DNA of 64,000 nt, taken from Austropuccinia psidii. Taxonomy: Eukaryota; Basidiomycota; Pucciniomycetes; Pucciniales; Sphaerophragmiaceae. Each line of letters begins with the position of its first letter. Position 1 is the stretch's first letter. Position numbers and translations under genes: made by a program. The stretch spans positions 5,355,499-5,419,498 of the forward strand of contig JALGQZ010000015.1 in the NCBI GenBank assembly GCA_023105745.1, written 5' to 3'. The notes below the pieces were generated by a model. The model ran no database searches, was not told the DNA's origin, and worked only from the letters and a program-made list of their open reading frames with translations. Below, piece after piece: positions 1 to 64,000 of the stretch.

Positions 1-3000
1 CTGTCTTTTCTTTGTCATCCAAGAAAAAACTGATACAATTACTCAGTGGATCAGACCTTCCCATGATTAATAAACCCCTCCTCCCTCATCAAAAACAGGA
101 CTAGCCTTTCTCTGGCATTGAGAAATACCCAATGGACAATCTGCCTGTAACCTTTGGGTCACCTCACCCCCTGGATCCACTTTTAATTCCAGGAACATAA
201 TTACAAACAAGGTAGTCAGCTCATTTGAATCCTTTTGACCAATACCCCTCTTGGTGGACTTCTTGCAGATGATATTGGATTAGTTAAAACCATTCTGGCC
301 ATTGCACTAATTGGTACCTCCAAATGGTAGATAATTACAAACCCCCACCACTCCACACCCAACTGGCAATCAGAAATATCCAAGCATGCTCAGGCTGGAG
401 CACTGAAATCCAACATCTACCATGGCCCCACTTGTCACTCATTATCCAAGGAAAACATCTTACAATGTGATATCCTCATCACTCCTTATAATACTATCAC
501 CCAATAATTAAAAAAAACCTCTACATCATTCATTTTTAAAATCCATTGGCATTGTATATTTTTGAATGAAGCGCAGTGAGTGTCTGATCTTCTAATAAAT
601 CAAATTAGCTATTATATCCAATAACCCTTCCCCCATCTTATAGCTATATTCACTCTCAATACACTGCCACTCACCATTCCATTAATAGCCTCCAATCCTC
701 CTGTTGGATATGTTTAACAGGAACACCCATTCACAACACCATTTCTGACCTTTTGAGGATAATATCATTCAACACCCAACCCCAGAGCTCAGATCAAGAT
801 AATTGGTCACCTTTAATCCTGAATAGTCTTTCCAAAGGTAGCAATGATATTTTGCATTTGGAATTTCACCATTTGAGCTTGTGTCACACCAAAAACACAC
901 ATCTCAAATCCCTCCCCACTATCAGCCATTACTATGAACTGCTCCCACTTAATGCAAAAATGCAGCAAAAATATTATGCATTACACAGAGAATTCCTATC
1001 ATAAAAAACAAAAGGACAAGGGGAATTTTTCAGAACCATTGATAAACTGTGTATATGTTGTAATGATCATATAATTCTCAACACAATGGCTGATGTGGAT
1101 TTGGACCACCATGATTGTGGGAGCACTCAGAATAACTCAACAATCACCCAAACTATTGTGGATGTGGAAACATGCATGATGAGTAGAAAAATTGAACACC
1201 TCCTCAAAAGCTTCCTGAAGAACAAACAATCAAATTTTTGTCCATCCAAATTGGTGGCTTACTCACAATGGACCCACTTTTGTGATTTGTGAGTAAATTA
1301 TAATATGCATCTATTATCAAGTAAATCCATCTGAACACCTCTTTTTAGTAGAATTGGTATTGTACTTGCCCATCACTCTGTCCTTTCAGCATGGATTGAT
1401 GGAACAATTACAGCAAGAGAGCAAGAGAAGGCCCTGGATGTCAGGGTGACTCTATGATATAGCTTCAAAATGATATCAAAAGCTATAACTCTGAGTGTGA
1501 CACGAAAATAATGATGATATTAAAGTGATAATATGAGCCAAAGGGCTATACTAAAATAATTTAGTGATGGTGGGTGCTGCTGATAGCCCTGGGTGCAGTG
1601 TTTGCCTGTTGGTTTACAATAAAAAACCCTACAATAATTAAAAATTATAATTATAACCTGTTAAATTCTAAGGGTACCACTTCTTTCAAGAAGCTATACC
1701 ACATAAGAATATTAAGAAAAGGATGCTGGATTAGCCTCCTTTTATCTTGTTCTGGGGTAGTGGGAGGTGGTTTACCTCTGCACACGACCACAGAGTGAAC
1801 GTTTTCACTACTGTGGGCTGGTTTGTGGTTCTATACACTCAATACAGACTGTTATTGGGTGGAAATGTGGTTTTAGAGCCACAAGTAGTCATTTTTACCC
1901 TATACAGGGTGAAGATTTTCACCAATGGAGTTTACAGGTGTGTTCTGGTGCTTCTGATGCATTGGAAGCTGTACAGAACCTGTATGGACCTCTGTATTTG
2001 ATTGAACTATGAGGTATTGAAGTATAAACAAGCTTCTTTGTCTGTTTGACACCTCATAATCATACTTATGGGATAGTATCCCACTATAAGGCTGTATTGG
2101 CCAAACTGTGGGATTGTAACCTTAAAGCTGCTATACCTTTGTTGGTTTTCAAGATATTGAGCTCAAAATTGGTTCATTGTGTAGCTCTGGATGTTACCTA
2201 CACAATTTTATCTCATTTGGTATGGTTATCATTAAATATAGGGATGTTATGCTATGCACATGTATGATTTGTCCAAAAGCTGTATGGAGCTTGTTTGCTC
2301 CATATCTTTTGTTCTAGATACAATATGGGGAAATGGATGGAGCCATTAGATATACCTAATTGTTCTCTTTCCAAAAAAAACCTACTTTAGGTATCTCACA
2401 CTAAAACTGTAGAAGTTAGATGGGAGGTGAATATTTTAATCACCCTTATTTGACCTTATTTTGGTCATAACCTCTGTAATTCTGGTGCTAGCTCAGTTTG
2501 GCTAGTACCATTGGATAGCCCTGACTAGGACCTTCAATTTGAATACCCATTTGATGGGGTTAAGCCTCTTCCTCTGTATTTCAGATGAGAGGTGAAAATT
2601 AATCTTTATGCTCAGCAACAACTTTGAGCAGGAATAACTTTGTTATTCTTTTTACTATGATTATGGGACTTGGATATTTGGAAATAGGTGATTTACTCTT
2701 TTGTTTGATAACTTTTGAGTTAATTTTACTCAGCTCCATGTTTTGGTGGTATCTTGGCTTTACCATTGGTTTATAGTATTTGGCTGTCATGCTTGTGCTC
2801 TGGTTTTGAGTCACAGGCTGACACTAGATAAATTCTTCAATAATCCTGGTTGTGGAGTACTCATTGCATCCATTGCCACAGCTGGAACAGGCCTCAACAT
2901 AACTTGTGCTAATATTGTCTATTTAATGGAGAGGGGACCCCCAAAATTCTACCCAAACTTACAGGAGCCCAATTGGAGCCCAGCCATTGAGGGTCAGGCT

Positions 3001-3343
3001 GTTGATCACCTCCATTTCATTGGCCAAAAACAACCCATTAATGTTATTAAGTATATCACTTCTCAGTCAGTTGAGGTCAAAATGTAGAAGGTACCTTTAT
3101 AGCTCATCTGTGTCCTGGATCATATTACTATTCTGAAATATTTCTCTATGGGAATCCCAGATTCAAATTACAAATAGGTCCAAGAAAGAAACTATCATTA
3201 ACTATGTGAGCCTTCCTGATACTATCTAATTTGCGTTTGGCAAAGTTGATAACCCCATTTCACCCTGTCACAGGTCCACAATTAGGAACACCATGAGCTG
3301 TATTGAACTTATTCAATATTTCCTCAATGAAAATGAGAAATAG
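1..3343 (+). pseudogene. SNF2/RAD5-like helicase pseudogene (copy 1)
   Basis: Decayed relative of the intact helicase at 19169-21735. The motif I region survives near 262-290 as a degraded version of DDMGLGKT, and the C-terminal helicase region near 2829-3080 still reads AGTGLNITCANIVYL and an altered version of QAVDRLHRIGQ. Several in-frame stops and frameshifts interrupt it, and the start lies off the window. A 1385-bp solo LTR sits inside the region equivalent to exon 3. The end was placed at the TAG (3341-3343) equivalent to the stop of the intact gene. No functional product is expected. Confidence 0.85.
1439..2823. mobile_element. Solo LTR inserted in the copy 1 helicase
   Basis: A 1385-bp insertion relative to the intact helicase gene. 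It starts TGTCAG and ends CTGACA (TG...CA with a 6-bp inverted terminal repeat). It is flanked by CTGGA (1434-1438) and CTAGA (2824-2828), a 5-bp target duplication with one later change. No second LTR or pol region lies inside, so it is best read as a solo LTR. Its last 190 bp or so match the reverse complement of 63800-64000, so the same family is present at the right edge of the window. Confidence 0.8.
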
Positions 3344-4142
3344 ACAAATCTTGATAAGGGACACCATAGTACAGTACATGCAAAAGCATATTGTTTACAC
3401 TCTAATTTATTTATCAGGTTGTTGCACATTTAAGAAATAATAATGAGATTGTATTACACCTGCACAAACTATACACAAAACCTTAATATATCACTGTGCT
3501 ATACATTTATTTTTCTAACTTATTGCAGAGCATCACCATTTGCACTAATAAACAGCATGTCAAGTATCTTGAGGGCAAGAGTGTGCATCTTACTACCACC
3601 TTTGAGAGAATCTTGATCAAATACCTGAAAAGACAGCCCTTTGGGAATATCACCATCATCTATCAATCAAGTTTCTGGTAATCTATCAATATTTTTTTAC
3701 CCTCTTTTTAATCTGATTACAAAATTATATGTCTCTTTCAATTTTTAATACCAACTCATTAAATAAGTGTGAGGGCCAACAAAATCCAACTCTATGGTAA
3801 ACTTGATTTCCATTTCCCATTACCTCCTCATTATCTGAGCATACCCAGGGGTTGTTTAATTATCATTCTAGAATGGGAAATTTAGCCATGACACAATTCA
3901 GGAGGGCACTCCCAGGTCTGCACATAATCAATTATATTACCATCAGAATTACTTCAAAATGATGAAAAATATAATAAGACTCACCCTTTGAAAAATCTTT
4001 GAAAGCCTTTTATTTTCCTTCTTTTTTACCAAATACTCCCCATCCTTTTGAATTCACTTCCCTTCTATTTTAAAATAAGTGAAATATTGCTCCATTAAAG
4101 CTGCAACAACCCCATAGTCATTATGATACTTCCAACAGTAAT

Positions 4143-4670
4143 TGTGAGCCTGCAAGCATGTAATGGCTTACCTGCTACACCGTCTACATCTTAATTTTTT
4201 ATTTTATTTAATTATTAGGTTGAAACTTTAACCTAAAAATCAAAATTTATTATTTTAAATCTTAATGATGTCATCATATGACATCATTTAATTTTGTAAA
4301 TAAATAATTATTCATTTCTTTTGATGATGTCATAAAAATCTTATTATGACATCATTTATATTTTTGTATTTACAATATTTAAGAGGATCATTCTTACCTT
4401 TGAATGATACCTCAGAGCTCTTACAAATTATATTTTTACAATTAAAATCATTTACATTTTATTTTAGAAATATTAAGCGCTCTCACCTTAAAGTGATTAA
4501 ATTCACTCTTACACTTTATTATACTGTTGAAGACCTAAATTCCAACAGTACTTCATTAAAAACTTACAGTGACGTCTCTGTTATCTTATTTTAAACAGTA
4601 TTCCACTCGAATTAATTTATTAAATTCCTTTTATATAAACTGGAAGTCACAAAAGAGACCCCAGCTTACA
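4143..4670 (+). repeat. 5' LTR of the 2.6-kb element
   Basis: 528 bp, TGTGAG to CTTACA. It contains two inverted repeats: 4264-4288 (11-bp arms AATGATGTCAT) and 4324-4355 (12-bp arms ATGATGTCATAA), both built on TGATGTCA, which resembles a CRE/ATF-type core. Their regulatory role is inference. Confidence 0.88.
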
Positions 4671-4981
4671 TTTAATATATTAAAATTATCTCTAGAAATA
4701 ACTAATTAGTTAATTAATTCTGATAAATTAATTAGACGTTGGATACTACCTAATTAAATTTATATCTATTCTTACTCCGTCATCCGAAAAAAAATCAAAG
4801 ATAATTCTGATTTTTTCTCTTACAACAATCTAAGACGATTTGAAGATTTGATTCCAAATCTCTTTTATTGATACTATCCTATCTAGTTAGACTCATCTGT
4901 TAAATCGTCTAACATGAAAGATTCAAAAAAACTACTCTTGATCTATCTGTAGTATTACTTCTTAAAAATGTTTCTTTACTC

Positions 4982-6157
4982 ATGAAAGACATGAGTACTA
5001 TAACCAGTCACCTATCCAAGATAATGACCAGCAATAGTTCTTTTAACAACTATACACCTCGTTGTCAGCACAGAAAGCGTACTAATCGATCTGAGGCTTG
5101 GTTGAATCGCAAGTGTTCAAATGATAGCAATTTGACGACATTCTCATCCGGAAGCAACAAGAAAAAAGGATTGAATAACGTTGAAGCGTCTAATTTAATT
5201 TTTTCAAAAAATTTGATTAACAAGAATACTCATCAACAAGATCTAATGACTGAGATAAATCAAAATACTTGGTCTTGTTCGAATAAAAAGCTGATTACAA
5301 ATACAGCTTCAGAAGGATCTATTGATAGTAATACAGAAGTCAACAGCTCCAATGATAAAGCTTCTATTCCTAAATCAAATTGGTTCAACCTTATTCATAA
5401 TATTAATCAATCGGATAGCTGCACAAAGTCTCAAAAACATGAAAGTATTGCTGAAAACAATGCCACTAGAAAAGTATTTAACAACGAAGGTTCCAACATT
5501 GATAGTAGTAAGAAAACTAAAGGTTATACTAAAAAACAATCTTGCAAGATGATTGATGAAATAAAAAAAGAATCAAAATTAAAATCTACTACAGACAACA
5601 ATAAGAGTAACACTATGGGTAGTGGTAGAAGGATATGTGACTTTGATGAAGAGATCGATGCAAAATCTACTGAAAACACCATTAGCAGTAAAAATAGTAG
5701 TTGTACTACGTGCGATCTGAATGAAATCAATAATAGTAACAGTCTACCAACGAAAATTGAAGATAAACAAGAGAGCAACATTGTCGATGCAAGTAAAATA
5801 CAAAATGAAATTCAAACATTTCTAGCGAAGAGGATAAACGGGAAATCCACAAAACTGAAAGAAACAATATCGAAAGCTTTAAAAAACATGACAACAAAAA
5901 TAGATAATGCAATAAACCTTGATAAATTATTTTTTTCAAATCAAGACTACAGTCAATTAAAAACTTACATTGAAGAAATAAAAAAACGCGAAAATTCATT
6001 TTATTTTGAATTTCTGAATGAAGAAGAAATACAAATTTGTAACAATTTCTATCATTCAGATTATACAACAAGAAAAGAACTTTATTTTAATGATTCAAAA
6101 ACTCAAAATATTATCATGAAGATTATAAATAGATGCAGTTGTTATTATGAATTATAA
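4982..6157 (+). CDS. Unrecognised 391-aa Lys/Asn/Ser-rich protein inside an LTR element
   Basis: Uninterrupted 391-codon frame, the only substantial gene between the two 528-bp LTRs. I do not recognise the family. The first 270 residues are low-complexity and hydrophilic, rich in Asn, Ser, Lys and Thr, with basic clusters such as HRKRTNR near residue 26. The last 120 residues are more ordered and look helical (for example FLAKRINGKSTKLKETISK, then YIEEIKKRENSFYFEFL), ending CSCYYEL. No signal peptide, membrane segment, zinc knuckle or catalytic motif is evident. A disordered N-terminus with a helical C-terminus could fit a divergent Gag-like protein, or a captured host gene. That the frame is intact inside a young insertion argues for recent selection. 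Start chosen at the first ATG; another Met lies three codons downstream. Confidence 0.6.
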   Translation: MKDMSTITSHLSKIMTSNSSFNNYTPRCQHRKRTNRSEAWLNRKCSNDSNLTTFSSGSNKKKGLNNVEASNLIFSKNLINKNTHQQDLMTEINQNTWSCSNKKLITNTASEGSIDSNTEVNSSNDKASIPKSNWFNLIHNINQSDSCTKSQKHESIAENNATRKVFNNEGSNIDSSKKTKGYTKKQSCKMIDEIKKESKLKSTTDNNKSNTMGSGRRICDFDEEIDAKSTENTISSKNSSCTTCDLNEINNSNSLPTKIEDKQESNIVDASKIQNEIQTFLAKRINGKSTKLKETISKALKNMTTKIDNAINLDKLFFSNQDYSQLKTYIEEIKKRENSFYFEFLNEEEIQICNNFYHSDYTTRKELYFNDSKTQNIIMKIINRCSCYYEL

Positions 6158-6211
6158 ATTACTTACACTTATCATTTTTTTTTTATTTTTTATTTTTTTT
6201 GTGTTATGAAA

Positions 6212-6739
6212 TGTGAGCCTGCAAGCATGTAATGGCTTACCTGCTACACCGTCTACATCTTAATTTTTTATTTTATTTAATTATTAGGTTGAAACTTTAA
6301 CCTAAAAATCAAAATTTATTATTTTAAATCTTAATGATGTCATCATATGACATCATTTAATTTTGTAAATAAATAATTATTCATTTCTTTTGATGATGTC
6401 ATAAAAATCTTATTATGACATCATTTATATTTTTGTATTTACAATATTTAAGAGGATCATTCTTACCTTTGAATGATACCTCAGAGCTCTTACAAATTAT
6501 ATTTTTACAATTAAAATCATTTACATTTTATTTTAGAAATATTAAGCGCTCTCACCTTAAAGTGATTAAATTCACTCTTACACTTTATTATACTGTTGAA
6601 GACCTAAATTCCAACAGTACTTCATTAAAAACTTACAGTGACGTCTCTGTTATCTTATTTTAAACAGTATTCCACTCGAATTAATTTATTAAATTCCTTT
6701 TATATAAACTGGAAGTCACAAAAGAAACCCCAGCTTACA
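6212..6739 (+). repeat. 3' LTR of the 2.6-kb element
   Basis: 528 bp, the same length and almost the same sequence as 4143-4670, followed directly by the GTAAT target duplication. It repeats the two TGATGTCA inverted repeats. Confidence 0.88.
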
Positions 6740-8665
6740 GTAATGATGATACTTGGTGCCGACAAGTGTGATACGGAAGTTATGGTAAAGCATCATAGAC
6801 ATCAACTTTTTGAATGGATGTTTCCATGAGGTCTCTTATTTGCAAGTGACTCGCTCTAGTCCTAACTTGTGGAGCTCATTTTTGCAGTAGCTTTGGAAAC
6901 CCTGAGACTGAACCTGTGTTGATTGCTCATTGAAAACATCTTTGGGGGCATATCCCAGATGACCAGCAACTTGAATCACAATTTCACACTCTTCTGTGCT
7001 CCTAGTGAGGAAAAATCCTTATCCCTCACTTTAAGTAGGAACAGGCAATGAGCATTTACAGCTTATCTCATCTCAGGGAAATTATCAGGAATTTCTTCTT
7101 TCAGCTATCTTTGTTGCTCTTTCTGGCTTGCACCTTGCACCAAATTGTGATCTTTGTGATCCTGGTTACTTTGCTATCTCCTCTTGGTTTGATCAAGCAT
7201 ACTCCGGGAAAGGGGAATTTGAGGGTGGGTGAACTCACTATTTGCCATAGTGCCCTCCTCATGCATGGCAAAATTTTCTCTCCTTGTTTCACTTTGAGTA
7301 AGAGAAATTTTCTCATCCTCATCATCAACAATTCTTTCTCTTGATAAACTGGAATGATCTGCTCTTGGTTTGGAGGCATATAGATGATGAGGTTTCTTTA
7401 TGGACCAGACGCAAACATGCATAAAGCTCATCAATTAACATATCAAAAATTAATAAAGACTGGTCATACTTACAATCTTCAATTGGCTTCTGATATTAGA
7501 CTGTCTTGCCTTCAAGTGCCATATCTAGCCAATTAAACAAACATATCAGATTGTGAAAAATCTCATACTCCAAAATAAAAATGACTTACTTTTATTAACC
7601 ATCAATCCTGGATTTCCCTCCAAAAGACCACTCCAAGTAACATTTTCCAATGGTCCTTTTTGTCACCCACCATCAATCAGTTTTTCATGGCCCACATGAG
7701 CCTGAGATCCTGATGGAATATTGAGGGATAGCTTTTTACTTTGCCCAAAGGCTTCCTGGGACTCCACAGGATTAAGGAGAAAGTGACTTCAAAATTTGGA
7801 TTGTGGATTAGCCTTTGATCAAAATTCTGGGTGTGCTTCTTGGTCCCTCAGACACATTCAGTTGTGTATTAGTGGAATTTGGGGTAATTGGAGTGACAGA
7901 AATATTTTGTATTGACCAAGTGGTTGAAGTTTGAGCTGTCACAATTCCCACATCAATGTTGACACCTGATACATTCATTGAGGATGCAATAGGGGTTGTG
8001 AGTAGAATTTTGGGACCCATTGGCAACTGTGTTTGAACATATTCTATACTAGATTCACGGTCTGAGTCATGAACAGATCCTGAACGGGATTCACATGTGC
8101 TCAAAGATGACATAAAGGGTAAAAAACTACAGTAATATTTCAACTTGATAAAATAGAGTGATCTCAGATGAAAGAGTTCAAATGTATCATGGAGAAATTC
8201 TATGAATAGTGGGAGCCAAGTCTCTTGTGGAAGTCTAATAAAACAATTTTTAGGAGAACTCACCTGGCCTATTTTTGAGCACCTCTTCTTTTGTCATAAT
8301 CCACACTGCACAGCCCACCAGCATATAATGTGATATTTCCTTGATCTCAAAGGGCACCCATTGTACATAGGTAATCAGATTCAATCAACATTTCCCAACC
8401 AATTTCATTACCCCTCCCCATTGTCACATTTTGTGAATTATCCAAAGTGCCAATGGATGCATCAAAATTCCCCAGAATTCTATATCTGTATAAGGGTATA
8501 TCTATTAGGGATTTACCCACAAAATAGACATAACCTTTTCAAGAAAGGGAATACATTCAAACCAATTGAAGGTCCCCTGCACTCAAACCAAATACCAAGA
8601 ATTTAGGTCCACTCCAAACCATTATGTAATAGATTTATATACTTCTGTCACAGATAAGGTTTAAG

Positions 8666-8695
8666 CCATTTACAATTCCATGCCAGTGTACATGG
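8666..8695. promoter_or_regulatory. Decayed palindrome between copy 1 genes
   Basis: Copy 1 equivalent of the palindrome at 16335-16364, between the decayed transposase and 645-aa genes. One half (TGCCAGTGTACATGG) is still clear; the other has lost its CpG. Confidence 0.55.
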
Positions 8696-9055
8696 CTTAA
8701 ATTTTAATCCCCTCAATTCAATGGTGACACATCACTAATGGAACCCCCCTAAATGGTCAAATATGCTTTGTCCCCATGTTCAAGTAAACTAGAATATGCA
8801 TGAGCATTGAGAATCAAGGAATTTTACCCAAGTACACTCATAACCAATTCCCCCATCAATATGTGACACATTATGCTTTATCCACTGAAGGTCATCCATC
8901 ATTACAAATGGTATAAAATCCTCCACTGGCTCAAATCATATCCCCTTTCATAAATAATCACTCAAATATTTTCCCAATTAGTCACCCTACTAAATGATTG
9001 CATATCAACCATAGATATTTATAAAAATTCCAACCTTTATTCATGATTCCCACAA

Positions 9056-12040
9056 CAATTTCAACCCCCCACTATCCCTCAATGCGTATATGTATGTGTC
9101 AACACTGCTCAACTCAAACACACTCTTCCCCTGAGGGTGGTAGGCAAGTAGTTGCCTTCACACCTTTCCAATTTAAACAGTAAATTAAAAAGCTCAAATC
9201 AGACATTGAACCCAAAGCCATTCCCAAAATTCCTAATTTGGCATCAGGATCTGAATGCCCCCAAATTTTATTGGATCAAATTCTACCAAATGATTATTCT
9301 CAATTGACAAAAAGCACATGCTCCACTCCACCAGGTCTCAATTCAAAAGCACTGAAACCATACAGCAGGAGTCAAAACCTTCCCCCACAAGATTCTGGAA
9401 TGATAATATCAGCCATTTCATCCTTAAGGTATAATATACCCCATAGGGATTCATGCATTCTCACCCCTTCCCTGAACCTACTTATCAATTCAAGTATCTC
9501 AAGCTCAGGTGGTCACTCCACTCCTGCATTTCATATACCACAAGATCTCAGTACTATATTTGAACATCTCCAATTGGAACCACTTATTGAAAACTATATA
9601 TACTTTCCTCAATGTTTCTTCCTTAATGGTCTTACTGAATCTTTCACAATTGACCAACCCCACTGTCAACCCCTTAATGAACCAAATGATCATAATCCCC
9701 CTTGCACACAATCATTAGGCAAATTCATCAATTAATTTGAACCCCAAACCCAAAACACAACCAACATCAAAAAATATTTATCCCAAAAAGAAATTCATTT
9801 ATCAACCATTCAAAAATTGGATTTCTAGATTTCTCCAGGGGGCTGGCATAATGGAAATTATGAAAAACAACAACAATCCCAAAACCCTGAAGGTTCCCCA
9901 AAATTTGACATCTGGGATAGATTGGTCTGGAGATTCTTCACTGGAATAAAAAATATCAATGACCCCCTATTCATTTTCAATCCCTGTGCATTGGCCCTAT
10001 CAATTTATGTGGACTGGTTTAATGCACATGGAAAGTCAAGCCACTTGGACAGAATTGGACCTATAATTCTAATTTGTCTTAATCTACCCCAAGGTGAAAG
10101 ATTCAAGCCAGAGAATGTCTATTTTTCAGTAATCATCCCTGTTCCAAAGGATTGAACTTCCCTTCAATTGAATTACCTATTAATACCACTGATCAAGGAG
10201 CTCAAAGAGCTGTGGCAAGGTTACCATTTTTCACCCACCTCAATGGGACCTTCAAGATCCTTTATCTGTATTTCCATCCTCATGGCCATTGTGGATGTAG
10301 TTGCCATGCACAAGCTTACTAAATTTATGTCTCATTCAGGCAACCACTTTTGTAACTTTTGCTCTATTCAGAAGGCTCAAATTGAAGAAATTGGTCATCA
10401 ATTTCACTACACACACTAATACCCCAATCATGAATGAACCATTGCAAAATGGCTTTGGGAAACCCCAAAACAAGACAAGAAATTCTCTCTGAGTATGCAG
10501 TGCAATATTCATTTCTGAAAGACCTTCTGTATTGGGATGCAACCAGAATTTTTAATATTGACATAATGCACAATTCAATACTTGGAATTTTGAATGATCA
10601 TGCAAATTTCAAATTGTGCATTCCAGTGGCCAAATCAAAACATATAAATCAGGTTGCACAGTAAATCCAATGACACCAAAATTTCAGACTCAGATTCCAT
10701 GACCTCAAGCAGCTCTCTTGATCAGATCACATTTACAAAGATCCACTCCCTGACAAGAGACACAGCAAAAAGCATAAATGAGTCACTACCCCTACTTCCA
10801 CCAAACAAAATTACTCCCCAAATCCCACCCCTCACACACAATATCCATCTAGTTGTCCTGCAGATATTCCCTCATTTGATGCGGATTACATCCCCTCTCG
10901 GCTGGATATCAGTTCACTGAGTGATCACCAGATCAAGGGTGAGGCTCTAGACCATTGCAAACAAATCATATCTGATACCATAATTCCATCATCATGGACA
11001 AGAGTACCCTGTAAAAAGGGTTCCCACTCTCATGGTAGCTTAAAAGCTGCTTAATGGGCTCTTTTATACAAGGTTTAAATTCCATTTTTAATTCTCAGTC
11101 AACAGATATCATTGGATGAACACAATTCTTCCAATATGGAAACAAAAATTGGTAAATATGAAAACCTTGAAAATCAACTAACCAAGAATACATTCTGTTT
11201 GATTAGTGCTATGAACATTTCCACCAGTTGAAAAGTTTGAATGGATTATGCAACTGCATTTTCTGAACATTGGAAAAAATTCTGCCTGTCCAATAAACAC
11301 CTGTTCCCAAAACAGAAAATTAAACCAAATCATCATTTTGCTGATTATATTCCAAAAATCTTCCAACATTGAGGCTCAGAAAAAACCTCAGCCACAAGGT
11401 GGTATGCGTGCTTGATTGGAGTATTTGCAAATATTCCAACAAATAACAAAATATGTATGTTAATTAATAAGAGAAATATATTCACATTGATTATACAGAT
11501 GATCTGAAGAAGAATAAATTATTATAACTCTGAATGGATGATATAGATAAAACCTTAATTTAACATATCTTTTGATGTTCCAACCTGTCCATTCTCCTGA
11601 AATCCCCACAGCCCCATGTACAATAACACAAATTTTGAAATCATAACCTTCTTCCCTGTTCAATCACCAAAAATACCATAAACCACTGTGCCATGACCAA
11701 CAAAATTATTATTACATAGTTGAGTACTTACAGAATTTTCATTCAACAAGGGGAATAGTTGCATGGATCAGCTCAGACACTACTGTACAGTCCATAAGTC
11801 ATTGCACTTCAAGAATTGTCTCACCTTGGTATTTTACAGTTTCAAACATTAATATTAGCAACAATATATACTCAACTGAAACCAAAAATGTCAGAAACAG
11901 TGTAAAATGTTTTTTAAGTGGCAACTCACCACAATTTTGTTTTATCAATAGCATCTTGAAAGTCTCTGATCCATCTTTCATGCTGAAAAATAACTTTCTG
12001 ATCTTAAAAACTTTGAAGATTGATGTGACTTTCTTACTAT
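9056..12040 (+). pseudogene. Tnp2 transposase pseudogene (copy 1), 5' part
   Basis: Decayed plus-strand relative of the intact transposase at 12814-15974. The start codon is lost (the equivalent of ATG is TTT). Many stops and frameshifts occur, though readable pieces remain, for example ALSIYVDWFNAHGKSSHLD near 9990 and NIDIMHN near 10555. At 12040 the gene is cut by the insertion of copy 2 within the region equivalent to exon 2; the rest continues at 32867. Confidence 0.9.
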
Positions 12041-12086
12041 CACCGGGGCGAATCTCGTGTCAATCGTCGGCGATTGACTTCACGTC
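12041..12086 (+). repeat. Left terminal inverted repeat of copy 2
   Basis: 46 bp matching the right end in reverse complement except at positions 5 and 18. It contains its own small inverted repeat (12059-12078, arms GTCAATCG and CGATTGAC around TCGG), conserved at both ends, which may be part of the transposase binding site. Confidence 0.92.
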
Positions 12087-12165
12087 AAGCAAACGTCAAG
12101 CAGGATAAAAGTCGAGCTCACGTCAAGCGAAAATCAAGCGAACGTCGAGCACACGTCACACTCTG
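12087..12165 (+). repeat. Left subterminal repeat cluster
   Basis: At least six variants of the short motif CGTCAAGC/CGTCGAGC follow the terminal repeat. Clusters like this just inside the ends are typical of CACTA elements and are thought to bind element-encoded protein. Confidence 0.65.
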
Positions 12166-12372
12166 GTCTTACACCAAATCCTGTGACATCCAATAATATT
12201 GGTTCCCCTGTGCCTTCAACTCAGATTCCTCACCGCCTGATCATCCCACAACCGTCCGATGATTGGTAAAAATTACACCAGACCCGCCTGTTTGCACACA
12301 CACACATCAAAGATGTCCTTCAGCCAGTCTTGATGTAGGCGGGGGGTTTGACTTCACCAGGTCATCCATGAA

Positions 12373-12560
12373 GTGTGCGTGTGCATGCGTGGGGGCGGGT
12401 GCGTTTGCGTGTGCATTGGCGTGTGCGGGTGGGTTTGCGTGTGCATTGGCGTGTGCGGGTGGGTGTGCGTGTGCGGGTGCGTGGGCGTGTGCATTGGCGC
12501 GTGCCGGTGCGTGTGCGTGTGCATTGGCGCGTGCGGGTGCACATGCGGGTGTGGGTACGC
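12373..12560 (+). repeat. GC-rich 30-bp minisatellite
   Basis: Tandem units of about 30 bp built from GCGTGTGCATTGGC and GTGTGCGGGTG, degenerating towards the right. All frames through it stay open because of the repeat structure. No protein is called here. Confidence 0.75.
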
Positions 12561-12813
12561 AAAAGCCGATTCCGCTTCCAACATGATGATGGCGCAGTTA
12601 GAAATTTTGGATGCTGTGAAAGGTGAGTGTGTGGGTCATTTGATCATTGGACTTGGCTTATTCACACTGTACCCAATGTCAAAATAGTAACTTCTTTGTG
12701 GCAATGTGAAATAATGGGCTTTGCTTGTCACAATGGCATGTCTCTGTCACTAAATTTTGAGGCAATTACTAGCAAAATTGCTAATGAATCTGAGAGATTT
12801 GCATTTTAGTAGA

Positions 12814-15800
12814 CTAAATATCATGAAATAACGGCTTTATCATTACAAGCAGTCCACATGACAGAGCTTTGTTATCATACAATCCACAGTTACCTTCTAT
12901 TTCTTCTTCAGATATAATCAAGTGTCCATCATCAAAACCAACAGCTTTATAAATATTCAGATGCGGCCAATCTGGTAGGAAATTCACATCAATCTTCAAA
13001 GGTTTTAAAATCAGAAAGTTATTGTTCAGTATGCTAGATGGCTCAGAGACTTTGAAAATGCTATCAATAATACCAAATTGTCGTGAGTTGCCCCTCAGAA
13101 AACATATCACACTGTTGCTGATATTTTTGGATTCAGTTGAAAATATATTGTTCCCAATATTAATGCTTGAAACTGGAAAATACCAAGGTGAGACAATCCT
13201 TGAAGTGGGAGGACTTGTGGATTGCACGGTAGTGTCTAAGCTGATCCAATCAACTATTTCCCTTGTTGCATGAAAAGTCTGTAAGTACTCAACCAGGCAA
13301 TCATAATTTTGTTGGTCATGGCGGGATGGCTTGTTATATTTATGGTGATTGAACACGGCAGGTGGCTGTGATTCAAAAAGCTGTTTTATTTCACATGGCA
13401 CAGATGGGGATTTCAGGAGAACGGAAAGGTTGGAACATCGACAGATATGTTGAAGTAAGGTTTTATCTATATCATCTATTCAGAGTTGCAAAAAGTTAGT
13501 CTTATTCAGTTCAGGTGTTTAATCAATGTGAATATATTGATCTTATTAATTGACTTACATATCTTGTTATTTGTTGGCATCTTTGCAAATACTCCAATCA
13601 AGCGCTCATAACCCCATGTGGCTGAGGCTTGTGCTGGGCCCCAACGTTGGAAGAGTTCGGGAATATGATCAGCAAAATGATGATTTGGTTTACTTTTCTG
13701 TTTTGGGAACAGGTGTTGATTGGAAAGGCGGAATTTTTTCCAATGTTCAGCAAATGCAGTCGCATCATCTATTGAAACAGTCCAGCTTGTGGCAATGTTG
13801 ATAGCACTAATCAAATGGAATGTATTCTTGGCTAGTTCATTTGCAAGTTCTTCTGACTGACCCATTTTTCTTTGAGTGTTGGCGGATTGGTGTGCATCTA
13901 ATGACATCTGTTGACTGAGCATTAGAAATGGAATATAGACCTTATATAAGAGAGCCCATTCAGCGGCTTTTAAGCTACCATGAGAGGGGGAACCCATTTT
14001 GCGGGGAACTCTTGTCCAAGATGAGGGAATTATGGTCTCAGATATTATTTGTCGGAGATGCTCAAGAGCCTCACCCTTGATCTGGTGATCACTCAGTGCA
14101 GTGATATCCAATTCAGAGGGTATTTCAGAAGTGGGGATGTAATCGGCATCAAATGAAGGAATCTCCGCAGAACCACTAGATGGATGTTCTGTGTTAGGGG
14201 TGGGCATTGGGAAGTAGTTTTTTCGGGTGGAAGTAGTGGGGAGTGGCTCATTTATTATTTTTGCTGCGTCTCTTCTCAGGGAGCGGGCCTCTCTCAATGT
14301 GATTTTATCAAGAGAGCTGTTGGAGGTCATGGAATCTGAGTCTGAACTGTTGGTGTCATTGGATTTCCTGCGGGACCTGAAGTAAATTTTTGATTTCGCC
14401 TCTGGAATGCACAATTTGAAAGTTGCATGATCCTTCAAAATTCCAAGTATTAAATTATGCATTATGTCAAGATTAACCATTCTGGTTGCATCCCAATACG
14501 GAAGGTCTTCCAAAATTGAATATCGCACTCCATACTCAGAGAAAATTGCTTGTCTTTGTTGTGGGGTTGCCCGAAGCCATTTGGCAATGGTTGATTTATG
14601 ACTTTGGTATGAGCGCGTGTAGTGAAATTGAGGACCAATTTCTTCAATTTGAGCTTTGTGAATGGTGCAAAAATTACAAAAGTGGTTGCCTGAATGGGAA
14701 ATAAATCCAGTAAGCTTGCGCATGGCAACCACATCCGCAATGGCTGTGAGGATGGCAACACGGATAAAGGATCCTGATGGACCTGTTGAGGTGGGTGCAA
14801 AATGGTAACCTTGCCATAGCTCTTTGAGCTCGTTGATGAGTGGCATTAATAGATAATTCAATTGAAGCGCAGTTGGCTCCTTCGGACCAGGGATGATTCC
14901 TGCAACATAGACATTCTCGGGCTTCAATCGTTCACTTGGGGGGAGATTAAGACAAATAAGCATGATAGGTCCAATGCTAGCCAACCGGGTTGACTTTCCA
15001 TGTGCATTAAACCAGTCCACATATATGGAGAAGGCCAATGCACCAGGAATGGACATGAATGGGGGGTCATGGATATTTCTAGTGCCAGTGAAGCGTCTCC
15101 AGACCAATCCATCCCAGACGTCACGTTTTGGGGAATCTTCGGGAGTTTGGGATTGTTGATGTTGATGCAGAATGTCCATAATTCCAGCCCGCTGGAGGAA
15201 TCTGGCAAGCCAATTTTTGAATGGTTGATAAATGAAATGTTTTGTTGGTATAAATTTTTGCTTCATGTTGGTTGTGTTTTGGGTTTGGGGTTCAGATGAA
15301 TAGATGAATTTGCCTAATGATTGTGTGCAAGGGGGATCATGATCATTTGGGTCATTATGGCGTTGACAGTGGGGTTGGTCAGTTGTGACTGATTCAGTAA
15401 GGCCATTAAGAGAGAAACATTGAGGACAACATATATAGTTTTGAATCACTGGCTCCAATTGGAGATGTTCAAATATGGTACTCAGATCTTGAGGTATATG
15501 GAATGCAGGAGCGGGGGGACCAGCTGAGCTTGAGATACTGGACTTGATCAGCAGGTTCAGGGCGGGGTTGAGTATGCGTGAAGCCCTGCGGGGTAAATTA
15601 TACCTTAATGATAGAATGGCAGATATTATCATTCCTAGGTCTTGTGGGGGAAGGGTTTGACTGCCACTATATGGTTTCTGTGCAGTTGAATTGAGACCCG
15701 CAGGAGTTGAGAAAGTGCTTTGGGTCAAACGTGAATAATCAGCTGGGAAGATTTGATCCAATAGAATTTGTGGGCACCCAGATCCTGATGCAGAAGTAGG

Positions 15801-15974
15801 GATGTTTGGAAGGGATTTGGGTGCAATGGTTGATTTGAGCTTTTTAATGTGCTGTTTATATTGGAAAGGTGTGAAGGCAACTCCTTGCCTATCACCCTCA
15901 GGGGAAGAATGTGTTTGAGTTGAGCAGTGTTGACACATGCATATACGCATTGAGGAATATGGCCGGGTTGTCAT
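12814..15974 (-). CDS. Tnp2-family (CACTA/EnSpm) transposase, two exons, 1025 aa
   Basis: DDE-type transposase expected to cut and join the terminal repeats of this element in the nucleus. Exons read 15974-13559 and 13475-12814; the 83-bp intron has GTAAGT and TAG borders and joins in frame (2416 + 662 nt). The N-terminus has a CMCQHC-type cysteine start and a second cysteine cluster near residue 190 (CCPQC). The core near residues 310-400 has the Tnp2 signature SIPGALAFSIYVDWFNAHGK, then IMLICLNLP and AGIIPGPKEP. Later come CNFC and LDIMHNLILGIL. The C-terminal exon ends LIKPLFHDI. KDZ-type transposase was considered, but the IPGPKEP and LDIMHN blocks fit Tnp2 better. Divergently transcribed from the gene at 16935. 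Start is the first Met of the open frame, just before the Cys motif. Confidence 0.88.
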
Positions 15975-16934
15975 TGTTGCAGGAATTGGGAGTACGGTTG
16001 GTTTGTGTATAAATATCTATGGTTGATGTGAAAGTGTTTAGGAGTGTTATTAATTGGAAATAAAATTCAGTGATTATTTATGAAGCGGGAGATGATTTGA
16101 GCCAGCTGAGGATTTTATCCCATTTGTAATGGAGCATGAGCTGCAGTGGATAAAGTTTAACATGTCTCATCTGGATGGCGGAATTGGTTAGGCGTTTAAT
16201 TGGGTAAAATGCCATGCTGCTCAATGCTCATACATATTCTAGTTTATTTACACATTGTGATAGTGTGGGTTTGACCATTGAGGGGGTTCCATTAGTGAAG
16301 TGTTACCATTGAATTGAGGGGATTAACATTTAATCCATGTACGCTGGCACGCCATCGTACATGGTTTAAACCTTATTACAGACATAACTATATAACTCTA
16401 TTACATAAGGGGTTGGAGTGCAGCTAAAGTCTTGGTATTTGGTTTGAGTACGGCGGGCTTTGAATCAGTTGGAATGTGATTTGGATTGTCTTGCCTTTCG
16501 TGAAAAGGTGATGTCTCTTTTGTGGGTAAATCCTTCATGAATATACCCCTTTACAGATGTACAATGTTGGGGAATTTCAATGCATATATTGGCAGTTTGG
16601 ATAATTCACAAAATGTGACAATGGGGAGGCGGAAATGTTACCAAATATGATTACCTATGGATGATGGGTCCCCTTTCAGATCAAGGAAATATCACATTAT
16701 ATGCTGGTAGGCCGTGCAGGGTGGTTTCCGACAAAAGCGGAGGAGCTCAAGAGGAGGCAGGGAGGATTCTCCTCAAAAGAGTCTTATCCGACTTCCACAC
16801 AACACTTAGTTCCAACTATTCATAGAATTTCTCTATTCTAAATTTGAAAAGATTTCATCTCATATCACTCTATTTTATCATAATACTGAGGTGTTTTATC
16901 TAGTTAAAAATATTACTGTACTTTTTCGGCCCTT
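15975..16934. promoter_or_regulatory. Divergent promoter region of transposase and 645-aa gene
   Basis: 960 bp between two divergent start codons, without a supported gene. It contains the palindrome at 16335-16364. The copy 1 equivalent (8114-9055) is recognisably conserved in layout. Confidence 0.6.
16335..16364. promoter_or_regulatory. Palindromic site P1
   Basis: A 30-bp imperfect palindrome with outer arms CCATGTACG/CGTACATGG. It shares the TGTACG...CGTACA frame with P2-P5, though its core triplets are CGC and TCG. It lies 361 bp upstream of the transposase ATG and 571 bp upstream of the 645-aa gene ATG, so it could serve both. Confidence 0.6.
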
Positions 16935-18996
16935 ATGTCATCTTTCAAGTCACATAAATCCCGTTCAGGTTCTGTTCATGACTCAAATAGTGAATTTAGC
17001 ATAGAATATGTTCAAACACAGTCACCATTGAGTCCCAACATTCCTCTCACAACCCCTATCGCATCCTCAATGAATGTATCAGGTCTTAACATTGATGTGG
17101 GCAATCCAAAGGCTCCAACTTCAAGCACTTGGTCGATCCCAAATATTTCCGTCACTCCAATTCCCCCGAATCCCACTAATACACAAATTCATGTGTCTCA
17201 GGGGCCAGAAGGCACACGTCAAATCTCCTCACACGCTAATCCCCAATCAAAATTTCCACGTGAGTTCCTCCTTAATCCCGGTCGGAGTCCAGTCGCATCC
17301 CAGGATCCCTTTGGCCAAAGTAAACAGCCAACCCTCAATATTCCATCAGGATCGCAGGTTCATGTGGGTGATGAAAGGCGCGTGGATGGGGGGCGACGAA
17401 AAAGACCTTTGGAAAATGTAACTTGGAGCGGTCTGTCGGAGGGAAATCCAGTATTGACGCTTCATCAAAGTAAGTCATTTGAATTTTGGAGTAGAAACTT
17501 ATTCATGATTTGATATGTTTGTTTCATGGGTTAGATATGGCACCTAAAGGCAAGTCAGTCCGATCTCAGGAGCCAATTGAAGATCGTGAGGATGACCAGT
17601 CTTCATTAATGTTTTAATGTGTTAACTGATGATTTGCATAGCAGGGGATGAACTTTATGCGTCTTCACCTCTGGTCCATAAAGAGAAAGTCAGTGGACGT
17701 CATCATCCATATGCCTCCAAACCAAGAACATCTCATGCCAGTTCATCAAGAGAAAAAATGGTGGATGATGAGGATGAGAACATGTCTCCGACTCAAAGTG
17801 AAAGAAATGATGAACCAAGGAGGGACAATTTCACAGCGCATGAGCAAGGCACTCAATCAAATAGTGAGTTCACCCATCCTCAGCTGGGCCTCGCCCAGAG
17901 TATGCTTGAACAATCCGAGGTCAGACAGCAAAGGAACCAGGCCCGCAAAGCTCACAATGTGGCGAAACGTGCAAGCCAGAAGGAGCAACAAAAATGGCTG
18001 AAGGGAGAACTTCCAGAGAATGTCCATGGAATGAGATCAGCAGTACACGCACATTGCCTGTTCCTACTCAAAGTTAGGGATAAGGATTTTTCCTCACTAC
18101 CAACACCACCCAGCACAGAAGAGCGTGAAATTGCAATTCAAGTGGCTGGTCATCTCGGTTATGTCCCCGAGGATGTGTTCAATGAGCCATCAACACAGGT
18201 TCAGTCTCAGGGTTTCCAAAGCTACTGCGAAAATGAGCTCCACAAGCTAGGACTAAAGCGATTCACTTGGGACTGGGAGAGCTCATGGCAACATCCGTTC
18301 AACGAGCTGATGTCTATGGTGTTTTACCGTACATTCCGTCTCGCACTTGTCAGCACTGAGTATCATCACTACTGTTGGAACAAGGATCATAACAACTATG
18401 GGGTCGTGGCGGCTTTAATGGAGCGATATTTCACTTATTTGAAAAGAGAATGGAAGTCTATTCAAAAGGATGCCGAGTATTTGGTAAAAAAGAAAGAGAA
18501 TCAAAAGCTCGCAAAGATTCGTCAAAGAGTTAGTTACTGTATCTCTTCTTCATTGTGGACCAAGTCTGATGATGATCTACTTGATTATGTGCAGACCTGT
18601 GAGCGCCGTCGTGAATGGTGTGATACGGCTAAATTTCCCATCCTAGCATCACAATTCAATGACCCTCGAGTATGTTCAGATACTGAGGAGGTACTGGAAA
18701 ATGGCCGTCAAGTTTACCGCAAAGTGGGATTACGCTGGCGCTCCCAGTTATTTAATGATTTGGTATTAAAAATGGATAGAGACATAGAGTTTTGTAATCG
18801 GATTAAAAAAAAGGGTAAAAAAACTATTGATAGATTGCCAGAATTACGATCGACAGATGATGGTGATATTCCGGAAGGCCTATCATTTCAGGTATTTGAT
18901 CAAGATTGGCTCAAAGGCTGTAGTAAGATGCAGACTAGCGCCCTCAAGATACTTGACATGCCAGTTATTAGGCCTAATGGTGATGCTCTGCAATAA
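16935..18996 (+). CDS. Unknown 645-aa protein of the transposon, three exons
   Basis: I do not recognise a named family. Exons 16935-17469, 17535-17585 and 17645-18996 join in frame (1938 nt). Intron 1 has GTAAGT and TAG borders. Intron 2 has GTGAGG and a tandem TAG/CAG acceptor, both choices staying in frame. The first 200 residues are Ser/Pro/Thr-rich and probably disordered, starting MSSFKSHKSRSGS. A basic stretch follows (KAHNVAKRASQKEQQKW). The rest is ordered, with a conserved-looking core YFTYLKREWKSIQKDAEYL and many Trp and Cys residues (TCERRREWCDT). No catalytic motif was recognised. Since CACTA elements usually encode a second DNA-binding protein (TnpA-like) beside the transposase, that is the leading guess, unproved. 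Convergent with the helicase, stops 173 bp apart. Confidence 0.75.
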
Positions 18997-19168
18997 CTTA
19001 GTAATTGGTCACGGTATAGCACTGTGACAAATTAAAATTTTGTGAATTATTTGTGCAGGTGTAATAAAATCTGATTATTATCTCTTAAGGATGCAACAAC
19101 TTGCTAAATATGTTAGAATATAGACAATATGAATTGAAATGTATCACCGTCTCCCTTGCAATAATACT

Positions 19169-21735
19169 CTATTGCTCATTTTCATTGAGGAAATATTGAA
19201 GAAGTTCGATCCAGCTCATGGTGTTCATAATTGTGGACCTGTGCCAGAGTCAACAGGAGTTATCAACTTTGTCAATCACATATTATATAATATCAGTAAG
19301 GCTCACGCAGTTAATGATTTTTTCTTTTCTTGGACCTATTGGTAATTGGAATATGGCATTCCCATAAGGAATGATTTCAGAATAGTAATACAATCAAGTG
19401 AAAGATGAGCTTGAAAGGTACCTTCCGCATGTTGACCTCAACTGAATGAGGAGTGATATAGTGGATGACCTGTACAGGTCGTTGTTGGCCAATACGATGT
19501 AGACGATCAACAGCCTGAGCCTCAATGGCTGGGTTCCAATTGGGCTCCTGGAAATGTGGATGTCAGGGTCCGAAAATCAGGGGAGAATTTTGGGGGGCCC
19601 CTCACCATTAAATAGACTACATTAGCACAAGTTATATTGAGGCCAGTTCCAGCCGCGGCAATGGATGCAATGAGTACTTCACATTCAGGATTATTGAAGA
19701 AATTCTCAAGCGCCTTGTCCTGCGCTCGTGGTGTAATTGTTCCATCAATTCGTGCTGAAAGGATAGAGTGATGGGCAAGAGCAATACCAATTCTACAATA
19801 TAAAAAAGTCAGATGGAGTCAATTGGTAATGGATGCATATTAGAATTAACGCACAAATCTAGAAATTGGGTCCATTGGGTATAAACCACCGATTTCGTTG
19901 GACCACACCTTGTTTGTTTGTTCTTCATTAAGCTTTGTAGGAGGTGTGCAATTTTACTACTCATCATGCATGTTTCCACATCCACAATAGTTCGTGTGAT
20001 TCTTGGGGAGTTATCCTGAGTGCTCCTGCCCTCGGGGTCTTCCAGCTCCGCCTCCGCAATTGTGTTAAGCATGATGTGATGGTTACAACATATTCGCAGC
20101 TTATTAATATTTCTGAAAAACTCTCCTGGTCCTTTGCTTTTGGATGATAGGAATTCTTCATATAATGTGGAATATTCTTGCTGCATGGTCGGGTTGAGTG
20201 GGAGCAGCTCATAATGATGGCTAATAGTGGGGAGAGATTCGAGATGTGTGGTTTTGGTGCGGCGCAAACTTAAATGCCGCAATGCCAAATGCAAAATATC
20301 ATTGCAACCTTTTGAAAGACTACTCAGGATGAATGGTGACCAGTTATCTTGATCGGCGCTCTGGGGTTGAGTGATGAAGGATATTATGCCCAAAAGGTCA
20401 TAAATGGTGTTGTGAATAGGTGTGCCCGTTAAACATATTCGACGGGATGAAAGGAGGCTATTAATGGCACGGTGAGTGGCAGTGTATTGAGAGCGAATAT
20501 AGCTATAAGAGGGGGCAAGGGTTATTGGATATAAAAGGTAATTTGAATCATTTAAGCTCAGCCACTCACTGTGCTTCATCCAAGATTATACGATGCCAAT
20601 TGATTTGAAAAATGAATGATGTAGAGGGATTGGTTTGCTTAAATTCTTGGGTGATAGTATTGTAAGAAGTGATGATGATATCATATTTTAAGATGTCGGC
20701 TTGGGATAATGAGTGACGAGTGGGACCATGGTAGATTTTGGCATGCAGTGCTCCAGCCTGAGCATGCTTGGATATTTCTGATTGCCAGTTGGTAATTAAG
20801 CGAGGGGGGCAGATGATCATGGTGGGCGTGGAGCGATGGGGGTTTGCAATCATCCGCTCCTTGGAGGTACCAATTAGAGCAATGGCCTGAATGGTTTTAC
20901 CTAATCCCATATCATCCGCAAGCAGTCCTCCAAGAGGGGTATTGGTCGAAAGGGATTCAAATGAGCTAACGACCTTGTTTGTAATGATGTGCCTGGCATT
21001 AAAAGTGGATCCTGGGGGTGAGGTTGCCCAAAGGTTACGGGCTGATTGGCCATTGGGGATTTCTCGATCCCAGAGAAAAGCTAGTCCGGTCTTTTGATGA
21101 GGGAGGAGGGGGGTTTGAATAATGGCATGGGGCGGGGTCATCATGGGGAGGTCTGATCCACTGGGTAATTGTATCAGTTTTTGCTTGGAAATCAATGATG
21201 AAACAGCAGGATATGAAGCAGGCGTCGAGTTTGAAGCGGGAAATGTCGGAGTAAAGAGTTGACATTGACAATGAGTAGTACAGTCATATTCTTTGGGCAT
21301 TTTAAGCTTGAAATCTTGTGTTCGAAAGCTTTCCATTATGAATAGAACGTTTGGATACCATGTGAAGAACATCAATGCTAGATTGGGTTTCTGAGATGAG
21401 GAGGGATCATTGGCATCAGTCATAAATACTCCCTCAACAAATAATATTTGAGTAGGATTGGATTGGCAATTTTCAATCCATGCCCCACCAGGACCACAGT
21501 GCATGAACGTTTTGGGTGCCCCAAGGAATGGTATCAACGTTTGGGAAAGGGTTCCCGGGAGAGAGCCAATAGCATGCTGGTGATTGGGGAGATATACGAA
21601 TATGTTGTGTTGATTGTGCCATAGGATAATCCAAGAACCTAAGTGGGAATTCTCAGGCTTTAAGGTTATATCACTATTTATTTGAATACGAATATTAATC
21701 ATCCCAATGCAAAGTGGTTGTGAAGGGGTTGACAT
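19169..21735 (-). CDS. SNF2/RAD5-HLTF-like DNA-dependent ATPase, six exons, 741 aa
   Basis: Double-stranded-DNA translocase of the SNF2 superfamily, acting in the nucleus on nucleosomes or protein-DNA complexes. Exons 21735-20570, 20502-19855, 19792-19606, 19547-19422, 19335-19307 and 19238-19169 all join in frame with GT-AG introns of 50-83 bp. The N-terminal 200 residues are unassigned. Then come the Q-motif-like LLPHQKTGLAFLWDRE, motif I DDMGLGKT, motif II DEAH (its His codon split by intron 1), motif III CLTGTPIHN, motif V AGTGLNITCAN and motif VI QAVDRLHRIGQ. Rad5/HLTF proteins often carry a RING finger between the lobes; I see none here. All ATPase motifs look intact. The copy 1 equivalent at 1-3343 is a pseudogene, so the gene belongs to the transposon rather than to flanking host DNA. 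Confidence 0.88.
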
Positions 21736-23457
21736 GATGGCTATTTTGAATTATTTGGGGACAGTTGGGAATTATATGATCGGGAAGGGTTAGCTAAAGG
21801 GAATGAAGAGGAATAAGCGCAGGTGGGGAACTTATATGAGTGGCAGCAACAGGCCAAAAGGGGGATGGCCTGTGGTTACGTGCATGGTCTTGATGGAGGT
21901 GGGCCTCTTGGGCTCATAATTTTCATATCCGATTTGGGGCATATATCAAGGCAAGGTGGCCAAAATGTGGGTGCACCATTTGACTGCTGGATCTGCAGCG
22001 AGTTACGAAACCTTTGGTGGAACAAGGCTGACATTAGCACATCCGAAATTGGGTGGGTTGTAGCAGCTTATTGTGGAGGGCATATTAGAGGCATGCAGTC
22101 ATGTTTGCTGGTGTGACAGCAAACAATGAGCGTATCCTCCCCAGGTTAATTGTTCACAGGGAGCTACTGGGCAATGTTGGCAGTTTCAAAGGGCAATCTC
22201 ACTGTGGGGATGTTTGTGTGTGGGCGGGTGAGATATGTTCGGTGGCATGCCACCGAACATGACTTTGGTTTGGCCTGAAGTTTTTTGCTGACTGATGCAT
22301 ACTGGGCTTTCAGGGGGGAATGTCTGGGATGATCAAAGGGGGCGCCAGCCGTGAGCCGTGATCCACATATACATTCACCCCTATGGCGTTTGAGGCGAGT
22401 ACTAATCCACCGAGATTGGCATTGGCCTCTTTGCCTCACGCGCGTACAGAACTCCGGAGAAAGAGGCCACACGCCCGAGGAATTTTTTGGCTGCAAGCCA
22501 GGTGCCACAACTTGCGCGGGGCGTGTGAGAACGTGAAGAAAATGACCCGCGGTGGGAGATACCCACGCGAACATGACCAGCCTCAGCAATCATAGGCTGG
22601 GATTGTTATTCTAATGTGGATGAGGCTGAAGCAAATCCACACTGATTGGCCTCAGGTTTCCACGCGCAAGCGGGTGAGCGTCTGCAGTCAAGCTGACAAC
22701 CCGACCAAGAAAATAGGCAGCTGGAAGACTGGCAGTAAAATGTCTTCCAGGCGTGTGAAAGTTGCCTGTGTATGACCCATCGGGGGTGCGTATGAAAGCG
22801 TGTGGCTGCCCGACAATGAACAAGCGGGCCAGTCATTGTTTGCCCCAACAATGGCACCGGAGTGAATCAACTCTTTGTGTTAGACCCAAATATTAAGTCA
22901 TCCCATTAAGACCCACTTACATTAATTTGGATTACATGCGCATCTGTGCCGTAGTTAGGCAGAGCTGTCCAACAAGGTGCATCAAAGGGATGCAGGTGAG
23001 AGATATGACTCGATGGCTTGACGTTATTGCATGTTACATTGTTGAACAGCTTTTTGCTCTGCCCCGCAGTACATTTACAAAGGTGTACTGCGTACTACAG
23101 TGTCGACTGTACTGTACAGATCAGGAAGGTGTAATACTACTTGAGCCTGCATCCATCTAGCAAATGTGCATGCACCTTCCGATCGTTTGCATTTACGTAG
23201 CTCATGTGCCACATGCTCAGCATTGCGTTTCACCCGATTTGCACACGCAAGCTGAGCATGTCATGGTCAAACGCACCGTGAGAAAGTGCTCAGTAAAGCC
23301 ATGGAATGAACTCTTTTGCAATAGTTCATTGGAAGGCTCAGTTTGGAGCACTTCACCAAAGCGTGTGAAATGCTGCACCTGGCTGAAATGTCATCCGATG
23401 CTGTGCCAAATGCTCAGAGTGCGCGCATACAAAAACGACTGAGCAATGGCTCAGCAT
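21736..23457. other. Long intergenic region, GC-rich
   Basis: No supported gene. It holds palindrome P2 (22235-22260) and a CpG-rich stretch (22300-22870) where the word GCGTGTG recurs, as it does in the 40-bp minisatellite further right. Open frames here lack any recognisable protein character. It could contain the leader of the downstream Cys6 gene or an unrecognised non-coding transcript. Confidence 0.5.
22235..22260. promoter_or_regulatory. Palindromic site P2 (perfect)
   Basis: A perfect 26-bp palindrome with half-site ATGTTCGGTGGCA, giving CGG-N10-CCG. It lies 500 bp upstream of the helicase ATG. The CGG...CCG inverted spacing resembles sites bound by Zn2Cys6 dimers, and this element encodes such a protein. 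Confidence 0.7.
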
Positions 23458-24163
23458 GGTGCATTTGATATTGTTATATCTATAGTTCAATCACTGTGCA
23501 ATTCCAATGTTCAGCCACTGAGCATTTCAATTATGACCCGAAAGCAAACCTGAGCAATGGGTCGAGGCAAGCTCACGCTATATTCACTTGTCTTGCAGCC
23601 CCCCCCTTTGTTCACATACTATTACCAGGCCATATGGCCGGTGATCTTGCCGCGGTCACTTGTGACCAAATGCACCGGGTGCTTTTCTGCATGGGTCACT
23701 TGTGGATTGCACCCACAATGCACATTCAACATGGGCCTCACGACCACCCTCCTGGGTGATCGGGTGGCTATTTAAGGAAACAAAGGGGATTTGACTCAGC
23801 TTGACAATTCAATAAATTGCAATACTCAGCGGTGCATTTGATATTGTTATATCAATTGTTCAATTACTGTGCAATTAAAATGTTCAGCCACTGAGCATTT
23901 CAATTATGACCCAAAAGCAAACCTGAGCAATGGGTCGAGGCAAGCTCACGCTGTATTCACTTGTCTTACAGCCCCCCCCTTTGTTCAAAGACTATCACCA
24001 GGCCATAAGGCCGGTGATCTTGCCGCGGTCACTTGTGCATTGCACCCACAATGCACAATCAATAAGGGCCTCACGACCACCCTCCTGGGTGATCGGGTGG
24101 CAATTCAAGGAAACAAAGGGGATTTGACTCAGCATGACAATTCAATAAATTGCAATACTCAGC
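23458..24163 (+). repeat. Tandem direct duplication, about 373 and 333 bp
   Basis: Two neighbouring copies start GGTGCATTTGATATTGTTAT (23458 and 23831) and end CAATAAATTGCAATACTCAGC. The second is shorter by an internal deletion. A short further piece of the unit end follows to 24193. Both carry ATTTCAATTATGACCC and GCCGGTGATCTTGCCGCGG. This lies upstream of the Cys6 gene promoter. Confidence 0.85.
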
Positions 24164-24239
24164 TTGACCATTCAATAAATTGAAATACTCAGCCAGACCC
24201 CCATTGTTCTTCTGCCTCACGCGAGCATTTCACTTCTCA

Positions 24240-24351
24240 GTTGCAGCATTTGCTGAGACTCAGCTTCAATTTTGCCCACACGCCTTGAAGCTGAGACTTT
24301 TGCGGGTGCTGCAACTGCTGAGATCGTCTCAGCTTCACCTTGGTATAAAAG
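24240..24351 (+). promoter_or_regulatory. Nested stem-loop and TATA box of the Cys6 gene
   Basis: Outer arms GTTGCAGCA (24240-24248) and TGCTGCAAC (24307-24315) enclose inner arms CTCAGCTTCAA (24259-24269) and TTGAAGCTGAG (24285-24295). About 30 bp further on is TATAAAAG (24344-24351). A likely leader intron (donor near 24704, acceptor TTTTTAG directly before the ATG at 24775) follows. Confidence 0.65.
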
Positions 24352-24774
24352 ACCATCTTCACACGACACGCACTTCACTTTCTTTCTCACCCGCTCCACT
24401 TCGCTCAACCTCACCCGCGTTTGTCCTTCTTGTGCGTATTCCCCCTCGTCTTCCTGCCTTTCCAGTCTTTTCTTTCGCACTCGACTAACCCCACTCCCCT
24501 TCCTGCTCGCTTTTTGTTTTTCCTGCTAATACTTTCAGAACCCCACTTCTATCTACTTTGTACGTTTTCTCCAATTAAACTTTAGTCAACATTATGTACC
24601 GATATTAATATTTTTCTTTCTTCACGACTTCCTTCCAGACTTTTAAAAACTTCCGACTAGAGCGTTTTTATATTGATTCCATTTTAAATTTATATAAATC
24701 ATCGTATGTCTTCCTTTTCTTTCTTGATTGCTTACTTTCTATTCAGTTACTAACCTGTTTTGTTTTGTTTTTAG

Positions 24775-26150
24775 ATGTCGTGCACGTTATGCACCAAGCG
24801 GGGTATCCCCTGCATTCGCTCCTCGACGACGAACGACGCTTGTGATGCTTGCCGACAAGCACACAAGAAATGTTCGTTCGTTGTCCGCCCCTTCCGACCA
24901 CGAGGCCAGACGAGTTCTCGCCCAAGACGCCCTCGCGAGGACTCCTTTGTGGTCGACGATGATGAAACCATTTCCGAGCGTGAATGGACGCCGGGCCCCC
25001 AAACAGGCCAACGGGAACGATTCCGGACGATTAGCCCTGTCCCCTCCAGTATCGATTTGTCCACTCCCCCTCCTAGGCCACCATCCGATGGTCACTTCAC
25101 TCCTCGACCGGAGCGAAGTGATTATCCGGCCGATGAAGGATGGCGATGGCGAGAGGACATTCGAGCTTGGGCTGATCGTCACCATGTCTTGTCACCGATG
25201 GGATTCAAACGCCAAAGTAAGTTTTATTTCTCCTCTTTATCTCATTTCTCTTCACGCAATAATACTGACTTTTTTCCATTACTCATAGAACCAAACCCCC
25301 CGAATCCCCCCCGACACGACTCTCCCGTTCCCAGTTTGCCTCGCGAGCAAACCCCCCGGCAACCCACTCCAGGCCCGAGTGGCACCCGATGGTCTGAGGA
25401 ATTATTCCGTGGTAAGCAGCCAAAGTTTCATTTCATTTTCACTTTCACTTTCGAGTCGAGTGAACTGACTCTTACTCCTTTTTTAGAACCCTCCCGAACC
25501 GAAGAGCCACCTATTCCTGGCCCGAGTCCATCGTCCCAACCACCTGAGGACGATACGACTCGTGAGCCAGAACCTGAGGTGGCTCCTACGCAATCCACGG
25601 AGGAACCTTATGGTAAGTCACCCCTTCTTTCTCTTCGATCCATATTCACCTTTCCTCATTTTTTCTTCGACCGTCTCCAGATCGTCCCGCCACTCCTCGC
25701 TCGATCATCATCATCGACGATACGCCCGTGGGATCACCCCATCCCCCTCCCCCTCCCCCTCCCCCTTCTTCTTCACCGACTCCACCATCTTCCCCTTCCA
25801 CTCCAACCCCGGTTCCCTCCCCAGAGATCCCTTCCAGTGCCCCCGAGAACCCCAACGCCTCCTCCCCCCTGGTGCCAAGCTCGTCTCATTCTCACGATGA
25901 CGCTCGCCAGGAATTCACCGACCTGCGACCGACCCTAATGATTCCTCGAGCCATCGTCCACGATTCGATCAACCGAATCTTGTTGGAGCATCGTCGCTTG
26001 CTCCACATGATTCCTTTCGTGGATGCAACTCATCGAAATGAGATGCACCGGGAATTCCGGGAGGAACTAAACTCCCTCCTTGGCAAGGCAATGGAGGCTT
26101 ATCCAAAGGAGGACATCACCGGGATAGTCTCGAAATACTTAGAAAAATAA
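24775..26150 (+). CDS. Zn2Cys6 zinc-cluster protein of the transposon, four exons, 386 aa
   Basis: Probable DNA-binding regulator. Exons 24775-25216, 25289-25411, 25487-25612 and 25681-26150 join in frame (1161 nt) with GT-AG introns of 68-75 bp. Residues 3-35 hold C-x2-C-x6-C-x9-C-x2-C-x6-C, the spacing of the fungal Zn2Cys6 cluster, followed by a basic stretch (RPFRPRGQ, RPRRPRE). The middle is disordered, rich in Pro, Ser, Glu and Thr. The last 80 residues look helical (LEHRRLLHMIPFVDATHR, then REELNSLLGKAMEAY) and could mediate dimerisation. It is shorter than typical Zn2Cys6 factors and lacks their middle homology region. The element's CGG-N10-CCG palindromes are plausible targets. I recall very similar proteins as abundant in A. 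psidii, which fits a mobile gene. A role as simple structural zinc protein is possible. Confidence 0.82.
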
Positions 26151-26584
26151 AAAAATTTAAAAAAAAAATCATTATTTCCTCTATTTATTATTTGTAATAC
26201 TTTCTTTCATATAGATTTTTTGTATTGAATGATTGTTATTTTCCATTTCTATTACATTCTTTGCTCACGTTAAGTTATATTTTGTTCAATGGTTCAAATA
26301 TCCTATTGCATGAGAAAACGTTTTATAAGTGCCCTACCAAAGGTTTGAGTGAGTATTTGTTTGTGTGACCCTCTTTTTCTCAAAATGCCCCAATAGTTGC
26401 CGTTATCCTCTCCTATATTTTCTTCTCCCATGGTTTAGAGCCATACCCATTCTTAACTGTAAAAAAGCGGGAGGTTCCCGTATGTGAGCAATCGAGTCCA
26501 GATTCGTGAAACATGGCCTTTCCTATGGTCACACGCTATTAGTCTTACTCATGTATTGAATTGTTTAAATTGGCTAGAACCTTC
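26151..26584. other. 3' flank of the Cys6 gene
   Basis: AT-rich region with no supported gene; likely the 3' untranslated end and spacer before the minisatellite. Confidence 0.4.
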
Positions 26585-27165
26585 ACAAGCGTAAGGATTG
26601 GCGTGTGACTTGTCGGGAGGCTGCACAGGCGTAAGGATTGGCGTGTGAATTGTTGGGAGCCTGCACAGGCATAAGGATTGGCGTGTGAATTGTTGGGAGC
26701 CTGCACAGGCATAAGGATTGGCGTGTGAATTGTTGGGAGCCTGCACAGGCGTAAGAATTTGTCAGCATTGTTGGCAACCCTCCCATGCGTAAGGATTGGC
26801 GTGTGAATCGTCGGAAGCCTGTACAGGCGTAAGGAATTTTAGCACTTTTGGGACCCTCCCCAAGCATAAGGATTAGCGTGTGAATTGTTGGGAGCCTGCA
26901 CAGGCGTAAGAATTGGCGTGTGAATTCTTGGGATCCTGCACAGGCTAAAGAAAATTTCAGCATTGTGGGGAAGCTTCACAAGCGTAAGAATTGGCGTGTG
27001 AATCGTCGAAAGCCTGTAAAGGCGTAAGGATTGGCGTGTAAACTTTTGGGAGCCTGCACAGGCATAAGGATTGGCGTGTGTAGCGATGGCCCCCCGCATA
27101 GGCGTAAGGAACTTTTAGCATTGTCAGAACCTGCACAAGCATGAGGATTCGCGTGTGAAGCATTG
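26585..27165 (-). repeat. 40-bp minisatellite, about 14 units
   Basis: Units of 40 bp such as CTGCACAGGCGTAAGGATTG followed by GCGTGTGAATTGTTGGGAGC. The middle ones are near-identical and the edges degenerate. Minus-strand open frames (repeated NPYACAGSQ-type peptides) are a by-product of the period and are not called. Units abut with no unique spacers, so this is not a CRISPR array. Confidence 0.88.
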
Positions 27166-27197
27166 GCATCCTGGACAATAGCAACAAACCAGGACCG

Positions 27198-27223
27198 ATG
27201 TACGATGGCATGCCACCGTACAT
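27198..27223. promoter_or_regulatory. Palindromic site P3
   Basis: 26-bp near-perfect palindrome, half-site ATGTACGATGGCA with one mismatched pair. The core is CGA-N10-CCG. It lies between the minisatellite and the 3' end of the TET-like gene, so it does not fit a simple promoter role for the adjacent genes. Confidence 0.6.
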
Positions 27224-27347
27224 AATCCACTTCACCCCTTTTTCATGTGAGACACCCCATCTCCGGCACTCGAATCCATCCAATCCTGGTGTATATTGTC
27301 CTCTGCCTTACCTCACCATTACTTACCCAACCCACTTGCAAATCTCC

Positions 27348-28692
27348 TCATTCTTTGAATCGGCATGAGATTGTATTACCATCCCTGATTTGATAGCCCG
27401 CTCTCTCGCCAATCTCATAATAGCCATTGCTTTTTTGCCGCATTGTTTTTGCTAACCTGCTTGAGCATTGTGCGGACATACCCACTAGTGTCGTGCTTTC
27501 GTTGTCCTGTGCTGGATCAGTATAATGAACAAATGTACTACTGGCCCACACTACCTGAATGAGCCCATGACATGTGGATAGATCAATCCAAAAATGCTCA
27601 TTTGGGAAAATCAATTTTCCCCCTGTACACCGCTTTGACGCATCTCTTTGAATTTGGCCGGTCCGCTTATCAGCTTGAAACCACCATCCCGAAGCATACA
27701 GCGATGCATCCTTATCAACATGAGGTGCGTTTTTGAATCCATTCATGGTGAAAGTGAGTGCGGAAGCGAACTCGAATGCACCCTGATTTGCCGGAATATC
27801 GCCTTCATAGTTTACTTGATCAAAAGACGGAACCCCCAATGAGTTGTAGCAATTTTGAATCTTCTGAAATAAATTATCCCCAACATATCGTAAGGATTGA
27901 CCTAGAATGCGACCCACCGAGCTAAGATTGGCACCTCGGTCCCGCCATTCATCTTTTGCATTTTCAATTTTGCCAGCACTACCATACAGACCAAATTGTT
28001 CATTCTTCGTGGTGCATTTGCGCCACCCAATCGCGAACATAAATCCCTCCAGTAATGCTCCATTTGTTGCAATAGGGTCAGTGAACCTCTTTTCGCGAAA
28101 TAAGAATTGTGATAATTCATCCCATTGATTGACCTCGACTTCACTCATTGTTGTGAATGGTCGGAATTCAACAAGGGCAATGAGTAATCCGGTTGAAGAG
28201 AAAATTGCCACACGGCCAAAGTGAATGCGTTTGATCTGATTGACATCCACAACCCTCCGAATTTCACTTGGGGTGATATTTGCTGATACTGGCATTGATA
28301 TTTGTGCTGTTGGGCGAGAGGAGGAAAAAAACCTATTCATTCGGGTCGTTTTGCGCTCATTTGTCTTTTGGGATCTGCTACTATTCCCGAGTGGTTGCGG
28401 GATCACTATGTGTTGAAGCACACAAGATATCAGATACTGCCAAGGAGCTTTCTTCGGCACACATCCTTTGACTTCCCTGTTGGAGCCCACATGACATTGG
28501 CACAATCTGAACCGACTAAAGCCCATGTTCTTCAGTGGGGCCCAATGAGGGTGCCACATAAATGTGGAAGCATATATATATATCTATATATATACACTGA
28601 GATTAAGCGAGTAACTCACACTTTCCTTCCTCAGCCCGACGCTTTCTCGCGAGTTCCCTTTTACGCTCTTTTCCTTTTTTCGTGAATGGCAT
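27348..28692 (-). CDS. TET/JBP-like 2OG-Fe(II) oxygenase carried by the transposon
   Basis: Belongs, by recognition, to the Tet-like 2OG-Fe(II) oxygenases expanded in basidiomycetes; relatives oxidise 5-methylcytosine in DNA or RNA. The main exon reads 28559-27348 without interruption (403 codons if begun there). In that numbering an HxD pair sits in KNAPHVDKD near 281-283, and a distal His in FVHYTDPAQ near 343, matching the H-x-D...H iron site. The region ahead includes LIFPNEHFWIDL and GLIQVVWASS. A probable first exon starts at ATG 28690-28692 (MPFTKKGKERKREL, very basic, NLS-like) with a donor near 28620 and an acceptor just upstream of the RFRLCQCHVG segment. That splice is tentative, so the exact N-terminus is unsure. 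Substrate is inferred from the family only. Confidence 0.78.
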
Positions 28693-29269
28693 GCTTTCAG
28701 CAGAAAATGAAATGAAACCGAATGATTACTGATTTCTTAATATCACCTAAATTGGATTGCGATGGATGAATCTTTTTTAATTGCGGCTAAAAAGAAAGCT
28801 CACGCCTGACCTTGGCAAATTCACGATCTCAAATACCTGAACCTGAAAATTGCAGTGGATAGTGCATTATTCAATTTTACACATTGATGTTCCCATGCAA
28901 TCACTTTCCAATCCAGCAATTTGGAATATTGCAAGCACACGCAAATGCAATATGCATCCTGCTGCGGATCCCTAGTTATCCCACTCCTCTTGAAAGACAC
29001 AGGAACCTTTTGCCTATTATGGGCTGGCGTGAAGTGATACACGCGACCTCCCGCAATGCCCCCGCGTGTGCTACTCGCGGGCACAACGCCTGACTCAGCT
29101 TGCGTCTTGTCGGAGTCTTCGCAATGATGTACGGAGGCATGCCGCCGTACAATTACTATTGGTACTCAGACTGTGGCATCCGGGCAGTAGTAGGATAGGA
29201 AGTCATGATTATTAAATTCATAAATCACTTTGCAAAATTAAATTACAATCTATCTAGTACAAAGCTAAT
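28693..29269. promoter_or_regulatory. Promoter region of the TET-like gene
   Basis: 577 bp with no supported gene. It contains palindrome P4, 436 bp upstream of the likely TET-like start. On the left it borders the basic first exon; on the right it is the 3' flank of the 677-aa gene. Confidence 0.45.
29128..29151. promoter_or_regulatory. Palindromic site P4
   Basis: 24 bp, arms TGTACGGAGGCA and TGCCGCCGTACA, one mismatched pair, core CGG-N10-CCG. Lies upstream of the TET-like gene. Confidence 0.62.
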
Positions 29270-31512
29270 CTAAAACGGGTCAATCCTGGTTGTGAGTTTA
29301 GCTGACCTGGGTACCGTCAAGGTGACCTCATCACTTGAACCAAGCCCGCGATTCGCCACCCAGGCATCACCAAAGTCTAATACTAAGCATCGTGCAAAAT
29401 CAAATCTAAGAGGTACAGTGGGGTTAAAAGACTCTGATGAGAAGAAACTTTTATTCAGTAAATTACATATATACTTATTAGTACGTAGCCACACTGGCTC
29501 CACTAGATTTTTACCCTCTGAAAGTTTTGCGGAAATGTCAATTAGTGCTAAAGCCCCTTTAACTGAGCTTGTTCTCCAGTCATCTGAGCATACCATCAAA
29601 CCACGAACCCCCGCCGCACAGAATGCCGCTAATATACCATAGCAAATTCGATTGATTCCAAGATTCTTGTGACACGCCAAAAGATCTTTGATGGCCTCAT
29701 TTTTTTTTGAGTTTGTGAGTTTGCCTTTGATGCCATTAACTTCGACCTTTGTATGTGCACGTACCATGTTGTACGCAATCATCAAATGGATAACTGTATC
29801 CATTAGATCCTCCAGGTTCTTGTGCGGCTTTGTGGATATCTCATTGTCAGCCCCGCCACCTTCAATGCTGAGTTGGGTTGCACGTTGCTTCGATTTACTC
29901 AAGCAGGAGGCAAGGTATTCAACTGCTCCCCGTTCGAGTCCAAGAGGATCGGTCGAATTTGATGTTGGTGCAACATATGGTTTGGGTGCAATCACATCGT
30001 ATGAGACTAAACTAATGGATTCAAACATAACATTTGCCCAAAAATGTTTAACTGGATTGGCGGGGTAAAGAAGGCTCTGAACCATTTTGAAGAAGGAGTG
30101 TTCAGATTTTGGGAGATTATCTGGAGGTTTAGCTGATTCCTTCATCAATTTGAGATTCCAAATGTTGTGATCAAAAAACGCTTCTGTTTCGGTTGGCTTA
30201 AAAAAATCTAACCCTGTATATTGCAATTTATATCACCAGTCAACAGCCAATAATCAAGTATCATGCACAAAGATAAAAAAAAAACTCACCTGCCATCTCA
30301 AGGTCCTGCAGCCAAGCCGACATTTTAAGATCTCGGTTACTGATCACCTTAATACCAACGGGCAGGAATGTATGAGCATCCTTTGTTGGTAAATTGTCCC
30401 ATCTATTTTTGTAAATCCTATTGATATTATCAAGCCCCCTTTTCCATGATTGTTGAGTAATATTGGAATGATAATTCAAAACGCCTGCAAACTCTTCCAT
30501 GCGGGATAAAAATATTCCTTGAAAATTTGCAGCGGATGACACTTCGGGCTCAGCGTCGGGAATTATATCAGTCATATCTCGTCCCATTGTATCATGTTTA
30601 ATTGTTTCCCTTTCTTGAAAGGCTTGAATATTCCGAGGAGAGGCGGGAGGGGTTGCATCATGCATTGTTTCATTGGGTATCGGGGGACTTTCAGTATGTG
30701 GAGCTTCATCATGGATTGTTTCATTGAGTATTGGGGGGGGTTCAGTATGCGGAGGTTCATTATCAATATGGTCCCCTTCAACATTGATAATTTCATCACC
30801 TTGATCGCGAGAATCGTTTGCGGCTTCAAAGGTACGGCGTTTTTTGTTTGTTTTTTTGGTCGCATGTATATTTGGTCTTTTTCCTAATCCTTTGCCTGGA
30901 AATCCAATTACGACTCGAGATCCTTCAGGTAGAGATTCTCCCACCTCCACACCTGCCCATATATTGTAAGCAGCTATTTTTATCAATTTTGTTTTGAATT
31001 AGTAATGGACTTACGGTTCAAATCCATTTTGAGCAGGCTCATGGCTTCAGCAATCTTTTGACGCACATAATCAGGAATTTTACTATCATTTTGGATTTTT
31101 TCGAGCCTTGGGATTGTTTGAGCAATGTTGGAGACAAATTGTTCCTTGGATATAATTTCCACCTCCCCACTGAAAATTACATCATCTTGCCCATCATCTT
31201 CTGTCGGTGCACAAGGTTCAACAGTCTTTTCCTTCTCATAACTTTTAAAATTCGGTTTCTGAGAGCTTGGAGGCTGCCCTGAAATAAAGGCTATGACACA
31301 ATATCAGGTTTTGAGAGATTTGAAATATTAAAGATGGATGCATACTCACATTCCGGAAGAACTGGTGGATCTTGATTATCTTCATGTGACTGGCTCTCTA
31401 CTTCAATGCCTAATTCACGACTACTGGCGATATCAGAGATTTCACTTCCACTCTCTGGGGCTGAAGTTGGTCGTTCATTGAATTCTGTTGAATTTCCCGG
31501 GGTTCGGGCCAT
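29270..31512 (-). CDS. Unknown 677-aa protein of the transposon, four exons
   Basis: Not recognised as a named family. Exons 31512-31350, 31278-31015, 30952-30290 and 30213-29270 join in frame (2034 nt); introns have GTGAGT or GTAAGT donors and CAG acceptors. The N-terminal half is acidic and probably disordered, with a basic NLS-like patch (KKTNKKRR) and two copies of a short PHTEPPPILNET-like repeat. The C-terminal 330 residues are ordered, with KHFWANVMFESISLVSYDV, MDTVIHLMIAYNMVRAHTKV, and a Cys-containing hydrophobic segment ICYGILAAFCAAGVRGLMV that is too interrupted to call a membrane span. No catalytic motif is evident. All splice phases agree, which supports one real gene. It could be an accessory DNA-binding or structural factor of the element; that is a guess from context. 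Confidence 0.72.
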
Positions 31513-32048
31513 AGCGGAGGTAGTTTATTAAGCAAATAGATGGTGACGAGTTGATTGCTAACTTGTTTGAAAATTTTTTGATAAAAGATCCAAATTCGAG
31601 AAAAAAGGTGCAAATGCGATTTGTCGGGAAATTGAAGGAGGCGATGTTTTGCAAATTATTTCATATCATGCAAATGAAATCACTTCCCTGTGAGACATTG
31701 AATAAAGTTGACTAGTGAGAAACCTACTAAAGTCAACTTTTGAACTATTCAATGCTCATGAGGTAAGGACTAAGCAAAGTGTTCATTTGATTGATATGAA
31801 ATAAAATGGTTTTGTCGGCGAAACAGGAGACACAATTCTTGTCTTAAATAGTCCACTTATTAGGTTTTAATTTGTGAGTCTCATGATTTAAACCCTAGCC
31901 ACAACATGGTGAATATACTGACCAATATCCCCTTAGGTCCTGTTGGCAGAGAAGGCCACTCAGCATATTTCGGCAATTGCGTTCATCGTGTACGCCAACA
32001 AGCCACCGTACTGTACACTATGGATGTAATACGGAAGCGTGAGGAGGG
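31513..32048. other. Promoter side of the 677-aa gene and approach to the right minisatellite
   Basis: No supported gene. Contains degenerate palindrome P5 (31989-32012) and the sequence runs directly into the minisatellite. Confidence 0.4.
31989..32012. promoter_or_regulatory. Degenerate palindromic site P5
   Basis: Aligns without gaps to the P2-P4 consensus at 18 of 24 positions; right half GCCACCGTAC is exact, left half begins TGTACGC. Core CGC-N10-CCG. Lies 477 bp upstream of the 677-aa gene ATG. Confidence 0.4.
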
Positions 32049-32520
32049 TAAGCGTTGTCGGAGGCATGTCGGGAGGGCACTACATGAGCGTAAGGATGGT
32101 AAGCAGTGTCGGGAGAATGTCGGGAGGGAGGGTAAGCGTTGTCGGAGGCATGTCGGGAGGGCACTACATGAGCGTAAGGATGGTAAGCAGTGTCGGGAGA
32201 ATGTCGGGAGGGAGGGTAACTGTTGTCGGAGTCATGTCGGGAGGGCACTACATGAGCGTAAGGATGGTAAGCAGTGTCGGGAGAATGTCGGGAGGGAGGG
32301 TAACTGTTGTCGGAGGCATGTCGGGAGGGCACTACATGAGCGTAAGGATGGTAAGCTGTGTCGGAGGCATGTCGGGAGGGCACTACACAAGCGTAAGGGT
32401 CATCAGTGGTGTCGGAGGCATGTCGGGAGGGCACTACATGAGCGTAAGGATGGTAAGCGTTGTCGGAGGCATGTCGGGAGGGTACTACACAAGCGTGAGG
32501 ATGGTAGGGGCGGGGGTGTG
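32049..32520 (+). repeat. Right minisatellite, compound units of about 50-85 bp
   Basis: Tandem blocks built from GTCGGAGGCATGTCGGGAGG, GCACTACATGAGCGTAAGG and ATGGTAAGCAGTGTCGGGAG. The repeated plus-strand peptide (GRALHERKDGK) is a by-product of the periodic sequence, so no gene is called. It sits near the right terminal repeat as the 30-bp minisatellite sits near the left. Confidence 0.82.
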
Positions 32521-32699
32521 AAAGCGTAAGGAGTGGTGAGGACGGAGAGGGGCGGGCAGTGTCGGAGTCTCATCCGGATGGAGGGCGGTGCGGGTGCGTA
32601 AGCATGCTAAGCGTCGGGGAGGCGGAAGCCAATGAGGTGAAATTACACGAACGTTGCGCATAGTGTTGAAATGGGTTTGGGCTTTGAGTGACATTCTCA

Positions 32700-32817
32700 T
32701 GTGACACATGTGACGATTGACGTTGTCTTGACGCTGACGTGACGTGACCCACTAAATCCAGTGACTATAAAGTGACACTAACGCGACTGAAGCAAGATTT
32801 TATACTGACCGCGGTGC
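32700..32817 (-). repeat. Right subterminal repeat cluster
   Basis: Several TGACG/GACGT motifs (for example TGACGATTGACGTTG and GACGCTGACGTGACGTGAC) just inside the right end, the inverted counterpart of the ACGTCAAGC cluster at the left end. Confidence 0.6.
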
Positions 32818-32863
32818 GACGTGAAGTCAATCGCCGACGATTGACGCGAGATTCGCCCTGGTG
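32818..32863 (-). repeat. Right terminal inverted repeat of copy 2
   Basis: 46 bp ending GATTCGCCCTGGTG, reverse complement of 12041-12086 with two mismatches, followed by the TAT target duplication (32864-32866). Confidence 0.92.
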
Positions 32864-32866
32864 TAT

Positions 32867-33024
32867 ACTGGCCACATCTCAATATTCATAAAGCTGTTGG
32901 TTTTGTTTATGGACACTTGATTATATCTGAAGAAGACATAGAAGGTAATTGTGGATTGTATTATAACAAAGTGATGTCATGTGGACTGTTTTTAATGATA
33001 AAACCATTATTTCATTATATTTAG
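32867..33024 (+). pseudogene. Tnp2 transposase pseudogene (copy 1), 3' end
   Basis: Last 50 or so codons of the decayed transposase, separated from the rest (9056-12040) by the 20.8-kb insertion. Still reads GHLIISEEDIEGNCGLY and ends with TAG at 33022-33024. Confidence 0.85.
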
Positions 33025-33915
33025 TATCTTTTTTTTTGCTTAAAATATAGTGATAAAATAATGCAATTATCTCATATTCATTAGGAATATCTCTAAAGAA
33101 ATAACTGCCTCAATATTTGTTGACAGGAACATGCCATTGTGACAAGTAAAACCCATGAGTTCACATTGCCACAAATAAAATACTATTTTGAACTTGGGTA
33201 CAGTGTGAATAAGCCAATTTCAATGATCAAATTACCCACACACTCACATATCACAGGATCTAAAATGACATAACTCCACTATCATTCCATTGGAAGGGGA
33301 ATAGGCCCATGAAACAAGTTGGCCTCAGCATGACATTATGTCCATGAGAGTTTGGATGTTTATAAGCTGCAAGGGGCTGGTCACATGCCCCTAGTGAGTT
33401 CTGTGTGCATGTAGGTTTCAAAATATTACCCCTGCACATGCTTTTGCTTTTGTGTGCATGTCACACTTACTCACCTGCCGCATTGTGTCGTTGGCTCCAC
33501 ATGTTTCACCTGAAAATTGTTGATGCTGCTTAACATTAGGCCCTCAAATTCTTTTGCCTTTGTATGCATGTCACACTTACACACCTGCACCCACAGAACT
33601 GTGCGGCTGGCTTCACCTGTGTCACACACAGCTTTTCAATTCCTCTCATGCCAAGTTCTATCATGGATGACCTGGGGAAGTCACACACCCCTTCTCTAAA
33701 TCAAGACTGGCCAAAGGACCTCTTTGATGTGTTTATGTGGAAATAGGTGGGTATTTTGTTATTTTTCCCAACCTTTGGATGGTTACAGGAGGATCAGGTG
33801 GTGAGGAATCTCAGTTGAAGGCACAGGGGAACCAATATTGGTGGTTGTCATTTTGTGTAAGACCAGAGTGTGATGAGTGCTCAATGTTTACTTGATTTTT
33901 GCTTGACTTGAGCTT

Positions 33916-33961
33916 GACATGAAGTCAATTTCCAATGATTGACACAAAATTTTCCCTGGTG
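33916..33961 (-). repeat. Decayed terminal repeat of copy 1
   Basis: Reverse complement begins CACCAGGGAAAATTTTGTG. The length matches the copy 2 repeat, but its four or more CpG sites have all been replaced. Confidence 0.88.
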
Positions 33962-34031
33962 TTGAAAGTCAAGTTAAAAGCAGGCTGGAGCTGGATTGTA
34001 CCTGCTACCCCTCCCAGCAGGGACATCCTTT

Positions 34032-35640
34032 TGAAGATTTGTCTATGAAACTCTTGCTAATATTGCTATTGATCAAGAGTACTATGACGGTTGTTATAAA
34101 ATATAATAAATAAATTTAATATAACCACAAATAAATAAATAATTGCTTAATTATTCCTTTTACTTGTTATACACTACTAGTGATTATAACAGTAAGCAGT
34201 AATTGTCTACTAGAATCAATTACAAGTAACTTCTTAAAAAATAATATGAAATTATTTTAATGAAAAATTATACTTTGCAATACTAACTATTATAAATTTG
34301 TGAAGAAAACTACAAACTAGAGAAAAAAAACTTTAAGAATTGAAGAAATCACTCACTAATACTCCAAAAATACCTTTCAAAGATTGGGAAGATGAATTTG
34401 ACAGATTATTCATGGATTTAAAGAATCACAAGTTGGATAAAGCAATATCATAATAACTAATACTTGGCAGTATAAATAATTTAATGTTTTTACTGAATGA
34501 TTATAAGATCTCTAGAAAAAAAAACAGCAATTGTAGGCTTCTTTCATATCTACAACAGCTCAAAGAGGCATGGCATAGACCAAACTGAAAATCCAATGAG
34601 TGAGAACTCAATTACCTTGGATTATTGATTACATCAGTTTTTGTCACATAACATTATTATAATTATTTAATTAAGTCATTTCATGTGGCCACCAACTCAT
34701 TCATGGTAAAGAATTGGGGGTATAACTACTGTAAATCTTTTTTATTTCACAATACAAATTTTTTATCTAATTCATCAAATTTATTGGAAATTTAATCACA
34801 AGTTGTTTTTCTATGAATTTTGGAAGATTCAGTTTTTCACATAAAATCATCATCAATGGACTGTAACAAAAACTTTTAACTTGAATTATAAAGTCATGAT
34901 TCTTTTTGGTTTTAGTGTAAATTATACTTTTTTCTATTAGCCATGAAAGATTCAGAAAGATTAATTAATAATTGTGTTTTCAATGAATTTTTGAATTTTT
35001 ACCTCATTTTCTATGTAGTACAAGTAAATAGTATAGTGGCAGCTGGTTGCCATGAGGTATCCATTGACAATCATTAAGAATAGAAATGGTTACAGGAGTC
35101 AGAGTTGGTCATTACCTCCTTTTCATGTCAAAATAGCAGCTTATTTACTATTTTCTCATGATTCAATGAGAATGAGCCTTAGTAATAAGGTTATAAAAAG
35201 GTTTTAATTTACTATTTGGTCAAGATCAGCCATGCATCCAATCTTGATGACTGTCTATGCCTTGGAGTCCTCTGAAGGGGGAACCCTGGCTCTCATTGCT
35301 CCCTTTTGTCCCCTTGAGCTATTTCTATATCAAAAATAGTAATCCAAGGTTAAAGACTGACATCCACTATGGGTGTATCACAATTACATAGAGCACAAAC
35401 ATGCATAAAAGCAAAAAATTCACAAGTCTTCTATGTGGTATTGATGATGAGGTGATGAAGTATTTTCCATATTACTACCTCATGGAGTTAATTTGGCTTT
35501 ATTCACTCTATTGAGTTACCCTAGGTGAAATTTAGTGTAGAATCCAAATCTGACCTTAAATCCATGGATTTATTTACTCAAAAAAGTTTTTCATATTTTT
35601 CTATATGAAAATAATGAAGCCTTTTTTATGGTGACTGCTA
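34032..35640 (-). mobile_element. Partial Gypsy LTR, minus orientation
   Basis: Aligns from its start (TTTGTCTATGAAACTCTTG) along most of the LTR at 42168-44089, sharing CACTACTAGTGATTATAAC and the ACCCTAGGTG region near 35520. Similarity fades near 35640, before the expected CTCACA end. Probably a decayed solo or truncated LTR; its right boundary is uncertain. Confidence 0.65.
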
Positions 35641-36255
35641 ATATTGTAAGAAGTTTTGAAAGAACTAAGTCATAAATCAATTAATAAGTGCTTGAATTTC
35701 TTAAAATGATGATGATCTCCTTGAATAATTTGGATAATTTTCTTATTCTTTGCCATTAGAATTGCCTGAATGATTGTTTTAGATTTCCTGTCTTGAAGAA
35801 AATAAACCATGGATGTGGTGGATGAATCATTCCCTCAAGAGCTGAGGCCTTGATGAGCTCCTCAATCTCTGCTACCAATCGAAAAATCAAGTGGCCATAA
35901 CCCTCAAATGGACTCACAAGACCATCTTTCTGTCTTTGAAAGCCTTTTACGGCCTTGAGACATGAAATTTCGTGTTTTGATTCACATTTTAGTGATCATT
36001 TTGGTTGTTTTCCGAAAGCTTGACTCCAAAGTCATCGAAATCGCTGATCAACATTCACAGGATTCCTTCAAGACCAGCTTCATCAAAAGATGAGAGATTC
36101 CTTATGCCAAATCCAAACCGGCATTCTCATCTCAGTCTTAACGAGTGCTTCGATAATTCCTCATAGGTTGGTCCAGGTCGTCACTCGATTAGGATTCTGG
36201 GAGACCTTCAAGCGTCCCTAGTGTGGCTGGTTCGCAAGAAAGTATTGTTTGAAGG
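35641..36255 (+). other. Upstream region of the zinc-finger gene
   Basis: No gene seen. Base composition shifts from AT-rich towards the more balanced host-gene composition from about 35820 on, so the right half probably holds promoter and leader. Confidence 0.4.
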
Positions 36256-37894
36256 ATGTTGGCATCAGCTTCCATCGATCGAGCTCATCTTCGATCTATC
36301 AATCATAGTCTCAAAAGGAAATCTCATCATCTCGACGCACCAGCCACTCAAGCCGAGGAGCAAGTCCAAGATGATGATCTTTGCTCCAGCTTCTCGTCAG
36401 ATTCAGACTCAAATTGGAGCTCCTATGATCCATCTTCAGATTATTCCCACGATTCCCACTCCAATCCAGCTTCCAGTCATTCTGATACTCAAGCAGATGG
36501 AAATCGCAATCAGACCTCAAAGGATCGTCTTCGAGAGCAAAAAGATGTATCCCAAGGAAATCGTATCAAGAATTACGTTTGCACTTGGCCTGGTTGTGGC
36601 AAAAGTTATACCAAACCAATCAGATTGGAGGAGCACGTCAGAAGCCATACCAATGAAGTCAGTCTCATCCTTTGCTTTCCACTCTCATTGCTTCGTATGC
36701 TTGCTTTTCTGACATTCGTTCGATTTCATTTCATCTTAGCGTCCTTTTGGTTGTCCACATTGTCCCGCAACTTATCGTCGGGAAACCCATCTCAATGCTC
36801 ACATGCGAATGCATCAGCCAGACGAAGCCAAGCCCTTTGTCTGTCTCTGGCTAGATCCAAGTCTCCCTTCAGATTCAGCTCAACCCTGCACCAAACGATT
36901 TTGGACCCGTCAACATCTAAACGTTCATCGCCAAAGCGTTCATGAAGGAAAGAAAGCTCAAGCTCGATTCGAGTGTACAGAGTGTCATCAAAAATTCCCA
37001 AAGCATCGTCTATTGCGTGATCATTTTGCAGCGAGCCATTGTCCACTTGGCACTCGACCTTTCATCTGTCCGACTCCAAACTGTCCTTGGTCATTTTCAA
37101 CGAGCTCCCAGTTACGATTACATCAACGTACTCATGACCCAAATCGTTATATGTGTATACATGATGATTGTCTCAGAAATCCAAACATCACCATCCAGCA
37201 ACGCACTTTTTTCACTTGGACTGACCTACAACGACATACTCGTGATGTCCACCCTTTAAGATGTAAGGTCCTAGGCTGTAGACGTATCAAGCCATTCAAA
37301 AATCTCAAAGCGCTCAACTCGCATATTGCTACCAGACATTCTCTTTCCAAAGTCAATCACACCTCCTCAAACCGTAATTCAGGACAGTTTGTTTGCACTG
37401 GTTTTTCAGTCGACCCAAATACACCTTGCCAGCGTGCTTACCATTCAGCTCGATCACTTCAAAGGCACATTCATTCAGCTCACTTGAGCGATCGTCAAAC
37501 CACCTGTCCCATAACTGGTTGTAACTTTACCGCCGATTTTCCATCTGGTCTAGCCCGCCATCTTCAGTCTAAGCATCAAGATCAACAAAGACCAAGAAAA
37601 CTTAGCAGAACTGAAAAGTTAAATCAAATCGATTTGCTGACAGGAAATGATCTTGAATCCAAAGTTAAAAAATATTATTGTCCAATTGAAGAATTAAGAA
37701 AAAAGTGTCTATTTGACAAATCTAGCCCAAATCTGTTGCAAGCGCCAGAAAATAATGATAGTGGTGACAAGATTTTTCATAATGCTTGTTTCATGAAATT
37801 TAACAGATTATATGATTTACAAAGACATTTAAAAGCTAATCACTCCATTCAAATCGAAAAAGATGAATTAAAAAATTTCTTTGGCCAAATTTAA
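36256..37894 (+). CDS. C2H2 zinc-finger protein resembling transcription factor IIIA, two exons, 518 aa
   Basis: Probable nuclear factor for 5S rRNA gene transcription by RNA polymerase III. Exons 36256-36657 and 36740-37894 join in frame (phase 0) across an 82-bp intron with a GTCAGT donor and CTTAG acceptor. The first 100 residues are Ser/Asp-rich. About eight C2H2 fingers follow in tandem: the first is YVCTWPGCGKSYTKPIRLEEH, split from the second by the intron at the NE/RPFGCPHC linker. Later ones include ECTECHQKFPKHRLLRDH and CPTPNCPWSFSTSSQLRLH. A final finger near the C-terminus has a longer, irregular loop (CFMKFNRLYDLQRH). Consecutive TFIIIA-type C-x4-C fingers at start and middle, and total size, favour TFIIIA over other C2H2 factors, but this needs a profile search. 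It is the only ordinary-looking host gene in the window. Confidence 0.75.
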
Positions 37895-40188
37895 GTCACC
37901 AGCTATCTTGTAAAAATTTAAACCAATTTAATAATTGAAAACTGCGTTTCGCCAGAGTGGATCATTTGCTTCTTTATAGAAGAAAACATGATTGGGATCA
38001 TAATTCGAAAACAAATTCTCATGCTTAAATGTATCACGCGCTCCATCTGCTGCTAGTTTGAAGTGATTGATTTTAATTTGATTTTTCTAAAAGAAACAAA
38101 CTTTCTAATTTATCTCGAGTATTTTTTCAAAATTCTAAATGTATATATTTGAATGGGGATTGGTAACTCCATGTAAGATTTGTATAAATTCATGTGTTTT
38201 TGCCAACAATTTTTATCATTTTTTACCTGTGTTTTTATTTAAATAGTTTTTTTGGTCTGAAAGAGCCTCAAAAAATATTTCAGATCATTATGGCAAAATT
38301 AATCTGGCTCAAATCGTCAAAAAAACCATTTTGACAAATTTAAGGGAAAAAACTATATAAAATAAAATTCCATTAAGTGAAATTCTAATCTTTTATGACA
38401 TCTTTTTTTTTGTTTAGGATTTTTCAATTTTGATCAAAAAAAAAAAGATCAAACATAATTAACTTGTTTTTTCCAATAAAGAACAAGATCAAAGCATATA
38501 AGTTACTTTTTCTTTCCAATAAAAGAAAGATCAAATAATAGAAGTAACTTTTTTTATCAAATCAAAAAAGAGATCAAATATAACTTTTTTTTCAATTAAA
38601 TAAATAAATAATTAATCAATAGAGGTTTTTACAAAGGCATCAAAAAAATATAAAAAAAATTGAAAAAAATTAAATTAAGGGGTATCAAACCTATCCAAAT
38701 CAGCCTTTTACAAGAAATAATGGTTTTTCAAAAAAGGAATATCAAAACTATACAACAAAAACCACTATTTTTGAGAATTTCAAAAACATTTACCCCTCTT
38801 CTTGACCTCCCACTGATCAACAAACAAATTTTTTCTTTTTTATTCATCTCCCATATTAAAATCATTTATTCTTCAAAATTGAAAATCCCAAATCCTCATA
38901 AAAAATTCTATCAAGTCAGCCCCTATTCTTGAGCTCAAACAAAGTGATAATGAGATTGTTACAGCTTTTCTTGAAAAGAAGGCTAGCTACAATACATGCT
39001 TTGGTGCAGATGGTGCTGAGCATATTGGATACCACCCCCAGAAAGTAAGCTCAATGGATTTGACATGATTAAAAAGCATTTAAAAATAGAATCAAAGTAA
39101 AAGGAACACCTCACAGGTAAATAAATTAAGGCACATAGCTGAGTCAGTTCAATTGGATTTGGCATCAAAAAAGATGATGAGTCCAAATTAATCTAAAGTA
39201 TTGAAGTTAAAATTGAATCTTTGTGTCCTTGCTATCAAGAATCGGATTCCATATTTTCAGAAAAACTATCTGAATTTGAGGCAAAAATTAACTGGAATAC
39301 ATTATTTTATCCAAAAATAATTTTTGATGATTTTTACACAAATTTTTTTTCAGAAATGAAAATGATATTAATTATTATTTTGATGAACTTAAAAAATTAA
39401 TTATTAATACTAAATATTTTGAAATTCAATGGTAGATTATTTAATCCTTTGGTTTAATTTTAATATATTTAAAATCTTGGAGAAGGAAAATTAAGATTTT
39501 CAAATTTATTTTACTTAAGAATTAACTTTGAAAACAAATTTTGTAAATTCTTAATCAATTAAATTTGTTTAATTAAAGAAAAAGGATCAAAAAAATTGAT
39601 AATCTCAATCTTAAAATTCATAAGAAAAAAAAAACCCTTTATTTGGATATTATGAGGCCTTAGTTAATTCTCAGGAAGAAGTCAATAAATGAATTATCTA
39701 TATTTCTGTACCAAGCTGATTTTGGATTTTTTGTGTTACATCCAAAAGTTGGAACAGTTATTATGAGAAAAATAAAGATGGTAGATGAAATTAAATTCAG
39801 GGGAAATTTGAGAAAATTACAAAATCAAGATCAAGAAAAGTGAAGCAGAGGATCATTTAAAAAATGAGAAATAGGAGATGAAAATTCAAAACAAGGAAAT
39901 TCAGAAGGAGTTAAATTTTTAACATTTGGAAAAAGTGAAATATAGAGAATTTATTTTTAAGAAAAATTTTCATGATATTATGATTTAATTTATCTCATCA
40001 AATAATCCAGTTTGAGATTTATAAATTTTAAAATCTTATGGTTTATTAAAAATATTTCAAGGATATTTGGTCTGAAATAGGTTTTAAAGAAGTTTGAAAT
40101 AATTTATATTAATTATTATAATTAATATTATTATATTTATTTCTCAAATAAACTTGAATAAAAATTTAAAAAAAAAATTCAATACTCA
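37895..40188. other. AT-rich gene-free stretch
   Basis: Very AT-rich with long A and T runs. No supported gene; the frame at 38660-38932 is low-complexity. It contains a four-unit degenerate tandem repeat (38436-38600). Confidence 0.55.
38436..38600 (+). repeat. Degenerate tandem repeat of about 45 bp
   Basis: Four units beginning AAGATCAAA, each followed by TAACTT and a T-rich then AATAAA segment. Not conserved enough to suggest function. Confidence 0.55.
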
Positions 40189-40193
40189 CCTAT

Positions 40194-42019
40194 TGTAAGG
40201 TGTGGATATGAAACTTTGATTGAAAATCAAGTACTTTTCCTGTCCTCAAAATTTGTATAAGGTAAAAATCAATTAAAAATAGTATGAAATATTATTTTTA
40301 AGAGAAAACATGCCAATTTTATTGTTTATAACTTTATTAGTATAAAACAATAATATTATAAAAATTTATTGTTTTACCAACAATAAAAATTTATCCAAAA
40401 AATACTCTACAAGAGATATTTTAAGGCTACAAAAGAAATTTCTTCAACAGCAATTTCAATTGGAATTAATTGAGCAAAGAACTGCAAGCAATTAATTAAA
40501 GAACAAAGTCTTCAAAAAGAGTATTAAAGAGAAAACACGCCCAAAAGTGACCAGAGTGAATTTGGAAACAAAGTGACAAAGTTTACAGTGATGAAAGATG
40601 CTTTAATTCACTTTTGGGGTGGTTCAGGGGTAAAAATGATTATAAGAGTTACAAACAATGATTATAATGATTTTTTCACGTGGTTAAAAGGATTAAAATG
40701 ATTTAAAAGTGGTGGTTGGAATCTTTGATTGATTGGTTTAACAGTTTTAAACTAATTAATAAAAGGAAAAGATTCTAACATGAAGAGAAAAGTGGGGCAA
40801 AGAAGACATTCTTTTATAGCCATCAATTCTCTTGCTCCAAAAGTAAAATTTACTCTTGTCAGTCGTGAAAAACAGTCTGACAACAGAAAAGCCAATTATG
40901 GCATCATTGAACCCTGGTTTAGACCAAAAAGGGCTGGTTTAAGCCATTTTTAGCCATTTTAGACCCTTAAATCAGCCATTACTATAGCAATACCAGGCCT
41001 AGAGCCTTCAAAACACGTCAGAATGTGTGTCAGAGGCGTAGAAACCAGTTAAAACTGTTTTTACTCTGATGGTTTTATCTTAAGGGTAGTTTTACCCTCT
41101 TGGCAACAGCTAAAACTACCCCAGTTGGTATCAAAACCTCATCATCAATTGAGTCCACAGACCCTGTAGCTCAATTCCAGGCCAAAAGTGATGAACTTTT
41201 GCGTGAATTTTGACATCCCACGCCTGTCAGCAAGGAATTTGGGGGTCTAGCTCCCCCTTAGAGCTGGAGTTCCTTTTCCCCCAAATTTAATCTTTCCAAT
41301 TTATTTTTCCTTTAATTCCTCATCATGTATTATACTTATAATTTACATATGTAATTCAATTCAATTGTACAGTACAATACAGTAATAATTGACACCTCAT
41401 ATGTAAATCAAAGTTCACTTATGTAATACACGCGCACATTTTGACATTTCAATTGAATTCAATTGAAAATACTTCAATTCCTCATAACTTCTAAACTAAA
41501 CACAACACCTCAATTTTAACACAAAAATTGATGGTTAACACCACATGTGGTGTGAATTAAATTAAGGTTTTGAGGATTTTCAACTTTTGTATTGAAAATA
41601 CTAAAAACTTAATTTAAGCTTATTTAGAGTTGAGTTACAAGAATTTCACTCAGAGGTGACCCCACCTGATTTTTTATGAGGAATCTAATGGTGAAATAAA
41701 TTTTATATGTTTATTTATTGGATAAAAAGTTATAATAAATTTTATTTAACTTTTTTCCAAATTTATTTATTTTTTCACAATTTTGTTAAAATTTCATTTT
41801 TACTTAAATTTTTCAAGTATAAATGTAATTTTATATTTACAAAATTTAATGTATTTTTATTTTTAAATTATAATTAATTTTTTATTTTTTAATATAATTT
41901 TATATTTATATTTTGATTTTTATTTTAATAATATAAATAAATTTATTTTATTTATATTAATATGTTATTTTTTATATTTGTGGTCTTTTGGGTATATGAA
42001 ATTACCTCTAAGGCTCACA
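40194..42019 (-). mobile_element. Solo Gypsy LTR with CCTAT target duplication
   Basis: 1826 bp starting TGTAAGG and ending GGCTCACA. Both ends match the ends of the Gypsy LTR at 45816-47960. Perfect 5-bp duplications CCTAT flank it (40189-40193 and 42020-42024). No internal coding remains, so recombination between LTRs probably removed the rest. Confidence 0.82.
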
Positions 42020-42167
42020 CCTATATATTTTTTTTTTCAATTTTTGAAAATTGATGAGGTTTTTTTTATCATAAAAACATAAAAGGTAGAATATGAGTAC
42101 CTTTTATGTTGCTATAATTGAGATAATTATTGATTGGTTCATATAAACTGAGAATTTAAAAAAATTG

Positions 42168-44089
42168 TGTAAGATGTGTCTATGAAACTGTTGATAATAT
42201 TAGTATTAATCAACAGTATTATGACTGTTCTTATGAAATATAATAATAAAAAAATTATTATAACCACAATTTAAAAATTAATTAATTATTTCTTTTATTT
42301 GTTATACACTACTAGTGATTATAACAGTAAGCAGAAATTGTCTACAAGAATCAATTACAAGAAGAATTTAATAATAAAAAACTTCTTTATTAAAATAATA
42401 AAATTATTTTAATATATAATTATCTTTTAGAAGAATAATTATAAAGATAACTATTGAAGAAATCTATTACTAGAGAAAAAATTTAAGAATTAAGAGAAAT
42501 CACTCACTATTAATCCAATGAACCTTTTTAGAAGATAATACTAGACAGATTTGATGTAGAATTGTGGATTTAATGGATAAAAGAATGATTTTATAACAAT
42601 ATTACAACAATATATAGTTGATTTCTATTATTTCACATCCGTATAATTGATACTGAAATATTTGAAACACTTAAGAAAAGATTTAACTAATACTTACTTG
42701 TTGGTACTAAAGGTATAATTGAATAATGTGATGATTTGGAAAAAACATCAAGAGGAAGCCACTTTTAAGTCTAAGAAAGCTCACAGAGGCATTCCATTGA
42801 GAAAACTGAAAAACAAGTGAGTGAGAAAACAATAAAAAGTTTTGGATTATTGATTACATCATCTGTTTTCACATAAGAATCATAATTATTTAATTGAGGC
42901 TTTTACATGACTACCAACCCATTTATGGTTAAGAATAAAAGGAGAAAAAACTGTAAATCTTCTTTTATTCCAGAATAATCATTTATTTATCAAAGGTATC
43001 AATATTATTGGAAATTTCATCACAGAATGTATTTTCTGTAAATTTTTAAAGATTCTGTGTTTCACATGGAATCATCAAAAATGGACTGTAAGTAAAACTT
43101 TTCATTTTACATATAAAAGTATAATTATTTTTAGTTTTTATACAAACTATACAGTTATTAATTGGTCCTGAAAGTTTCAGAAATATTCATTAAGAATTGT
43201 ATTCTTGATGAATTTTTGAAGTTTTTGCCTCATTTCTATGTAGAATTGCAAATAGCAGTATATGGCTGGTTGCTATGAGGTAAATCAATGGATAATAGTC
43301 CAAAAAGGGTTTTAATTACTCTTTTTGGGCTTATCCATGGAAATTAATTCAGAATTGACATGGTTACAGGAGTCTAAGTTGCTCTTTACCTCCTTGGCAC
43401 GTCAAAATAGCAGCTTATTTGCTATTTTCTTATGATATACTGAAGTTCTGACTTTGTAACAAAGTTCCCAAAAGGTTTTAGTTTACTAATTGGGCCAAGA
43501 TCAGCTATGGAACCAAGATTTAGAGCTTTCCACACCTCAGAGGCCTCAGAAGCTGGGTCCCCTGGCTCTCTTTGATGTCTTTTGTCCCCCTTGACTATTT
43601 TTTATGTCAAAATAGAAATTCAGGCTTCAAGTGAGATATCCACTATCAGTGTACCAAAAGTGTATGTAAGAATACCATAATATTAAATGCCAAAATCATG
43701 AATAACACTATTTTTAGTGTATATGTAACATGGGATTTCTCACATTCCCATTATTTTGGCATGAAATTGAGAAAAACAAAAATTTTCATGGATCTTTTAT
43801 GTGGTATTTATGATGTGGTATTGAAGTATTTTCCATATTACCACCTCAAAGAGTTGATTTGAGCTTATTCACTCTATGGAGCTACCCTAGGTGGAATTTT
43901 GTGTAGAATACAAATATGGCCTTAAATCCATGGATTTACTTGCTCAATAAAAAGGTATTCATCTTTTCTGAAATCCAAAATGATGAATTTTGAATATATG
44001 CATGACTTAGGGGTTATGAATAGTTCAGAATTTATTTTTAATATAATTGTGGCCTATTTGGGTATATAAAATATACCTCAAGACTCACA
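42168..44089 (-). mobile_element. Gypsy LTR, minus orientation (3' LTR of a deleted element)
   Basis: 1922 bp, TGTAAG to CTCACA. To its right is the sequence expected inside a minus-strand Gypsy 3' end: CCCTCCCACCAAGAAATG, then the chromodomain coding remnant. It is close kin to the partial LTR at 34032. Confidence 0.78.
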
Positions 44090-44233
44090 TTCCCTCCCAC
44101 CAAGAAATGAAATTGTAATACAATTTTATCAATGGTATAAAGCAGAAAAAGGCCCCAAAGAGGGTTAATTTCCACTTTCCAACCTCTTTACATTACTCGG
44201 AACAAGTAATTTAAACCACATTTATAGAAATAT

Positions 44234-44668
44234 TCAGGCTTGTGGCCTTCTTTCATGTCTGAATCTTCTTAAGAGTTTATCTGAGTCAGGAATTTCTGAT
44301 TCTTCCAGCCATTCATCTTCATGTACTGGATTTCTATATCTGACAAGATATTCTCTTTGATTTTTACCCTTAAGTCTCCTTTCTTCAATGACTTTGTTTA
44401 TCTTTCTGTATTCACTCTGTTCCACTGGTGGTACAGTCAAAGTAGTTGGGTTACTTAAAGGAGATAATTATTTGTCAGCTGGTTGATAAGGTTTTATCAA
44501 GCTGACTGGAAAGGTGGGGTGTTTATTTTCCAATTCACCACTCAATTCCACTTAAACTGCATTGGTTCCATGTAAGGCAAAAATAACAAAAGGTCCTACA
44601 TAAGAATCTTTAAGTTTCTTTTGGCCTTTGATATTATTAAAATTCAAGGTTGAAACTAGAACTATGTC
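44234..44668 (-). pseudogene. Gypsy integrase C-terminus and chromodomain remnant
   Basis: The last 68 codons are open (44440-44234) and encode the chromodomain-like tail LVRYRNPVHEDEWLEESEIP...[11 protein letters not shown], nearly the same as the tail of the intact Gypsy at 59320-59497. Upstream to about 44668 the integrase C-terminal segment (a degraded [23 protein letters not shown] region) is still readable with stops. The rest of pol is missing and the frame ends at the 306-bp tandem array. Confidence 0.82.
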
Positions 44669-44684
44669 AAAATGCTGTCTGCAA

Positions 44685-45393
44685 GACCTCAGCAAATGGA
44701 ACTCTTGCCAAAAAGGCTATTAAACCGGTTGAAAGACCGATTAATAATGGCAAGTTGTAGATCAAATTCCACCATGTGACAGTACCCCCGGGTTTAGAGC
44801 ACTGCCTCCTGAAGTGCATGTAACTGAGTTTATTACCCATTTCACCCTCATGGAGCTACATTAGTCACAACGGGAGCCTACAAGGAACTCCCAAGGGGCA
44901 GAACCCTTGTATTCCAATGGAGCGGAAAACCCAGCAATTTCTGGTTGTTTGATTGAGACCTCCTCTTGTCTCCAACCGGAATTGCTGCCAGACCTCAGCA
45001 AAGGGAACTCTTGCCAAAAAGGCTATTAAACTGGTTGAAAGACCAACTAATACTGGCAAGCTGTAGATCACATTCCACCATGTGAAATTACCCCTGGGTT
45101 TAGAGCACTGCCTCCCAAAGTGCATGTAACTGATGTTATTAGCCATGTCACCCTCATGGAGCTACATTAGTCACAACGGGAGCCTACAAGGAACCCCCAA
45201 GGGGCAGAACTCTTGTATGCCAATGGAGCAGAAAACCCAGCAATTTTTGGTTGTTTGATTGAGACCTCCTCTTGTCTCCAACCGGAATTGCTGCCAGACC
45301 TCAGCAAAGGGAACTCTTGCCAAAAAGGCTATTAAACCAGTTGAAAGACCAATTAATACTGGCAAGTTGTAGATCACATTCCACCATGTGACA
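44685..45393. repeat. 306-bp tandem array, 2.3 units
   Basis: Units start GACCTCAGCAAA at 44685, 44991 and 45297, exactly 306 bp apart; the last is cut at 45393. Each unit carries GGGCAGAACCCTTGTATTCC-like and GTTTAGAGCACTGCCTCC segments. The reverse strand of each carries a run of Gs then GTACTGTCACATGG, which resembles a polypurine tract followed by an LTR start. The units may thus derive from the 3' end of a different LTR element. Minus-strand frames of 68-93 codons in the units are not supported as genes. Confidence 0.82.
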
Positions 45394-45815
45394 AAAATAA
45401 TGAATAAAATTTTCTTAGTAAATATTTTTAATTTTTAAAATTGTTTATTTGATTTTATATTTTCTTTAAATAAATAATAATCATGCCATTAATAAGTTAT
45501 TAATCAAAATTGTATTGTTATTCACTTTATACTAGAATAACTCAAACAATAAGTTTCAAGTCTGTGATGTGAAAGCACCACTAGTTAGACAAAAGAAATT
45601 TATTCAAAGTCACTCAAAAGTATATTGTTTCAAACAATATTCTTAAGAAAAAAAATAACTTTATTAATATTATAAAGATTATTTTTCAGGGACAAGTCCC
45701 AAAAAAGCCAATATTAAAGTAAATATGGCAATTTTATGTCAAAAAACAGTAAAATAAGGTCTATAATAGGATTTATGTCCCAAAAATTGGTTAAAATCAT
45801 GGCCAGGCCCCCAAA
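45394..45815 (-). mobile_element. Gypsy 5' leader remnant
   Basis: Reverse complement of the leader that follows the 5' LTR in the intact Gypsy (53016-53440), including the GGCCAGGCCCCCA segment beside the LTR. No coding. Confidence 0.75.
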
Positions 45816-47960
45816 ATTAAGGTTTGTCTATGAAGCTCTTGATAATAGTGACAATATCAAGAGTACTATGACTTTCCTCAGTAGCAACATATAATATAAT
45901 AAGATATTATAACCACAAATTTAAATATAATTATTAAAAATAATTATATAGAAAAATAAGTTTAATTATTATTATATAAAATAATGAGAAAAAAACAGAA
46001 TAATTATAATAAATTATAATTATTCTATTATTGTTATAGTCACCAACAATTATAACAATAAGAAGTGTAAAGCTCTTAATGAGACAATTAAATGTGGAAA
46101 ATATAAATACTTAACCACTTATGAATAATACATAAATATTATTTATAAAAGAATTAAAACACACATGGTGCAGAGATCATTCTTATAGAAAAATTCTATA
46201 TAAAAAAACTAATAATAGATAAAAAATATAGAATTTTAAAGAAAACTTACTTATAATATCAATTTAATACAACAAGTCAAACAGCAACAGTTATTATATT
46301 AAGTAATTATTATAAGTTAAAAACATGACAAAAATCAATATTTTTCAAGATAAAGCAACTTTCTATGATAAAAATGATGATTAAAGAGTTTTTGAGAGGA
46401 ATTTGTGGATTTTAAAAGAAATTATAAAGACAATAATTTTATAAAATAAAATATATTATAGGTGATTACAGCATTAATTCAATTTCTATGATTTGAATTC
46501 TTTAATTTAAGATTTATAAAGAATGAAATACTTAAGAAATACTTTAATACTAAGGCTTTATATATAATAAAGCTTTACCTGTTTAAATGTCTAATATAAT
46601 TGGATTTATTGAATTGATTCAGTTGATGGACCATAGACTCTTTTTATGTCTGCAGAACAGCTCTCATGAATCATAATAGATATAGAGGGCGTGCTCAGGT
46701 CAAAACTGAAAAACCATGCTTATAAATAAGGTTCTTAACTTAAGTTAACTTACTTTTAACTCCAATTTAAAGTTACCAGTGTTATTCTGAGCTCCAAGTA
46801 ACTTTAATCCTCATTTAAGTTAATTATTTCAAGTTTTAATATAAAGTAAGTTTATTTATGTTAAGGTTAATCACATGATAAAATTAAAAGTAGAGTTTCA
46901 AGCAGAAATCTCTTAAGCTCAATTTTTAGCCAATTTTTAAATAAATATTAATTTTCTTTAAGAATAATTAAAAAGCTGAATTTCCAGGATAATTACCCAG
47001 GAATTCTATTTAAAGAAGATAATTAAAATTTGATTTATATATACATAATATTAAACTGTAAGCTGTGTGAAATGTTCAAGCAAATCCGTTAAGAACTGGA
47101 CTTTTAATGAATTTTTGAAGTTATTACTATTTTTCCATGTAAAATAGCAGTACACACCAAACCTTAACTTTTGATAAGGTTTTAATGCTTGTAAACTTAA
47201 AGTTTTAAGTTTATTTAAGCTTTGACAGGTCTCAAAACTTTAATATCAATCCTGCATATTGGGCTTTACCCTTTAGCAGCTTGAAATTCCTGTCCGAATT
47301 GGGTTAAAACCAGTTTAAACCTTAAGTTTGGATCAAAGTCTAATATTAAAGTTTAAATAAGGTTGAAAATCCTCCAATACAGGTGGAAAACCTTAATTGA
47401 ATCCTTGCAGATCCAAAAAGTTGGGTGCCCCAGCTCTGTTTGGTCTTTTTCCTTTGTCCCACCTTTTTGCGTGGATTTTGCCCTTTTATTTATTTAAAGC
47501 CATACTATGGCCTTAAACCCTTTTAAATTGAGCTCACACAGGATTTACATTCTGTATGGCAGATCCTCAGCCAATTAAGTAAATATACACAACACCTCAA
47601 TTTTAAGTAAAATTTTGGTAAGTTTGCATAAACCTTATGCAACTTTAAATTTAAGCTTATTTAAGCTTAAATTTAACAATGTTAAAAAAGTTGCATCAGT
47701 AAATTCTTAAATCTTCCAATAACATAAGAAATAAGATTTTTTGGGTATAACACCCTATGGGTGTACCCCAGGTTATTTTTGGTGTAGAATCCAAAAATGA
47801 CAGAATATTTATAACTTTCTTTATTCAAACAAAAGTTATACTTATTTCCTGTTATTTTTTATTTTAAATTCAATTGCAAAGTCTGTTGAAGACTAAATCA
47901 ACTGTATATAAAGTCATTTGTGGCCTTATGGGTATGTTATACATACCTCACTGGCTCACA
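45816..47960 (-). mobile_element. Gypsy LTR, minus orientation
   Basis: 2145 bp from ATTAAGGTTTGTCTATG to GGCTCACA, the same family as the LTRs at 50826 and 59634 (near-equal length, readable alignment throughout). It has a leader on its left and another leader on its right. Confidence 0.8.
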
Positions 47961-48682
47961 AAAATGTCTAAAGATAAAAGAAAAAAATGTTTCAAATAAA
48001 GATTTTTAAATTTTTTATTTGAATTTATATTTCCTTTTAAAGAAATAATAGTTATGCAATTAATAAGTTATTAATGAAAATTGTATTATTATTCACTTTA
48101 TACTAGAATAACTCAAAGAATAAATTTCAAGTCTGTGATGTGAAAAAGCCACTGGTTCAACAAAAGACATTTATTCCAAGTCACTCAAAATTATATTGTT
48201 TCAAGCAATATTCCTAAGAAAAAATAACTTTATTAATATTATAAAGATTATTTATGAGGGATAAGTCCCAAAAAAACCAATATTAAGATAAATATGGCAG
48301 TTTTACCTCAAAAAGGAGTAAAATAAGGTCTAGAATATGATTTATGTTTCAAAAATTGGTTAAAATAACAGCCAGGCCCCCAAATGTAAGGTCTGTCTAT
48401 GAAGCTCATGATAACAGTAGCAAAATCAAGAGTACTATGACTGTCCTCAGTAGAAAAATATAATATAACAAAATATTATAACCACAAATTAAATATAACT
48501 ATCAAATAATTATATTAAAAAAAAGAAAATTAATTATTATTATATAATAGAATAATAATAAAAATATTAATAATTATAATAAACTATAATTATTCTATTA
48601 TTGTTATAGTCACCGACAGCTATAACAATAAGAAGTGTAAAGCTCTTAATGAGACAATTACATGTGGAAAATAGAAATATTA
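47961..48682 (-). mobile_element. Second Gypsy leader and truncated LTR
   Basis: 47961-48384 is again the 5' leader in reverse. At 48385 (TGTAAGGTCTGTCTATG) another LTR starts, but it is cut after about 298 bp by the Harbinger-like element. A leader lying directly between two same-direction LTRs is a tandem arrangement typical of recombined LTR elements. Confidence 0.72.
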
Positions 48683-50345
48683 GGGGGTGTCAAAGTTACC
48701 AAATCCCACACTCAAAATCCCAAGTTTTTTTTCCAAAATCCCACATTACTTTTTTGGGATTTCAGAAATCCCACACCTCAAGAGGTGTGGTATTTTAAGG
48801 TACAAAAACCCAGGTTTTTTGGTACCAAATCCCATGTCTAAATACTAAAATACCGCCTTTAGCTTCCCATAAAGTCACATGTTTAAAACACACAACTCAG
48901 TAAGGGAATGTTATTTTGCATCAAACTTTACTTTTATTGCATAAAATCTGAATACACTTGTCATTTATTAAAGTATTTGATTCTAAAATGCATTTAATAC
49001 AGGCCTTTTCTTCATTTACCATGCCCAAGGCATTGCAAAGGCTACCTTTACTTCAGATGTGAAACTCACTGCAGCTCATTGAAGCACTCAACTCTGATAG
49101 TGATTTTGATATCCAGGAAGATATATTCTTATTAGATATGATAACCTCACAAAGATACATCAATCCTTGTAGAAGATATCCATCACATTACATGTATACA
49201 ATGAATGATTTACAAAAATTATCATCTGAAATCTTTTGACAGCTATGTAGGACCACACATGAATCATTTGAAAAATTGGTTGCACAAATTCAAGCTGATA
49301 AAACCTTTCAAAACTCATAACAAAACAAACAACACAATCCTGCCATCCAATTGGCTGTGGAATTATCAAGGCTATGATCAAATGGAAATGGGCCACTTTG
49401 GGAAAGATTGGAATGTTGTTTGGAATTCGCCATGGGGCTATTGTGTTGTACACTCAAAGAGTTATCTGGATATTAATGAAGCTGAAGCGCAAAGTGATTA
49501 TGTGTCCAACAATAGAACAACGAAGAGAGATGTCTCAAGTAATGCAAGCAGAAGGCTTCCCTGGGTGCATTGGGTTTATTGATGGGAGTCTCATACCATT
49601 ATCACAAAATCCCCCCAATGATGGTGAAGCCTATTTTGATCGCAAAAAGCGGTAAGCTGTTGAATTTTGATTCTTTATTCAATTTTTACTGATTGTTTAC
49701 AACTAAGGTATTCTATGTCAATACAAATGGTTTGCGATATCAACAAAAAGCTCACTGCTCTACATTTTGGTTTTACTGGGTCACTTCATGATTTGAATGT
49801 CTATCAACATATGAAAATAGCACAAACACTTCAAGAGTTTTATGAAAAAGATCAGTACCTACTTGCCAATTCAGCATATGCAAGCTCTCCTTGGCTTGTT
49901 CCAGCATATAAGGGAGTTGTAGCACAGAATGAAGACAACCGTTCTTTCAATTACTGTCTAGCAAAATCAAGATTCCTAATCAAGAATGCAATTGGCATTT
50001 TGAAGGGGCAGTGGTTTTCTCTAAGGGAAATGTGAAATAAAATGAGGGATGCTCATGAAATCAAATATTTTGTTAGTTGGGTCGTTTCTTGCACAATCTT
50101 ACATAATATGTTATCACAAATTGGCGATGAATGGTTTGATCTATATGAGGATGATGATCCACCACATGCAGAAAATCTGTACAATAACAACATTGGGGAA
50201 GATGTTCTAAATATGCATGAGAAAATTAAACCAATTACTTTGGCATGGAAAGATAGTGAATTGTGAATTTCATTGGGACCATTGATTTATGTAGTGAGTT
50301 TAATGGCAAACAAAAGAGTGGAGATGTTATTGAGAAAATAAAACT
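48683..50345 (+). mobile_element. PIF/Harbinger-like DNA transposon, right end not found
   Basis: Starts GGGGGTGTCAAAGTTACC immediately after TTA, the usual target of PIF/Harbinger elements. The first 170 bp is full of short inverted copies of AAATCCCA/TGGGATTT. A decayed DDE transposase follows. No matching right terminal repeat is visible before the Tet-like gene at 50354, and the LTR it interrupts does not resume, so the right end is missing or lost in a rearrangement. The right boundary given is approximate. Confidence 0.68.
49080..50266 (+). pseudogene. Harbinger-like DDE transposase pseudogene
   Basis: DDE_Tnp_4-type transposase broken by stops and a frameshift before 49374. It is then readable as GFPGCIGFIDGSLIPL (first catalytic Asp near 49585), an intron at about 49651-49710, and TGSLHDLNVYQHM (second Asp). 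The third acidic residue, normally Glu just before the NAIGILKG block, reads Lys (FLIKNAIGILKG), and a TGA stop follows at about 50034. A final frame (50042-50266) carries the C-terminal TILHNMLS block. Not functional. Confidence 0.8.
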
Positions 50346-50353
50346 ATTTACAA

Positions 50354-50825
50354 TTAACATTTTTTAGTTCTTTTTTGGTCTTGAATATTTCTTTCAAAGT
50401 ATCCATTGACTTTGGAATTAATTTCGTTGCGTGTCATTTTCCATAATTTGTCACCTACATTAAATAATTTATGGTTGATCTGAAAAGAACATCCAAAATG
50501 TGTTATTTCATCATGATTAATAATTTCTGGAGGAGGTTTTTGTTGTATGATGAATGATTGTTAATGTCTTCCAAAGAATTTCCATGATGCCAGGTTTCTT
50601 TGAAAAATCGATCTCCATTTTCAGTTCGGGGAAGTGCAATCCATGTCCAGAGGGGGTGAAGGCAGTTGGAAGGGGATGAAAATCTTTTTTTGATACAAAA
50701 TAAAATATACCATAAGTCCAGGCATTGAGATCATTCAAATATTGGTGTAGCTTATTGAAAAATCCATCTTGAGTGAAAATGACGTTGGTAAATGATTTGG
50801 ATTCCTCCTTTGCATTGGCTGAAGT
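50354..50825 (-). pseudogene. Tet-like oxygenase gene, 3' half (split by Gypsy)
   Basis: Minus-strand continuation of 61807-62598, separated by the 11-kb Gypsy insertion; removing the element and one GAAGT rejoins QLEWTS to ANAKEES in frame. The segment holds NDLNAWTYGIFYFV, then the hydrophobic LKMEIDFS and GIMEILWKT. A one-base slip in an A run near 50538 shifts the frame before the conserved THFGCSFQI block, and the stop is TAA at 50354-50356. The expected HxD iron pair is not preserved (it reads HQY). Probably already impaired before or after the insertion. Confidence 0.72.
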
Positions 50826-53015
50826 TGTGAGCCTGTGAGGTATATATAACATACCCATAAGGCCACAAATGATTTTACAGACAGTTAATTTTGTCTTAAA
50901 CAGACTTTTTAGTTGAATTTAAAATCAAAAATAACAAAAAATAAGTATAACTTTTTTTTGGATAAACAAAGTTATAATTATTATGTCATTTTTGGATTCT
51001 ACACCAAAAATAACATAGGGTACACCCATAGGGTGTTATACCCAAAAACACTTATTTCTTGTGTTATTGGAAGATTTAAGAATCTCACAGTACTAATGTA
51101 GCTTTTTTAACATTTTTTTAAAATTGTTAAATTTAAGCTTAATTAAGCTTAAATTTAAAGTTACATAAGGTTTATGCAACTTTACCAAAATTTTAGTTAA
51201 AATTGAGGTGTTGTGTATATTTACTGAATTGGCTAAGGATTTGCCATACAGAATGTAAATCCTGCGTGAGCTCAATTTAAAAGGGTTTAAGGCCATAGTA
51301 TGGCTTTAAATAAATAAAAGGGCAAAATCCACGCAAAAAGGTGGGACAAAGGAAAAAGACCAAATAGAGCTGGGGTACCCAACTTTTTGGATCTGCAAGG
51401 ACTCAATTAAGGTTGTCCACCTGTATTGGAGGATTTTCAACCTTATTTAAACTTTAAGATTAGACTTTGATCCAACCTTAAGGTTTAAACTGGTTTTATC
51501 CCAATTTGGACAGGAATTTCAAGCTGCCAAAGGGTAAATCCCAATATGCAAGCTTGAAATCAAGGTTTTAAGAACTGTCAAAGCTTAATTAAGCTTAAAA
51601 ACCTTAAATAAGCTTAAAACTGCAAAGTTTCAAGCATTAAAACCTTATCAAATCTTAAGGTTTAGTGTGTATTGCTATTTTACGTGGAAAATTAGCAATA
51701 ACTTCAAAAATTCATTAAAAATCCAATTCTTAATGGATTTGCTTGAAAATTTCACACAAGTTAGAATTTAATATTATCAATATATAAATTAAATTTTAAG
51801 TATCTTTTATAAATAAATTTCCTGGGTAATTAGCCTGGAAATTTACTTTTTTAATTAAGCTCAAAGAAGATTATGATTTCTTTAAAAATTAATTAAAAAT
51901 TGAGTTTAAGAGATTTCTGCTTGAAACTCTATTTTTAAGTTGTTCATGTGATGAACTTGAATATAAATGAACTTATTTTATATTAAAACTTAAAATAATT
52001 AAACTAAATGAGGATTAAAGTTACTTGGAGTTAAGAATAACACTGGTAACTTTAAATTGGAAGTAAAAATAAGTTGCCTTAAGTTAAGAACTCTATTTTT
52101 AAGCATGGTTTTTCAGTTTTGACCTGAGCACGCCCTCTACATTCATTATGAATCATGAGAGCTGCTCTGAAGACATAAAAAGAGTCTTTTCATCACTGTT
52201 TTTGTCCATCATTCATCATCAATCCAATCATATTAGAAATTTAAACAGGTAAAGTTTTATTAAATATAAAATCTTATTATTAAAAGTAATTCTTAAGTTA
52301 TTTTTATTCTTTATTTATTGAAATTAAAGAATTGAAGTCATAGAATTTAGATTATTGTTGTAATCACCAATAATATATTTTATTATATAAAATTATCATT
52401 TTAAATATCTTTTAAAATCCACAAATTCCTCTCAAAAACTCTTAAATCATAATTTATATTATTAAAAGTTGTTTTATCTTTAAATTTATTGATTTTTGAC
52501 GTGTTTTTAACTTATAATTATTATTTAATATTATAACTGTTGTATTTTGACTTATTGTATTAAATAAATCTTATAAGTAAGTTTTCTCTAGAATTCTATA
52601 TTTTTTATCTAGTATTAGTTTTTTTTATAGAATTTTTATTCTAAAAGAATTATTTCTGCACAGTGTGTGTTTAATTCTTTTTATAAATAATATTTATATT
52701 ATTTATAAGTGGTTAATATTCTTATTTTCCACGTGTAATTGTCTCATTAAGAGCTTTACACTTCTTATTGTTATAACTGTCAGTGACTATAACAATAATA
52801 GAATAATTATAATTTCTTATAATTATTATATTTTTTATTATTATATTAATATAATAATAATTAAATTTATTTTTTTTATATATATAATTATTTTTAATAA
52901 TTATATTTAAATTTGTGGTTATAATATTTTATTATATTATATTTTTCTACTGAGGACAGTCATAGTACTCTTGATATTGCTACTATTATCAAGAGTTTCA
53001 TAGACAAACCTTACA
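50826..53015 (+). repeat. 5' LTR of the Gypsy element
   Basis: 2190 bp, TGTGAGCCTGTGAGG to CCTTACA. Terminal bases are slightly changed from the 3' LTR, which has TGTCAG and CTGACA. It contains AT-rich inverted repeats but no supported gene. Confidence 0.93.
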
Positions 53016-53731
53016 TTTGGGGGCCTGGCCGTGATTTTAAACCAATTTTTGGGACATAAATCATATTCTAGACCTTATTTTACTAATTTTTGACGTAAAA
53101 TTGCCATATTTGTCTTAATATTGGCTTTTTTGGGACTTATCCCTTGTAAATAATCTTTATAATATTAATAAAGTTATTTTTTCTTAAGAATATTGTTTGA
53201 AACAATATACTATTGAGTGATTTGGAATAAATTTCTTTTGTCTAACTAGTGGCTTTTTCACATCACAGACTTGAAATTTATTCTTTGAGTTATTCTAGTA
53301 TAAAGTGAATAATAATATAATTTTGATTAATTAACTTGTTAATTGCATAATTATTATTTCTTTAAAGAAAATAATAAATCAAATAAAAAATCTTTAAAAA
53401 TAAAAATCTTTACTAAAAACATCTTTTCTTTTTATCTTAGACATTTTTCTTTATTTTTGACGTAATTTGCCATAAATTACATAAAAACAACTTTATTCAA
53501 TAAGTTGAGTTTATAAGTTATTTTTATTATTTGATAAAATAACTTATATTGTGAATTTTTCTCTAGTGTCTTCTATCAGAGAAAGTTCTTCAGACTCTGA
53601 AGCCTCAGAGTCCAGTATTGAAATTCAAACCAGCCCAGCACCAAGGGGTTTGATAACCAAAGAGCCCTTTAAAGGTCCTGCAGGTGAATTTCATTCAATT
53701 CTACTCTATTTTTTATTAAAATTGACGTGAA
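53016..53731 (+). other. Gypsy leader, primer-binding region and possible first exon
   Basis: The primer-binding site is expected just inside the LTR; TGGGGGCCTGGCC begins two to three bases in, but I cannot name a matching tRNA. At 53554-53566 a pyrimidine-rich tract ends in CTCTAG, followed by an open segment (SSIRESSSDSEASESS to GPAG, about 53567-53685) and a GTGAAT donor. This looks like a short coding exon whose ATG would be completed by splicing to an upstream A. Tentative. Confidence 0.5.
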
Positions 53732-56700
53732 ATGACTTCTACTAGAAGTGGAAGCAACTACTCCATCCAATCAAATGGATCTGGACCAGGACATTCCAGC
53801 CACAAATCCAAAAGGCAAGAATGTCCTCCCAGAGGAGAGGCACAAATGGAGGATGCCAGAACTTCCACCAGTTCCCAAAGGTTAGCCAGCACCTTTGAAC
53901 CTCTTCTTGAGAGTCCAGAAGCTGACATAACTGCTATTGCTGTTAGACCTGAACCATTTCCAACAGGCAGCTGTGGAAATTTATCAATCCCAATGGAAAA
54001 ACTGGTTCCTGGCGTCAAAACAACAAGAGTGGGAACTCCTTCCAAGTCTTTGGATAGGCACCATGAACTCTTATCTTCAAGTGAAGAAGTTCATGGGGCC
54101 AGAAAAGACAGAAGATCTTCTACTGGGTTTGACACCAATGTCTGTCAAAGGACAAGTCCAACAGATAAAAGCTTGGTTGAAAAACCAAAGCATGTTGTCA
54201 GAAGATCAGAAGAAGAAATTGGCTCAAGGCAAGGACAACAGCCCAGTGGAAGCTCCTCAAGCATCCACCAGCAAAAACCCGCCTCAACCAGTGCCAAACA
54301 AGCCCAAGCAAGCCCCAAAACCCAACCAAAAGGGCAAGCAGAAGGCAAAGGGAAAGGCAAAGCCCAAGTGGAACAAGCCTTACCTGCAGAACTACAGAAT
54401 TCCAAAGAAGGAAAAGACAGCCATGGACAATGTGTTCAATATGGCAAGAACTTTGATGGAATTCAAAAACAAGGAGGAGGAAAGATTGAACCAATCCTTT
54501 CCAAAGAAGTAGACCTTGTAAAGCTTGTAACTTACTTTGAATCTTGTAATAAAGAAATTATGGCAAAATTTAAAGCATTTGATCATGTCCAACAGAAGTT
54601 GGGTAATGAAATATTACAAGTAAAAGACCAACAAAAGACCATAATTGGCCTTGAAAATGTTAATAAGGCAAATATTTTGTCTTTGACGCAAATTTGTGAA
54701 AGACTTGAGTTTAAAGTTACCTTACTCAATCAACCAGATGAGCATTCAATTTCTTTTATAACTGGACAGTTGAAAGAATTGAAAATACAAGTGCAAAACT
54801 TGGAAAATTCAACTGGTCACAATGCAGCTCTTTTTCAAGAACAATTAGAAAAAAGTGATAAAGCAAGACTTGAATTGAAAGAAGATATTCAATCAAGTAT
54901 TAATAATATATCACTGAAAAATGAATTGCCAAGGCAATCCACACCATTTCTTGACAGAAATGTTCTTAACTTGAATAATGATTTACATCATACAATTTCA
55001 AGTAATGATGTGGAAACTGCTTGCAATTTTAAAGACATTCCAAGATTAGAGGAATGGCCAACCTTCAGTGGTGAAGGAGAATATAATCACATGGAATTTA
55101 TGAAAACAATTGATATGTTCAAAGAGGACTTTAACATACCAGATGAATACATAAGTGCCAGATTACACTCATTATTTACCAAATCAGCAAAGAAATGGTA
55201 TTATAAGATGAGGCAAGACCATGGTAAACATTCTTGGCCTTGGTGGAAAGAACAAGTTATTTCCAAATGGGCAAATGATTCCTGGAGATTTAGAATGGAA
55301 AATTCTTTTGAAGAAGCCATTTTTAATATTGAGAGGGACAGGCCCATGTCTTGGTTTCTTAAACAGAAGGACAGATTGACTGCCCTTCATCCTGATATGT
55401 CTGAAACAATGGTACATAAAAGGATATTAAGAAAATGTGGTGGTGACCTTGAGCATGCTATAAGAAGCAGATGTATTGAGCCTTGCTCTACAGAGGATTA
55501 TATCAATGCTATGGAGGATATCACTACTAGAACAAAAATTGGAAGAAATTGGTATAAACCCCCAATAGACAACAAGACTAGTGGGAAACCAATTTCAAAA
55601 CCAAATAAACCACATGACAGACCTCCTTTGAAATGTCATAAATGTGGAAGTACAGCTCATTTGGCAAACACTTGTCCCAAAAAGACAAGAGTCAATGAGA
55701 TAAATATTGAAAAAGTGGAAGACACAAAAGAAACTGATGTATCTTTACATGAAAGTGATTCTGAACCTTCAGAAGAAGAAGTATTAGAAGAACTTAGTAT
55801 AGAAAATATTAATGTTTCTTTTGAAGTCACTGCGGTACATACTCACTTACCACAGTACAGTGATGAATGTATGGATCTCATACATGTACAAGATGCCAAA
55901 ATGCAAAAAACCAAACCTGCCAGAGGTAAAGGTTATACAGCTGGGTCATCTTGTATCACTAATATTGTGATAAATAACATAGAAGCCAAGATACATCTTG
56001 ACTCAGGTGCTTTTTGCACTTGTGTTGGAAAAGATTATCTTGACAAGATTTATACCAATTGGCAAGACAAATTGATGCCAATTGAAGGTATAAGATTCAG
56101 CAGTGCTAGCCAAAACATGCACCCTTTGGGTATATTTGAAGCAGCAATAATATTTCCTCATCCTGCAGGAAGTGTAAGATTGAAAGCTGAATTTGTTGTT
56201 ATGAATAATTGTACTTCACAACACTTTATACTTGGAAATGATTATCTCAATATCTATGGTATTGATATCAATAATCATAAAGACAGATATTTCACTATAG
56301 GGGAAAATAAAAGGCAAAAATTTGCTTTTTCTCCAGAAAGAAGAGAAATCACTGTCATTAAACAAGTGAAAAATGTTAACAAAGACAAATTTGTGTCAGA
56401 TCAGTTGAGTGAAGCACAAATTAGTCCTGAATTAACACCAGAAATGAAGGAAGAACTTATTGAAATTTTATTTCAATATAGAGAAGCCTTTGCTTCTGAT
56501 AATGAACCACTTGGGGCTATAAAAGGCCATGAGGTGGACATTATGCTTAATGTGGAAAGGCCTTATCCGCCACTATTAAGAAGACCAGCTTACCCAGCTA
56601 GCCCTAGGGCTAGAGAAGCATTAGAAAGTCATATTAATGAACTAATGAAACTGGGAGTTCTTAGAAAAGTTGGGCACAATGAGGAAGTTGAAGTCACAAC

Positions 56701-58471
56701 TCCAGTGACCATTACTTGGCATAATGACAAGTCAAGAATGGTTGGTGATTTTAGAGCACTGAATACCTACACTATTCCAGACAGGTATCCAATCCCTAGA
56801 ATTCATGAGACTTTGACTCAATTATCCAAAGCAAGATTTATTACTTCTATGGATGCTCTTAAAGGCTTCCATCAGAATGTTTTAACAGCCCATGCTAGGA
56901 AATTATTGAGAATAATTGCTCATTGTGGTATTTATGAATATTTGAGGATGCCTTTTGGTATTAAAAATGCACCCTATCATTATCAGAGAATGATGAATAC
57001 CATCTTCCCACATGAATTATCAGAGGGATGGTTAATCATTTATATTGATGACATTATCATTTGTTCAGAAACCTGGCAATTACATTTAGAGAGACTTTCA
57101 TTAGTACTTAAGAAAATCTTACAAGTGAACATGAAAATTTCTCTTAAAAAGTGTAATTTTGGGTTTCATGAGTTAAAAGCTCTAGGACATGTAGTCTCAG
57201 GACTGAGCCTTGGTGTTGATAAAAACAAAGTGGCTGCAGTTTTACTGAAGCAGATGCCCCAGAACAAAAAAGAAATGATGTCTTTCTTAGGGTTTGCCGG
57301 TTATTACAGGCAACACCTTAAAGATTTTGCAATCCATGCCAGATCATTATACAGAATTTGTGATCAACAAACTGTTTTTGAAATGACACAGGAGAGAATT
57401 CAAGCATATGATAAAATCAAGTATGCCTTGACCAATGCACCATTATTATTAATTCCAGATTGGAAACTTCCTTTCAAGCTGTATATTGATGCATGTGGTG
57501 ATGGTTTAGGAGCTGCTCTTCATCAAGTTCAAATTGTCAATGACAAGCCTTATGAGGGTCCAATTTGTTTTATTTCAAGACAAATTAAACCTACTGAGGC
57601 CAGATATGGAGCTAGCCAAATGGAGTGCCTTTGCCTTGTTTGGGCTCTGGAAAAACTTCATTACTATCTTGATGGTAGTGTGTTTGAGGTAATTACTGAT
57701 TGTAATGCAGTAAAATCACTTCTTAACATGAAAACTCCAAACAGACACATGTTAAGATGGCAGATTGCTATACAGGAGTATAGAGGAAATATGACCATAT
57801 TACATAAAGCTGGAAATATTCACAAGAATGCTGATGGCTTGAGTAGATGGGCATTACCCAATACACCTGACAATCCTGCCTATGTTCCTACAAGTGCAGA
57901 ACCTCAAATTCCAATTGAAGGAATTAATATCACAGATGTTGGAACAGAATTCTTTGATGAAGTTAGAGAAAGCTATAAGCAAGATAAGAATTGCCATATA
58001 CTTACTTCTCTACTTGACAAAGATTGCAAAGATGCAGCATTGGCTAATTCTCTGGATGATATTTGGAAAACATCTTATGACAACGGAAGATTCCATTTAT
58101 TTGATGGTATATTATACCATAGGTCTAAACACACATGTGTCATGGTCCTATGTAGTAGAATGTTGATTAACACAATACTACTAGAATGCCATGATAACAT
58201 TTATTCTGGACATCTGTCTGAGGACAGAACAATGGAAAGAATTAAGACATGTGCCTGGTGGCCATCTTGGAGAAAAGATGTCATTGAGTACTGTCACAGT
58301 TGTGATAGATGCCAGAAAGCCAATAAAGCTACTGGTAAAAGATTTGGTTTAATGATCCATATTCAAGAACCAAGTACCCCATGGGAAGTGGTTCACATGG
58401 ATTGGGTAACTGCCTTACCACCTGGAGGTGATAAAAGTTACAATGCATGTCTTGTTATTGTAGACAGATAA
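53732..58471 (+). CDS. Gypsy Gag-Pol polyprotein, to an in-frame stop in integrase
   Basis: 1579 codons. N-terminal 270 residues are low-complexity Ser/Lys-rich. Then a Gag capsid region (about 455-620, [15 protein letters not shown] and [15 protein letters not shown]), a CCHC knuckle [14 protein letters not shown] at 635-648, and the protease DSG at 757-759. Reverse transcriptase follows with [20 protein letters not shown] and catalytic YIDD at 1104-1107, then RNase H starting [16 protein letters not shown] near 1250. Integrase has an HHCC zinc domain from H1487 and a first catalytic Asp near 1557 ([10 protein letters not shown]). TAA at 58469-58471 falls in the middle of integrase right after VIVDR; coding similarity continues on the other side in the same frame. 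Catalytic residues before the stop all look intact. Confidence 0.92.
53937..54512 (+). CDS. Overlapping +1-frame protein within the Gag N-terminal region
   Basis: A 191-codon frame shifted by one from gag-pol. Its second half has normal protein character: [18 protein letters not shown], then [19 protein letters not shown] and [19 protein letters not shown]. The main frame over the same stretch is low-complexity Ser/Gln/Lys. Both frames stay open for about 575 bp. This may be a genuine dual-coding region or a shifted remnant of an ancestral Gag N-terminus. Start is uncertain; an internal Met at the [10 protein letters not shown] segment (near 54090) is an alternative. Confidence 0.45.
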
Positions 58472-59497
58472 AGCAAAACACCAATCTTTTTACCATGTCA
58501 TAAGGATGACACAGCTATGGATACAGCTCTTTTAATTTGGAACAGAGTCATATCCCATACTGGTCTCTTTAAAAACATCATTAGTGATAGAGACCCAAAA
58601 TTTACATCAGCCTTATGGACTAATTTACATAAGCTTTTGGGTACAAAATTATCATTCTCAACAGCATACCATCCACAAACAGATGGGTTAGCAGAAAGAA
58701 TGATTCAAACCCTTGAGGACATGATCAGAAGATTTTGTGCTTATGGCCTGGAGTTTAAAGATTCTGACGGCTTTACCCATGATTGGTGTACTATTATACC
58801 AGCATTGGAATTAGCCTATAAGACCTCCATCCATGCTTCCACAGGCAAAACTCCTGCAATGTTGGAAAAAGGATGGAACCCCAAACTTCCAGTGGATACT
58901 TTGAAGAAAGATCTAGTTGATATTCATCCAACTGCTTCAAGCTTCAAATTGTTGCTTGATAAAGTGAGGCACCATGCAAATCAAAGCATGAATGATGCCT
59001 TTGAATATGCTAAACAGAAATGGGATAAAAGTCATAAAACCCCAGAATTCAAAGTAGGGGACTTAATACTAGTTTCAACCTTGAACTTTAATAATATCAA
59101 AGGTCCAAAGAAATTGAAAGATTCCTTTGCAGGACCATTTATTATCAAAGCCCTTCATGGGACAAATGCAGTACAAGTGGAACTGTCAGGAGAGTTAGTA
59201 AATAAGAATCCAACTTTTCCTGTCAGTCTTGTAAAGCATTACACTTCAAGTGATAAGGAATTATTTCCGTTAAGAAATGAAACACCCTTAGAGGTACCCC
59301 CACTTGAACCAAGTGAGGAAAAGAAAGTACTGAAAGTCTTAAAAGAAAGAAGACTTAGGGGCAAAAATGAAAGAGAATACTTAGTCAGGTACAGAAATCC
59401 ACAACATGAAGATGAATGGATTGAAGAAAGTAAAATACCTGATTCCCAAAAGTTTCTCAGAAGATTCAGACATGAGAGAAGACCAATTCCTCAGTAA
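58472..59497 (+). CDS. Gypsy integrase C-terminal part and chromodomain
   Basis: Continues the gag-pol frame after the stop codon (the first Met is at 58517, but the frame is open from 58472). It contains the second catalytic Asp in [14 protein letters not shown], then [13 protein letters not shown] with the catalytic Glu, and the [12 protein letters not shown]3-like part. The C-terminus (from about 59335) is a chromodomain-like module, [17 protein letters not shown], ending [12 protein letters not shown], which in chromoviruses directs insertion to modified chromatin. On its own this is not a working integrase; with readthrough of the stop it could be. Confidence 0.9.
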
Positions 59498-59633
59498 ACA
59501 GTTTGAATTGTGTGCTTTACATACTTGAAAAGTATAAGTGAAGAGGTTGGACAGTGGATTATACCCCCCCCAATAACTTGGGGGTATACTACAAAGAAAA
59601 ATTGTGGTACAATTTTTTTTTGGTGGTAGGGAA

Positions 59634-61806
59634 TGTCAGCCTGTGAGGTATATATAACATACCCATAAGGCCACAAACGATTTTACAGACAGTTAATTTT
59701 GTCTTAAACAGACTTTTTAGTTGAATTTAAAATCAAAAATAACAAAAAATAAGTATAACTTTTTTTTGGATAAACAAAGTTATAATTATTATGTCATTTT
59801 TGGATTCTACACCAAAAATAACATAGGGTACACCCATAGGGTGTTATACCCAAAAACACTTATTTCTTGTGTTATTGGAAGATTTAAGAATCTCACAGTA
59901 CTAATGTAGCTTTTTTAACATTTTTTTAAAATTGTTAAATTTAAGCTTAATTAAGCTTAAATTTAAAGTTACATAAGGTTTATGCAACTTTACCAAAATT
60001 TTAGTTAAAATTGAGGTGTTGTGTATATTTACTGAATTGGCTAAGGATTTGCCATACAGAATGTAAATCCTGCGTGAGCTCAATTTAAAAGGGTTTAAGG
60101 CCATAGTATGGCTTTAAATAAATAAAAGGGCAAAATCCACGCAAAAAGGTGGGACAAAGGAAAAAGACCAAATAGAGCTGGGGTACCCAACTTTTTGGAT
60201 CTGCAAGGACTCAATTAAGGTTGTCCACCTGTATTGGAGGATTTTCAACCTTATTTAAACTTTAAGATTAGACTTTGATCCAACCTTAAGGTTTAAACTG
60301 GTTTTATCCCAATTTGGACAGGAATTTCAAGCTGCCAAAGGGTAAATCCCAATATGCAAGCTTGAAATCAAGGTTTTAAGAACTGTCAAAGCTTAATTAA
60401 GCTTAAAACTTTAAAGTTTCAAGCATTAAAACCTTATCAAATCTTAAGGTTTAGTGTGTATTGCTATTTTACGTGGAAAATTAGCAATAACTTCAAAAAT
60501 TCATTAAAAATCCAATTCTTAATGGATTTGCTTGAAAATTTCACACAAGTTAGAATTTAATATTATCAATATATAAATTAAATTTTAAGTATCTTTTATA
60601 AATAAATTTCCTGGGTAATTAGCCTGGAAATTTACTTTTTTAATTAAGCTCAAAGAAGATTATGATTTCTTTAAAAATTAATTAAAAATTGAGTTTAAGA
60701 GATTTCTGCTTGAAACTCTATTTTTAAGTTGTTCATGTGATGAACTCTAATATAAATAAACTTATTTTATATTAAAACTTAAAATAATTAAACTAAATGA
60801 GGATTAAAGTTACTTGGAGTTAAGAATAACACTGGTAACTTTAAATTGGAAGTAAAAATAAGTTGCCTTAAGTTAAGAACTCTATTTTTAAGCATGGTTT
60901 TTCAGTTTTGACCTGAGCACGCCCTCTACATTCATTATGAATCATGAGAGCTGCTCTGAAGACATAAAAAGAGTCTTTTCATCACTGTTTTTGTCCATCA
61001 TTCATCATCAATCCAATCATATTAGAAATTTAAACAGGTAAAGTTTTATTAAATATAAAATCTTATTATTAAAAGTAATTATTAAGTTATTTTTATTCTT
61101 TTTTTATTGAAATTAAAGAATTGAAGTCATAGAATTTAGATTATTGTTGTAATCACCAATAATATATTTTATTATATAAAATTATCATTTTAAATATCTT
61201 TTAAAATCCACAAATTCCTCTCAAAAACTCTTAAATCATAATTTATATTATTAAAAGTTGTTTTATCTTTAAATTTATTGATTTTTGACGTGTTTTTAAC
61301 TTATAATTATTATTTAATATTATAACTGTTGTATTTTGACTTATTGTATTAAATAAATCTTATAAGTAAGTTTTCTCTAGAATTCTATATTTTTTTATCT
61401 AGTATTAGTTTTTTTTATAGAATTTTTATTCTAAAAGAATTATTTCTGCACAGTGTGTGTTTAATTCTTTTTATAAATAATATTTATATTATTTATAAGT
61501 GGTTAATATTCTTATTTTCCACGTGTAATTGTCTCATTAAGAGCTTTACACTTCTTATTGTTATAACTGTCAGTGACTATAACAATAATAGAATAATTAT
61601 AATTTCTTATAATTATTATATTTTTTTATTATTATATTAATATAATAATAATTAAATTTATTTTTTTTATATATATAATTATTTTTAATAATTATATTTA
61701 AATTTGTGGTTATAATATTTTATTATATTATATTTTTCTACTGAGGACAGTCATAGTACTCTTGATATTGCTACTATTATCAAGAGTTTCATAGACAAAC
61801 CTGACA
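59634..61806 (+). repeat. 3' LTR of the Gypsy element
   Basis: 2173 bp, TGTCAGCCTGTGAGG to CTGACA. Preceded by the purine-rich GGTGGTAGGGAA, a likely polypurine tract. Followed by the GAAGT duplication. Confidence 0.93.
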
Positions 61807-62598
61807 GAAGTCCATTCCAGTTGACTGAAATTTGGTAATTTGGCTGCTTCCATTAATGAATGATTTTCATTTGCAGCTAGTTTTGAAAAATGGGAGATTC
61901 TTGTGTAAATAAATTCATCATATTGTTGAAGTTTGGTCCATTGCATGTTATCCAATTCAATTTGATGAGGAGTCAAACCAGGTTTTCTGGAGTAAACACC
62001 TAAGAAAATTGAAATTACTTATTAATTATTAAATTAAAAGCAAAAAAGATTACACACCTGCAGATTTGCCAAATTCAGAACCAGGACAAAACCCAATACC
62101 TTTCATAATTCCACCTAGGAGTTGCTTATTTGTTTTAATTTCTTATCTATTTTTAGATAATTACATTAATATCATGATGAGGTTTTGGAGAAATTGAGAG
62201 TGGCCAGAAGAATTATAAAAAGGTGTTATTTCATATATTATGACAGGCAAAAATGGCTTTGTTGTTTTATCAATGAGTACATAAGGATGGGGTAGAGTGT
62301 TGAGTGATGGAAGTTTTAGCCATGATGCATTGGCTGATTTCTTGTCAATTGAAATGGTTGAAAAGTTTTTATATTCTTTGTTTGAATGGCCAATGTGAGA
62401 CATAATCTGTTTTGAATCATGAATGTGTTGTCTTTGGCTTTGAGTGAGTTTTCTTTTATTAATTGATTTGGTATTTTTATCCTCATGATGTTCTATATTT
62501 GGTTTTGTCCTAACCATGACATCAAGAGGAGGAATAGTAGAATCAAAATCATTAAAATCATTCTGATTATGTGCTGAATCTGGTTTAGTCCTAACCAT
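61807..62598 (-). pseudogene. Tet-like oxygenase gene, 5' half (split by Gypsy)
   Basis: Starts at ATG 62598-62596 (MVRTKPDSAHNQNDF) with a basic, disordered N-terminus that contains a second MVRTKP segment 27 residues on. It continues through PHPYVLIDKTTKPFLPVIIYEITPFYN. An intron probably spans about 62100-62143, then GGIMKGIGFCPGSEFGKSAG, a further short intron (GTGTGT donor near 62057), and YSRKPGLTPHQIELDNMQW down to the insertion point. The layout agrees with basidiomycete Tet-like 2OG-Fe(II) oxygenases. The gene is continued at 50354-50825. It is a different subfamily from the transposon-borne gene at 27348. Confidence 0.72.
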
Positions 62599-63294
62599 GA
62601 CATTATCAGAATGATTTTAAGAGTGAGAGGGAGTAGGAGCTTTTTTTTGAATTTCAAAGGAGAAGGAAGGGGGCTGAAATGGAATGACATTGCACAATAA
62701 ATCCTTATAAATAGACCACCCCTATAAAAACAAATAAATAAAAGGGTGAAAGAAAAATTGAAAGAAAAAAAAATCAAGTCAGCATTCACAGTGATCAGAA
62801 GAAGAAAAAAGATCATAAATTAAAATGAATATTATTTAAAAAAAATCAAAAAAAAGATCATCAGTGATTCATGATGATGATGATAAAAAAAGAAAAAAAA
62901 ATCAAGTCAGCATTAATAATGATAAAAAAAAACCAAAAAAATAATCATAGAATAAAATGATTATGATTAAAAAAGAAAAATAAATCATCATGATGCTAAA
63001 AAAAAAAAAAAAATCAGCATGCATGATCAACAAAAAAAAATCAAATCATATAGATGATTATGATTTAAAAAGAATAAAATAAAATAAACATCATTAGTTA
63101 TTAATGATGATGATGATAAAAAAAAGAAGAAAAATATCAGGAATCATGATCCAAATAAATAAATAAATCATCAAGATAATGATTTATTTATAAAATCAAA
63201 ATAAAAAATCATAATTAAGATTATGATTATGAAAAAAATTAAATTAGTGTGATCAAGTTTAAAAAATAAATAAATAATAATTTAATTTTATGAT
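62599..63294. other. A-rich low-complexity region
   Basis: Dominated by A runs with recurring ATCAAGTCAGCA, GATGATGATGATAAAA and similar words from about 62780 to 63250. No gene. The part next to 62598 is presumably the promoter of the Tet-like gene. Confidence 0.55.
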
Positions 63295-63462
63295 GTTAAT
63301 GGCCTCTGGAGGCCATTAACTTGAAAAAATAAAAAAAAGCAGATGAATCAATTTGGAATTCATTCAGGAGGCTTTCAGAATTGATTCCAAATTGATTCGG
63401 ATTTATTTGGAGTATAATTTACCCTGGAACCTCCCAGGAGCCTTTTTGGGAGGTTCCAGGGT
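63295..63462. repeat. Cluster of three inverted repeats
   Basis: Three consecutive potential hairpins. 63295-63320 has 12-bp arms GTTAATGGCCTC around TG. 63345-63398 has 15-bp arms GAATCAATTTGGAAT around 24 bp. 63421-63462 has 16-bp arms ACCCTGGAACCTCCCA around 10 bp. All arms are perfect. Confidence 0.85.
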
Positions 63463-63799
63463 GATTGGTGGGTGGATGGTAATGGTAGGATGGCATGTGG
63501 AGGTGGATGGTGATGGGTGGGGGTCATTTTGAGCTGAATGGTGATGGGTGGGGGGATGATGGCTCTAAAAAAAATATGAAAGAAAGAAAAAGAAAAATTA
63601 ATTGGAACCATTTTTTAAAAAATAGAGTTGTGAGATAAAAAAATGACTTACCTGAGATTAAAAAGAAGAGTGTTATTTTTTGAATAATCTAAAAAAAAAC
63701 AAAAAAAAATGGAAGTGTTTGGGGTGAAAATAAAAAAAATTCCCAAAATGAGAGTCTTTTTTTTTGAATAATCTCAGAAAACAAATTGGAGAGTGTGAG
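63463..63799. other. Spacer before the right-edge LTR
   Basis: G-rich GGTGGATGGTGATGGGTGG repeats (63463-63560) followed by A-rich sequence. No gene supported. Confidence 0.45.
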
Positions 63800-64000
63800 T
63801 GTCAGCCTGTGACTCAAAACCAGAGCACAAGCATGACAGCCAAAATACCATAAACCAATGGTATAGCCAAGATACCACCAAAACATGGGACTGAGCCAAA
63901 TCAGCTCAAAAGGTATCAAAACAAAGAGGAAACTCACCTCTTTCTGAAAATATAAGTCCCATCACCATAGGACAAAGAATAACAAAGTTATTCCTGCTCA
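63800..64000. mobile_element. Partial LTR running off the right edge
   Basis: Begins TGTCAGCCTGTGACTC and matches the reverse complement of 2630-2823, the end of the solo LTR near the left of the window, with moderate divergence. The rest lies beyond 64000. Confidence 0.8.

What the first reader, a model, noticed from the sequence alone, without database searches (positions are those of the whole stretch)
12041..32863. A 20.8-kb CACTA-like transposon carrying helicase, zinc-cluster and TET-like genes
Directly seen: 46-bp terminal repeats, a TAT duplication, and six genes whose inferred exons all join in frame. Known: CACTA elements are usually smaller and encode a transposase plus one accessory protein, and TET/JBP genes have been described beside KDZ transposases in basidiomycetes. 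A Tnp2 element that packages an SNF2 ATPase, a Zn2Cys6 protein, a TET/JBP-like oxygenase and two unknown proteins would be a self-contained chromatin and methylation toolkit on a mobile element. I do not know of a description of this combination.
Basis: partly seen in the sequence, partly recalled or inferred. Interest (0 to 1): 0.92.

Follow-up and report, generated by a model that had tools for sequence, protein, structure and literature searches.

The report
Six-gene TET/SNF2-carrying rust transposon
A 20.8-kb jumping gene in what is probably the myrtle rust fungus carries, besides its transposase, genes that look able to remove DNA methylation and open chromatin, and it sits in dozens of near-identical copies, so it may be a genomic parasite that brings its own anti-silencing kit.

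Summary
Window 12041-32863 is one EnSpm/CACTA-type transposon with CAC..GTG ends, 46-bp terminal repeats and a TAT duplication. The host is Austropuccinia psidii or very close.

In the 1.015-Gb source genome I fetched six more copies nearly end to end and parts of ten more. SNF2 and TET lie at the expected place in 17 of 17 copies, the window's included. Both ends were found in 15 of 17, and all 15 have a perfect 3-bp duplication.

The element jumped into an older relative (67-82% identical in the main pieces) that carries relatives of the same six genes in the same order. So the cargo is neither nested nor accidental. Between the two, dN/dS is 0.43-0.55 for five genes; TET (0.80, 0.56-1.13) does not exclude neutrality.

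TET-carrying EnSpm elements of rusts are already in print (PMC12730594). The package with an SNF2 ATPase and a Zn2Cys6-type protein is not in that paper's main text; its supplement could not be read.

Anti-silencing is the best reading but is untested. Against it, copies still gain C-to-T changes, above all at TCG, and a small LTR element in the window keeps its CpG equally well.

The parts
12041..32863 (.). whole transposon, 20,823 bp
   Evidence: termini, TSD and near-identical copies
12041..12086 (+). left 46-bp terminal inverted repeat, CACCGGGGCG..
32818..32863 (-). right 46-bp terminal inverted repeat, CACCAGGGCG.. on the minus strand
12038..12040 (.). target-site duplication TAT, left
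32864..32866 (.). target-site duplication TAT, right
12814..15974 (-). Tnp2-family transposase, 1025 aa; exons 15974-13559 and 13475-12814
   Evidence: Pfam Transposase_21 3.2e-15
16935..18996 (+). unknown-645 protein; exons 16935-17469, 17535-17585, 17645-18996; database relatives all named A. psidii
19169..21735 (-). SNF2-family ATPase, RAD5-like core; exons 21735-20570, 20502-19855, 19792-19606, 19547-19422; the last small exons (to 19169) uncertain
24775..26150 (+). Zn2Cys6-type protein, 386 aa; exons 24775-25216, 25289-25411, 25487-25612, 25681-26150
   Evidence: cysteine pattern; Pfam below cut-off
27348..28340 (-). TET-like dioxygenase, 330 aa; an upstream exon 28692-28620 is possible
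   Evidence: Pfam 4.7e-47; H207, D209, H272 at least 90% conserved in 22 sequences; in 28 sequences D209 drops out of that list
29270..31512 (-). unknown-675 protein; exons 31512-31350, 31278-31015, 30952-30290, 30207-29270
16337..16362 (.). 26-bp palindrome between Tnp2 and unknown-645
22101..22126 (.). 26-bp palindrome, diverged copy, 5' of SNF2
22235..22260 (.). 26-bp palindrome 5' of SNF2; recognisable in the older element
27198..27223 (.). 26-bp palindrome 3' of TET; a relative lies near -19876 in the older element
29127..29152 (.). 26-bp palindrome 5' of TET; recognisable in the older element
1..12040 (-). older related element, part beyond the insertion, with inserts (about 1438-2824 and LTR element 4140-6739); continues off-window to about -24741
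32864..33961 (-). older related element, its left-end part; terminus at 33961

Best explanation
A recently active six-gene transposon of the EnSpm/CACTA group in a rust fungus (Austropuccinia psidii or very close). Shown: its ends, its target duplications, dozens of near-identical copies of the ends, the same gene content in every copy examined for it, and the same content in a diverged older element. Inferred: the Tnp2 transposase moves the element through its terminal repeats. The host methylates CpG in young transposons, and the TET enzyme oxidises that 5-methylcytosine on the element. The SNF2 ATPase loosens nucleosomes so that genes and ends stay accessible. The Zn2Cys6-type protein binds element DNA, perhaps the 26-bp palindromes, and aims the effect at the element. 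The two unknown proteins have unknown roles. The net effect would be to delay silencing and mutational decay, not to escape them.
For: Fixed package: SNF2 and TET in 17 of 17 copies; all six genes in 6 of 7 aligned copies, the seventh broken inside unknown-675. Relatives of all six genes collinear in an older element. dN/dS between the two is Tnp2 0.54, unknown-645 0.49, SNF2 0.43, Zn 0.46, unknown-675 0.55 over 307 of 676 codons, all with upper bounds below 1 although the older copy is dead. TET open over all 330 codons in 14 of 17 copies. Published host context: TEs hypermethylated, young TEs most, CpG lost by deamination (PMC12774611, passages). The older element's flanks have CpG o/e 0.04-0.07, the element 0.67. 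The window copy is open in all six genes.
Against: TET dN/dS 0.80 (0.56-1.13) does not exclude neutrality. Copies still gain CpG transitions: TCG 74 of 2316 cells against 12-25 of 1874-2040 in the other contexts. A small LTR element in the window keeps CpG o/e 0.74, so youth alone can explain CpG retention. Zn_clus is below Pfam's cut-off. Only 2 CGG-N10-CCG sites in the element, and no palindrome was seen 5' of the Zn or unknown-675 genes. Structure models were unusable. No expression, methylation or enzyme data were examined.
Confidence: 0.5

Rival explanations
1. The six genes travel together under selection, but TET and SNF2 serve something other than anti-silencing: for example SNF2 (RAD5-like) helps excision or repair at the ends, and TET marks or hypermodifies element DNA.
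For: SNF2's best solved relative is the DNA-repair protein RAD5. TET relatives with other products exist, and the author of PMC12730594 leaves this open for rust-type TETs. TCG decay continues in the copies.
Against: The host is reported to silence young transposons by 5mCpG (PMC12774611), which makes 5mC removal the simplest use for a TET on a transposon.
Confidence: 0.28
2. Part of the cargo is a passenger: a core of Tnp2 and some partners is needed, while TET or the Zn2Cys6-type gene merely persists.
For: TET dN/dS is not clearly below 1. Zn is open in only 4 of 7 copies.
Against: Relatives of both genes are in the older element. Zn dN/dS is 0.46 (0.34-0.62). TET is open over its full length in 14 of 17 copies.
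Confidence: 0.2
3. The cargo is a separate element nested in a smaller CACTA element.
For: The window stretch 24001-26000, mostly the Zn gene, has its own composition (GC 0.508, CpG o/e 1.03).
Against: Same content at the same offset in the copies examined on five contigs and collinear in the older element.
Confidence: 0.02

Closest known systems
TET+ EnSpm transposons of rust fungi (Kojima 2025, PMC12730594; parts 1-5 of 7 of the text and the figure legends read)
   Same: EnSpm-type ends CAC..GTG, 3-bp TSDs, Plavaka-like/EnSpm transposase, TET gene on board, rust host; related EnSpm families are named for A. psidii.
   Different: The main text mentions no SNF2 or zinc-cluster cargo and uses 'helicase' only of Helitrons. 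Table S1 and the sequences in the supplement were not readable, so an A. psidii entry with the same genes cannot be excluded.
KDZ transposons with TET/JBP genes (Iyer et al. 2014; not held, recalled only; cited in PMC12730594)
   Same: Fungal DNA transposons that carry TET/JBP genes.
   Different: Different transposases; PMC12730594 gives 7- or 8-bp duplications for Kyakuja, Dileera and Zisupton, here 3 bp.
Classical CACTA/EnSpm elements of plants (recalled)
   Same: Tnp2-family transposase, CAC ends, 3-bp duplication.
   Different: CACCG/CACCA rather than CACTA; six genes over 20.8 kb.
VANDAL elements with VANC anti-silencing proteins in Arabidopsis (PMC5735166 and PMC10398659; only the starts of the abstracts in a search listing)
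   Same: A transposon that encodes a factor against its own silencing and repeated motifs in its own DNA (here only proposed).
   Different: No homology was tested; VANC is reported as a sequence-specific anti-silencing protein, whereas here the proposed enzymes (TET, SNF2) are on board. Working like it is a proposal, not a membership.

Membership tests
EnSpm/CACTA (CMCT clade) DNA transposon | 3-bp target-site duplication | tested here: met
   14 of 14 fetched copies with both ends (of 16 fetched) plus the window copy
EnSpm/CACTA (CMCT clade) DNA transposon | CAC..GTG termini in inverted repeats | tested here: met
EnSpm/CACTA (CMCT clade) DNA transposon | Tnp2-family transposase | tested here: met
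   Pfam Transposase_21 56.4 bits, cut-off 28.6
[quoted passage not shown]
   FCNFC, HFADH and YER seen by eye in the protein; no alignment to characterised transposases was made
Plavaka | Pfam Plavaka above cut-off | tested here: not met
   24.7 bits, cut-off 26.3
Plavaka | termini TGT..ACA or CATCA..TGATG (as given in PMC12730594) | tested here: not met
   termini are CACC..GGTG
KDZ transposons | 7- or 8-bp target duplication | tested here: not met
   3 bp
TET/JBP dioxygenases | Tet-like 2OG-Fe(II) oxygenase domain | tested here: met
   161.1 bits, cut-off 27
TET/JBP dioxygenases | HxD and distal H of the iron site | tested here: met
   H207, D209, H272 at least 90% conserved in 22 sequences; D209 is not in the 90% list of 28 sequences
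TET/JBP dioxygenases | TET fold | tested here: inconclusive
   model pLDDT 33.9, not usable; no PDB sequence match at E up to 1
TET/JBP dioxygenases | oxidation of 5-methylcytosine | not testable with these tools
   needs an enzyme assay
SNF2 ATPases | SNF2-related domain plus helicase C-terminal domain | tested here: met
   182.6 and 59 bits, cut-offs 24.9 and 23.5
Zn2Cys6 (fungal binuclear cluster) proteins | cysteine spacing CX2CX6CX9CX2CX6C | tested here: met
   7 of 7 copies; all six cysteines also kept in the dead older copy; that this spacing fits the family is recalled
Zn2Cys6 (fungal binuclear cluster) proteins | Pfam Zn_clus above curated cut-off | tested here: not met
   13.9 bits, cut-off 21; hence called 'Zn2Cys6-type' only
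Transposon-encoded anti-silencing system (VANC-like in effect) | lower methylation of the element's own copies | not tested
   no methylation data were at hand

The most novel reading that the evidence does not exclude
The element encodes a complete, self-targeted anti-silencing machine. Its Zn2Cys6-type protein binds the 26-bp palindromes (about ATGTWCG-N-TGGCATGCCA-N-CGWACAT) near its genes and brings its own TET and SNF2 there, so that a transposon demethylates and opens its own chromatin in a genome that methylates and mutates transposons at CpG. It would be a fungal counterpart of VANC with the enzymes on board.
Probability: 0.22. Interest if true: 0.88.

Novelty: new variant of a known kind. 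Interest (0 to 1): 0.64.

Why it matters
Transposon-borne TET genes are known in fungi, and PMC12730594 states that their function is not experimentally validated. This family is a good test case: many near-identical 20.8-kb copies, a host species with a published 5mCpG map (PMC12774611), an older relative almost without CpG right beside it, and an SNF2 ATPase and a candidate DNA-binding protein travelling with TET. Methylation of these copies against equally young TET-less transposons could be read from existing long-read data. If the package works together, it is a transposon-carried set of tools for editing the epigenome.

Tried and rejected
Nested cargo: rejected. The Zn gene as a recent separate insert, suspected from its composition: rejected, because it is in all seven aligned copies and a relative is in the older element. 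CpG retention as proof of TET protection: rejected, because a small LTR element keeps CpG too and TCG changes still accumulate. Linkage from A. psidii MF-1 locus tags: 120 listed TET (of 292 found), 9 SNF2 and 37 unknown-645 tags gave no pair within 4, uninformative on short contigs; one MF-1 protein (P0106) joins an unknown-675-like stretch to TET, and another (P0014) joins a Tnp2-like start to TET. Structure models of TET (pLDDT 33.9) and unknown-645 exon 3 (pLDDT 53.9) were too poor for a fold search. A scan of viral contigs for the terminus found nothing. The palindromes: the pattern was written from these very sites, so its zero chance expectation is post hoc; imperfect palindromes in general are only slightly more frequent than in five Markov shuffles (23 against 8-18).

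Errors of mine: the first gene-finder run trained on one wrong frame and was redone. My first Zn exon model misread exon 2 (Zn lines); corrected, whose Zn figures are used, while the pooled variant count still contains the old Zn model. Dropped rows: pieces under 150 bp, under 80 or 60 bp, hits under 150 bits, tandem arrays. Not done because the genome search stopped answering: a census of copies, intact diverged families, a palindrome count over the genome.
Full report
What was checked. The six genes join in frame in a gene-finder run trained on the element's own frames (Zn exon ends corrected).

Host. All 120 listed TET relatives (of 292 found) are named Austropuccinia psidii MF-1, and the source genome has 1,015,390,075 bases in 84 contigs. 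The published A. psidii genome is about 89% repeats, with CACTA second to Ty3; transposons are hypermethylated, young families most, and CpG loss is attributed to deamination (PMC12774611; abstract and 12 passages seen).

The unit. The left and the right 300 bp each gave 40 matches of 100% identity, the most the tool scores, from 1932 and 1819 candidates. The listed places lie on contigs C1-C6 only, and the window's own copy on C15 is not listed, so both lists are truncated. Eleven right hits pair with a listed left hit 20.4-22.8 kb away; 29 do not. That makes about 69 listed places besides the window's.

Six copies were fetched to near full length. All are collinear with the window copy, 98.2-99.5% identical over the pieces on the diagonal, and vary mainly in tandem arrays. 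One, C6:2525723, breaks off at element position 30249 inside unknown-675 and is followed by another piece of the same family. Of ten more copies I fetched the ends and stretches of SNF2 and TET. Both genes were present in 10 of 10, and TET was open over all 330 codons in 8 of 10. The right end was found in 14 of these 16 copies, and 14 of 14 have a perfect 3-bp duplication. With the window copy that is 15 of 15. The two misses are C6:2525723 and C4:24730557; for the latter only a 1.1-kb stretch was searched for the end.

The target. Both flanks of the element belong to one older, related element in the opposite orientation. Its left terminus is at 33961. Beyond the insertion it runs from 12037 through the window's start to about -24741, broken by other repeats. 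The new element sits in the older element's Tnp2 gene, and the flanks joined with one TAT match the uninterrupted gene. The older element matches element positions 12111-30250 at 67-82% identity in the main pieces, and relatives of all six genes lie in the same order and orientation. The 5' exons of unknown-675 and the right terminus were not found there.

Selection. Between the two elements dN/dS (Nei-Gojobori, 500 codon bootstraps) is Tnp2 0.54 (0.45-0.67), unknown-645 0.49 (0.38-0.64), SNF2 0.43 (0.33-0.55) and TET 0.80 (0.56-1.13); Zn 0.46 (0.34-0.62) and unknown-675 0.55 (0.37-0.82, over 307 of 676 codons). The older copy is dead, with 9-14 stops in five genes and 1 in the covered part of unknown-675, which pushes these values towards 1. 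Among seven aligned copies, open frames are Tnp2 4 of 7, unknown-645 6 of 7, SNF2 5 of 7, TET 6 of 7, Zn 4 of 7 and unknown-675 4 of 6. Variants among these copies are 112 non-synonymous, 9 stops and 69 synonymous, a ratio of 1.75, against 2.6-3.3 expected from mutation weights that I chose; the 9 stops are each in one copy only (with the old Zn model).

Methylation signature. CpG observed/expected is 0.67 in the element, 0.04, 0.06 and 0.07 in the three flank pieces of the older element, and 0.21 in the right flank. Yet direct CpG transitions explain only 148 of the 1560 differences between the two elements over the 8918 aligned columns, and transversions outnumber transitions, 844 to 716: they are long-separated families, not one family before and after decay. 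Among the seven young copies CpG transitions fall most on TCG: 74 of 2316 cells, against ACG 19 of 1874, CCG 25 of 1942 and GCG 12 of 2040 (cells, not independent events). PMC12730594 cites TCG hypermutation for Pucciniomycotina, so this family is still being hit. The small LTR element 4140-6739 keeps CpG o/e 0.74, so youth alone can explain CpG retention.

Possible targeting sites. A 26-bp palindrome with core TGGCATGCCA lies at 16337, 22101, 22235, 27198 and 29127. All five are in all seven copies with few changes. In the older element those at 22235 and 29127 are plain, a relative of the 27198 site lies near -19876, and the other two are degenerate. Four of the five lie 5' of Tnp2/unknown-645, SNF2 or TET. 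That the Zn2Cys6-type protein binds them is a guess: only 2 CGG-N10-CCG sites occur in the element, and palindromes in general are only slightly more frequent than in shuffles.

Proteins. The SNF2 core is closest among solved structures to RAD5, and Pfam lists no RING or HIRAN domain at E up to 0.01. Nine A. psidii proteins are 75-85% identical to it; the remaining 111 of the 120 listed hits are at most 44% identical, and none of the named ones is from Puccinia. Unknown-645 has 37 hits, all named A. psidii; its poor model is mostly helical. TET keeps HxD and the distal H.

What is known. TET+ EnSpm elements with CAC..GTG ends and 3-bp duplications are described from P. striiformis, with related EnSpm families in other rusts including A. 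psidii (PMC12730594; parts 1-5 of 7 and legends read). SNF2 and zinc do not occur in its main text, and 'helicase' occurs once, for Helitrons. Six library searches listed no paper on a transposon with both SNF2 and TET cargo; I saw listings only for the other papers. The library lacks most subscription journals, and the supplement was not readable. Hence: new variant of a known kind.

Mechanism. The anti-silencing reading follows from the domains, the host's reported transposon methylation and the selection evidence. Each functional step is inference. The strongest points against it are TET's inconclusive dN/dS, the continuing TCG decay and the TET-less control.

Noticed in passing
50826-61806: Ty3/chromovirus-like LTR element: LTRs 98.6% identical over about 2.2 kb, an open gag-pol frame of 1581 codons at 53726-58468 and a further open stretch in the same frame after one TAA; RT, RNase H and integrase matches. 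CpG o/e is only 0.05-0.06 inside although the LTRs look young: possibly an element that copes with CpG methylation by having almost no CpG.
   Followed up: partly
4140-6739: Small LTR element, 531-bp LTRs 99.6% identical, nested in the older transposon; CpG o/e 0.74. Served as the TET-less control.
   Followed up: partly
36167-37894: C2H2 zinc-finger gene (zf-C2H2 7.9e-19), CpG o/e 0.81 in a CpG-poor neighbourhood; probably a host gene.
   Followed up: no
12041-21200 compared with the older element: From the new to the older element G-to-T and C-to-A outnumber the reverse, 378 to 128; not explained by CpG deamination.
   Followed up: no
32036-32506: 84-nt tandem array near the right end; aligned copies differ in its repeat number, which accounts for part of the length variation.
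   Followed up: no
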